A stretch of 40,373 nt of DNA from a virus: IMG/VR virus record IMGVR_UViG_3300035689_000034, positions 1 through 40,373 of that record; one strand, written 5' to 3'. The position numbers were made by a program, and so were the translations under genes. The notes under the pieces were generated by a model that worked only from the letters and a program-made list of their open reading frames with translations, had not been told where the DNA came from and made no database searches. Shown here piece after piece: positions 1 through 40,373 of the stretch; within the stretch, counting starts at the first letter, position 1; each line of letters opens with the position of its first letter.

Positions 1-153
1 CGAGGAACTCTCACCATCAGCACCAATACCTAATAGTCCGTTGATTGTGAGAAGTCTATTTATTTGATTTTGCTCAAGCTTAGAGCCACGCACAGAATCT
101 AAATAAGACTCCAGACCAGCTTTTTCTGCTTGTAATTTATCTGTAAGCGCCAT
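1..153 (-). CDS. Unknown protein, N-terminal 51 residues (partial)
   Basis: An open frame starts at the ATG at 153-151 and runs off the left edge of the window without a stop. The visible 51 residues begin MALTDKLQAEKAGLESYLDS and look helical and charged, perhaps a coiled coil. Gene order on the minus strand places it just downstream of the portal region, with the plus-strand fibre genes in between. It is divergent from the gene at 194, only 40 bases away. I cannot assign a function from this fragment. Confidence 0.6.
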   Translation of the reverse strand, partial: MALTDKLQAEKAGLESYLDSVRGSKLEQNQINRLLTINGLLGIGADGESSS

Positions 154-193
154 TCGCCTATCACTTTTTTAATTTATATACTACAATATTATC
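154..193. promoter_or_regulatory. Short divergent intergenic region, probable promoters
   Basis: This is the 40-base gap between two divergently oriented starts. It is almost pure A+T and contains TATACT and TACAAT hexamers on the plus strand before the ATG at 194, which could serve as -10 elements. No convincing -35 box or strong Shine-Dalgarno is visible for either gene. The call rests on position and composition. Confidence 0.3.
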
Positions 194-1879
194 ATGGCAG
201 TTAAGATAGGATATTCAATCGCAGACATTTCCGCAATTAAGTCGCTTCCCACAGACTTATTGCTTAATGGCTATGCACGACTGTGTAGGTCAGTTAATGC
301 ATGGTTCAGCTATAATTCAACTTCGACGGCTACTGCTGATGATGTTTCAGTATTATTGCCAGCTTCAGGCACAGGACGATGGTTCAAGCTCAAGGCTGAC
401 GTAGCGGCAACGGATGTACTTAACTTTAATGAATCAGTTGATGACCGAGTAGCAGCGCTAGTACAAGACAGCTGGACAATTAGCGCCAGTTACAATGATG
501 CAGCCAATACACTTACTTTTTCTGTAATTGCTGGGAGTATTGACGAAACTGAACTTACAGACTCAGGTGTGATAGCAGGAAGTTATACAAATGCAACTGT
601 AACTGTAGATAGTAAAGGAAGAGTAACATCCGCAACGAGTGGAGACTCGCTTGCTAATCCGATGACTGAGTATGGTGAAATTATATATGGTGGAGCTTCT
701 GGTATACCTCTAGCTTTGCCTCCAAATTTATCATTTACAAAAAAGCATCTTACTCAATATGCAACTTCGTTATGGGATTTAGATGAAATAACTACAGATT
801 TTTGGATTAATCTTCAAGATTCAGCAACTTTAACCATATCTGGTGGAGTAATTGATTCTATAGCTGATAAGTCAGGGAATGGACGTAATGCAACCCAAAC
901 AGGCTCTAATAGACCAACTTATCAAGCTACAGGTTTTAACGGTTTACCATGTGCATTTATGGCAGATATTAATGACTTTTTCAGTCTTCCAACTATCCCA
1001 CGTAATGATGGGCAATTAGTTTTTGCAATTATCGATACTACTGATTGCCCCACATACTCAGGGACTCAAGGCTATTTACCATTTATAGGCAATTTCTATT
1101 TAGGGTTTCAAAATCCTTACCAATTTCGCCCAGCTTATGTAAATGGAACCGCACCAGCATACATTGTCGCCCCAACTACAGGTAGGCGTAAATTTGGTGT
1201 AATGCTTTATTACTCAAGTTTTACAGGAGGTATTCAAATTGACGCTAGTTCCACTTATTCTCGTAATATTTCCGAATCTTCTGGCAACTGGAGTACTTAT
1301 TTATGTGTTGATGCGACAGCATTTAGTGACTATAGCACCGCAGGAATTAAAATTTGTGAAGTTGCAATTATCAACCCTAGTTCTGTAAGTCCCACAAATA
1401 TAGACAAGATTTGGGGATGTATGATGTGGCGTTGGGGTCTTGAGTCCTTACTTCCTTCGGGTCATCCTTATAAAACTTCCGCACCAAGGGCAGGTAGTAC
1501 GGAACTAATAAATACTGTTTGGGAAGAACCTCTTACAACCACTAAGGTTTTAAATAGTAATACTACTTTAATATCGAATACTAATTATGTAACAGTCTTA
1601 TCTGGTTGCGTACACACATTCCCTGCTAAGCCGTCTTTAGGTGATAGAATAGAAGTCTCTTCTGGAAATTTTAATACTAGAATTAATCATGGAAATTCTA
1701 GTCAACAAGTGTTAAATTTATCTACTTTAACTACTTCTGGGTTAAGTTCTGGAATTATACTTAACCCTTACTCCACTTGCGAGTTTATTTATATTAGCTT
1801 TAATTTATGGGTAACTGGTAAAAGAGCTAGGACTATTAATAATTGGTTAAATGGTACTGGAGAAGTTACAGCAACTTAA
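194..1879 (+). CDS. Tail fibre / receptor-binding type protein with ConA-like domain
   Basis: This is a 561-residue virion-type protein, probably an extracellular tail component that contacts the host surface. A GTGRWFK motif at about residues 59-65 recurs in the gene at 18905-20518 (AGRWFK). Residues about 129-151 carry the GxYTNxTVTVDSKGRVTSA repeat seen in many phage tail fibres. From about residue 198 to 430 there is a concanavalin-like/LamG-like region whose hallmark is DSIADKSGNGRNATQ followed by PTYQ. It starts the plus-strand pair that continues at 1885, five bases after its stop. The receptor role is inferred from family resemblance; I see no enzymatic motif. Confidence 0.65.
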   Translation: MAVKIGYSIADISAIKSLPTDLLLNGYARLCRSVNAWFSYNSTSTATADDVSVLLPASGTGRWFKLKADVAATDVLNFNESVDDRVAALVQDSWTISASYNDAANTLTFSVIAGSIDETELTDSGVIAGSYTNATVTVDSKGRVTSATSGDSLANPMTEYGEIIYGGASGIPLALPPNLSFTKKHLTQYATSLWDLDEITTDFWINLQDSATLTISGGVIDSIADKSGNGRNATQTGSNRPTYQATGFNGLPCAFMADINDFFSLPTIPRNDGQLVFAIIDTTDCPTYSGTQGYLPFIGNFYLGFQNPYQFRPAYVNGTAPAYIVAPTTGRRKFGVMLYYSSFTGGIQIDASSTYSRNISESSGNWSTYLCVDATAFSDYSTAGIKICEVAIINPSSVSPTNIDKIWGCMMWRWGLESLLPSGHPYKTSAPRAGSTELINTVWEEPLTTTKVLNSNTTLISNTNYVTVLSGCVHTFPAKPSLGDRIEVSSGNFNTRINHGNSSQQVLNLSTLTTSGLSSGIILNPYSTCEFIYISFNLWVTGKRARTINNWLNGTGEVTAT

Positions 1880-1884
1880 AAAAT

Positions 1885-4584
1885 ATGCCATTAATTAAAC
1901 CATCTACAACATATTATTACCGAACTAAGGCTGTCAATCTTGACGGCGAATCTGCATACTCAAATATAGTTTCAGTAACTACTCCTGCTTCATCAATTGG
2001 CATTGGAATTGCACCTCCTTCTCCATCTCAACCTGTAATAATGAAGGCAGAAAAAAATAGTAGCTTTATCAGAGTAGAAATACAAAAAACTGCACCAAAT
2101 GAGTACATAAAAGAGCTAAAACTTGACGTATCGGTAAATGCTGACTTCAGCGCACCACTTTATTCCAACTTGACGTTTTTACTTCCGCAAAACATTGTGG
2201 CGACAGAAAAAGAAACTCTGGCGCTTACTATTGGCGGCTTAGCGGCAAATACGCTTTATTACTACCGCTTGCGTTTCTCAAATGCAACTGGACTTTCGGC
2301 GTGGACTTCAGCTTCACTCTCTACTACACCAAATTTCCCTATTCCAGACCTCCTCGGCACAACCAATCTCACAGCTATTGCAGCTCGACTAAACTGGGGC
2401 AAAGTGACTGGCGCAACTACATATTTTGTAGATTTATCAACAAACATTGGCTTCACTTCATTAATCCTTAATAATGTCAATGCAGGAGATGTCAGTTTTC
2501 GAGATGTAGGGTCACTTACGGCTGAAAATCAATATTACTATCGTGTAAGGGCTTCGGATGGCACAACTACCTCGGCTAGCAGCGATGTAGTGACTTTTAC
2601 GACACTTCGAGATGTAGAAACTTATGATGAGCAATTTCAGAATCTCGCAACACCGACAATCAGCAACATAACAGATATTTACCTGACTTCTTTTTCTGCC
2701 TCTTGGAACGCAGTGGATTTGGCGGATAGTTATAGCGCTCAAATTTCAACTACGTCGGATTTTAGTGTCATTGCTCAAACTGTAGCAACCAAGAACACTT
2801 CAGTCAGCTTTGTGGGTCTAACGGCTGCAACAATCTACTATGTTCGAGTACGGGCAATCTCTGTTTGGCAAACTACTACGTATTCAGCCACACAAGTCGT
2901 CACAACGCTTTCCCTAAATACTTCATTAAATCCACCACAACTGCTTACTCCAACTACCATCACTTCGCGTAGCATCTTGTTTCAGTGGGTTCTACGGAGC
3001 TATGCAACTAGGTATTTGTTCGAGCTAAGCACTTCTTCGGTTTTTGCCTCGATTGCTTATTCGACTATTGTTGGGAATGTCGGGTCTTTGCTGCTAAATG
3101 AGGGTATTAGCCCTGCAACAGTATATTATTCACGTATTAGAGCGCTCAATTCTAGTCAGTCCTCAGATTACTCCAACTCTGTCACTACAACGACCTCAGC
3201 AGCCCTTACAAGCATCACTGGAATCACTACAACTAGTATTACCGACACTTCTGCTGTTATAGGGTGGACTTTGAATGGAAGTTACACCGATTATCTCCTT
3301 TCAGTATGGAAAACAGAGTCAAATGCTTACTTAGGGGTCAACTTCTATCGTAACAAGAGCCTCGGAAACACTAATACGCATACTATTGACTTATTCTTAG
3401 AGCCAAGTAGCAACTACAGCTACACAATTACTGGAAAAACAGCATCTGGCGACACAAAAACAACTGCAATTCAAACTTTTTCTACTAAAGCTGCTGCACC
3501 AATCTTGCAATTAGCTAAAAACTTACTAACATGGACTTATAACCTCAACAATTTAGAAGTTAGCACTGATTCTGATTTTAAATTTTTGCTTAAGGGGTAT
3601 CCGAGGATTGTTACTGACAATGGTAGCTTCAATGTAGAGAATTTGCTCGAATCTAGTACCAATTATTATATTCGAGGCAATTATAATGGTGGTATTTACT
3701 CTAATGTGGTCAGTACCTCGTCTCTTGCCATCTACAAAGGCACAATTGGTAAAAATTCTTTTTCTGCCTACTGGAAAAAAACCTCTGGAGCTACTTCATA
3801 CAGCGTTCAACTTAAAGTTCTTGATACTGGCAATTATGTTCCTGTAAGTGGTTTTACATTTCCTAAAAACATAGGCGATGTGGCTAATTACACATTTGAA
3901 TCTCTTTCTGCTGACACTCAATATCAGGTAATTGTATATGACTCAAATTCAAACATCTCTATCCCGTATTTATTTAGAACTAACTTGTTTAGTGATATAG
4001 AAGAACCTAGTACTGCATCTCTTACGGTTCCTACAGTAACCTTAAGTGGAAGTGCTAGTTTTGACCGAGCAAGTGTAACTCTGACTGAATATTCCAAGTA
4101 TTTACTTAATTTGGCGCGTGATAGCGCGTTTACGTTAGATAATAGCTATTTTGAGATTAGTTCCAATAATCTTGAACTTCTACTCAAACCTAATCGAACA
4201 TATTATTTACGTGCCTATGGATATGATGGAGATGACCGTACTGCTTCTCCTTCAACTACACTGACTATTAATACGCCTGTTGAACCTTATACAGCATTAG
4301 CTATCTCTTCTGCGCCAAGTATTACTAACGTCAATATACTTGATGAGTCACAGGTTGAAATTACGTTCGCTCAAGTAAGTAATGCTACCGATTATAAGTT
4401 GGAGATTAGTCGTGCAAGTACTTTCACAATTCTCGAAGAGCTTAGTGTTACTAGGTCTGCCGATAACAAATTTCTCGTTTTTGGTTTTTCAGGAACGACT
4501 CAGTACTACGCGAGGCTGTATGCTTTTAATAGCACCAAAATCAGCGCTTACAGCAGTACGACGACTATAGATACTACCCCATAA
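1885..4584 (+). CDS. Multi-fibronectin type III tail protein
   Basis: This 899-residue protein is built mainly of fibronectin III-like repeats of about 90 residues. Recurrent signatures are the strand end (T/N)xYYYRxRAxN and the strand start SFSASWNAV or SxILFQW, with xSxxSDFS in the middle. Such repeats decorate phage tails and fibres and may bind carbohydrate. I prefer the ATG at 1885 to an in-frame TTG at 1843, because 1843 lies inside the previous gene. The protein then opens in the middle of a fibronectin fold (PSTTYYYRTKAVNLDGES), so the first repeat is only half present. It is co-transcribed with the gene at 194 and followed 7 bases later by a 54-residue gene. Confidence 0.7.
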   Translation: MPLIKPSTTYYYRTKAVNLDGESAYSNIVSVTTPASSIGIGIAPPSPSQPVIMKAEKNSSFIRVEIQKTAPNEYIKELKLDVSVNADFSAPLYSNLTFLLPQNIVATEKETLALTIGGLAANTLYYYRLRFSNATGLSAWTSASLSTTPNFPIPDLLGTTNLTAIAARLNWGKVTGATTYFVDLSTNIGFTSLILNNVNAGDVSFRDVGSLTAENQYYYRVRASDGTTTSASSDVVTFTTLRDVETYDEQFQNLATPTISNITDIYLTSFSASWNAVDLADSYSAQISTTSDFSVIAQTVATKNTSVSFVGLTAATIYYVRVRAISVWQTTTYSATQVVTTLSLNTSLNPPQLLTPTTITSRSILFQWVLRSYATRYLFELSTSSVFASIAYSTIVGNVGSLLLNEGISPATVYYSRIRALNSSQSSDYSNSVTTTTSAALTSITGITTTSITDTSAVIGWTLNGSYTDYLLSVWKTESNAYLGVNFYRNKSLGNTNTHTIDLFLEPSSNYSYTITGKTASGDTKTTAIQTFSTKAAAPILQLAKNLLTWTYNLNNLEVSTDSDFKFLLKGYPRIVTDNGSFNVENLLESSTNYYIRGNYNGGIYSNVVSTSSLAIYKGTIGKNSFSAYWKKTSGATSYSVQLKVLDTGNYVPVSGFTFPKNIGDVANYTFESLSADTQYQVIVYDSNSNISIPYLFRTNLFSDIEEPSTASLTVPTVTLSGSASFDRASVTLTEYSKYLLNLARDSAFTLDNSYFEISSNNLELLLKPNRTYYLRAYGYDGDDRTASPSTTLTINTPVEPYTALAISSAPSITNVNILDESQVEITFAQVSNATDYKLEISRASTFTILEELSVTRSADNKFLVFGFSGTTQYYARLYAFNSTKISAYSSTTTIDTTP

Positions 4585-4591
4585 CAATATC

Positions 4592-4756
4592 ATGAAACAC
4601 TTCACTCATTTCGCTAAGGCTCATTCGTCGGGCGCTAACTTTTCAAATATTTATCAAACAGGGCTACAAAATTTGATTAGTCCTGTTGTAGAAAAAGAAA
4701 CTAAAAAATACGTCAGAAAAAAGAAAGAGCAAGCAGAGGCAGAAAAGGAGGGTTAG
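4592..4756 (+). CDS. Small protein with MxHFxxF N-terminus
   Basis: A 54-residue reading frame starts MKHFTHFAKAHSSGANF and ends in a highly charged helical tail (VEKETKKYVRKKKEQAEAEK). The first seven residues resemble MEHFANF and MQHFANF, the starts of the proteins at 17723 and 21177, so it may belong to the same family of virion-associated small proteins. It starts 7 bases after the fibronectin protein. Its TAG stop at 4754-4756 overlaps the TAA stop of the convergent portal gene by a shared TTAG. The function is unknown. Confidence 0.6.
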   Translation: MKHFTHFAKAHSSGANFSNIYQTGLQNLISPVVEKETKKYVRKKKEQAEAEKEG

Positions 4757-6282
4757 GCTTGCGGCGCTCCATCTTGAGGAGGATATTGTTCAGCTTGTCC
4801 TTCAGGTGGCGGCATAGGGGCAGACATCTGATTTATTTGAGCTTGAAGTGCAAGAACTTCACTTTGTTTTTGCAACTCTTTTTGTATCTCAGCTTTGAGT
4901 GCATCTTCTTGCTTCTTGGCTTTTTCTTCTTCGTCGAGCGAAGGTAGTCCAAGATTCTTACGGATGAGGCTAAGTACCTCAACATCATCGGCAGGAATGA
5001 TACCAGAAGCAATAAGTGAAGTGATGGTGCTAAGACGACCGTTCACTGTTGCTTGGTCTTCTTCGACATCGAATACAAACTCGCCCCAATCTTCACTAAA
5101 CCAACTTGAAGGGAAATTGTCATGCAGCAAGCCACGAATCATTTTATGAATAATTTCGTGCTTGAGTGTAGTTGTTAATGCAAAAATTGTCGAGTCAAAG
5201 GTCATCTTGAAATTCTGACCGAAACCATTGTTACCGAGATTCGTGGTTCCTGAGCCGCTATTAACGTCAAAGATGCCTGAAGGCACGGCAAAACTTGATT
5301 GGATGCCTCTATCGATATATTCTAGTGCTTTAAAGTGGTTATCGGCAGTGTTTTGTATCTGAATACGAGTAAGCTCAACATCATTATCAGTGACAATAAA
5401 GCCTCTTTTTTGAATATCTTTTAGTTGATATGAAAGAGCAGTTTGTTTTGTTACTTCTAATGGTTTACCTTTACTATCTTTTTTGACTGACCCATCAGGA
5501 TTTATTAAAGTTGTTGTACCATTACTGGGTGTTTTAGCCCAGAGTAAACCTTCGCTGTCGTTTTTAATGCGAAGAGCGAGGTGTGTGAGTATCACGCGCT
5601 TTAATTTGTAGTATGGCAGCGCACTTACACCATCTCCAACCCCCCACACAGCAGCCTTATCAAATGTGCAACCTGAATTATTTGTGATATGCAAAATCTT
5701 CTGGTAGGGTATTTTAACAATCTTGCCCCCACCATTGTCGTACTCGACAAACTCTATCTTTCCAGCAGTTTTTGACGACTTTCCAAAGCTAATCACACGC
5801 TCTGGGTCTAAAACATTGATATTGCCAATCCTCCATTGTCCACGATATCCGCGTATTTTAGAAGATTTAGTAAATTCTGCAAGTCCGATTCCGTGAAGAA
5901 TTACTGAGCTGAATAATTTAAAGATTATTTGTTTAAAACTTTTAGGTAATGTTCTTAAGTTTGAGTTTATAAACTCCTCTATCTCCCGTTTACTATGTTT
6001 GTAGTCTCCAAATGACGATGTGCATCTTAAAGCCTTAAAAGACAGACACTGAGAGGCTATTGGGTCTTTTTGGCTCATCTGCGATAACTCCTTCAGTGGA
6101 GGTCTATCAGCAGTATCAGGATGTGTTAAAGCAGCATGGGCATCCGCAGTCAAGCTATTTATTTCTACGCTATATTGCCCCTGAATTGAGGCGTTGAGGG
6201 GTACAGGGGTATTGGCAAATAGAAGTTCAGAATCGAGGTCTTCTAACAAATTTAGTTGGGTTGTTTCCTCGAAAATTGGCAT
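4753..6282 (-). CDS. Phage portal protein
   Basis: This 509-residue protein looks like a portal, the dodecameric ring at the capsid vertex through which DNA is packaged and to which the tail is joined. Supporting segments are the hydrophobic FKQIIFKLFSSVILHGIGLAEF near residues 140-165, a WRIGNINVLDPERVISFG segment typical of the portal wing, IPYQKILHIT, a central ALEYIDRGIQSSFAVPSGIF, and a C-terminal region ending in a Glu/Lys/Gln-rich helix and a Pro/Gln-rich tail. Length matches gp6/DUF935-type portals (about 450-520). It lies alone between a fibre module and a homing endonuclease, more than 30 kb from the capsid gene, whereas portal and capsid genes usually cluster. Confidence 0.75.
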   Translation of the reverse strand: MPIFEETTQLNLLEDLDSELLFANTPVPLNASIQGQYSVEINSLTADAHAALTHPDTADRPPLKELSQMSQKDPIASQCLSFKALRCTSSFGDYKHSKREIEEFINSNLRTLPKSFKQIIFKLFSSVILHGIGLAEFTKSSKIRGYRGQWRIGNINVLDPERVISFGKSSKTAGKIEFVEYDNGGGKIVKIPYQKILHITNNSGCTFDKAAVWGVGDGVSALPYYKLKRVILTHLALRIKNDSEGLLWAKTPSNGTTTLINPDGSVKKDSKGKPLEVTKQTALSYQLKDIQKRGFIVTDNDVELTRIQIQNTADNHFKALEYIDRGIQSSFAVPSGIFDVNSGSGTTNLGNNGFGQNFKMTFDSTIFALTTTLKHEIIHKMIRGLLHDNFPSSWFSEDWGEFVFDVEEDQATVNGRLSTITSLIASGIIPADDVEVLSLIRKNLGLPSLDEEEKAKKQEDALKAEIQKELQKQSEVLALQAQINQMSAPMPPPEGQAEQYPPQDGAPQA

Positions 6283-6312
6283 AGTTAGGACAAAAAGTTT
6301 TATTGACTACCA

Positions 6313-6984
6313 TCATTGTAGCGCATCAGTACTATGCAGTAATTTTTCCTCTTCGGTAGCATTACGCCAGCCCTCCCATTTAGGCTTGGTATTTTTTATT
6401 CTGCGGTACAAAGTTGTAATCAACACTTTTTCTGCCTCAACTGCAATTTTTCTTGTTGGGTAGTATTTCCCATTTATCATAACGGGTAAAGTTCTCCAGT
6501 GATTCTCTCCGCTAATTTTCTCTAAAGTTTCTTTAGATTTAAACTTTCCTAATTTTGCTATATGCTCTGGACTAAGCTTCCTACCTTTTTTCGCTTCGCT
6601 TAGTTTCTTCTTATGTTCCTCGCTAAATTTCTTGCCTTTATTTGAGTTTATAAAGGCTGCTCTGTGTTTTTCACTAAGCTTTTTACCTCTAACCCCAATA
6701 CCTCCCCTACCTCCATTTTTCATATTGTAAGTATCTGGACGTTTAACAAACTCTTCTGTTACCATCTCAGCCTCAGCAAAATAAGCGTCATCCGAACAAG
6801 AAAATTTAGCTAATGTGATTCTTACAAAATTTTTTCTGCCGTACTTCTTCACAGCCAACTGTAAAGCATCCCCACTTCCGATATAACACTTAGACTTAGA
6901 AGTATTTTGAAGTTTATGCACTCCAACATAAATCTTGCCATTCACCAAATTTTCAGTACGATACAAAATCCAAGTCTCAACCAT
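6313..6984 (-). CDS. GIY-YIG homing endonuclease with NUMOD3 motifs
   Basis: This 223-residue free-standing homing endonuclease is predicted to cut DNA at a target lacking the gene and promote its own spread. The GIY-YIG core is at the N-terminus: WILYRTENLVNGKIYVG (residues 5-21), then GSG (37-39), and EAEMVTEEF with a candidate catalytic Glu at about 71-73. NUMOD3-type repeats (GKKLSEKHRAA, GKKFSEEHKKKLSEAKKG, GRKLSPEHIAKLG) occupy about 95-150, and a NUMOD1-like helix-turn-helix follows. I start at the ATG at 6984, because the protein then aligns end to end with its homologue at 11491; an ATG at 7005 would add seven residues. It is divergent from a ribbon-helix-helix gene 56 bases away. 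Confidence 0.85.
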   Translation of the reverse strand: MVETWILYRTENLVNGKIYVGVHKLQNTSKSKCYIGSGDALQLAVKKYGRKNFVRITLAKFSCSDDAYFAEAEMVTEEFVKRPDTYNMKNGGRGGIGVRGKKLSEKHRAAFINSNKGKKFSEEHKKKLSEAKKGRKLSPEHIAKLGKFKSKETLEKISGENHWRTLPVMINGKYYPTRKIAVEAEKVLITTLYRRIKNTKPKWEGWRNATEEEKLLHSTDALQ

Positions 6985-7006
6985 TGCACATAATCTCATT
7001 TTCATG

Positions 7007-7021
7007 TATACTGGTAGTATA
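7007..7021. promoter_or_regulatory. Dyad between endonuclease and RHH genes, candidate operator
   Basis: TATACT-GGT-AGTATA is a perfect 6-base inverted repeat centred in the 56-base gap between the two divergent genes. A dyad of similar position and A+T character (GTTATA-N7-TATAAC) lies in the equivalent gap at 11452-11470. Ribbon-helix-helix proteins commonly autoregulate by binding such dyads. Binding here is inferred, not shown. Confidence 0.45.
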
Positions 7022-7040
7022 ACACATATATGAGCATAGT

Positions 7041-7184
7041 ATGCGCCCAGACAAAAGTAAAAGACTAAATTGTAATATGTCAGCCAAACGAATCGAAAAA
7101 CTTCGCAAGTATGCCGAGTCGAAAGATAAGGATATGACTAGCATTATTGAAGATTTGATTGATTCTTTACCAAATGTAGAATAA
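7041..7184 (+). CDS. Ribbon-helix-helix (CopG/Arc-like) DNA-binding protein
   Basis: This 47-residue protein fits the RHH fold: a short basic strand (KRLNCNMS), helix 1 (AKRIEKLRKYAESKD), a turn, then helix 2 (MTSIIEDLIDSL). RHH proteins dimerise and insert the paired strand into the DNA major groove, often as autorepressors. Its TAA stop overlaps the ATG of the next gene as TAATG, implying translational coupling. A close relative of 48 residues sits at 11433-11287 in the same arrangement. The first ATG at 7041 is chosen because it keeps the strand residues; an internal ATG at 7077 would remove them. Confidence 0.75.
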   Translation: MRPDKSKRLNCNMSAKRIEKLRKYAESKDKDMTSIIEDLIDSLPNVE

Positions 7185-7930
7185 TGCCCGACTTCACATT
7201 CCCAGTAGTCAATGGACATACTTTTCTAGCTCCTCGTACTGCGGTCAATAAACCTTTTGAGACAATCTTCGCTGCCGAGGATTTTTCCCTGCACGACCGA
7301 CTCAACGGCACGTATGATAAATTTTTTCCTTTGTATATCTTGACCAATATCCAAGGCGCATCTACCTCTTACCGTCCTTCAATTTCACTCATAGCTGCAA
7401 ATGGCACTGAGAAAAAATTGACTGGAGCAATGACTCCAACTATATATAAAGAAAAAATCAATCGTCGAGAGTATGGTCGAAAAAACGATGTCCACCCAAC
7501 ACTCGGCAATAAAAATTTGGCATTAAACAGAATTTACTACCGTGAATTTCTAATACCCAAGCTCGACCCTCGATATTCTCTGGTTATTGATGGTAAGTTT
7601 ATAACCAACACAATCCAAAAACCCGCAAACCAATTTACCGACATCGGCAATATGCCTAGCAGCATTTTTGAGCCGTTTACTAAGGGAAGTCTTGTAAAGT
7701 ACTCTGGTAACTACTGGAGATGCCTAGAACCCACCAAAGCTTATCCCAGCAGCGAGAATACAAACTGGAAACAACTGCCGCAGCAGCAATCAGTATTTAC
7801 GGCGGATATCTACTCGATTTTTGGTAGCAATGTACAATTTCTGCAAACTTATACTGAAGACCGCACTTTTCTACCTGAACAACAAGATACCTCTTTGGTT
7901 ACATATAATGTTTCATGTTTTTATGGGTAG
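7184..7930 (+). CDS. Virion-type protein of unknown function with CBM5/12-like segment
   Basis: This 248-residue protein begins MPDFTFPVVNGHTFLAP. I do not recognise the family overall. Residues about 168-197 (GSLVKYSGNYWRCLEP...NWKQL) match the pattern of carbohydrate-binding modules of the CBM5/12 type: G-x-V-x-Y-x-G-x-x-Y/W followed about 15 residues later by W-x-x-L. The segment occurs in phage tail proteins and chitin-binding enzymes. Its start overlaps the RHH stop. The equivalent position in the other RHH module is occupied by the 632-residue protein at 9389-11287, so both RHH genes may be coupled to a tail-type gene. Confidence 0.5.
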   Translation: MPDFTFPVVNGHTFLAPRTAVNKPFETIFAAEDFSLHDRLNGTYDKFFPLYILTNIQGASTSYRPSISLIAANGTEKKLTGAMTPTIYKEKINRREYGRKNDVHPTLGNKNLALNRIYYREFLIPKLDPRYSLVIDGKFITNTIQKPANQFTDIGNMPSSIFEPFTKGSLVKYSGNYWRCLEPTKAYPSSENTNWKQLPQQQSVFTADIYSIFGSNVQFLQTYTEDRTFLPEQQDTSLVTYNVSCFYG

Positions 7931-7939
7931 AATATAGAA

Positions 7940-8038
7940 ATGATTACAATAATTTTGATTGTGTTAGCAGTGCTTGGCGCTGGAGTTAGGATTTACTTCT
8001 ACAAAGAAATTTTAGATTTAATTGAGAAAAATAAATGA
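7940..8038 (+). CDS. 32-residue single-pass membrane peptide
   Basis: A short frame (MITIILIVLAVLGAGVRIYF, then a charged KEILDLIEKNK end) consists almost wholly of one N-terminal membrane segment. It follows the previous gene by 9 bases, and its TGA stop overlaps the ATG of the next tiny membrane gene. Pairs of tiny membrane proteins in phages are sometimes holin or lysis-regulatory genes, but no endolysin is adjacent, so the function remains open. Confidence 0.45.
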   Translation: MITIILIVLAVLGAGVRIYFYKEILDLIEKNK

Positions 8039-8130
8039 TTACTTGGATTTTAGCTATTTTACTTGTATTAGTTACTAGCTTTTCAATTTGGCTGATTTGG
8101 CAACTTATGAAATTTGTTCCTTGGAGATAG
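8035..8130 (+). CDS. 31-residue single-pass membrane peptide
   Basis: MITWILAILLVLVTSFSIWL is a single hydrophobic segment followed by a short basic end. The ATG overlaps the previous stop codon (ATGA), so the two genes look translationally coupled. The next gene starts two bases after the stop. A lysis or envelope role is possible but unsupported by any motif. Confidence 0.45.
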   Translation: MITWILAILLVLVTSFSIWLIWQLMKFVPWR

Positions 8131-8131
8131 T

Positions 8132-8557
8132 ATGTCTAAGTGTTCAACGCTACGTTTTAAAATTTATTCACGAGACTATGACAAACTCCGAAAACATACC
8201 GATAATATAAACACAAATCCTTCAAATCAAGCTAGACTTTGGGTACAATCTCAAATTAATAAATTGCCAGATGAAGTTGAAGAACGTGACCCAGACTTTA
8301 AGCTGGAGCATCTTGAATCTGCTTTACAACATTGGGGATTTATTAAAATAGACGGTATTCAAGGCAGTGCGGACTACTGGTTTTCCAAGGTTTTAGATAG
8401 GCAATTGTTTGTAAAAGAGTCTGGCGCAGGGGTTTATTTACATCATGACCAAGGAAATGACCTTATCCCTAATTACCATGCTTTTCCTCATGTTTTGCGG
8501 CGTAGAGTGAATTTGCTGATGTCAACTCATACTATTAGACCAATGTTTACTTCTTAA
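8132..8557 (+). CDS. Conserved-looking unknown protein
   Basis: This 141-residue soluble protein starts MSKCSTLRFKIYSRDYDKL. The ATG at 8132 is preferred over an upstream TTG at 8114, which lies inside the preceding gene. The N-terminal strand followed by helices might be a divergent RHH-like region, but the match is weak. No catalytic motif is visible. It is the last gene before the tRNA array and is separated from it by a palindrome and promoter-like sequence. Confidence 0.55.
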   Translation: MSKCSTLRFKIYSRDYDKLRKHTDNINTNPSNQARLWVQSQINKLPDEVEERDPDFKLEHLESALQHWGFIKIDGIQGSADYWFSKVLDRQLFVKESGAGVYLHHDQGNDLIPNYHAFPHVLRRRVNLLMSTHTIRPMFTS

Positions 8558-8564
8558 GATAGAT

Positions 8565-8591
8565 ATACATGCATGTATTTTGTGCTATATT
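8565..8591 (+). promoter_or_regulatory. Promoter of the tRNA array with overlapping 14-base palindrome
   Basis: ATACATGCATGTAT at 8565-8578 is a perfect palindrome. It is followed by TGTGCTATATT (8581-8591), an extended -10 element (TG-n-TATATT). The first tRNA begins at 8599, about 8 bases after the -10, where transcription would be expected to start. The palindrome covers the normal -35 region, so it may bind an activator or repressor. Nearly the same extended -10 word recurs at 17916 and 27344. Confidence 0.5.
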
Positions 8592-8598
8592 AAAAATA

Positions 8599-8676
8599 AG
8601 CGGAGGAGTGAAACGGTTCATGCTGTCCTCATAAGTCAGAGATAATGTTGGGTTCGACTCCCCATCTCCGCTACCA
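8599..8676 (+). tRNA. tRNA with CAT anticodon (Met, or Ile if lysidine-modified)
   Basis: AGCGGAG pairs perfectly with CTCCGCT, followed by A and an encoded CCA (8673-8676). A D-arm GTGA/TCAT and an anticodon stem CTGTC/GTCAG with one T-T mismatch enclose the loop CTCATAA, giving anticodon CAT. The T-arm GGGTTCGACTCCC is recognisable but its stem is imperfect. Methionine elongator, initiator and lysidine-type isoleucine tRNAs all share this anticodon; I cannot separate them by eye. Confidence 0.7.
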
Positions 8677-8680
8677 ATTT

Positions 8681-8768
8681 GCAAGAAGGGTGACTATTGG
8701 TAACGTGTCACGGCGGTCTGTAAAACCGCAACATTGAACCGCTTCTAGTTCGATTCTAGATTCTTGCA
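8681..8768 (+). tRNA. tRNA-Tyr (GTA)
   Basis: The acceptor stem GCAAGAA/TTCTTGC is perfect, with discriminator A at 8768. The D-stem is GTGAC/GTCAC, the anticodon stem GCGGT/ACCGC encloses CTGTAAA (anticodon GTA), and the T-arm is TCTAG-TTCGATT-CTAGA. The 88-base length reflects a long variable region, as expected for bacterial tyrosine tRNA. No CCA is encoded. Confidence 0.9.
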
Positions 8769-8883
8769 TAACACCCTTTCGAGTGTCTCGGATTTCTTAG
8801 TAAAAGTGGCAGTTTCAATACTGCGCTTAGCCGTATAAAGGCTAGGCTCCTACAGGTGGTCATGGAAACTAACATTGGTGTTA
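8769..8883 (+). ncRNA. Unclassified structured RNA inside the tRNA array
   Basis: The 115-base interval starts directly after the Tyr discriminator and ends two bases before tRNA-Gly. Its ends pair as TAACACC/GGTGTTA. Inside are a hairpin GCAGT-TTCAAT-ACTGC (8809-8824) and, directly adjoining, an 8-base stem GCTTAGCC/GGCTAGGC with a 7-base loop (8825-8847). Anticodon arm followed by long variable arm would suit a serine- or leucine-type tRNA, but I find no T-arm (no TTCRA) and the length is too great. It may be a degenerate tRNA, an interrupted one, or another small RNA released by tRNA processing. Confidence 0.4.
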
Positions 8884-8885
8884 AT

Positions 8886-8959
8886 GCGGCTTTAGCTCAG
8901 CTTGGTAGAGCAGGATTTTTCCAAATTCCGTGTCGAGTGTTCAAATCACTCAAGCCGCT
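8886..8959 (+). tRNA. tRNA-Gly (TCC)
   Basis: The acceptor GCGGCTT/AAGCCGC is perfect. The D-arm GCTC...GAGC with TAGCTCAGCTTGGTAGAGC is canonical. The anticodon stem GGATT/ATTCC has one T-T mismatch and encloses TTTCCAA, giving anticodon TCC. The T-arm is GAGTG-TTCAAAT-CACTC. Discriminator T; no CCA encoded. Confidence 0.88.
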
Positions 8960-8962
8960 TTC

Positions 8963-9037
8963 CCTTGTGTAGTTCAGTGGATTAAGAACAAAGAGCTTCT
9001 ACCTCTTAAGTCGCAAGTTCGAGTCTTGCCACAAGGA
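8963..9037 (+). tRNA. tRNA-Arg (TCT)
   Basis: The acceptor CCTTGTG/CACAAGG is perfect with discriminator A. The D-arm is GTTC...GAAC, the anticodon stem AAGAG/CTCTT encloses CTTCTAC (anticodon TCT, reading AGA/AGG), and the T-arm is GCAAG-TTCGAGT-CTTGC. An AGA-reading tRNA is a common addition in A+T-rich phages with hosts poor in that tRNA. No CCA is encoded. Confidence 0.9.
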
Positions 9038-9050
9038 TTTTCACGCTATA

Positions 9051-9077
9051 ATGAGAAAAACAAGGGGAAATTCTCAT
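9051..9077 (+). promoter_or_regulatory. Hairpin enclosing the Shine-Dalgarno of the gene at 9076
   Basis: ATGAGAA (9051-9057) pairs perfectly with TTCTCAT (9071-9077). The 13-base loop carries AAGGGG, a strong Shine-Dalgarno, and the start codon ATG at 9076-9078 is partly in the stem. Such a fold could tune translation or make it depend on RNA processing downstream of the tRNAs. Confidence 0.45.
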
Positions 9078-9339
9078 GCAATACGCCGCACTCTTAATAT
9101 TTGTCGCTGTAATCGTTTTTATAGTTACTCCTGCTATCAAAAGGAGTGAAGATAATCCAACTCCTCTAGACTTTCGAGAGATTCAATATAAACTGGGCTT
9201 CCCTAAAACTGGTGGTCAAGGTGCTGGAACTCGTTATACTCCTCCTAAACGCAAGCCTCCTGAAAGAACTCAACCTACAGGAAGTCGCGTTGAAGATGAA
9301 GTTGTAACCAATCCTGAAAACAAGCAAGGGAAAGACTAG
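9076..9339 (+). CDS. Small membrane-anchored protein with proline-rich tail
   Basis: This 87-residue protein has an N-terminal membrane segment (YAALLIFVAVIVFIVTPAI, residues 3-21) and a soluble basic, proline-rich tail (YTPPKRKPPERTQPTGS). One N-terminal anchor with a polar tail resembles some phage holin-like, spanin-like or host-envelope proteins, but no lipobox or specific motif is present. A strong Shine-Dalgarno (AAGGGG) lies in a hairpin loop just upstream. It follows the tRNA array and may be read from the same transcript. It converges on the gene ending at 9389. Confidence 0.55.
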   Translation: MQYAALLIFVAVIVFIVTPAIKRSEDNPTPLDFREIQYKLGFPKTGGQGAGTRYTPPKRKPPERTQPTGSRVEDEVVTNPENKQGKD

Positions 9340-9359
9340 TCCAAGAAGCTTTAGAGTGT

Positions 9360-9449
9360 AGAGCAGAAGCTGAAAAGCTATATTGAATTTAATCAAGAAA
9401 TGAATTAGGGAAGATGGACGGCTCTTGACTCATTCTCAGCTTCTGCTCT
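9360..9449. repeat. 14-base inverted repeat across convergent gene ends
   Basis: AGAGCAGAAGCTGA at 9360-9373 and its exact complement TCAGCTTCTGCTCT at 9436-9449 flank 62 bases. One arm is intergenic, just after the gene at 9076. The other is inside the end of the convergent 632-residue gene, where it encodes EQKL. It could act as a long-loop bidirectional structure at the convergence, or be the trace of an inverted duplication. Confidence 0.5.
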
Positions 9450-11287
9450 GGATTAGGTGAACGCACAAGTATAGATTCGGTATCACTAGCTGCTATTGGT
9501 CTATACCCAATATTGAAACTACTGACGCTACTACCGCCCAAAGCTCCAAGAATTTGCGTATATATTGCTATGTACGCATTTTGTCTATTATTTGGGTTAG
9601 TGCTATCAGGAGACGAGAAACTTGGCGCTAAACTAAAACTAGGAGCCGAAGGCACAACAGAATTGTCGTAAAAACGGTCACCAGACGATGAACTTGACCC
9701 TATGCGCTCTGGGTTGACTTGATAGTAGTAACAGCCTTCGTGAGAAAAAAGCGGAGGCATACTATATCTTAAAACAAAGCTAAACTCTCCTCGACGAATA
9801 GGGAAGTAGCCAGTCTCAGGATTTGGCGGCGCATCCCAAGTTGTTATAACTTGATTTGGTAATGTTTTGAATAGTTCTCCATAAGGCGCACTACCCTCTA
9901 CAAATAATGTTGATTTTCTCTCTAAGCCTGTAGCTCTATCAACAAAAAATGTGTATTGATTCTTAGTTAAAGGATATACATCAAGAATTTGCCCATAAGC
10001 CCACCAATACTTATATTGCCACTCATAACTGACACCACGTTTACCTACAGAGCTTTTTATTTCGTATGGATGATTTATTTTTCCTTCTGCCGTACCCATA
10101 TCTAGTCGCAGGAGATTTGCACCTTCTTTTGAAGCCGCAAGTACACCAAAAGGATTAGGTCGAATTACATTTGATTTCTGAGAATACTTTTGCAAACTAA
10201 ATCTAGCTTGGTCAGTGCCGTAGTCAGGTGATTGACGAGGAGAAAATAAAGTATAGTTAGTATTTCCTACATAAGTCGCATCTGAATTGCAAAACTCAGT
10301 AATATTTTTTTCTGTCAGCAACGCAGATTGCCTTGGACGTAATACAAGTTCAAGATTATAATCTGAAATTCTGTTGTGGACTATAACTCCAGTATTTTCC
10401 AATAACTTGTCATCATTACTAACAGAGTATCTTCTCCACCTATATCTGAGTACTGATTGACCTCTGCACCAAGTATAGGAATAAGTAGGGGTGACACTGT
10501 ATGACACAACAGTAAAATTGACACCATTAACAGTTGAGATTTTTTTATAGCGCTCATCACTAGCTGGAGCTACCCCTTCAATGGGTATTCTATCTTCTGG
10601 GTCAATTACCATACAAGCCCAGATGCCTCCACCAAGATAGTTTAAGTTATCTAGAGAGAAGTTTGATTTAAAGCACTTTGGCAGTCCTACTGTATCAAGA
10701 TTTAGTTGATAAATAGTCCTCTCCCCAATATTGATTCCGTCATTTTGAGGTGAGATGTCCGAATTATCGATGCTAACTAAAGTCCAATCTACCTCCTTAA
10801 GACCATCTTGCTTATTTTTGGTAGATTTTACATATGCAATGTGAGCAGACCATCCTTCTCGATTGGATGAATTGGCTGAGACGTATGCGCGTATCTGGGT
10901 CTGGTAACTATCACAGAAGAAAGTATAGATTGGTTCATTAGTGCCCCTTAAATCCTCATCAATATACACAGAAAAATAATTAATAAGTTCACCATCAGAC
11001 TCTGGGAACTTAACAGGAGCTGGCAGAGGAAACTTAGCAAGTATGGCGCTTTTTTCGAGGTTGGCTTGAGTTATTCTTAGACGCGAAATCGCAGTTTCTA
11101 GTGGAAGTCCAGTGAGTCTACGAACTGTGATGAGTTTGAATAGCGACTCATTCGGTGTCCTTTGCTTATTCCGTTTTTGTACCTTAGTGTCAACCGTTGA
11201 TTGATTTGAGACTAAAATCCACTCGGAAGTTTGCGAGTCCCTCAGATATACGCGACCCGCATTATCCCTTTTGATGAATCTTCCCAT
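9389..11287 (-). CDS. Putative virion/tail structural protein, 632 residues
   Basis: A long, mostly beta-rich, aromatic-rich protein starts MGRFIKRDNAGRVYLRDSQT. I recognise no named domain. Composition (many Tyr, Ser, Asn, Pro) and position within the minus-strand structural run suggest a baseplate, tail or fibre component. The N-terminal 100 residues contain a helical segment (LPLETAISRLRITQANLEKS), perhaps for oligomerisation. Its ATG at 11287 overlaps the stop of the upstream RHH gene as TAATG, implying coupled translation. Confidence 0.5.
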   Translation of the reverse strand: MGRFIKRDNAGRVYLRDSQTSEWILVSNQSTVDTKVQKRNKQRTPNESLFKLITVRRLTGLPLETAISRLRITQANLEKSAILAKFPLPAPVKFPESDGELINYFSVYIDEDLRGTNEPIYTFFCDSYQTQIRAYVSANSSNREGWSAHIAYVKSTKNKQDGLKEVDWTLVSIDNSDISPQNDGINIGERTIYQLNLDTVGLPKCFKSNFSLDNLNYLGGGIWACMVIDPEDRIPIEGVAPASDERYKKISTVNGVNFTVVSYSVTPTYSYTWCRGQSVLRYRWRRYSVSNDDKLLENTGVIVHNRISDYNLELVLRPRQSALLTEKNITEFCNSDATYVGNTNYTLFSPRQSPDYGTDQARFSLQKYSQKSNVIRPNPFGVLAASKEGANLLRLDMGTAEGKINHPYEIKSSVGKRGVSYEWQYKYWWAYGQILDVYPLTKNQYTFFVDRATGLERKSTLFVEGSAPYGELFKTLPNQVITTWDAPPNPETGYFPIRRGEFSFVLRYSMPPLFSHEGCYYYQVNPERIGSSSSSGDRFYDNSVVPSAPSFSLAPSFSSPDSTNPNNRQNAYIAIYTQILGALGGSSVSSFNIGYRPIAASDTESILVRSPNPEQKLRMSQEPSIFPNSFLD

Positions 11288-11433
11288 TATTTCTCTACTG
11301 CCACTTCAGGTAGAGAATCAATCCAGTCTTCAAAAAGGACTGTCATTTTCCTATCCCTTGATTCGGCATAGTTTTTCAGCTTAGTCATACGTTTCTCTGA
11401 TAAAGTAGCGTTAAATCTTTTATCTTTACTCAT
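11287..11433 (-). CDS. Ribbon-helix-helix (CopG/Arc-like) DNA-binding protein
   Basis: This 48-residue protein has the strand KRFNATLS, helix 1 (EKRMTKLKNYAESRD) and helix 2 (MTVLFEDWIDSL). It is clearly related to the protein at 7041-7184: both share the pattern L/MSxKR, KLxxYAESxD, MT and DSLPxV. Stop and next start overlap as TAATG. It is divergent from the GIY-YIG gene at 11491 across 57 bases containing a dyad. A role as autorepressor or regulator of its module is inferred from the family. Confidence 0.75.
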   Translation of the reverse strand: MSKDKRFNATLSEKRMTKLKNYAESRDRKMTVLFEDWIDSLPEVAVEK

Positions 11434-11451
11434 GATTGGTGTCAATGTTAT

Positions 11452-11470
11452 GTTATAGTTTAATTATAAC
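11452..11470. promoter_or_regulatory. Dyad between RHH and endonuclease genes, candidate operator
   Basis: GTTATA-N7-TATAAC is a perfect 6-base inverted repeat in the divergent gap. Its place matches the dyad at 7007-7021, and both gaps carry a TATAACA word when read toward the RHH gene in one and away from the endonuclease in the other. TATAAC and TTATAA strings could also supply -10 elements in both directions. Confidence 0.45.
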
Positions 11471-11490
11471 TTATAAATAGAAATTACACA

Positions 11491-12360
11491 ATGAGTGATA
11501 CTTGGATACTTTATCAGACCACAAATTTGGTTAACGGTAAAATTTATGTAGGGGTGCATAAATTGGCTGATACTAGCTATTCTAGAAGCTACCTTGGTAG
11601 TGGCTGTGCTTTAAAACCAGCTATCGAAAAATATGGGAAAGAAAATTTTAGAAGGGCTACACTGGCAGAGTTCTCTTGTGCTAAAGATGCTTACGAAGCC
11701 GAGACTCAAATGGTTACTGAGGAGTTTTGCAATCGAAAAAATACTTATAATCTAAGAATAGGTGGTGAAGGCGGTATTTTCACAGAAGAAGCTAGAGTTA
11801 AAATGAGTGCGGCAGCTAAAGGAAAACAACACACGCCTGAAACTAGAGCAAAAATGAGTGCTTCACATAAGGGAAAAATAATAACGGCTGAAGCTAAGGC
11901 TAAAATTGGCGCGGCTTCTAAAGGGAACAAACATCGGTTAGGTAGTGTTGCTTCATTAGAGACAAGAGCAAAAATGAGTGCTTCTCAAAAAGGTAGAACT
12001 GCAAGCGAAGAAACTAAAATTAAGCTCAGCAATGCAGCTAAAGGAAGAGTACTTAGCGAGGAACATAAAGCAAAATTAAGTGCCTTACGCACAGGTAGAA
12101 CTACAAGTGCTGAAACTAAAAATAAAATGAGTATTGCTAATGGTAGACCTGTTGTACTGCATGGTAAATACTACACATCGAGCAAAAAAGCTGCTAAAAT
12201 CAATGAAATAGCTCACACTACTTTACGATGGAGGCTCAATAATCCTTCTCTTAACTGGATAGAATGGCGCTATGCTACAGAAGAAGAAGTTGCTAACTTT
12301 TTGAGAGAGGGAGTTGCGGAGGTTCAAAATTTGTTTGATAACGTTGTGCGCCATACGTGA
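11491..12360 (+). CDS. GIY-YIG homing endonuclease with multiple NUMOD3 repeats
   Basis: This 289-residue homing endonuclease has its GIY-YIG core at residues 5-90: WILYQTTNLVNGKIYVG, GSG at 37-39, and ETQMVTEEF with candidate catalytic Glu 71. It is strongly similar to the enzyme at 6313-6984. About six NUMOD3-like DNA-binding repeats (pattern xxExRxKMSAxxKGKxxT) run from about 95 to 210, and a NUMOD1-like helical unit follows (RPVVLHGKYYTSSKKAAKINE). It is divergent from an RHH gene. Its last 68 bases overlap the convergent receptor gene, so its final 20 or so residues are antisense to a conserved LamG end. Confidence 0.87.
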   Translation: MSDTWILYQTTNLVNGKIYVGVHKLADTSYSRSYLGSGCALKPAIEKYGKENFRRATLAEFSCAKDAYEAETQMVTEEFCNRKNTYNLRIGGEGGIFTEEARVKMSAAAKGKQHTPETRAKMSASHKGKIITAEAKAKIGAASKGNKHRLGSVASLETRAKMSASQKGRTASEETKIKLSNAAKGRVLSEEHKAKLSALRTGRTTSAETKNKMSIANGRPVVLHGKYYTSSKKAAKINEIAHTTLRWRLNNPSLNWIEWRYATEEEVANFLREGVAEVQNLFDNVVRHT

Positions 12361-15300
12361 TTCTGAACGACTGAATGTAACCTGAAAAATTGGTAATTGC
12401 ATAGCCAATATTCAAAGTTTCTGTCCAATCCATGTTAGTATTCTTTAATTTATCGGTCAAAACTCCATCTATATAAAGTTTTGTAGTTTTATTAGTTGCA
12501 GAATTAACCAGAGCAACGTGAAACCACTGCTTAGCCTCAATTTCAGCTATAGCGGGACTTGTGTAGTTTGGTTGACCCTTATAACACCTCAACGTCGCCT
12601 CATCATTGAACGCAAATATCTTAGGTGAAGTTGCCCCACTGGAAAGAATGCCTTGAAGGATGCTATCAGAATTATATGTACTGCTAGAAGAGGTTACATC
12701 ACCTACTATTGGCTCTGGAATATACTCAATCGCATTTGTCACATCTCCAATTGAAATATTGTTACTACGAGTAAACACTCCTGAAACTGCTTGAATACTT
12801 GTATTAAATGTGCTTGATAACGACGAATAAACGCGATACCCAACAGCACCAATTTTTTTCTGCCATTCCGCAACAAATCCTTTTTCTGCCTTAACCCTAT
12901 TTGGCTCTACAATAGGTGACTCAATTGCTGAATTTGTAGCAACCAAAACACTATTAACATCTCCGACCAACTTATTATCAAATCCATCTAATTTGGTAGA
13001 AAAATCAGATGTCTGAGAAACATCGACTATATAATCTGTGGCTCCTTCAACATCACTCCAACTAATATCAAATGAAGTAGGTGTGACCGACGATGCAGGA
13101 CTTGCGACAGGAGCAGAAAGAGAGAAGGTAGTAAGGGAGGGTAGGTAAATATAAAATTCAATGCAGTAGTCTTGGTTTGCACTAATTGGTTGTGATAAAT
13201 TTGCCACAATACTGCTGCCTTGACCATCAAATTTCATCGATTTAAGTAAACCCGTAGGATATGTATCTGCTACTACCGATACATTATTTATTGCTAAAAC
13301 GCAGTCATGTAAGCTCTCATCGATAATAGTTCCTGTTGTAGTAGCTTGAATGAAGAGCAGTAAATTGTTGTAGTAGGGGTCGGGTAAATAAGCAGGGACT
13401 ACTGCTGTACGAGTCAATACATTGGAGGCTTGATTAGGTGTCCCAATTGCAGAATTGACAGAATTAGCCAAAACTGCTAAGCTAAAATCTCCGCTTGCGT
13501 TAGCTTGCACTTCAAAATTGAAAACGTTGTTGTTACTTGTTTTTGTTAAACCACCTACAATACAATTTGTGAGAGTGAGGGCATCAAGCCCGAACGCTGG
13601 AGCATCTTTGTTTAGTGTAGCTGTTGCATAGAGCTTATAACTGTTGTCATTGGGCTGCGTAGTCGATAAAACAATAGTAAATGGACTATTCTCTATGAAT
13701 ACTGAAGTTCCATTTGTCGTCGATGTGAAATTTTTGTTCGGTAAGCTTGGCTCATCATGAATAACAATGTTGAAATACACTTGTTGGTCAATAGTCTCGT
13801 TGACGAGAAGAGTAGCAACATAGGTATTGTATTGGGTGTTAGTAACCGTTGCAGTCTTACCTAAAATCGTTACTACAGGCAAATTTGTAAGCTCGATAAT
13901 ACTATTGAAGGTCAAAGACAGTGTATTGCCGTTGACAGCCTTATTCGGTACATTGTTATCCGATACTATTGAAATATAGTCAAGCAGTTCGCTAACATCG
14001 AGAATATTTGTAACTGTACTATAAGGAATCAAAGGCACATCATGTTGGTAGGCTGTATAAAGTGCCTTTCCTACTGTTAGCCGTACATTCGACAGAAAAT
14101 AAGGTGCTTGGGTAACGCGATTTTCGTAATAACCTACTTTGAGCGTTCCACTGGAAATATTGATGATTGTTGATGATTGTACAAGCCCAATACGAACTCC
14201 ATTGCGGTAGAAGCGATAAATATTTCCTTTCTTAGTGATTGCAAAGTGGGGAAACTTCTGCTGCAAAGTGTATGCACCATTTTCGTATGCAGGATAAATC
14301 GGTGTAGCTCCTGAAAAGATGTCAGACTCACGCAAAACAATTGTTGAGAATAAGTTTGTAGCTTGGTCGATGCTGCGAACTATCTGAATATTTCCATTCA
14401 CAGCCAGAATTGCAAAGCCTGTACCTGCTTTCTCGACAGAAAAGAGATGTGTTGTGTTCTGGGGGCTAAAAGTATTGCCCCGATAATGAAACTCAATAGT
14501 CCAATCACCATTCATCACCAAAGAAGAGCCTTGACCAATCGCTTCAAAGTTCTCATACGTCAATCCAGACTGCTCTAATTGAGGCACTACGGCAAGAGAC
14601 GAGCTTGTACCTATAGGGAAGACTGTTGGGCTAAAAAGCGTGTTGTTGGGGATAATTTCGTCGAGCTGGTACGCATTAGGAGAAACATCGTAGAATGTGG
14701 TCGATAAATCGAGTGGCAACTGCAAGATTGGGAAAGATTCTGCATAAACTCGCGCCAACAGATTGCTTTTTGAGGAGCTTATGTCTCCGTCAGTGATACC
14801 AGCACCTTCAAGTGCTTGAACATACACCACACCTTGTTTTTCGGGCGTAACATTGAATTGGTAAGTCTGTTTGATTTCATCGATAAGAATCAGGTTAGAA
14901 AGGACTCCATTACTTACCCCAACTTTAGTGCTATCGAATGTCTCGATAGCTGCATTCCAAGTTAAGGTACAAGTAAAGGTTTCGTTGATATAAGGGCTTG
15001 AGCCACTAGTAATTGTAGGTATAGGGGCGTTTTTATTAATAACGTAAAATTGACCTTGGAAACTTAGTTCACCAGTGTAGTTTGATATAAGGGTAGGGAC
15101 ACCTTTATATCTCACTGTTCGCCTATCTACAAAATTAAGTCCTAACTTACCATTTCCAGTGCCAGTAGCAGCCGTAACAACATATTCCAGCTCATTGTTC
15201 TTAACAAGCGAAACAAGCGAAGCACCAGATACACCTTCTATCTGAGTAAGGCTGAAATCTGCCAGAACTAGGTTATCAACTGCTTGCGCCACATATACAT

Positions 15301-17215
15301 ACCATTGAGCAGTTCCAGTACTGATAGACGGATTATTTATAGTTGGAACAATGGAAAGAATACGCGCTTTTGGATGCGTGATAACTCCTGTAGTTAGTGG
15401 TAGTGGCTGAAGACAGTGTTCATAGAAATAATCATTAGGGACAGTAGTACTAACAAATCTAGCAGCATTGGTCACGCGCAAACCCTTAACACCAACACTA
15501 CGCTTGGAAGATGCAATAGAAGATACCCAAGGAGTATATAGACTTCCAAAACTTAGCTCTAACTTGTCAGTTTCTTGATACAAAGTGCCAGAATATGCAA
15601 CTGTCTTAACATTTACCCCATTGATATAAAAATACAAGTTATTTTCTGACCTAGCCACTGCAATGTGTGTGTTAGGCTCGGCAAATGGAGAAGCAATAGC
15701 CGTTGTACTAGTTGTTATGTTGGAAGTAATGCTTGAATTGTGGTAAAAAACGATATCTGAGCTTGGTAAGAAATAGTTTGCAGTTGGCAGGGTAGGGTTA
15801 ACTCTGTTGTTTGTCTCAGACCCGAAACTACGCCAAGTTGTACCATCCTCACTAACACTAAAACTCAGATAAGGTGCAGTTCTTGCAAAACTACCTTGAC
15901 CAGCAAAATCGGCATAAAAGTTGAAATCGATACTAGCAACCAGCTTACCGTTGGATGTTAGTTTGAACAGATTAACCTTTTCAACCCCTTCAGTATTTGA
16001 TAGATTGCTTGCCAACCAATTTTCTAACGTTTTAGCCGAGGTAATTGGCGCACCATTCTCAAACAATCCTAAATAAAGTTCTAAAGTCCATTCAGAAGTA
16101 GAAAGATTGTCCGCTACTTGCTCAGACACATAGACAGTATTTCCATCAAGTTCTAAGAATCCTGTATTGAGGTTTGGGGTATCTTTTCGCAGTTCAGGAC
16201 TAGCTAGGCGTTTTAAGTTGGAGGCGTAGTTGTATGCATCAAATTGGAGAGGGAAGTTAAAGAGAGTGTCAGCATAACTGGGGTCAATACGGTTTGCTAC
16301 TGTATTTTTTGGAAATGGTAAAGCAGCAGAGTAAAAAGTTGAAGGATATCGTGCAATTCCTTTGGTAATGCGGAAATTACTGATTCCACCGCTAAAGCTA
16401 CTATCAATTAAATTATCTTGCTCTGAACTGAAGAAATCGTTATGAAAAGGGCTAGCACCTAAAAATAGCCTAAAATTTTTGGTGTCTTGATTATTGGAGG
16501 CAGAAAAAGAGAGATTCTTTGTAAAACTGACGCTGTTTGTTTGTGTAAAATTTAAGAAGCATCTTAAAGTATTTCCTGTTCTTTGAATTGCAACAGAGTA
16601 AAATTGGTTTGGCAATAAGGCAGCCTCATTGACTTTTATATTATCTCCTTTTGCGGAAAAATACAAATCGTTATTAACAAGAAATAGTCCGTAGCCACCA
16701 TTAAATTGTAAAGTGGGTGGGACAGCAGGAGTAGCACCATTCCACTGCAAGCAGCTATTTACAGAAAAGATAGTTTGTATTGGTACTATATTGTCAGTAA
16801 AAAAGGATAGCTCTATTGTGAAGTCGTTTGTATCAAGACTAAAACCATCTTCCCAACCACTAAGTTGCACATCTGCATAAGTAGGATTAACAAATGATAC
16901 ATTTTGACCTATATTAAGCTCTGCGGCGCGATTGATTCGGTTAAGGTAGTTTGGTATATAAAGGCAAGAAGTTACGCCAGCAAGACTTGGTATGTCGCTT
17001 GTAGGGTAGTTTATTGCAGATTCGGTGTTTGTGCCAATGTAATTTTTAACGTGGCGTTGGTAGCGTGAGTAATCGCGGCTGAAAGGTAGACCTCGACTGT
17101 TATCATTGGAGTTGCCTGAAATGAGCAAAATAACATCGTTGAAATATACGTCCTCAACCACAGAGTTCGTGGCATCGGCACTTGCTAGGTATTTTTTGTA
17201 CTGTTTTCCTTCCAT
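12293..17215 (-). CDS. Giant multi-LamG tail / receptor-binding protein
   Basis: A 1640-residue protein contains at least four LamG/concanavalin-like domains, each marked by an opening (F/W)TIEL or YCIEFY strand and a closing strand such as ISNFRITKGIARY, VKGLRVTNAARF, LSNVRLTVGKALY or IQSFRITYGAQRY. Approximate spans are 85-305, 345-610, 870-1080 and 1330-1640. Ig-like or cadherin-like beta segments lie between (for example 640-860 and 1090-1300). The fourth LamG carries fibronectin-type inserts (FDISWSDVEGATDYIVDVS; AEKGFVAEWQKKIGAVGY). Such proteins bind surface glycans. The protein starts 7 bases after the stop of the 166-residue gene, and its C-terminus overlaps a homing endonuclease. 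Confidence 0.72.
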   Translation of the reverse strand: MEGKQYKKYLASADATNSVVEDVYFNDVILLISGNSNDNSRGLPFSRDYSRYQRHVKNYIGTNTESAINYPTSDIPSLAGVTSCLYIPNYLNRINRAAELNIGQNVSFVNPTYADVQLSGWEDGFSLDTNDFTIELSFFTDNIVPIQTIFSVNSCLQWNGATPAVPPTLQFNGGYGLFLVNNDLYFSAKGDNIKVNEAALLPNQFYSVAIQRTGNTLRCFLNFTQTNSVSFTKNLSFSASNNQDTKNFRLFLGASPFHNDFFSSEQDNLIDSSFSGGISNFRITKGIARYPSTFYSAALPFPKNTVANRIDPSYADTLFNFPLQFDAYNYASNLKRLASPELRKDTPNLNTGFLELDGNTVYVSEQVADNLSTSEWTLELYLGLFENGAPITSAKTLENWLASNLSNTEGVEKVNLFKLTSNGKLVASIDFNFYADFAGQGSFARTAPYLSFSVSEDGTTWRSFGSETNNRVNPTLPTANYFLPSSDIVFYHNSSITSNITTSTTAIASPFAEPNTHIAVARSENNLYFYINGVNVKTVAYSGTLYQETDKLELSFGSLYTPWVSSIASSKRSVGVKGLRVTNAARFVSTTVPNDYFYEHCLQPLPLTTGVITHPKARILSIVPTINNPSISTGTAQWYVYVAQAVDNLVLADFSLTQIEGVSGASLVSLVKNNELEYVVTAATGTGNGKLGLNFVDRRTVRYKGVPTLISNYTGELSFQGQFYVINKNAPIPTITSGSSPYINETFTCTLTWNAAIETFDSTKVGVSNGVLSNLILIDEIKQTYQFNVTPEKQGVVYVQALEGAGITDGDISSSKSNLLARVYAESFPILQLPLDLSTTFYDVSPNAYQLDEIIPNNTLFSPTVFPIGTSSSLAVVPQLEQSGLTYENFEAIGQGSSLVMNGDWTIEFHYRGNTFSPQNTTHLFSVEKAGTGFAILAVNGNIQIVRSIDQATNLFSTIVLRESDIFSGATPIYPAYENGAYTLQQKFPHFAITKKGNIYRFYRNGVRIGLVQSSTIINISSGTLKVGYYENRVTQAPYFLSNVRLTVGKALYTAYQHDVPLIPYSTVTNILDVSELLDYISIVSDNNVPNKAVNGNTLSLTFNSIIELTNLPVVTILGKTATVTNTQYNTYVATLLVNETIDQQVYFNIVIHDEPSLPNKNFTSTTNGTSVFIENSPFTIVLSTTQPNDNSYKLYATATLNKDAPAFGLDALTLTNCIVGGLTKTSNNNVFNFEVQANASGDFSLAVLANSVNSAIGTPNQASNVLTRTAVVPAYLPDPYYNNLLLFIQATTTGTIIDESLHDCVLAINNVSVVADTYPTGLLKSMKFDGQGSSIVANLSQPISANQDYCIEFYIYLPSLTTFSLSAPVASPASSVTPTSFDISWSDVEGATDYIVDVSQTSDFSTKLDGFDNKLVGDVNSVLVATNSAIESPIVEPNRVKAEKGFVAEWQKKIGAVGYRVYSSLSSTFNTSIQAVSGVFTRSNNISIGDVTNAIEYIPEPIVGDVTSSSSTYNSDSILQGILSSGATSPKIFAFNDEATLRCYKGQPNYTSPAIAEIEAKQWFHVALVNSATNKTTKLYIDGVLTDKLKNTNMDWTETLNIGYAITNFSGYIQSFRITYGAQRYQTNFEPPQLPLSKS

Positions 17216-17222
17216 TCAGGTA

Positions 17223-17723
17223 TTATAGCTTAGTAGCCATTCCCGAAAGTCTACTATAATATCTTTTCTTTTTCTCAAATATGCCGTTAGGATAAACCTC
17301 ATTCAATGGAATACCTTCTTCCATCATCCCACCATAACCTTTAAACGGGTCTGTTCTAAAACCGACATAACCAGAATCGGAAATAGCCTCATCTTTTACT
17401 TTACGAATATCACTCCAACCAGTCTTAGGGATTTCAGGTTCGCGCCGTTTACCATCATAAGTGTACGACTCAGCACCTAAAGGTTTTGTTAAAGGGTCTT
17501 TCCCAGCTTCAGATTGCCCGTACCATTTTTTATTTTGTCTTGCAATGCTTACTCTATTATCAAAAATCTCTTTGGTAGCTTCTGGACTTGTTGCAGTTTG
17601 TGCTAAATTACCGTAAGTATTGTTCGGTTGATACTTGCGTCTAGGGGCTTCACCAGCCTCGTATAGACGTTTTAATTGTTTATTAGCTTGTTTGACATAA
17701 CCAAAATTTGCAAAATGTTCCAT
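17223..17723 (-). CDS. Unknown virion-associated protein, HFANF family
   Basis: This 166-residue basic protein starts MEHFANFGYVKQANKQLKRL. Residues 117-142 contain SGYVGFRTDPFKGYGGMMEE followed by GIPLNE, nearly identical to residues 184-208 of the protein at 20521-21177, while the middle parts differ. It is the first gene of a two-gene unit with the giant LamG protein, suggesting a structural, assembly or adaptor role. AAGAAGG sits 8 bases before its ATG, inside a leader repeated upstream of the 21346 unit. I do not recognise the family. Confidence 0.6.
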   Translation of the reverse strand: MEHFANFGYVKQANKQLKRLYEAGEAPRRKYQPNNTYGNLAQTATSPEATKEIFDNRVSIARQNKKWYGQSEAGKDPLTKPLGAESYTYDGKRREPEIPKTGWSDIRKVKDEAISDSGYVGFRTDPFKGYGGMMEEGIPLNEVYPNGIFEKKKRYYSRLSGMATKL

Positions 17724-17726
17724 AAC

Positions 17727-17759
17727 TATACCTTCTTTTCTGCACCGAGCGTCAGCGAG
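17727..17759 (-). repeat. Repeated leader element, copy 1
   Basis: The 33 bases ending TGCAGAAAAGAAGGTATA (minus strand) are almost the same as those at 21355-21388; the outer half is CTCGCTGACGCTCG here and CTCGCTTACGCTCG there. Both copies lie directly upstream of the first gene of a receptor operon and include an AAGAAGG Shine-Dalgarno. The element is a candidate shared promoter, leader or regulatory site. Confidence 0.55.
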
Positions 17760-17860
17760 TCTTAGCCAGCGTCTGTTGTAGCAATTTTTCCACGTTTCTT
17801 AATTATACCAGCACTGTCCTTTACGGTTATAGTCTCATTTTAACACTAACAAGTAGCATT

Positions 17861-17926
17861 AGGAGTTTTACTCCTTTCTTAATATGCCAGCCGAGTCTTT
17901 TCGTGTAGAAAGTGCTGTGCTATAGT
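17861..17926 (+). promoter_or_regulatory. Promoter of the zinc-ribbon endonuclease, with upstream hairpin
   Basis: TGTGCTATAGT (17916-17926) is an extended -10 element identical to that at 27344-27354 and almost identical to 8581-8591. Upstream, AGGAGT-TTT-ACTCCT (17861-17875) forms a 6-base hairpin followed by TTCTT. It could terminate stray transcription or be part of the control region. The remainder of the 17760-17951 gap shows no gene I can support. Confidence 0.45.
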
Positions 17927-17951
17927 GATTAATAAACTTAAATTACTAGAA

Positions 17952-18908
17952 ATGGTTCAAAAATTAACTACAGAAAGATTTATAGAAAAGTCTAAGCAAA
18001 AACATAAAAATAAATATGATTATTCTTTAACTGAATACCAAAACGATAAGTCAAAAGTGAAAATAATTTGCCCTGAACACGGTATTTTTGAACAGGTGGC
18101 TGGTTATCATACTGGAGGAAGAGGCTGCCAAAAGTGCGGAATTTCACTTCAAACAAGCAAACGTACACTTAGCCATGAAGAATTTTTAAGTAGATTGGAA
18201 AATAAATTTCCAACACTACCGTATAAAATAATTTCTCGTTATGAGAATATGTTAAAACAAATGGTATTAGAAGATGAGTTAGGTCTTCACAAGATGGTTC
18301 CAACAAGAATTTTAGAAGGTACTCCATTAACTTTTAACAGTGCAATGGATAAAACTGACTACTTTATAAGGAAAGCAAAAAAAGTACATGGAGATACTTA
18401 CAATTATGATAAATCAATATATAAATCAAACAAAGAAAAATTAACAATAGGGTGTAAATTACACGGAGAATTTTTGCAAATCCCACAAAGCCATTTAAAA
18501 GGGTGCGGGTGTCCGATATGTGGAGATTACATTTCAGCAGATTCTTCTGTGGGCTGGAACGTAACAAGATGGTCAGAGGTTGCAATAAAATCCCCCAATT
18601 TTGAATCATTTAAATTGTATTTTGTAAAATTAGAACAAGGGCAAGAGTTATTCTATAAGATTGGCAGAACCTTTGCAAGTATAGACAAAAGAATGAAAGG
18701 TATCCCTTACCCTTATGAAATAATTTACGCAGCTCCTCACGAAGACCCCAGCATAGTATTTAATCTTGAAACTCATATTAAGCGTGTGCTTAAAAAATAT
18801 CGTTATAAACCATCTAAACCTTTTGGCGGTGATTGTGAATGTTTTTTACTTACCCCTGAAATAATATCATTTGTTATTAATGAAATTAAAAATTATTTGA
18901 TTAACTAA
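17952..18908 (+). CDS. Zinc-ribbon repeat protein with C-terminal T5orf172/GIY-YIG-like nuclease domain
   Basis: This 318-residue protein has two copies of the KYDYSLxxY...KVxIxCxxHGxFxQxxxxHxxGxGCxxC module (about 8-62 with C40, H43, H53, C59, C62; about 133-190 with C168, H171, H181, C187, C190). The C-terminal domain (about 219-318) has LYFVKL, YKIGRT and FNLETHIK with E273, the pattern of the GIY-YIG superfamily member T5orf172. This architecture is common in mobile endonucleases of large phages. The ATG at 17952 is preferred; a GTG at 17925 would add nine residues but overlaps the -10 element. The stop overlaps the convergent gene's stop as CTAA. Confidence 0.75.
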   Translation: MVQKLTTERFIEKSKQKHKNKYDYSLTEYQNDKSKVKIICPEHGIFEQVAGYHTGGRGCQKCGISLQTSKRTLSHEEFLSRLENKFPTLPYKIISRYENMLKQMVLEDELGLHKMVPTRILEGTPLTFNSAMDKTDYFIRKAKKVHGDTYNYDKSIYKSNKEKLTIGCKLHGEFLQIPQSHLKGCGCPICGDYISADSSVGWNVTRWSEVAIKSPNFESFKLYFVKLEQGQELFYKIGRTFASIDKRMKGIPYPYEIIYAAPHEDPSIVFNLETHIKRVLKKYRYKPSKPFGGDCECFLLTPEIISFVINEIKNYLIN

Positions 18909-20518
18909 CCTGCGTCTGTAGTTGCTATCTTGCCTCTTTTTTTCACTATCCCTAATGAATCCTTTCTCATAGAGAAAAGTATGATATCTGATTTACCATT
19001 TCCAGAAAGTACTGGAGTAGTGCCGCTAGGGAATAGGATACTGTTATCAAAAGCTATTGTCCCTGTTTTCTGTACTAATTCGATAATTACTGCTTTAGTC
19101 TGGTTATTAGCAAGAGTTGCACTAATATTGATATTGGTAACTGTATTACTTACATCAGTGTTTGGACAATTCAACACAATATAGTCGTAATCTTCATCAA
19201 GACTGTATGTGTAGTTTGTTGGTGAGTTAATAGTTCTTGTATCTGTTTTAATTTGGTCACCAAGCGCTGTTATGACCTCTGAACTTAGTTTCGCCAGTCC
19301 AACACTTCCATCTGGCAGTGCAGGGTCAAAAATCACCCACCTACCAGTTGTCGGGTTGGTATTAGGAATTAAAACTGTGTCGCCATTATCATCTTCAGTC
19401 GATGTTGCATCATATTTGTAAGGTCTATTGACTGATTCGACAATTCTGACCATCCCAGACTTATATTGCACTGAGTTGAGTGCTTTGAGTGCTGCAATAT
19501 TATCTACAGGAGCATCCCAGAACAGTAAGTCTTGTAGAAGTGCGTAATTGACCAGCTTTGGATAGATGTTGATGAAGCTTTGTGCCGAAACACCATCTAG
19601 AAGCTGTGATGTTGGTGTAACCTCAATAACTACTGCGGAGCCATCTGGAACACCCTTGTTGAGTGCGATATCGAGTGTTGGGTACTCTTGCACTACTCCG
19701 AGGTTATCAATGCCAGTGGTATCGAGGACAAACGAAGTGAGATTGATGTAACCAATGATTTTAACACCGAATACTAGCCTAATAGCTGGGTCAGAGCTAT
19801 ATTCACTTAAATTGATGCGTAAACCAGTGAGAGTGCCGCCAGTATCATTGACAATCCAATATTTGATAGGGACTGGTATTGAATTAATATTTTCGAGAGG
19901 TGCAACGAGTAATGTATCTTGGTCAGCGCTGATTACGTCAATTTCGGCTAACGAAGTGGTTTCGTAGAGGCTTGCTTCTCTTGTCTTAAACCACCTTCCC
20001 GCCGCATGGTTCAACACGGTAATATTATCGACTGGCTCGGCAGACCCCTGCAAAAATTCATAGCAGAAACCGTTTACTGATAACTGTACCCTGAAGCCTG
20101 TTAATAGACCTGTGAGGGCAGCTATGTCTGCGGGATTAGAATAGCTAGTGAGACTGTTTAAAGTGGCGTTAGCTGTGATTACTACGTCAGCAGGAGTGAT
20201 TGGGGTTATGTAGTCTGCGGCAAAATGATTGAACTTGTAGATAATGCGGCTTGTCGCATAGTCGTTGGTGGTTGATACAGAGATGAGAGTCTCTTTTATA
20301 TCTTCATAGCTGAGTGTGTTGAAGTTGTTTGCGCCAATTGTTACGCTGCCTGTACCAGATAGAACTACCGTAGCCACAGGCGATGGAGAAGTATATCCAG
20401 CACGGTTTCTACGAGTCAAAAAAAAGTAATATGTACCTGATACTACAGAACCAGATAAAGTAGATGTGGTGATTGTTGGTGCTAAAAGTGTGCGGCTGGC
20501 AGCGTAAGTCGTCTTCAT
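18905..20518 (-). CDS. Putative tail fibre / baseplate-type structural protein
   Basis: A 537-residue, beta-rich protein starts MKTTYAASRTLLAPTITTSTLSG. Its first 90 residues resemble fibronectin-like tail modules (SGTYYFFLTRRNRAGYTSPSP). Two phage-tail type motifs recur: HAAGRWFK near 170 and TTGRWVIFDP near 400, the first shared with the gene at 194. A segment PDGSVGLAKLSSEVI near 410 is the kind of collar found in tail fibres. It starts 2 bases after the 218-residue gene and belongs to the 21346-18905 unit. No enzymatic motif is visible. Confidence 0.6.
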   Translation of the reverse strand: MKTTYAASRTLLAPTITTSTLSGSVVSGTYYFFLTRRNRAGYTSPSPVATVVLSGTGSVTIGANNFNTLSYEDIKETLISVSTTNDYATSRIIYKFNHFAADYITPITPADVVITANATLNSLTSYSNPADIAALTGLLTGFRVQLSVNGFCYEFLQGSAEPVDNITVLNHAAGRWFKTREASLYETTSLAEIDVISADQDTLLVAPLENINSIPVPIKYWIVNDTGGTLTGLRINLSEYSSDPAIRLVFGVKIIGYINLTSFVLDTTGIDNLGVVQEYPTLDIALNKGVPDGSAVVIEVTPTSQLLDGVSAQSFINIYPKLVNYALLQDLLFWDAPVDNIAALKALNSVQYKSGMVRIVESVNRPYKYDATSTEDDNGDTVLIPNTNPTTGRWVIFDPALPDGSVGLAKLSSEVITALGDQIKTDTRTINSPTNYTYSLDEDYDYIVLNCPNTDVSNTVTNINISATLANNQTKAVIIELVQKTGTIAFDNSILFPSGTTPVLSGNGKSDIILFSMRKDSLGIVKKRGKIATTDAG

Positions 20519-20520
20519 AT

Positions 20521-21177
20521 TTAATAATTTCGGTTGATTACTTTTCTAGCTTCGTTTAGAGGTACTGGTTCCTCCATCATCCCACCATAACCTTTGAATG
20601 GGTCTTTTTGATATCCTACATAGCCAGAAACAGAAGCAGCCTTGTCATCAGTCGGTCTAATTTCCGAGTAGTTTGGAGAATTTGTTCTTACATTGTTGCT
20701 TACTAGAGGAGGTTTTGAGTCGTACCCTTTAGTTTCCCTTCTAGTTTGTCTACTTACTTCTAACGCAGATTTAGAGGGGTAGGGGTAATCATTCAAATAC
20801 CTATCTCCAGCGCCACTACCACCACCTAGTTCCCAGCGTTTTTTGAGTAATCTATTACCAGTTCCGCCACCACCAATTTCAGGTAAAGCAAATTTCTCAA
20901 GATATCCGTCAAGTTTTTTCTGATTGTACTGTTTTACCAGTCTTGCTTTTTCTGGTGTGTTGGGTTCATAACGATTTAAAATGTCACCTTTAATTGGATT
21001 TCTTGGATTTAGGCTTTCTCTGCCGTACAATTCTTGTCTTGCATCGGGCAAGCTCATTGTCTCGCCAAAGGTTTTTTCAGCTTGGTTCACTTGAGCTATT
21101 TTCTTTTTTGCCCTGTTTGCTGTTCTGGTAACGCCAAAATCTGCCTCGAACGAACCAAAATTTGCGAAATGTTGCAT
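20521..21177 (-). CDS. Unknown virion-associated protein, HFANF family
   Basis: A 218-residue basic protein starts MQHFANFGSFEADFG and has a Gly-rich centre (EIGGGGTGNR; ELGGGSGAGDR). Residues 184-208 (SGYVGYQKDPFKGYGGMMEE then PVPLNE) match the C-terminal motif of the 166-residue protein at 17223-17723. Both proteins precede a receptor-type gene, so a paired role in attaching, folding or packaging that protein is a reasonable inference. The middle regions show no detectable similarity by eye, which implies domain shuffling around conserved ends. Confidence 0.6.
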   Translation of the reverse strand: MQHFANFGSFEADFGVTRTANRAKKKIAQVNQAEKTFGETMSLPDARQELYGRESLNPRNPIKGDILNRYEPNTPEKARLVKQYNQKKLDGYLEKFALPEIGGGGTGNRLLKKRWELGGGSGAGDRYLNDYPYPSKSALEVSRQTRRETKGYDSKPPLVSNNVRTNSPNYSEIRPTDDKAASVSGYVGYQKDPFKGYGGMMEEPVPLNEARKVINRNY

Positions 21178-21181
21178 AGCC

Positions 21182-21346
21182 TTATTTAAGAATGTTGTTT
21201 GATGTTACTGGTGTAGATACAGGAAACGTAAATGTCTCTGTCCCTTGAGTAAGTTTCACAGTATTCGCTTCCTGCACAATACGGGGGACAACATTTTGAA
21301 ATCCTTGCTTGATGTCAGCTAATGCTTGTGAGTAGTCTTGAGTCAT
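21182..21346 (-). CDS. Small unknown protein, 54 residues
   Basis: The frame starts MTQDYSQALADIKQGFQNVV and ends FPVSTPVTSNNILK. It begins with a helix and continues with a beta-prone, Thr-rich tail. It is the first gene of the unit leading to the fibre-type protein at 18905, and its stop lies 4 bases before the ATG of the HFANF gene. An AAGAAGG from the repeated leader lies 12 bases upstream, a slightly long spacing. The function is unknown. Confidence 0.55.
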   Translation of the reverse strand: MTQDYSQALADIKQGFQNVVPRIVQEANTVKLTQGTETFTFPVSTPVTSNNILK

Positions 21347-21354
21347 TTATCTAT

Positions 21355-21388
21355 TATACCTTCTTTTCTGCATACGAGCGTAAGCGAG
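21355..21388 (-). repeat. Repeated leader element, copy 2
   Basis: This second copy of the leader at 17727-17759 has the same TGCAGAAAAGAAGGTATA core, and its CTCGCTTACGCTCG half differs by one base plus a one-base length change. It sits upstream of the 21346 unit. The TATAAT string it runs into (minus strand, just downstream of the core) could also be read as a -10 box. Confidence 0.55.
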
Positions 21389-21441
21389 AAACTACGTCAG
21401 TGGTATGTGTTATCATAACAAGTAAACATATACCAAACAAT

Positions 21442-21726
21442 ATGCCCTACCCAATCTCGAAATTTGTTGAAGCAGCCGAAGCATTGCGCGAAAATTATCC
21501 TGATGGCGAACTTATTACCATCACTTCGGACGAAACATCGCTCACAGTCAGCCGTACAGAGACAGTAGAAAATAATGCTGCTGTTTATGAATATGGTAGC
21601 TACATCAAGCTCACTCCCCCTACAGAAAACTATGAAGGTACTGTGGAAGAGTACGCTGAGAATTTGCTCGACCAGCTTTACGGTTTTGGTGACGATGACT
21701 ACGATGAGGGCGAGGACGACGAGTAA
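21442..21726 (+). CDS. Small acidic protein of unknown function
   Basis: This 94-residue protein starts MPYPISKFVEAAEALRENYP and ends in a very acidic tail (GDDDYDEGEDDE). The ATG at 21442 is chosen over far-upstream non-ATG starts because those extend into the leader of the divergent operon. The acidic end is reminiscent of DNA mimic or nucleic-acid-displacing proteins, but that is only a compositional resemblance. It is followed by a good terminator. Confidence 0.55.
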   Translation: MPYPISKFVEAAEALRENYPDGELITITSDETSLTVSRTETVENNAAVYEYGSYIKLTPPTENYEGTVEEYAENLLDQLYGFGDDDYDEGEDDE

Positions 21727-21764
21727 TCGCTAGTTTGTATGCTCGAAACTGCGTAAGCTGTGTG

Positions 21765-21797
21765 ACCTCTAGTTGTAAGGACTGGAGGTTTCTTGTT
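21765..21797 (+). terminator. Rho-independent terminator after the acidic gene
   Basis: ACCTCTAGT (21765-21773) pairs with ACTGGAGGT (21781-21789) as a 9-base stem with one G-T pair and a 7-base loop, followed by TTCTTGTT. It lies 39 bases after the stop at 21726. The T-run is interrupted, so strength is uncertain. Confidence 0.55.
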
Positions 21798-21920
21798 ACT
21801 CAGTCGCCGCAGGGCTATTAAATCTTCCCGAATAATAATAACAATAATATAGGAATGTTAAATTTATGGTCTAGAATCTATACCCAGTGTCAAAACTGTC
21901 CAAAAAATGTATAAGGATTG

Positions 21921-21947
21921 TATAATGAAATTGTAGTAGTGTATAAT
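21921..21947 (+). promoter_or_regulatory. Tandem -10 elements upstream of the 21973 gene
   Basis: TATAAT occurs at 21921-21926 and again at 21942-21947, each preceded by TG. The second is 25 bases before the ATG at 21973. No clear -35 is seen. The rest of the 21727-21972 interval holds the terminator and no gene I can support. Confidence 0.5.
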
Positions 21948-21972
21948 GAGTCTAGTCTAAAATAATTTATAC

Positions 21973-22608
21973 ATGAACAAACTTAGCAAAGCTCACACCA
22001 GAAAACCACCAGACTTTGATATGGCAGCTTCAGTAATCAAGGAATCGACCTCCCTGACTATATCTCAAGGCAAAGAAGTAGCTATGCTTTATCAACCAGT
22101 ACTCATGGACTTAATACAGTCTGTGGAGCGTCTAAACCGCACACTAGAGAATGGTCAGAGGCTTTCTGCACCAAATATTGCTAGGTACTTTCTAGTAAAC
22201 CCGCACCTTCTTGAAGATTTCACTATTTTTGAAGATGTTGAAAAAGACGATGTACAAATTCTGTATAAAGGCTCAAGCTCAAAACTAGAAATCCGAAAAG
22301 CGTATAACAATCTGACTGCTGAGTTGATGAAAGTGTTCGGTTGTAAGGATATTTCATTCAAAACCATGAGCGAGGCTATCTTAAAAGAGTATGACTGGAG
22401 AACTTCGGGTGTATCTGACTCTATAGATATTTCTGTACTGGATGTTGCCTATAAGTTCAACAAGTTGTTTACAGTCAGCGATATTAGAAAATTACTCCCA
22501 AGCCTCAAACTAACTACTTCAGAGGTCGAGTCAATCCTGCTTAACAATGGATACAACCTAAAGACCTACAAATCTAGTCGTATGAGATATTTTCAAAAAC
22601 CAGAATAA
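21973..22608 (+). CDS. Unknown, possibly regulatory, protein
   Basis: A 211-residue, mixed-charge helical protein starts MNKLSKAHTRKPPDFDMAAS. The C-terminal part (FTVSDIRKLLPSLKLTTSEVESILLNNGYNLKTYKSSRMRYF, about 165-208) has the layout of a winged helix or small helix-turn-helix domain, a suggestion only. It heads a plus-strand group of three small genes (21973-23150) driven by tandem -10 elements, which separates it from the structural genes and hints at an early role. Confidence 0.5.
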   Translation: MNKLSKAHTRKPPDFDMAASVIKESTSLTISQGKEVAMLYQPVLMDLIQSVERLNRTLENGQRLSAPNIARYFLVNPHLLEDFTIFEDVEKDDVQILYKGSSSKLEIRKAYNNLTAELMKVFGCKDISFKTMSEAILKEYDWRTSGVSDSIDISVLDVAYKFNKLFTVSDIRKLLPSLKLTTSEVESILLNNGYNLKTYKSSRMRYFQKPE

Positions 22609-22612
22609 AAAC

Positions 22613-22927
22613 ATGAGCAGATATTATCCCGTACTATCAGAATGCACTCTCGAAGATTGTGGCGCATACGAGCGTTTTCAAGTAAACCATGTGCAAGTTT
22701 GGCATCGCTACCCCAACGGCGGAAACATTATCTGGATTGCAGTGTTTGAGAACCTTGATGACTTCGATGAACACGTTATGGCAAGCTTTGGTAACTACCA
22801 TCACTGGTACAGCATCAAAGATGGGCTTTGGTATACAAATCAGGCTTATATGCGAAAAGGTCTAAAACCAAGTGTGGAAGAATGGTATCAAGACTATCTA
22901 CAATATAAACAAAACAATGACAACTAA
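22613..22927 (+). CDS. Unknown protein, 104 residues
   Basis: The frame starts MSRYYPVLSECTLEDCGAYE 4 bases after the previous stop. It is rich in Trp, Tyr and His (VWHRYPNGGNIIWIAVF; NYHHWYSIKDGLWYTN), suggesting a compact globular domain. No known family is evident to me. Its end overlaps the start of the next gene (ATG at 22917) by 11 bases, so the group looks translationally coupled. Confidence 0.55.
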   Translation: MSRYYPVLSECTLEDCGAYERFQVNHVQVWHRYPNGGNIIWIAVFENLDDFDEHVMASFGNYHHWYSIKDGLWYTNQAYMRKGLKPSVEEWYQDYLQYKQNNDN

Positions 22928-23150
22928 ACAACCTGAATTTTTACGCATTGAAGGTGAAGACGGCTATCTAGCCTACGTTCACGACAAACATCACAACTTA
23001 ACCAAAGAAGGTGTTACAACTATTCTTCGAGAGGGTGGTTACAATGGTGATTTTGAGATTGTCAGTAAACCTGAACTACAGTCCAGACCCGTTACTTGTT
23101 GTCCAGCGCCCAATATTGGCAGGAAAATTACTCAGGTCTACACCTATTGA
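22917..23150 (+). CDS. Unknown protein, 77 residues, overlapping the hub gene
   Basis: The frame starts MTTKQPEFLRIEGEDGYLAY, overlapping the previous gene, and ends 75 bases inside the convergent gene at 23076-25760. The first 50 residues look like a normal small protein; the last 25 or so (SRPVTCCPAPNIGRKITQ) are read from the antisense of the neighbour and may be a neutral extension. No function is recognisable. Confidence 0.5.
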   Translation: MTTKQPEFLRIEGEDGYLAYVHDKHHNLTKEGVTTILREGGYNGDFEIVSKPELQSRPVTCCPAPNIGRKITQVYTY

Positions 23151-25760
23151 ATTAGGAAGCCCAGATACCTCAACTGTCGTCACCAACCCACCCTTAATAG
23201 TATTTAGCGCCGTAGCAGTCGTATTCACTGTCGTGAGGGTAACTGGTATCACTTCTCCAAATGTGACGCTGACGGGCTGATTGAGCGCACCTCCATTGAT
23301 AATCTGAGTAGTAAACGTAGTAGATTTAGCAGCCCACTTTTGACCAAAGTATTGAAAAACACTGTTTGGTTTAATTGCATTTTGAGTCCATGTGAATGAT
23401 GTGCTTAAACTAGCTTCATCAAAAATATCTTTGTGCAATTTGAAAGTTGCACCTTTAATTGCTTCTTGTATGTTATTTGCCCCAGTGATAGTTATGTCGC
23501 TCAATATATTACGGTCACGTACATTCGAGGTTATATATGTCAACGAGTCTTTGAGTCCATCTTTGTCCTGCTTAGGATTGAGTTGATTGATAGGTTTTCG
23601 TACTGTAGCACTAGGAGGTCGTCCAAGCGCCGTACTAAATGAAGAACTTTGAATATTACCCTTGAAGCTAGCATCAGCTACTGTACGGATAGTTCCGTAT
23701 ACAGAATAAGAGTCGTCTTTAAAACTAGCGTCATTACTTGCAGTTGAATAACTTGGTATAGAATCTGGGTCTTTTTTTTGTTGGGTAGCAATTACCCTAT
23801 TAGTATCTATAGTTGGCAATACCCCATTACCAATCACAGCGTTATCAGGGACATTCATGTAACTAAAAGGTCTATAGAATGTACCAGAGTACAATTGATT
23901 CTGATTAATCGAGGTTAGTAAACCTCCAAGGTCATTGAATGTCTCGTAAATTCTATCAATGTTTGGTTTAGTAGTTTTACTAGGTCGAATCATGTACCGA
24001 GTATGTTCGTAAACTTCTTCCCCAGTAGTCAAGTAAATAGGATTTTTTCCCCATAACGAAGCTGCTTGGTCATTATACTCAGGGTTGCCACTAACACCCG
24101 CAGAAATCGAGTATCTTGACTTAGCGACTACCATTAAATTTGGAACCCAATCAGGACTAGGGAATAGAACTGCCACAGGGTCTTGAGTACTAGCAACATC
24201 AGGTAATTGGGCTTTTGGAATATATTCTACATTCCAATCAACTCTATCTCCATCTTTGTAATATTTACTGTATGGCTCAATGAAATAATCTACACGTTCA
24301 GTAATAGGTATTTTTCGATACAAAAAGCTCTCTAGAGCGCACTTTGCTTTGTAGACAGAAAGATAATAGTATTGAAGACTTATCGGGTCATTTACAACAA
24401 GACTGCCAATGTCAAGCAAGTATTTTAGACGAATCCATGCCTCTATACTTCCTTTTGACCAGTTAGCTGCATCTTCATTGGCAAAGCGCTTGATTGTCCA
24501 ACCTTCAGATTGTTCTGCGACCAAGACTTGTGAATAGCATTTGAGAAGATTGTTAAATTGAGGTGGAACAGTAGTAGCAACATAATTTCCGTTAGCATCT
24601 TTAACTTGAGGCTTAATATTAAGGTCAAGGTTCTGATAAATAAAATCTGTCTGCTTAATACTTGTAATTCGCCATACAATCGGTCTTGCAAAGATATTTT
24701 GACCAACCATACCCATTGCAGAGTTAGCAAGGTCTTTTAGTAATCCGCCAAAGGCGTTAGCTTGTGCTGCTGGATTACTTTGCATCCTATCGAGAATGGA
24801 GTAGTCTAGGTTAAGTGGAGCTAGAGGATTGCTGACAAGTTCTAGAGTCGAGTGACTAAACCCATAAGTGCCACTGATTTCCGAGTTAGGCTGACCATAC
24901 TTGTATAATGTGATTTTGAATTGCTTACTTAATCCCCCGTTATCGATGAATACGCTTAGGTCGCGAGGAACAAGAGAACCATCGCCAACTTCCACTGGAG
25001 GCAAGTGAGGATTACTATCACCCTCGTAAAGCACGTATTCGTCATCGGTAACTTGAACATAAGTATTTTGAAGTGCGTAATTAGTTCCTCCATTCCAATT
25101 TAGCAAAGTGTTTTTGTAGCAAGGTGTTTCATTATCTGATAACGTTATTTCAGTAAGAGGCACAGCAGTAATAGCTCTGCCTGAACCCAAATCAACGTAA
25201 TCGATGCCCGACTTAGAGAAAACAGCCACTTTAGCATCAAGAATAGCGCGTTCATCTAGAAAAGAGCGCAAGCTGAAGAAATCGGTGTTAGCTGGTCGGT
25301 AAGGGAGATTGACAAAACCGCTAAGTCCTGAGATTGGACAGTTGATACCAGTAAAATCTGCAACCTGTGACAAAAGCGAAACTAGGCTAAAGCGATAGAA
25401 CTGTTCCCCAATAATTTGAGCCGAACGCCCATAAGCCAAAACAAACTTAGCTGTATTAATTCCTTTTTCTGTAAACAGCTTGCTGACGTGAGAATAGCTG
25501 AGCGAAACTTCATACCGAACCGACACATTGCCAACTTTTTGTACTTGAGGTGATTCTTTATAGCTATAGTTGGTCAGATAGAAATTATAGTTGCCAAATG
25601 TAAGGTCGCTTCCCAAATTTGGTATTTCATTCAGAGTTGCCACGTAAATGACGGCAGAAAGAGATGGAGGTTGGTCAAGCTCCTGATTTAGCGTGTAAGT
25701 ACCTACAGAGGCTCTGAGAGGATTTTCGGCGCTACTGGAGAGATTACTGATTAGTGGCAC
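23076..25760 (-). CDS. Putative tail hub / tail-associated protein
   Basis: This 894-residue protein lies downstream of the tape measure and small tail genes, where siphoviruses encode the distal hub (Tal-like). Its first 250 residues contain alternating beta segments (NYNFYLTNYSYKESPQVQKV; VSVRYEVSLSYSHVSKLF; FYRFSLVSLLSQVADFTGIN) that resemble gp27-type hub barrels. The remainder is a long, Asn/Ser-rich, beta-prone extension. The start is a GTG at 25760: GGGGGAG lies about 9 bases upstream, and the frame overlaps the previous stop by 10 bases. The hub assignment is positional; I see no peptidase or lysozyme motif. Confidence 0.55.
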   Translation of the reverse strand: MPLISNLSSSAENPLRASVGTYTLNQELDQPPSLSAVIYVATLNEIPNLGSDLTFGNYNFYLTNYSYKESPQVQKVGNVSVRYEVSLSYSHVSKLFTEKGINTAKFVLAYGRSAQIIGEQFYRFSLVSLLSQVADFTGINCPISGLSGFVNLPYRPANTDFFSLRSFLDERAILDAKVAVFSKSGIDYVDLGSGRAITAVPLTEITLSDNETPCYKNTLLNWNGGTNYALQNTYVQVTDDEYVLYEGDSNPHLPPVEVGDGSLVPRDLSVFIDNGGLSKQFKITLYKYGQPNSEISGTYGFSHSTLELVSNPLAPLNLDYSILDRMQSNPAAQANAFGGLLKDLANSAMGMVGQNIFARPIVWRITSIKQTDFIYQNLDLNIKPQVKDANGNYVATTVPPQFNNLLKCYSQVLVAEQSEGWTIKRFANEDAANWSKGSIEAWIRLKYLLDIGSLVVNDPISLQYYYLSVYKAKCALESFLYRKIPITERVDYFIEPYSKYYKDGDRVDWNVEYIPKAQLPDVASTQDPVAVLFPSPDWVPNLMVVAKSRYSISAGVSGNPEYNDQAASLWGKNPIYLTTGEEVYEHTRYMIRPSKTTKPNIDRIYETFNDLGGLLTSINQNQLYSGTFYRPFSYMNVPDNAVIGNGVLPTIDTNRVIATQQKKDPDSIPSYSTASNDASFKDDSYSVYGTIRTVADASFKGNIQSSSFSTALGRPPSATVRKPINQLNPKQDKDGLKDSLTYITSNVRDRNILSDITITGANNIQEAIKGATFKLHKDIFDEASLSTSFTWTQNAIKPNSVFQYFGQKWAAKSTTFTTQIINGGALNQPVSVTFGEVIPVTLTTVNTTATALNTIKGGLVTTVEVSGLPNSIGVDLSNFPANIGRWTTSNGSGL

Positions 25761-26413
25761 AGGTATAAGTCTCCCCCTTGCATAAAGAAAGTATTTTTGC
25801 CGAAGTCGAGGTATTTATCGAAGCGGTATACCTGACCATAGTAGCTGACTGTTTCTACGCCAACTACTTGAACCCCTACAAGCTTCCTTAATTTTTTTTC
25901 TCGTTTAAACGAAGAGAATCCTAAGAACGGCAGAAATATGTCAAAATCTAGGCGTACTATTATGACAGTGCGGTCTGTGATTGGTAATCCTTTGAGGTCT
26001 GACACTTTATATGCAGTTGTGTCTCGGTCTTTATAGATGATTGCATCTGGATAATAGTTGACCCAATCCAAATCTCGATAGCTGTTTAAGTCAGCAAAAT
26101 ACACATCAATAGTTGCAATTTTTGATGTAGGGAAATTACCAACTGTCAGATAATAACAGGCATTGAGGTCTACTGTCGCACTTCGAGAACGTGAGTTATT
26201 GTAGCCGTCAGTCCCAAGACTTGCAAAACTAAAACCCACAAGAAATGGCAACTTACTTTTCTGCAAAAAATTAAGCTCCGTCAGATAAGAGGCTTGTGCT
26301 GTGTGTTGACTAAGATTAACTGTATTAGTAGTTTCGCTTGTATATGGCGACACAGATGCACCTCCAACCCAAGTTGGCAATCGTTTGGGCGTATCTTCCA
26401 TTATTTTCCACAT
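25751..26413 (-). CDS. Tail-module protein of unknown function
   Basis: A protein of 220 residues with ATG at 26413 (216 if the ATG at 26401, reading MEDTPKRLPTW, is used) is rich in Tyr, Asp and Phe. Segments such as KIATIDVYFADLNSYRDLDW and IIVRLDFDIFLPFLGFSSF suggest beta structure. It lies between two small tail proteins and the hub candidate, where distal tail or baseplate wedge-like proteins are encoded. The stop overlaps the hub start by 10 bases. I do not recognise the family. Confidence 0.55.
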   Translation of the reverse strand: MWKIMEDTPKRLPTWVGGASVSPYTSETTNTVNLSQHTAQASYLTELNFLQKSKLPFLVGFSFASLGTDGYNNSRSRSATVDLNACYYLTVGNFPTSKIATIDVYFADLNSYRDLDWVNYYPDAIIYKDRDTTAYKVSDLKGLPITDRTVIIVRLDFDIFLPFLGFSSFKREKKLRKLVGVQVVGVETVSYYGQVYRFDKYLDFGKNTFFMQGGDLYLCH

Positions 26414-26416
26414 CAA

Positions 26417-26788
26417 TTAGCTGACCACAAATTCTGGATTATTAAACTCGACACCTTGAATCGTATAAGTTCTATAGCACTGCTCAGAACCTACTGTGTA
26501 GATGCCCCCATATTCAACTGCAACGACAACCCAAGTTTGCCCTCTAAACGAGAATGATTGACTGCCAAACTGTTGTAGTGAGGGTTTTTCAAAAGGAATA
26601 TCAGCTACTTTGATTCCTTCAAAATTTATCGTTACTGTTTCATAAGTAACAGAGCCAGCTAACAAGGAAGAGTTGTTAAGCAAGAAAAAGGCATTGGCAT
26701 TTTGAGCATTAATTTTCCCAAAAGAAACTGCTCCCGATTTTAACGGAAAGCCAAAAAGCTTCTCTTGGGAAAAACTAAGCCCAGCCAT
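26417..26788 (-). CDS. Small tail protein
   Basis: A 123-residue beta-rich protein starts MAGLSFSQEKLFGFPLKSGA. Its start resembles the neighbour at 26795-27202 (QxKxxGxPxxxxxxxxG), suggesting the two arose by duplication. The gap between them is 6 bases. In position it could be a distal tail protein or tail tube-like subunit. No motif settles this. Confidence 0.5.
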   Translation of the reverse strand: MAGLSFSQEKLFGFPLKSGAVSFGKINAQNANAFFLLNNSSLLAGSVTYETVTINFEGIKVADIPFEKPSLQQFGSQSFSFRGQTWVVVAVEYGGIYTVGSEQCYRTYTIQGVEFNNPEFVVS

Positions 26789-26794
26789 AGGAAA

Positions 26795-27202
26795 TTAACC
26801 CAGCTTACCAATATATTTGTTGGTGACAAAGGTGACAGGAAACGATTTGAGAGTTTCTTCAGTCGCTCCTACACGAATACCACCAGTTTCTTCGTACTGA
26901 TAAGGATACATGGTGTTACCACGATATAGAATACCACCAGTTAGACCAGTACCAGCAGTCAAATTGACCTGACCGAGCAGCATGGCTTCTTGGTTAGCAT
27001 CACAAGTTGCTTGAATATCTTCAGCAGCACTCAAAGAGATACCACCGATGTCGAAAGTGTAAGTACGAGCAGAGATGTTACCAGTAGCAACGAAGTCGCC
27101 AAGGTTGGCTACTGTGGAGTCGATGGACAGTTCGCCAGCAGTGATTTTGTCTGCGGGGACTGGTATGCCGTAAATTTTCGTTTGTTGAACGTTAAGGCTC
27201 AT
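26795..27202 (-). CDS. Small tail protein, first gene of the hub operon
   Basis: A 135-residue protein starts MSLNVQQTKIYGIPVPADKI, is beta-rich with several Gly/Thr turns (TGNISARTYTFDIGGISLS; TAGTGLTGGILYRG), and has few charges. It directly follows the tape measure region, interrupted only by the plus-strand regulator. A well-formed promoter-like sequence (TGATATAATTGAAGAAAATA) lies 19-38 bases upstream. A distal tail or baseplate component is likely from position. Confidence 0.5.
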   Translation of the reverse strand: MSLNVQQTKIYGIPVPADKITAGELSIDSTVANLGDFVATGNISARTYTFDIGGISLSAAEDIQATCDANQEAMLLGQVNLTAGTGLTGGILYRGNTMYPYQYEETGGIRVGATEETLKSFPVTFVTNKYIGKLG

Positions 27203-27220
27203 TTATTTTAGTTTGTCCAC

Positions 27221-27240
27221 TATTTTCTTCAATTATATCA
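27221..27240 (-). promoter_or_regulatory. Promoter-like element shared with the tail tube gene
   Basis: TGATATAATTGAAGAAAATA (minus strand) contains an extended -10 (TG-A-TATAAT) and is nearly identical to TGATATAATTGAATAAAATC at 36146-36127. In both cases the next gene begins about 23-28 bases after the expected transcription start. TTGTCA lies 15 bases before this -10. It is a candidate late promoter class. The rest of the 27203-27391 gap carries the opposing promoter at 27344. Confidence 0.5.
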
Positions 27241-27343
27241 CTGCGGACAGATTGACAAATTACAATGATTACTTCCAAAACTTTTATTTGTTAACCATTT
27301 ACTTACTAAAAATACTTTATTAACTGCTGGGTTATTATTTTTA

Positions 27344-27354
27344 TGTGCTATAGT
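27344..27354 (+). promoter_or_regulatory. Extended -10 promoter of the regulator gene
   Basis: TGTGCTATAGT matches exactly the element at 17916-17926 and closely that at 8581-8591. All three face the plus strand and precede non-structural genes or tRNAs. The ATG at 27392 is 37 bases downstream. This suggests a promoter class separate from that of the structural genes. Confidence 0.5.
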
Positions 27355-27391
27355 AAGTACAAGTAAAAATTAACTACTACCACTAATCACT

Positions 27392-28213
27392 ATGGAAACT
27401 GTAAATCCTATTATTGTTGATGACATTGAGTTATATGTAAGTGCCGATGGACAGGAATCTGGAATGTCCATCAGTGCGTTGGCTCGGTTTATTGGTAAGA
27501 CAGAAGCTAGTCTGCGTACAAGAATTTTGTCCAATATTGATAAGTCAGATGAAGACCGTGCAAAACCACTACCAAAAACCTTAGAGCCTTTTGCTGGTAA
27601 GGCTTTTAGCACCGTGCTTGCTGGTGTAAATGGTGCTAAAATCGTTCCAGCTAAAACTTGTGAGGCTTTGATTTTCTATTATGCTTTTGAAAAGCAAGAT
27701 TCTCAGGCTCTATTCGCCTATAGAAAATTTGCACAGAAAGGTCTGCACCAGTGGATTAAAGAGGCAACTAACAGCATTGAAGACAGAAACGACTCTAAGT
27801 TGCTTGCAACAATGCAGGAAATTCTTTCTGAAGTTCGTGGTCTAAAAGAAGTTTCTAAACGCTATACTGCAATCCGCGAAAAAACTTCAACATACATGAC
27901 TGGAACAGATGAGTTACTAAATCTGCTTGAAGACAATTCTGGTATGCTTCCAAGCGCTCACGACGGATTATTTCCTGACGGTAAAATGTCTCTCGAAGCT
28001 TGGCTCTACTACAAAAAAGATGGTTTGACTCTTCCTCGACCACTATTCAGACGACTTGCAAGCATTGTTGCTGAAACATATCGCTCTTTGGTTAAAGATG
28101 ACCCTGAAAAACGCCACTGCATTGTTGCTGGCAAGAAAAAATACAATGTGTCAGTGTATTCTGAGATTCATTTTCCTATTTTGCAAGTCGCGTTAAATAA
28201 AGTCATGGCTTAG
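27392..28213 (+). CDS. Antirepressor-like / phage regulatory protein of cyanobacterial type
   Basis: A 273-residue protein with METVNPIIVDDIELYVSADG and GMSISALARFIGKTEASLRTR (helix-turn-helix-like, about 24-45), then AFSTVLAGVNGAKIVPAKTCEALIFYYAFEKQDSQALFAYRKFAQKGLHQWI (about 71-122). From general knowledge, this combination of 'ISALARxxG' and an 'IVxxxxCxxxIxYYAF' core with a Trp-ending helix occurs in cyanobacterial phage-related regulators. C-terminal KYNVSVYSEIHFPILQVAL may be a second small domain. It is the only plus-strand gene inside the tail module, with its own promoter. Its TAG stop overlaps the tape measure stop as TTAG. The exact role is unproven. Confidence 0.55.
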   Translation: METVNPIIVDDIELYVSADGQESGMSISALARFIGKTEASLRTRILSNIDKSDEDRAKPLPKTLEPFAGKAFSTVLAGVNGAKIVPAKTCEALIFYYAFEKQDSQALFAYRKFAQKGLHQWIKEATNSIEDRNDSKLLATMQEILSEVRGLKEVSKRYTAIREKTSTYMTGTDELLNLLEDNSGMLPSAHDGLFPDGKMSLEAWLYYKKDGLTLPRPLFRRLASIVAETYRSLVKDDPEKRHCIVAGKKKYNVSVYSEIHFPILQVALNKVMA

Positions 28214-31200
28214 ACACCAAAAGCAACTTTAGACAAGTCCAGAAAAGCTTTACCGAAATCATTAAGACTTTTCTGGATAATATCACCACTCTTTCCAACC
28301 GCAGCACCAACTTTATTCAGGTTGTCCCCTCCAAAGGTGGTCTTCACTCCGTCAAGGCTGATTGTGTTGTTGACAACTACCGACAGATTTTGTTGACCTG
28401 ATACTGAGTTGGGGTTCTGGGGCTTGTTAGGAGAGGCTGCGGCAAAATCATTGGTAATTTTCTTGCTGTCCTTGTTTATTTGCTCTTGTAGTCTGAGAGC
28501 TTGTTGTTGAATCGAGTCTCTGGTATTAGCGCCAATCCCTTGTAGTTGCTTCTGCGTTGTATCGAAGTCTTTGCCGAATGGTGTACGTTCAGCTATATTT
28601 TGGATAGGTCGTTGAGCGCTCAGCCCAAATCCAGTATTAAGTGCAGTTCCTACTTCTCTAATTGAAGCTATACCAGCAATAGGGTTTCTCTGAGCTATAT
28701 CAAGAATTTGACTTTGACCAGCCAAATCGATGTTGCGAATTTTGTCAAAAGTATCTTGACGAACGAATTGCTGCGTTTCTTGGTTAAGGTTAAGCGCTCC
28801 TCTTGTTTGAGCTTGTGCATCAGCGATGTTTTTCGGGATATTGCCAATAACTTGATTAACTGAACTAATGTCCCCAACCTGAATGCCACTTGCAGGGTCA
28901 ATTTTCTCTACGAGCTTACCTAACAACTGTGTCTGTGTTAGCGCGTTGACCAACATAGTCTCTTCAGTTCTTAATTGTTGTTCTTGAACCTGAAGTGTGT
29001 TAAGTTCTTTTTCCCCAGCACGACCAGCTTCGTTTTTATCAGCTTTAGTTTTTTCGATTGTGCCAAGAATTTCATTACGACCAGCCCAAGCCGCCGCCGC
29101 AGGATTATTTTGCCCGAACAAGCCAAGAACAGAACCAGTGAAACCTCTCGTAGCTTGATTAGTTTGGACTGTGGAAGCTTCTCTACGTCCTTGGAGGTCT
29201 AAGCGGTTATTTGCTAAGTTGGCAACTTTATCGAGCCTATCAGCACCTTCTTTAATAGTTCCATTGAATACTTCCATTGAGGCGCTAAGTCCCTCAAGAA
29301 TAGTCTTTTGTTTAGTGTACTGCAAATCACGCGCAGCTTCGAGCTGGGCAGTCTTAACTTGCTTGTTAAGGTCTTTCTCCGCTTTTTGCAAGTCTGGGTC
29401 TGTACGTCCTTGTTTTTTAGCATCTGCATTGGCACTTGCAACTCTATCTCTAGTGGCAACTACAGTATTTAGTCGTGCCGTTATTTTGCTGATTTCTTTG
29501 TTGGCATCGAGCAACACTTGACCAGTTCTATCAGATAACTTAGAACCGATGTTACTAAACACCGAGCCAATAGAAGAGGCAGAAAAGAGGGATGAGGCAG
29601 TAGAACCGAGTGAACTAAATGCGTCGCCCACACCTTTTGATATGTCGATAAGCCGTTGTTGATTAGCAAAAGAGGCATCAATAGCAGCTTCGTTACGTGC
29701 AATAGTCTCAGCTAACGCTCCAATCTCTTGTTTGAGACGATTGGCGATAACAGTGAATTTTAGGTCATCTTCAGCTTGCTTGACTACCTTCTTGGCACTT
29801 TCAATGTCAATATTGGCAACGCGCTCTTTTAATTGGTCTGCGCCGCCAGTTATAGAGTCTTTACCTTTTTGGGCGTTGGCTATGTTAGTTTGTAGAGTTT
29901 CTTGCTCTGCCCTAATTTGGTCAGCCGCATCCAAATAAGCCTTACGAACAGCCTCAGAGCCAGAATTTCTAGCTACGTCAGTATCGATAAACTGATTGCC
30001 ATTTGCATCTTTACCGATAAGCTTAGAGAGTTTAGTAGCTACCGAATCATTTGCAGCATTTTTTGTAAGTTCTGGCAGGGTGTCTATAGGGATTATAGAA
30101 GTAGACTCTTTTGTAAATCTATCAAACTCTTCTTTAAAAAGAGCTTGTTTTAACTGCTCTAAAGATGCGGGGTCAATTTTAAAAAATCCGCCTTGAGCTT
30201 TACTTTTATTCTCTTTCAGTTTTTCTTGATTCAACTGTATGGTTTTGTCAGCTTCAGCTCTTTTATTTGCAACATCTTTGCTACTTGCTAAATCAATAGC
30301 TGAGTCAATTCCAAACTTAGATTGAGCATCTTTGCCAGAGATTTTGCCATTAGCTAATACTGATTGCAGTAACTGAGTCCTATTGCCGACCTCAGATTGC
30401 GCTGCTTCAAGAATGTTTCGCTTAGTGATTTCTTCTTCTCGCGCCGATATCGCCAGAGACTCTTGCTTAACTGACAATTCTTTTTCTGCCGCCGCAAGCT
30501 TTGCCTGAGCAAGTGAGACGCTGAAGGAGCCGAATTTGCTTTCTTGCGAAAATAAAGAAACAATATTTTTCTGTACGTCAAGAAGTTGTTGATTGAAGGT
30601 CAGTATTTGTTTACGCTTACCAAGCTCTTCAGTAATTTGCCCAGAGTTCTTGATATTAAAAGCTTCAGCGCTAAGGTCTGCAATCTTGCTTAATGTGTTC
30701 GCATACTCTACAGCGTCAATATTAGGTTTATCTAGTCCTGACTTAAGCGTAGCAATATTCTTCTGTATAGACTGCAAGTTACGCGCAGTAGCTTGACCTA
30801 TGGCTTCTCCCCCGACTGCCCCAAGCCCAGATAAAGTAGAGAACAGCTTAGTGTAGGAATTAGCAATTGCAGTGTTGTAACCGATTGCTTTTTCTGCGAC
30901 AACTTTAAAAGCGTTGTCAGTGGCTTTTTGCAGCAAAGGATTAGAAGCAATAACTTGAGTTGCTCTGGCTTCTTTTGTAATACGTTGCAAAGCATCTAAT
31001 GCGCCTTGAGGGTCTAAGTCAGCTTGCACTTCTATACTCTGAAGAGAGTCTTTTATCTGAGAGTTTAGCTGACTCAAAATATTTACGTCAACTTTAGATA
31101 CGTCTATGGTATCTACCGTAAATACCGTGTCAAGAGTTTTCTTCAAGTCTGCAAATTGAGCATTGGCAGAACTTCTAGCTGCCGAAGTAAGTGTTACAGA

Positions 31201-33996
31201 AAGAGGGATGTCAGTTTTGAAGGTATTTAGTCGCCGTAGTTGATTATCAAGAACAGCCCTTTTTCTATCAGTTTCAATAGCTTCTTTTTTGGCTTTAGCT
31301 TGACCTTCAAGAATTTTTTTCTGTTCTTGGAGACTTTCGACTAAATCTCTAGCTCCTGCACCGCCATTTTCTTGCGCGTCTTTAATTGCAGCAGCGACAG
31401 TTGAGATTTCTTTCTCGATTTGGTCTATTTGATTTTCAGATTTCTTTTTTACTACTTCTAAGTCTTCTTCACTTAGAACAATACCTAACTGAATCTTTCT
31501 TCCAACACCCTTTTCTTCGTTACTTAAGGGATTGAAGTCTTTATTTTTAATAGCTTGTTGATTTTTAGAGATTTGAGCAGACAATAATGACCTTGCCTTG
31601 CCAAACTCCTCTTGGTTGATACCACTTATAAAAGATTTACCAGAAACAGTGTTGTAAAACTGTTTCAAGTTGTCTAATCCATCTAGAAGGTTTTGAGTAC
31701 TTTGGTCAAGTTTCTTTACCTGAGCTTCTGCATCACTAAGTCCTCTTACAAACTCATCTAGTCCACCGACATTTTTTAAATCTTTGAGGTCTTCTGTTAG
31801 TGTTTTGATTTCAGGTATGTTTGCTTTGTTTGTTAGTCCTGTGAATACATTACCAAGAAATTGCAAAGCGGTAGACCCTGCAAAAACCGCAAGTCCAACC
31901 AACCCCATACCTTTAGCAAAAGAAAACAATTCACCAACTGCTCCGCCAATTACACTACGAGCAGGGGCAGCAGCTTCCCAAAGTTTACCGAGACTCCCAG
32001 ATAATTTTCCTACAGAATCTTTTGCTCCTGTAAAAGTATTTTTGATAGTACGTCCTGCACCAGCCAATCCACTTTTTTCTCCGAAAGAATTTAGACGTTT
32101 TAGTTCGCTCTCGCTTGCAGGAGGAATAAATACGCTATTCTTAATTACTTCAGGTTGTATTTTGTTACTTTTTCTTGCTCCAATTCCAGTGTTTTCTTTT
32201 ACTTCTTGCCCAACTTTTTCAATTTCTTCGTTAACTTGCTTTACAATATCTTTTACTTTAGATACAACTGTCTTAGCAATTTTTACAATAGAGGCTTCAA
32301 TCTTTTGGGCTAGTGTTTCATATTTAACATCTCCATCGTCAAGCTTTAATGCTTTCTTAACTACTTCCCCCAAACGACCAAGATTCTTAAACAGAAAAGA
32401 GAAAAATGCAAGTGGAGCGACCACACTAAATACGCTACCAATAAATCCTGTAATAGCTTGAAATTTGTTATTTAGACCATCAAGAGAGCCAGCAAAACTT
32501 CCAAAAGTACTGCTACTTCGTGTTCCTAATACCCCCAGCAATGTATTTGTGTCTTGAAGATTTTGCTTTACTCCTTCCCCAATTCCAGAGCCAACTTCTT
32601 CTACGGCAGCTTGAGATTTATTAAAAGAAGACCTAAACGCACCTTCTAATGTTTGACCACGCTCCTTAGAAGATTCACTGAACTTATCAATACCTTCGGC
32701 ACTACCTGCATTTTCGATTTCCTCCCGAAAGTTCTTGCGATTTTCTCCTCCAGCTTGTAATAGTGCGTTTGCCGCCTTAGCCGCCTCGCTCGAACTGAAG
32801 ATGTTGTTAAGCGCATCTCGACTACCTCCAGTAGCTTTACCAATACGCTCAATAATTTTAATCAGACCTTCGGCTTTCAGCGCCCCAAATCCAAATTGAA
32901 TTGGCTTTCCAGCTTCGTCTTTTAAAGTGGCTAGCGCGTTTTGAGCTTTAGGTACATTACTAACAATTTCGTTGACAAGAGACTTGATTGCAGTCGAACC
33001 CTCACTAGCAGACAGACCTTGTGTAGTAACAAGAGCTAAAGATGTTGCCATTTCTTCAAAGGCAACTCCAGCACCTACACCAGTGGATGCTAATTCAGCC
33101 GCCTCAGCATTTAATTGGTCAAGGGTGAGAATACCTACCTTAGTAGTCGCAAATAGTTGTGCAGCTCGTTTATCGGCATCTCTGAAGGTATCTCCTAAAT
33201 TCTTGTTAGCAGCAAGAATCTTGACAATACCTTGGTTAGTCCCTTCGATATTAGCAAAACCAACTTCGGACAAGTTAATAGATGCAGTACCTACACTCTT
33301 TTGAGCTTGTCTAGAGCTAAAGCCAGCAGATGCAATATCGTATTGAGCATTGAGAGTTTGTGTAGAGTTTGTTGCAAAGTTTGTTTCACGCTGTAATTCG
33401 CGTAACGCCTTGATACGAGCGCCAACTGCACTAAGAGCTGACTCTTCAGAAGAAGTTGTAATTGTGGCTAGACGAAATGCCGCACTCTCTACTTTGCTAT
33501 ATGCAGCAACTGCGCCAATAGACCATTTTTGATATGCTTGGTTATCAAAAATGATTTGACTAGCAGTACTAATCCTATTAAACGTACTGTCAGTAGTTTC
33601 TTCGAGAATTTTTATATTAGAAGCAAATTCTTTTGTGCCAAGAATTGCCTCACTGAAATCGATGCTTTTACTGATGCCAGCTAGATTCTTTAAGGATTGG
33701 CTAGCCGCATCTACGATGGTCTTAGCCCCTTGAAGCTTGTTGATTGCGCTAGAGATGTTCGCAATACCAAATGTGGCATTTACAGCAATAGAGCCAAGCG
33801 CACCGATAGACGCTCCTAACTTAGCCGCTTGACTAATATTGGACGACCACGTTCCAGACAATTTGGCGAGACTTTTATCAAGCTCTCCTATGTTGCCAAG
33901 CGTACCTTTAATATCATCACCAATGTTTAAAGTGCCTTTATTAAAAGCATCTTTAAGTCCTGACGATTGTGCTGTATCTATTACTGGTGCTGCCAT
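28210..33996 (-). CDS. Tail tape measure protein
   Basis: This 1928-residue protein sets tail length and is ejected with the DNA. Residues about 280-420 match the TP901-type tape measure core (QLFATTKVGILTLDQLNAEA; GVAFEEMATSLALVTTQGLS; EGSTAIKSLVNEIV). Hydrophobic, Gly-rich stretches follow near 520-545 and 710-740. Very long helical coiled-coil regions with repeated Glu/Lys/Gln/Ala blocks run from 760 to 1850. At about 1.5 angstrom per residue a tail near 290 nm is expected, which supports a siphovirus. It lies directly downstream of the frameshifted chaperone genes, the standard order. Confidence 0.92.
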   Translation of the reverse strand: MAAPVIDTAQSSGLKDAFNKGTLNIGDDIKGTLGNIGELDKSLAKLSGTWSSNISQAAKLGASIGALGSIAVNATFGIANISSAINKLQGAKTIVDAASQSLKNLAGISKSIDFSEAILGTKEFASNIKILEETTDSTFNRISTASQIIFDNQAYQKWSIGAVAAYSKVESAAFRLATITTSSEESALSAVGARIKALRELQRETNFATNSTQTLNAQYDIASAGFSSRQAQKSVGTASINLSEVGFANIEGTNQGIVKILAANKNLGDTFRDADKRAAQLFATTKVGILTLDQLNAEAAELASTGVGAGVAFEEMATSLALVTTQGLSASEGSTAIKSLVNEIVSNVPKAQNALATLKDEAGKPIQFGFGALKAEGLIKIIERIGKATGGSRDALNNIFSSSEAAKAANALLQAGGENRKNFREEIENAGSAEGIDKFSESSKERGQTLEGAFRSSFNKSQAAVEEVGSGIGEGVKQNLQDTNTLLGVLGTRSSSTFGSFAGSLDGLNNKFQAITGFIGSVFSVVAPLAFFSFLFKNLGRLGEVVKKALKLDDGDVKYETLAQKIEASIVKIAKTVVSKVKDIVKQVNEEIEKVGQEVKENTGIGARKSNKIQPEVIKNSVFIPPASESELKRLNSFGEKSGLAGAGRTIKNTFTGAKDSVGKLSGSLGKLWEAAAPARSVIGGAVGELFSFAKGMGLVGLAVFAGSTALQFLGNVFTGLTNKANIPEIKTLTEDLKDLKNVGGLDEFVRGLSDAEAQVKKLDQSTQNLLDGLDNLKQFYNTVSGKSFISGINQEEFGKARSLLSAQISKNQQAIKNKDFNPLSNEEKGVGRKIQLGIVLSEEDLEVVKKKSENQIDQIEKEISTVAAAIKDAQENGGAGARDLVESLQEQKKILEGQAKAKKEAIETDRKRAVLDNQLRRLNTFKTDIPLSVTLTSAARSSANAQFADLKKTLDTVFTVDTIDVSKVDVNILSQLNSQIKDSLQSIEVQADLDPQGALDALQRITKEARATQVIASNPLLQKATDNAFKVVAEKAIGYNTAIANSYTKLFSTLSGLGAVGGEAIGQATARNLQSIQKNIATLKSGLDKPNIDAVEYANTLSKIADLSAEAFNIKNSGQITEELGKRKQILTFNQQLLDVQKNIVSLFSQESKFGSFSVSLAQAKLAAAEKELSVKQESLAISAREEEITKRNILEAAQSEVGNRTQLLQSVLANGKISGKDAQSKFGIDSAIDLASSKDVANKRAEADKTIQLNQEKLKENKSKAQGGFFKIDPASLEQLKQALFKEEFDRFTKESTSIIPIDTLPELTKNAANDSVATKLSKLIGKDANGNQFIDTDVARNSGSEAVRKAYLDAADQIRAEQETLQTNIANAQKGKDSITGGADQLKERVANIDIESAKKVVKQAEDDLKFTVIANRLKQEIGALAETIARNEAAIDASFANQQRLIDISKGVGDAFSSLGSTASSLFSASSIGSVFSNIGSKLSDRTGQVLLDANKEISKITARLNTVVATRDRVASANADAKKQGRTDPDLQKAEKDLNKQVKTAQLEAARDLQYTKQKTILEGLSASMEVFNGTIKEGADRLDKVANLANNRLDLQGRREASTVQTNQATRGFTGSVLGLFGQNNPAAAAWAGRNEILGTIEKTKADKNEAGRAGEKELNTLQVQEQQLRTEETMLVNALTQTQLLGKLVEKIDPASGIQVGDISSVNQVIGNIPKNIADAQAQTRGALNLNQETQQFVRQDTFDKIRNIDLAGQSQILDIAQRNPIAGIASIREVGTALNTGFGLSAQRPIQNIAERTPFGKDFDTTQKQLQGIGANTRDSIQQQALRLQEQINKDSKKITNDFAAASPNKPQNPNSVSGQQNLSVVVNNTISLDGVKTTFGGDNLNKVGAAVGKSGDIIQKSLNDFGKAFLDLSKVAFGV

Positions 33997-34036
33997 CTTT
34001 TTAGTTGCCTTATTCTCCTTTCATTGTACCATCGGC

Positions 34037-34471
34037 TCAATCGAAGAAGTCAAAGCTGTATTTTTTGATTCCTCTCAATGTTTTTTTCTGCTCCAGCCCT
34101 CTCCACACTAATTGTTTGTCTGCAACTTCGTCTAATAGCTCGTTGAACTTCTCATTTTTTAGTTCTTGCAGTTTGATATCAGGAGAACGTGCAGATTCGC
34201 GCTTGATAGCTAGAAGTGTACGAATCTCCCAATAGTCGAGTGTTTGCCACAACTCCAGAGCATTCTCTGGGTATGCAGAAAGAAGGCAGTCGAGAATAAT
34301 ATCGCTGCCCTCAAATTCTACAGGGTCTTGGAATTGGGGGTAATGCGGCTCGGTTAGCTTTCGCTTGGTTGCTTCTCTAGTTTTTCGAGTTCCTCTCTCT
34401 GACTCAGTAGCTCCTGTGTCTTGTCTAGTCTCCGTTTGTGAAGATGCAGCTCTCTCTGAGTCTCGTAGGGC
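34037..34471 (-). CDS. Tail assembly chaperone, -1 frameshift extension (GT-like)
   Basis: From 34471 the -1 frame is open for 144 codons up to the TGA at 34039-34037, with no ATG near its beginning. Read after slippage from the upstream gene it gives a 277-residue fusion: 133 residues in frame 0 and 144 in the new frame. The extension is basic and Ser/Thr-rich at first, then contains TEPHYPQFQDPVEFEGSDII and WQTLDYWEIRTLLAIKRESA. In lambda-type phages the equivalent gpGT recruits the tape measure for tail tube assembly; the position immediately before the tape measure fits. Confidence 0.72.
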   Translation of the reverse strand, partial: ALRDSERAASSQTETRQDTGATESERGTRKTREATKRKLTEPHYPQFQDPVEFEGSDIILDCLLSAYPENALELWQTLDYWEIRTLLAIKRESARSPDIKLQELKNEKFNELLDEVADKQLVWRGLEQKKTLRGIKKYSFDFFD

Positions 34472-34869
34472 AAAAAATGGAGATTACTTACTAGTGATGG
34501 GGTCACGCCTTCGATATTGCGGGTTTTTTCGTCAAGGGAGCCGTTAAAGACGAGTCGAGTCAGTTGCTCCCAGTTTTCACAGATGTCATCGTAGTTGAGA
34601 TATTTTTGCTCTCCAGATTCTGTTTTCTGCCCTTCGATAGGAAGAAGCCCAATGTATTGCCTAATAACTTCGACAACTGACTCATCAACAAGAAGTTCGG
34701 CTAATGCGCCATCTGCTTTGATGTATAATCCAAGCAACTCATCTTGTAAGGTAATGAGCTGCTTGAGGTCGCTTTGAGGTACGCGCTTAATACGGACTTT
34801 TTTTCCGTCGTCAAGCAACACCTCTAGGGTCTGGTAAGATGGTTTGTTTAATTTGTCTGAGGCTGCCAT
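34354..34869 (-). CDS. Tail assembly chaperone (G-like)
   Basis: A 171-residue protein starts MAASDKLNKPSYQTLEVLLD. It is acidic and helical, with VRIKRVPQSDLKQLITLQDE and a C-terminal Glu/Lys/Gln helix. It lies between the tail tube region and the tape measure, where most long-tailed phages encode two overlapping chaperone products by programmed frameshift. A T TTT TTG heptamer occurs at codons 132-133 in the correct register. Its start lies 59 bases inside the end of the preceding gene. Confidence 0.72.
   Translation of the reverse strand: MAASDKLNKPSYQTLEVLLDDGKKVRIKRVPQSDLKQLITLQDELLGLYIKADGALAELLVDESVVEVIRQYIGLLPIEGQKTESGEQKYLNYDDICENWEQLTRLVFNGSLDEKTRNIEGVTPSLVSNLHFLPYETQRELHLHKRRLDKTQELLSQREELEKLEKQPSES
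34471..34477 (-). other. Programmed -1 ribosomal frameshift site (T TTT TTG)
   Basis: In the chaperone gene the codons CAT TTT TTG CCC give the heptamer T-TTT-TTG, a perfect X-XXY-YYZ slippery sequence. After a -1 slip, reading continues GCC CTA CGA and stays open to 34037. A weaker second possibility is GAA AAA C near 34387, where a single lysine tRNA could slip. Confidence 0.68.
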
Positions 34870-35245
34870 AGAATTGTCCTAGTTCTGTTTTTTCGTTGAG
34901 TAGTGTATTATTCTGTAAAATCAAGTCGGGTTGAAAGCTGTATATTCCTTTATAACCGTAAGATTCATTTCGAGGTTCTTCCTTCTGATGCACAGACCGT
35001 AAGAAGAAGGTTTCTATCTTCCCATCAAATGAGATGACATAGAAAAATAAATCAAATATGTAGTCCAATACGAGTGGACTACCGTAGAAACTAGCATAGC
35101 ATATCTCTATGGTGCTATTCTTTTTGAAGTCACTCTCGATAGTGATGCTGTAAGGAGATGGAAACGTAAAAAAATTGCCATCAATGCTTTTAACAAAAAG
35201 GCTACTGATGGCAAAATATTTAGTTCCGAGGCATTCGATAGCCAT
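34811..35245 (-). CDS. Unknown tail-module protein, 144 residues
   Basis: The frame starts MAIECLGTKYFAISSLFVKS and is rich in Phe and Tyr in its first 90 residues, with beta character. It lies between the tail tube candidate (9-base gap) and the chaperone gene, which it overlaps by 59 bases. Small genes in this position can be tail completion or decoration proteins. I do not recognise the family. Confidence 0.5.
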   Translation of the reverse strand: MAIECLGTKYFAISSLFVKSIDGNFFTFPSPYSITIESDFKKNSTIEICYASFYGSPLVLDYIFDLFFYVISFDGKIETFFLRSVHQKEEPRNESYGYKGIYSFQPDLILQNNTLLNEKTELGQFYGSLRQIKQTILPDPRGVA

Positions 35246-35254
35246 GTTGTGTTA

Positions 35255-36103
35255 TTAGCCAGTAGGTGCAGCTACACCAGCTTTGGTGCGATAAGAGTCG
35301 AGGTCAGTCTGATATTGTCCGATGTTACTGTAGGTCAGGGTATCGTAGGCAAGACCGTTAAATCCTTCGGTACTTCCTTTAACTTCAGAGCCGTCCAAGG
35401 TAGCACAAGCAATAGATACAGTCGCCTTAGCATTGACAGCATTATCCAAAGGAAGTACGCGAATTACAGTATAAACTCCATCAACTGCGCCGCCTTTGAT
35501 AGTAACGTTACCAGCTACGCCTGTAGTCGCCACTGTGCTATCAAAATCAATCTCGTTGGCATTTGCGGTTGCGGTGGACTTGCGAACGGCTGTAACGCGA
35601 ATCTTAGGGGTTACGCTGACACTAGCAACTTTACTTTCGGTTAAGGCTTTGTCAATGTAGATTTTACGAGCTACATAATCAATCTTAGTGACAATAGTGT
35701 TTGCAGGAATACCAGTCCCCGCAGACGCTACAGTAATAGCATCGCCTGACTTAACACCAAGGTTGGTGCTGTTGTAGTTTTCGTCGTAGGTGATTTCTTT
35801 TAGCCCAGAAGCCAAATAGACGTTGTTGACTGCTACATTGCTTTTGGCAGTTAGAGAGCCAGTTGCAACTGCGGTAATAAAGTCTCCAACACGCACATTA
35901 TCAAATGCGCCAGCAACCACAGCTCTTAGCTTAGATTCGGTTGCAATAGGAATAACAGACGCAGTGATATCAGCCTGAGCTAAAGCGATAGTAATAGGAA
36001 TGTACTCGGCATCTCCAATATTTTTGACTGGATTAGTGCCAAGGTCTAGAGTTGTGAGAACTTTAGGATTAGCTACACCTAAAGCGACTTGGATATTTGA
36101 CAT
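35255..36103 (-). CDS. Major tail (tube) protein candidate
   Basis: A 282-residue, Ala/Val/Thr-rich beta protein starts MSNIQVALGVANPKVLTTLD. It has few Cys or Trp, and its composition is that of an abundant structural protein. It lies upstream of the chaperones and tape measure, the usual place for the tail tube subunit. It has its own promoter-like element 24-43 bases upstream. The C-terminal third (ITVASAGTGIPANTIVTKIDYVARKI) could be an Ig-like decoration. The assignment rests on order and composition. Confidence 0.6.
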   Translation of the reverse strand: MSNIQVALGVANPKVLTTLDLGTNPVKNIGDAEYIPITIALAQADITASVIPIATESKLRAVVAGAFDNVRVGDFITAVATGSLTAKSNVAVNNVYLASGLKEITYDENYNSTNLGVKSGDAITVASAGTGIPANTIVTKIDYVARKIYIDKALTESKVASVSVTPKIRVTAVRKSTATANANEIDFDSTVATTGVAGNVTIKGGAVDGVYTVIRVLPLDNAVNAKATVSIACATLDGSEVKGSTEGFNGLAYDTLTYSNIGQYQTDLDSYRTKAGVAAPTG

Positions 36104-36126
36104 TTAGTTTTTCTTCTTATGCATAA

Positions 36127-36146
36127 GATTTTATTCAATTATATCA
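36127..36146 (-). promoter_or_regulatory. Promoter-like element of the tail tube gene
   Basis: TGATATAATTGAATAAAATC (minus strand) shares 18 of 20 bases with the element at 27240-27221. It contains TG-A-TATAAT as extended -10 and lies in the short gap between the stop at 36153 and the start at 36103. CTTTGC is the best -35 candidate, 16 bases upstream. Confidence 0.5.
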
Positions 36147-36152
36147 GAGATG

Positions 36153-36635
36153 CTAATAAGCAAAGACTGCACAGTTTATTTTGGCGTAATCGTAAATAAG
36201 GTCAGTAGTTGTGGCAGACTCATATTTAATTGTGATGCCCTGTTCTTTGTCAATAGTAAAAGGAATTACCTCATCAACTTCACTGTTTTGAAGTATACGC
36301 TTTATTTCTTTAGCTACGTGGAAAGTAAGCCCTGATGCTGTATCTTTGGCACTATAGGCTAAAACATAGGCAATTGTGAGGCTAACTACATCTCCTGCCC
36401 CGATTGGGAATAGTGAGGACTCCTCATTGCGAAATATCTTCAGTAGTGGGTAGATATTCGTTCCTAGAGGCAACTTGTTGGTGTTGTCTACGGTATAACT
36501 CGAAATAGCTTTCTTACCCCCTAGAGCTGTATTAAACGTGATGTTAACTTCATTACGAATATATGCAGCTATAGTTTGGAGGTCTATGTCAAGAAACTTA
36601 TAATTTGCAGGGTAGCTGGGGCGTTCAATAAACAT
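36153..36635 (-). CDS. Tail terminator / head-tail completion protein candidate
   Basis: A 160-residue protein starts MFIERPSYPANYKFLDIDLQ. Helix-strand organisation (LQTIAAYIRNEVNITF; VVSLTIAYVLAYSAKD; FHVAKEIKRILQNSE) resembles tail terminator or head-tail joining proteins, which are about this size and lie just before the tail tube gene. The gap to the upstream gene is 3 bases. Positional inference only. Confidence 0.5.
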   Translation of the reverse strand: MFIERPSYPANYKFLDIDLQTIAAYIRNEVNITFNTALGGKKAISSYTVDNTNKLPLGTNIYPLLKIFRNEESSLFPIGAGDVVSLTIAYVLAYSAKDTASGLTFHVAKEIKRILQNSEVDEVIPFTIDKEQGITIKYESATTTDLIYDYAKINCAVFAY

Positions 36636-36638
36636 TTA

Positions 36639-37343
36639 TTACCAAAAGCTCACAGTATCAGGATTGCGATAGTTGTTAGAGTATGGGGTAACATAACGAT
36701 TACGTCTTGTTTGCACACCATTTTCGATAAAATTACCATCATTAGTGCCTACAATTTCATTAAAGTCGTCAGCACAATAGAAACTAGGTTCGACATTTAG
36801 GTTCTTTTTAAAAATATCAGTGTCACTCGTACCATCCCCATTAAAATCGTAGCCAATATACTCTTTAAGTACTTCACCTGCTAAGACAATGTTTCTATTT
36901 TGTTGTTGAGAAGCATTTGGGTCGTTTTGAATTGCTTGAAGACCAGCGTTTGCACCTGCAACAAAGATTCCAGTACCAGCGAATAGGGATTGTAAACGGT
37001 CTAAGCCTCGTTGTAAAGTTATTTGACTGAATCCATCATTATTAGCTTCGCCATCGGTTTGACGAGGAAATTTGAAGTCAATGATTTTGGCAATAGAAAT
37101 GTCTTCTGCAATCATCTTTAGATAATTAATTGTAGAAGGTTCAGTAAGCTTTAAAGGAAACTCATAAATCATTTGAAGATAGGTATCCATATCCCCTAAT
37201 TCCACTTCATCTACAAGCATTTCAACAGTAGCTTCGTCAATCTCTTGAGTAGCAATACCAGTGATGCCTGATGTCTCTTGTTCAACTACTTCTAATCGAC
37301 CTTTAAGCTTACGTGTTAGGGATTGAATGTTTGCGTATTTCAT
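36639..37343 (-). CDS. Head-tail connector candidate with EF-hand-like calcium loop
   Basis: A 234-residue protein starts MKYANIQSLTRKLKGRLEVV. The acidic N-terminal half (EIDEATVEMLVDEVELGDMD; INYLKMIAEDISIAKIIDF) has the helical look of gp6-type connector adaptors. Residues 166-174 (DFNGDGTSD) form a consensus calcium-binding loop of the EF-hand/dockerin or VCBS kind. It lies 3 bases after the previous gene. The calcium loop is clearly visible; the connector role is inferred. Confidence 0.55.
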   Translation of the reverse strand: MKYANIQSLTRKLKGRLEVVEQETSGITGIATQEIDEATVEMLVDEVELGDMDTYLQMIYEFPLKLTEPSTINYLKMIAEDISIAKIIDFKFPRQTDGEANNDGFSQITLQRGLDRLQSLFAGTGIFVAGANAGLQAIQNDPNASQQQNRNIVLAGEVLKEYIGYDFNGDGTSDTDIFKKNLNVEPSFYCADDFNEIVGTNDGNFIENGVQTRRNRYVTPYSNNYRNPDTVSFW

Positions 37344-37346
37344 AAT

Positions 37347-37874
37347 TTACCCGTAAAGTAATTTTCCAACATAAGGTAGATAGCCTTGACGAATAGCAGA
37401 CTTACCTTCGCGGAATGTATCTAGTTTGGCACGATAGTTGGCTCGGTTGTTCGCACTTTCACGGATTTTGTTTTTGGCTTCTACTTCCTGTTGCCTGTGA
37501 ATTGCTTCGTTAATTTGTTGGTCAGTCATTTCGGCTAGTTCATCGTCGGGAATGTCGTCGATGCTGTAGTATCGTTGGCGACCAGTTAAATTTAGGAACT
37601 CGGCTACTCGCTGGCGCTCGTTGGCAGAAAAAAGAAGTGAGGGCTTGTCTGAGCTGAAGTTAGCTAGGTTAGTGTTCATAAATGCGAATGTCATGTTCTT
37701 GCCCATACCTGCTGAGATTACACCTTTGCGGCGCTTTACTACTGGTGCTGTGAAACCGCCACTTTTTTTGTTGGTTGCGCCCATACGAGCTTGGGGCAAA
37801 CGTTCACCGAACATCGGTTTCATTGCCCCTTGTTTCATCTTGGGTAGGTTTGGCGCTTTAAGCTGATTTTCCAT
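37347..37874 (-). CDS. Unknown basic head-region protein
   Basis: A 175-residue, strongly basic protein starts MENQLKAPNLPKMKQGAMKP. The N-terminal 60 residues are unstructured and Lys/Arg/Met/Gly-rich, followed by helices (EMTDQQINEAIHRQQEVEAK; NRANYRAKLDTFREGKSAIR). Its start overlaps the upstream gene by 17 bases. It may bind DNA or capsid interior; no family recognised. Confidence 0.5.
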   Translation of the reverse strand: MENQLKAPNLPKMKQGAMKPMFGERLPQARMGATNKKSGGFTAPVVKRRKGVISAGMGKNMTFAFMNTNLANFSSDKPSLLFSANERQRVAEFLNLTGRQRYYSIDDIPDDELAEMTDQQINEAIHRQQEVEAKNKIRESANNRANYRAKLDTFREGKSAIRQGYLPYVGKLLYG

Positions 37875-38382
37875 TTGTGGTTTCTGCGGTGTAGCCGAAT
37901 GTCTTGAGTCCTTCGTATACTAGACCATGAGTGGGGTCGGGCAGTTCAAAGTCGATAACGGCGATGTCTTCCCATTTCTTGCTCTTGAGTGGAGCGATGC
38001 GGTCTAGTTGTGAATATGATTCAATTTTAGCATCTTTACGAGCTTCGGTAATTTTTTGGGTCGCTACTTTGCCAACGAACTTGAGAGCTTCAATTTCGGA
38101 TGCAGGGGCGCTATTGATTTTCAGCTTTTTAACTGTGTGGATTGTGGTTGTATTGTCGAAGGTTAGGTCGTTGCTAGGAATGAAGGAGATGTCAGGGTTG
38201 TGGTTGGCGGGAGTAACGGTTTGGAACTCACTAGCGTTAACCAGAACTGCGGTAGATTTAGCTCTGGCTTCTACAATGTCAATTTCTGTTTCACTGTAGA
38301 TACCCTCTGGGACTACAAATCCTTCATAATTTATATATGCGGGAAAAATACGATATTGCTTTGGGGGTGTTTTGGGAATCAT
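37858..38382 (-). CDS. Head-region protein with helix-hairpin-helix (ComEA-like) domain
   Basis: A 174-residue protein starts MIPKTPPKQYRIFPAYINYE. Residues about 87-141 (LKINSAPASEIEALKFVGKV, then ITEARKDAKIESYSQLDRIAPL and KKWEDI) follow the ComEA-type double helix-hairpin-helix pattern: 'INxAxxxEIxxLxxVGxxxAxxIxxxR...FxSxxDLxxIxxxxxKxxxxI'. Such domains bind DNA backbones non-specifically. The N-terminal part (VVPEGIYSETEIDI) is beta-like. It is the first gene after the homing endonuclease on the minus strand. A DNA-contacting capsid or connector protein is a fair inference. Confidence 0.6.
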   Translation of the reverse strand: MIPKTPPKQYRIFPAYINYEGFVVPEGIYSETEIDIVEARAKSTAVLVNASEFQTVTPANHNPDISFIPSNDLTFDNTTTIHTVKKLKINSAPASEIEALKFVGKVATQKITEARKDAKIESYSQLDRIAPLKSKKWEDIAVIDFELPDPTHGLVYEGLKTFGYTAETTNGKSA

Positions 38383-38404
38383 AGTTGTATAAGTGTAGAT
38401 GTAT

Positions 38405-39631
38405 TTATGATAGCAGAGATTGTTCTGCGGCTAGTCTGGCAGCGATTGCGTCTTCAAGTTCAGTGAACGTTCCAAGAGTATGCCTCTTATTGTTTATATT
38501 GATTACTGCACGATACTTACCGTTATCACGTAATTGTACCCCAGTAGGTAAAGCTTTTTCTTTTTTAGGTTTGTTAAACAGATAAGCAAAACTTTCGTCG
38601 CCGTCATAGTAATACTTTTCAGCTTGCACACGACGTTCTTTTGCTTCGGCTTCGGTTTTGAAAGTACCTACTTGCACAGTTTTACCGTTTAAACGGATTC
38701 TAGCTAACCAATCACCTCTTCTTTTGTCAAACACTACTCCACCACCATAATGTTTTTGGTTATGTGGTGTGTTTGCTTGCAATTTAGCGGCTTCTAGTTC
38801 TGGCAATAAAGATTCATCATTGTCCCAATAAACTTTTTCAGCTAAACTTCTAACTGTTCGTGCAAGCTGCTCTGTTTTATAAATACCGAGATAAATCTTC
38901 TTATGGTTTACAGAAATAATAGCCAGCCATGTGCCATCAGCAGTTAACTTCACGCCTGTACCATATTTACGTGCATTTACAGTATTTGTTATTGCCCCTC
39001 TTTTTAGGGTATCTAATTCTTCTTTTACAGAAATATCATTATCCCAGTACAGCCTTTCAGCTAAGTCTTTTACCTTTCTTGCTATAGCTTCTCCAAGGTA
39101 TGTGCCAAGGTAAGTGTCTGTCTTTTCTCCTAAAAGCTTGATGTTCACTTTCCAAGTACCAGTTTTTGTAATATAGACACCAGACCCACGAACTCTTTTT
39201 ACTTCAGCCATCTCAAGCTTTAATTCTTCTGGATGCTTCTTACCAAAGTTGGGATTAGCCACACCTCTTCTGAGAGACATCTTTTGTCTTGTAGATTCTT
39301 TAATAGGTGGTAAAGCTTTTAGATGATTAGCAATTCTTACCATGTTGTAACATTCACGCCAATCTGGGATAGCGTCTAGATATTTCTGCTCGACGGCTCT
39401 TAGCTCTTCTATAGATTTACCCAGACATTCTTCTACAATTTCAAATTGGAAAGCAGACTCACCGTATTTATTGAAAGCAGCTTGCAGATGAAAATTAGCG
39501 TGTTTATTTACTCTAAGTTTTGAAAAATGCCCGTAATGTCTTTTCTTAATGTTTACGGTAGAGCCAATGTAATAAAGCCCATTTAGAGTATTTGTAATTT
39601 TATAGATGCCAGCAATTCTTGGAAGTTTCAT
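38405..39631 (-). CDS. GIY-YIG homing endonuclease with four AP2 repeats
   Basis: A 408-residue mobile endonuclease. GIY at residues 8-10 (AGIYKITN) and YIG at 21-23 (YYIGST), Arg31, and candidate catalytic Glu81 (LRAVEQKYLD) define the nuclease. A NUMOD3-like segment (SLRRGVANPNFGKKHPEE) is at about 119-136. Four AP2/ERF-like DNA-binding modules follow at about 149-197, 223-269, 295-342 and 361-405, each of the form GVxxxxxGxWxxxIxxxxKxxxLGxYxxxExAxxxRxxAEKxYW. It sits between the capsid gene's terminators and the head-tail genes, in the same direction. Confidence 0.88.
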   Translation of the reverse strand: MKLPRIAGIYKITNTLNGLYYIGSTVNIKKRHYGHFSKLRVNKHANFHLQAAFNKYGESAFQFEIVEECLGKSIEELRAVEQKYLDAIPDWRECYNMVRIANHLKALPPIKESTRQKMSLRRGVANPNFGKKHPEELKLEMAEVKRVRGSGVYITKTGTWKVNIKLLGEKTDTYLGTYLGEAIARKVKDLAERLYWDNDISVKEELDTLKRGAITNTVNARKYGTGVKLTADGTWLAIISVNHKKIYLGIYKTEQLARTVRSLAEKVYWDNDESLLPELEAAKLQANTPHNQKHYGGGVVFDKRRGDWLARIRLNGKTVQVGTFKTEAEAKERRVQAEKYYYDGDESFAYLFNKPKKEKALPTGVQLRDNGKYRAVININNKRHTLGTFTELEDAIAARLAAEQSLLS

Positions 39632-39667
39632 AATTCTGCGATAAGGATATTAAGGAAAAAGAAAAAA

Positions 39668-39721
39668 AAGTGGTCGGGCAATCCTTAATTTGCGTTCCCG
39701 TAGCTATTCGGTAGACCACTT
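39668..39721 (-). terminator. Branched inverted repeat ending in a T-run
   Basis: AAGTGGTC pairs exactly with GACCACTT over 54 bases. Inside is a second helix formed by CGGG/CCCG and GCAA/TTGC, plus a small CTA/TAG hairpin, giving a three-way layout. On the minus strand the closing arm runs straight into TTTTTTTTC, as in an intrinsic terminator. It lies after the main capsid terminator and before the homing endonuclease, which starts 37 bases later. The complexity is more than a terminator needs. Confidence 0.5.
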
Positions 39722-39737
39722 GTATACATAATAACAA

Positions 39738-39774
39738 AAATCCCCCAACCAACAATCTGTCGGAAGAGGGATTT
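39738..39774 (-). terminator. Intrinsic terminator of the major capsid gene
   Basis: On the minus strand AAATCCCTC pairs with GGGGGATTT (one G-T pair), with an inner CCGAC/GTTGG helix, followed by TTTGTTATT. It begins 25 bases after the capsid stop. Strong termination here fits an abundant capsid transcript. Confidence 0.7.
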
Positions 39775-39798
39775 AATTTTAACTAATTAGGATTAGTA

Positions 39799-40373
39799 TT
39801 AGGAGATGACAGTGAGTCCTTGAGTTGAATCCCATGTATTGAACTCGGCTAAGCTGACAGACGATTCTAAGCTTGCTTGCTTGCTCATTTTGCGCGCTGC
39901 GCCAGTTTTTCCGATTGTCACTGCGCTGACCAACTGCATACTGGCAGTGTTGGTGATGGAGAGAGGTGGGTCGCCAGCCTTGGTATAAGTATTGACGTAG
40001 ATACCTGCTTTTCCGCCATTCTCCAACGTACCACCAAGGATACGATTGAATTGACCTTGACGGCTCAAGAACACGACAGTACCTTCATCAAGTACGCGAG
40101 TAGGAACTGCTTTGCCCTCGTTATCAGTCAATTCCACATAATCGTCAACTAAGACAAACTTAGGCAGGAATCTGCGAGTCAGAACTTCATTAACTTGGTC
40201 GATGCTAGGAGTACCAGTAATAACGTTACCGATAACATTAGCTGTAACTACAGCTTCCTTAACGGACTTACAACGAACCATGTTCAGAAGTAAACGCTCA
40301 GAGATAGCAATCTCATCAGCAGGAAATCCATTAACCCACTTGTAGTTAGAGTGCATATCTACAAGGTCTTGTA
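39799..40373 (-). CDS. Major capsid protein, C-terminal part
   Basis: The frame is open to the right edge, so the gene starts outside the window; an ATG at 40356 is internal. The visible 190 residues begin QDLVDMHSNYKWVNGFPADE, with NMVRCKSVKEAV, a domain LTRRFLPKFVLVDDYVELTD, and VFLSRQGQFNRILGGTLENG. This is the arrangement of gpE-like HK97-fold capsid proteins: a long helix, 'G-x-P-N/D-x-x-x-x-S/E-R-L', then the A-domain and P-domain strands. It is followed by a strong terminator. Confidence 0.7.
   Translation of the reverse strand, partial: QDLVDMHSNYKWVNGFPADEIAISERLLLNMVRCKSVKEAVVTANVIGNVITGTPSIDQVNEVLTRRFLPKFVLVDDYVELTDNEGKAVPTRVLDEGTVVFLSRQGQFNRILGGTLENGGKAGIYVNTYTKAGDPPLSITNTASMQLVSAVTIGKTGAARKMSKQASLESSVSLAEFNTWDSTQGLTVIS

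Follow-up and report, generated by a model that had tools for sequence, protein, structure and literature searches.

Loss of many short recognition-type words from a fragment of a Pseudanabaena siphophage-like genome and from its relatives

Background

What removes common palindromic words completely from a viral genome, and does the set of words that is missing tell us which agent removed them? The question is raised by IMG/VR record IMGVR_UViG_3300035689_000034, of which the whole stretch of 40,373 b (G+C 0.397), called the window here, had been read from its letters by a model. This sequence-only reading proposed that GATC, GGCC and CCGG are entirely missing, that about 145, 65 and 65 copies should be expected, and that restriction in an Anabaena-type host range had purged them. 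We have followed up these proposals by direct counts, by codon-preserving null models, and by comparison with related phages, unrelated phages and host-genus plasmids, 28 phage sequences or parts of sequences being measured overall.

Results

Words absent from the window

Direct counting confirms that GATC, GGCC and CCGG are each at 0, compared with 144.4, 62.8 and 62.8 copies expected from base composition, close to the numbers first proposed, and 109.7, 55.2 and 33.8 expected from a maximal-order Markov model. GGWCC, which had been noted as seemingly missing, is also at 0, and so is CCWGG. The nine other palindromic tetramers that had been listed as present are all retained (CATG 47, GTAC 120, CTAG 124, TCGA 134, TGCA 196, GCGC 90, CGCG 39, ACGT 82, AGCT 260). 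CATG was considered as a further purged word because it is low against both the Markov and the base-composition expectation, but its 47 copies are close to the 56.1 of the codon null described below and it is therefore not counted as purged. Further absences and the few leftover sites are given in Table 1; from their T arms, both tRNAs of the window lack the avoided TTCGAA.

Table 1. Positions in the window of missing words, leftover sites and genes discussed in the text
Feature	Position	Strand
Whole record, without GATC, GGCC, CCGG, CCWGG, GGWCC, CYCGRG, GRCGYC, GGYRCC	1..40373	
Whole record, also without GRGCYC, GWGCWC, CTGCAG, TTCGAA, GAATTC, GTCGAC	1..40373	
CAGCTG, sole site of the CMGCKG class left in the window	469..474	
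TACGTA, sole copy left in the window	2877..2882	
RCATGY class, two overlapping leftover sites: ACATGC (8567) and GCATGT (8571)	8567..8576	
tRNA-Gly(TCC), T arm TTCAAAT	8886..8959	+
tRNA-Arg(TCT), T arm TTCGAGT	8963..9037	+
GIY-YIG/NUMOD3 homing-endonuclease-like gene, a mobile gene type, without the five 4/5-base words	11491..12360	+
1928-aa protein at the position of the Pam2/PA-SR01 tape measure gene, without the words	28210..33996	-
HNH/GIY-YIG homing-endonuclease-like gene, without the words	38405..39631	-

Codon use and protein sequence do not explain the depletion

The codon null consisted of 30 shuffles that keep proteins and codon usage, applied to mechanically called ORFs (at least 60 aa, overlap up to 60 b) that differ from the deposited annotation. 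The words return in these shuffles and remain at 0 in the real window: the null gives GATC 95.2 +/- 7.0 (minimum 78), GGCC 41.5 +/- 4.9 (minimum 33), CCGG 32.3 +/- 3.4 (minimum 28), CCWGG 16.9 and GGWCC 13.2. A stricter null, in which the bases flanking each codon are kept as well, still expects 37.8, 13.5, 14.4, 5.9 and 7.3 copies, respectively. The effect on codon choice is correspondingly visible at codon junctions, where Asp before a codon starting with C is encoded by GAC in 76 of 76 cases (elsewhere 360 GAT and 192 GAC) and Ile after a codon ending in G is encoded by ATC in 0 of 89. In the 15,267 non-ORF bases of Pam2, a relative described below, GATC is likewise at 0, against 51.8 expected from base composition.

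The avoidance reaches the protein level too. Any coding of Trp-Pro necessarily contains GGCC, and this dipeptide occurs 0 times in ten related records against 100.4 expected; its loss is a consequence of the missing GGCC and adds no separate evidence. Pro-Trp, with the two residues in the opposite order, is lowered as well (11 against 18.6 in Pam2, 7 against 15.4 in PA-SR01).

These observations bear on the reading that codon usage, base composition or a mutational bias alone removed the words. Codon use is indeed skewed at the junctions concerned, as that reading would have it, but shuffles with identical proteins and codons bring the words back, non-ORF stretches lack them as well, near-identical words are undiminished (CACGTA 97/83 observed/expected as against TACGTA 2/62; GTCAAC 169/130 as against GTCGAC 0/29), and the proteome-wide lack of Trp-Pro is no codon effect. 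The codon form of this reading is thus refuted; it could be rescued only by a word-specific mutational process, and we give it next to no credence.

A clade with the same missing words

The window is best explained, judging by sequence similarity, as part of a siphophage of Pseudanabaena resembling Pam2 and PA-SR01, which cover 0.75 and 0.77 of it at mean identities of 78.4% and 78.1% and have a similar gene order. The host of these relatives is Pseudanabaena, which speaks against the Anabaena-type host range first suggested. GATC, GGCC, CCGG, CCWGG and GGWCC are all at 0 in the whole genomes of Pam2 (142,856 b) and PA-SR01 (137,012 b); since these were sequenced independently, the zeros are no artefact of assembly or of the choice of window. 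Summed across ten records of the clade (781,189 b, with the whole contigs G297-G299 taken instead of L011-L013 and L015) the observed/expected counts are GATC 0/1746, GGCC 0/755, CCGG 0/580, CCWGG 1/357 and GGWCC 0/251. The ten records have genes in common and are therefore not independent samples; the six largest are 76.6-86.2% identical across their aligned parts, and almost the same words are missing from the window and from five divergent records, each 116-148 kb long.

Where Pam2 and PA-SR01 are at least 85% identical, the 1,095 isolated synonymous differences from the one to the other would be expected to create 46.6 of the five words, and both genomes have none. As neither genome contains the words at all, this zero is a given, and the information lies in the expectation; a related test places the changes singly in the other genome's background, and its count of created words is therefore non-zero. 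One record, G297, is relaxed for GWGCWC (17/64) and ATGCAT (18/25), a pattern that gain and loss of individual enzymes would produce. In another, G298, the sole CCWGG, GRCGYC and GTCGAC sites lie together in one adhesin-like ORF for which a tblastn search of five clade records gave no match. The tnpB gene of PA-SR01 is free of all 14 motif classes counted, but so is 1 of the 22 bacterial homologues examined (out of 80 loci found), and the gene is therefore weakly informative on whether acquired DNA becomes purged. A search with TerL for a distant relative lacking the purge returned, besides Pam2 and PA-SR01, only records below 60% identity (about 23-26% among the matches listed), and one with the capsid protein matched Pam2 and PA-SR01 only.

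Breadth of the missing set

Of the 64 six-base palindromes, 37 stand at about 0.20 of expectation or less, two of them with fewer than 3 expected, and the next stands at 0.52. Among testable 5-mers that do not contain GATC, GGCC or CCGG, only CCWGG and GGWCC fall below 0.46, and neither GTAC nor CTAG has been purged from the clade. Often a whole degenerate class is lost (CYCGRG, GRCGYC, GGYRCC and GRGCYC at 0, CMGCKG at 1); we take these classes to be type II specificities. The purged set had been read as three targets of conserved methyltransferases. It is far wider, including CYCGRG, GRCGYC, GGYRCC and CTGCAG, and such breadth is more suggestive of restriction enzymes than of the conserved methyltransferases.

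Other phages of Pseudanabaena

Searches with PF01555, PF00145, PF02086 and PF05869 gave no match in the window, Pam2 or PA-SR01 (0 of 3), whereas 5 of the 9 other Pseudanabaena phages (Pam1, Pam3-5, Pan1-5) matched at least one of these four methyltransferase families; the annotations of Pam3 and Pan1 include base-modification genes. On two tests the clade differs from phages that rely on their own methylation or base modification: the window, Pam2 and PA-SR01 match none of the four families, and the recognition sites are far below their normal frequency. Two phages isolated on the strain of Pam2, Pam1 and Pam5, also gave no match to the four families and retain 73 and 216 GATC, 189 and 325 GGCC, and 122 and 262 CCGG, respectively (Pam5 counted over 36,000 of 39,509 b), which indicates that this strain does not now bar the words to every phage.

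Some of the nine avoid six-base palindromes at least as strongly as the window; unlike in the window, GATC, GGCC and CCGG in all nine reach at least 15% of what the codon null gives, the lowest GATC count being 38 in Pan3 (word and dipeptide counts of Pam3, Pan1 and Pan2 cover the first 50,000 b). GTAC is avoided by Pam1 (0) and Pan3 (1). With all sequences cut at 45,000 b except L011-L013, and with L009, L010, L014, L015 and L016 omitted, the low words among testable six-base palindromes number 16 of 43 in the window and 18 of 44 in Pam2, compared with 22 of 49 in Pam1, 27 of 49 in Pan2, 25 of 44 in Pan3, and 17 of 43 and 17 of 31 in Pam3 and Pam4, two phages with modification genes. All six-base palindromes pooled stand at 0.34-0.37 of expectation in Pan3, Pan2 and Pam1 and at 0.68 in the window. 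Judged by six-base palindromes alone, the clade is unexceptional.

Host-genus plasmids and restriction families

Host composition is represented here by 170 kb of plasmids from Pseudanabaena ABRG5-3 and one 20-kb plasmid from PCC 7367. ABRG5-3 plasmid b avoids GGCC (10/233), CCGG (6/185) and GRCGYC (0/54), TTCGAA is at 0/43 in two ABRG5-3 plasmids, and the hexamer spectrum of the plasmids correlates with that of the clade (rho 0.71 over 62 hexamers). Weaker correlations with Nodularia 2AV2 (0.54), Nostoc A1 (0.43) and PaV-LD (0.39) imply that part of this value may be general. In line with the restriction reading, GGWCC is also at 0 in 3 of 4 other cyanophages over 45 kb; the counts for these cyanophages, as for phage K and HF2, cover the first 45-50 kb. 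Plasmid b has more GATC than expected (749/625) and also more HIP1 (155 against 23.7 expected), which places GATC outside the pressure that shaped this plasmid. The PCC 7367 plasmid is not purged (GGCC 54/88, CCGG 33/60, CCWGG 80/42).

The best-scoring match of the plasmid DNA to 292 genomes of the phylum had 72% identity. In these genomes the restriction families over the cut-off were DpnII (29), BsoBI/AvaI (17), NgoPII (5) and HpaII (6), which establishes no more than the presence of such families in the phylum; the strong DpnII matches lie mostly in genomes of about 2 Mb, probably those of non-photosynthetic members. Pseudanabaena is listed, in the part of PMC8262939 available, among genera with low numbers of R-M systems.

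Discussion

That the words were purged by selection, with a strong effect on codon choice, is supported by the nulls, the clade counts and the junction codons; that restriction enzymes were the agent, as the sequence-only reading held, is the best inference rather than a demonstrated fact. We suggest, with a probability of about 0.78, that numerous type II restriction enzymes, in the hosts it has met, have exerted prolonged selection on the clade, both the enzymes and the number of specificities being deduced from the words. The clade, in three members of which (the window, Pam2 and PA-SR01) none of four methyltransferase families was found, would escape restriction by losing recognition sites, and a genome regaining a site would be cut. 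In the course of a long evolution this would have driven to or near zero the words of type II specificities that may number 25 or more: GATC, GGCC, CCGG, CCWGG and GGWCC, classes such as CYCGRG, GRCGYC, GGYRCC, CMGCKG, GRGCYC, GWGCWC and RCATGY, and single words such as CTGCAG, TTCGAA, GAATTC, GTCGAC, TGCGCA and TACGTA. The loss would have proceeded mostly by synonymous change, with the missing Trp-Pro as its trace in protein.

But why would GATC be at zero in the phages and in excess in a plasmid of the host genus? This contrast is what avoidance of methylation might produce, in which the targets of solitary host methyltransferases, for example GATC and GGCC, are purged because methylated DNA is cut by type IV, DpnI-like or Mrr-like enzymes or because methylation disturbs phage functions. 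There are precedents in the parts of the literature available: the haloviruses PH1, SH1 and HHIV-2 lack GATC and have a host rich in it, and one Haloferax enzyme recognises A-methylated GATC (both PMC3622292). Two orphan cyanobacterial methyltransferases act on GATC and CGATCG (PMC4390886). Methylation avoidance leaves unexplained, however, the hexamers (CTGCAG, GRCGYC, GGYRCC and others), CCWGG and GGWCC, and the ABRG5-3 plasmids avoid GGCC and CCGG though they presumably carry host methylation. We consider it unlikely as the general cause.

GATC is very common in HIP1-rich cyanobacterial DNA, and a phage endonuclease that degrades host DNA at GATC would leave a phage without such sites unharmed. 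The GATC and HIP1 content of plasmid b fits this, the clade carries several nucleases, and one of its proteins, the small PD-(D/E)XK protein gp188 of Pam2, matches Mrr_cat (E 1.3e-6). We considered gp188 as a GATC-linked nuclease, and the idea gained no further support: the PA-SR01 gene at the corresponding place in the gene order matched only DUF5754, and none of the 7 Pam2 proteins scanned matched a family known to cut GATC. Self-immunity would moreover cover one or two words, not dozens, and appears very improbable. Both ideas can be joined to the restriction reading, such that the missing words would be an inventory of the restriction systems of the host community (perhaps at least 25 specificities), forbidding Trp-Pro and rewriting tRNA T arms, and GATC would have a separate role, as the mark by which a nuclease, either methyl-dependent or encoded by the phage, tells host DNA as non-self; this composite we hold to be quite doubtful.

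Under selection by restriction enzymes, viral DNA would make the restriction specificities of unsequenced hosts readable, a word relaxed in a single lineage (G297) would indicate an enzyme lost recently, and the missing Trp-Pro would be a case of restriction limiting protein sequence. The clade offers a clean natural experiment, with divergent records sharing nearly the same list, as against unrelated phages in which, on the same strain, the 4-base words persist, and with host-genus plasmids of one strain that share most of the list, GATC excepted. Clade DNA should also withstand many common cloning enzymes.

Comparison with known systems

Avoidance of restriction sites is of a kind already known, from phage K, T7 and HF2 among others; we found no published report of the purge in this clade. 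Rusinov et al. (2018, PMC6286503) call type II words below 10% of expectation eliminated, which applied to 7.5% of cases, and the string 'cyano' is absent from that text. With expectations taken from synonymous shuffles instead of that paper's formula, GATC, GGCC, CCGG and CCWGG in the window have ratios below 0.1 at expectations above 15; the expectation of GGWCC lies below this limit in the window (13.2), and Pam2 has 0/43.1. What sets the present case apart is the joint loss, to or near zero, of three words of 4 bp, two of 5 bp and dozens of 6 bp, in the window and in the five records of 116-148 kb.

Staphylococcus phage K and fRuSau02 are, according to the part of PMC5618024 available, large virulent phages without GATC, like the clade. 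Unlike in the clade, the only low 4-bp words of phage K (50 kb) are GATC (0/76) and GGCC (0/7), and 2 of its 33 testable six-base palindromes are low, both containing GATC. Escherichia phage T7 resembles the window in that 27 of 59 testable six-base palindromes are below 20%, a count that surpasses that of the window, and in its low CCWGG (2/56) and GATC (6/121); it differs in that this 40-kb genome has GGCC and CCGG not below 15% and GATC above zero. Halovirus HF2 (50 kb) differs from the clade as an archaeal virus with a gene annotated as N-6 DNA methylase and with GGCC and CCGG outside its low 4-bp words. Yet it has no GATC, CTAG, CCWGG or GGWCC, an avoidance of GATC and CTAG by HF1/HF2 being mentioned in the available part of PMC3622292, and with 40 of 45 testable six-base palindromes low its purge is at least as broad as that of the clade.

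Results

As the sequence-only reading had claimed, the window, which is a 40,373-b virus record of IMG/VR, contains no GATC, GGCC or CCGG; from base composition alone 144, 63 and 63 would be expected. GGWCC, which had seemed missing to that reading on a less careful check, is absent together with CCWGG. Thirty synonymous shuffles, with each protein and its codon use held fixed, bring back 95.2 +/- 7.0 GATC, 41.5 +/- 4.9 GGCC and 32.3 +/- 3.4 CCGG, and a stricter shuffle in which the bases flanking every codon are also fixed leaves an expectation of 37.8, 13.5 and 14.4, respectively. The proposed strong constraint on codon choice is real: Asp codons preceding C are GAC in 76/76 cases and Ile codons following G are ATC in 0/89, so that choice at these junctions is wholly constrained.

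The observation is thus confirmed, and it extends beyond the window. The latter is largely collinear with the Pseudanabaena siphophages Pam2 (ON014754; from Lake Chaohu, with P. mucicola Chao 1806 as its host according to PMC9382816) and PA-SR01 (MT234670; Singapore), at 78% identity across about three quarters of its length, and both complete genomes lack all five words. With three long and four short IMG/VR contigs added, the clade comprises ten records (781,189 b) which, having genes in common, are not independent samples and which contain, observed/synonymous null, GATC 0/1746, GGCC 0/755, CCGG 0/580, CCWGG 1/357 and GGWCC 0/251. Since the six largest records are 76.6-86.2% identical within aligned parts, the word-free state is old or constantly renewed. 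From Pam2 to PA-SR01, 1,095 isolated synonymous differences carry an expectation of 46.6 newly made copies of the five words, and in the opposite direction 1,119 carry one of 50.8; both genomes have 0.

The purge is broad. When Pam2, PA-SR01 and the window are pooled, 37 of 64 six-base palindromes reach no more than about 0.20 of expectation (for CCCGGG and GGGCCC, both among the 37, the expectation is under 3), the next lowest being GCTAGC at 0.52; 12 of the 37 include GATC, GGCC or CCGG and 25 do not. Among five-base words free of these three and with at least 15 expected, CCWGG and GGWCC alone have disappeared (next, 0.46). Whole degenerate classes are lost (observed/expected, here and below: GRCGYC 0/99, GGYRCC 0/120, CYCGRG 0/76, GRGCYC 0/80) or near zero (CMGCKG 1/160, GWGCWC 2/129, RCATGY 3/75), as are the asymmetric GGTCTC (1/65) and CCGCTC (1/49), whereas close neighbours are retained, as in CACGTA 97/83 versus TACGTA 2/62. 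We take the purged words to be type II enzyme specificities, many of which came to light first in filamentous cyanobacteria (AvaI, AvaII, AcyI, AsuII, NspI, NspBII and others). CTTAAG is a cyanobacterial specificity too; it is not purged (57/74).

In the same pool, four asymmetric words of the form GCNNGC, namely GCAGGC (2/58), GCCCGC (1/24), GCGAGC (6/69) and GCACGC (7/41), are almost gone while GCAAGC (239/154) and GCCAGC (124/85) are in excess; we know of no single specificity that fits the four depleted words. Low split palindromes are GACNNNGTC (2/34), GCCNNNNNGGC (1/17), CCTNAGG (3/42), GACNNNNNNGTC (4/33) and CCANNNNNTGG (5/40).

Lineages differ word by word. Among the long clade contigs, G297 holds GWGCWC 17/64, RCATGY 11/42 and ATGCAT 18/25, and G299 holds CACGTG 4/11. 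The sole CCWGG, GRCGYC and GTCGAC of a third, G298, cluster in a stretch of some 160 b inside a single ORF that has adhesin-like repeats and for which tblastn gave no match among five other clade records; the simplest reading is that this gene was recently gained. A few leftover sites of other words in G298 (e.g. three TACGTA) sit outside this ORF.

The loss reaches into the proteins. Trp-Pro can be encoded only as TGG-CCN, which always includes GGCC. Among the 232,331 residues encoded by the ten records it occurs 0 times, although the composition of the individual proteins predicts 100.4; in the nine other phages of Pseudanabaena, four of which were covered in part, it occurs 4-17 times per phage, in total 99 versus 106.4 expected. 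This is a consequence of the absence of GGCC and not a separate proof. Pro-Trp, which forces no taboo word, is low as well (Pam2 11/18.6, PA-SR01 7/15.4). TTCGAA would be usual in the T arms of tRNAs; all 16 of the 16 tRNA genes checked lack it and the five words. Product names deposited for Pam2_03, Pam2_54 and Pam2_92 ('botulinum neurotoxin type A/B' and 'neurexin' among them) have the look of spurious best hits.

Coordinates of individual features encountered in the analysis
Sequence	Coordinates	Feature	Remark
Window	194-1879	Gene adjoining the Pam2_53 counterpart	Weak match to PHROG structural protein
Clade contig G298 (L142)	L142:14093-14437	tmRNA-like gene	ARAGORN
Pseudanabaena ABRG5-3 plasmid a (L120)	L120:33399-37324	Two adjoining methyltransferase-like genes, then HNH endonuclease gene	Possible R-M system

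Discussion

Avoidance of six-base palindromes does not by itself distinguish the clade. Over at most 45 kb per phage, low among testable palindromes are 16/43 in the window, 18/44 in Pam2, 22/49 in Pam1, 27/49 in Pan2 and 25/44 in Pan3, and phages with modification genes also show many (Pam3 17/43, Pam4 17/31). What sets the clade apart is the full loss of the three 4-base and both 5-base words; not one of the other nine phages of Pseudanabaena shows it. Seven of these nine carry other armour: methyltransferase family matches in Pam4, Pan2, Pan3, Pan4 and Pan5, a thymidine-modification-like annotation in Pam3 and 7-deazaguanine genes in Pan1. Searches with four methyltransferase families gave no match in the window, Pam2 or PA-SR01. 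The other phages have losses of their own (GTAC 0 in Pam1 and 1 in Pan3; AGCT 0/53 in Pam4 against the codon null), and GATC stands 2-3x above base-composition expectation in Pam3 (470/169), Pan1 (366/172) and Pan4 (332/124), the reverse of what the Pam2 clade shows.

What, then, would have stripped the words from the clade? Their loss is best explained by restriction-driven selection, held with a confidence of 0.78; this partly supports the earlier proposal that restriction enzymes in the host range purged the sites, while the agents themselves we only infer. The isolation reports give one strain, P. mucicola Chao 1806, for Pam1-Pam5 (PMC9382816) and Pseudanabaena sp. Chao 1811 for Pan1-Pan5 (PMC9837993). 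Pam1 and Pam5 have neither methyltransferase nor modification genes by these searches and still infect Chao 1806. It follows that different or earlier hosts must be among the selecting agents, unless these two phages are protected in another way, e.g. by host methylation.

Plasmids of Pseudanabaena sp. ABRG5-3 are poor in many of the purged words: 120 kb of plasmid b holds GGCC 10/233, CCGG 6/185, GRCGYC 0/54, CCWGG 31/129 and GGWCC 18/63. The clade and ABRG5-3 plasmid spectra correlate with rho 0.71 over 62 six-base palindromes, other cyanophages more weakly (0.54 to -0.14). Among the purged hexamers that do not include GATC, GGCC or CCGG, 25 in all, 16 fall below 0.25 in the ABRG5-3 plasmids and 9 do not. 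GATC is the exception (749/625 in plasmid b, where HIP1, GCGATCGC, stands at 155/24). In 20 kb of a plasmid from Pseudanabaena PCC 7367, GGCC (54/88), CCGG (33/60) and CCWGG (80/42) are not lost in this way, though GGWCC, CYCGRG and GRCGYC are 0. Part of the word list thus looks like a common restriction climate, though not one valid for all strains. Lack of GATC is peculiar to the phage, and why this word was lost is the least certain element of the explanation.

Among 292 genomes of one phylum, the one to which a cyanobacterial metagenome-assembled genome belongs, DpnII-family enzymes exceed the cut-off in 29, BsoBI/AvaI-family enzymes in 17, NgoPII-family in 5 and HpaII-family in 6; strong DpnII matches are mostly in genomes of about 2 Mb, with three of 4.4-6.0 Mb also matching strongly. 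A study whose abstract names 97 cyanobacteria lists ten genomes with genes predicted to encode GATC-cutting enzymes (PMC4390886), and in another, Pseudanabaena is counted among genera with few R-M systems (PMC8262939). Of four other cyanophages, three have no GGWCC in the 45 kb measured.

A term search of the main texts on these and sister phages returned neither 'restriction' nor 'GATC', and a literature search of open-licence papers found no report of this clade's site loss. Site elimination in phages is itself already established (PMC6286503). Under the same null, phage K over a 50-kb part lacks only GATC and GGCC (0/7) among 4-bp words, and testable six-base palindromes are low in 27/59 cases in T7, 2/30 in Helicobacter phage KHP30 and 40/45 in halovirus HF2, in which GATC, CTAG, CCWGG and GGWCC are zero. 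By this comparison the clade is a strong new example of an already known phenomenon.
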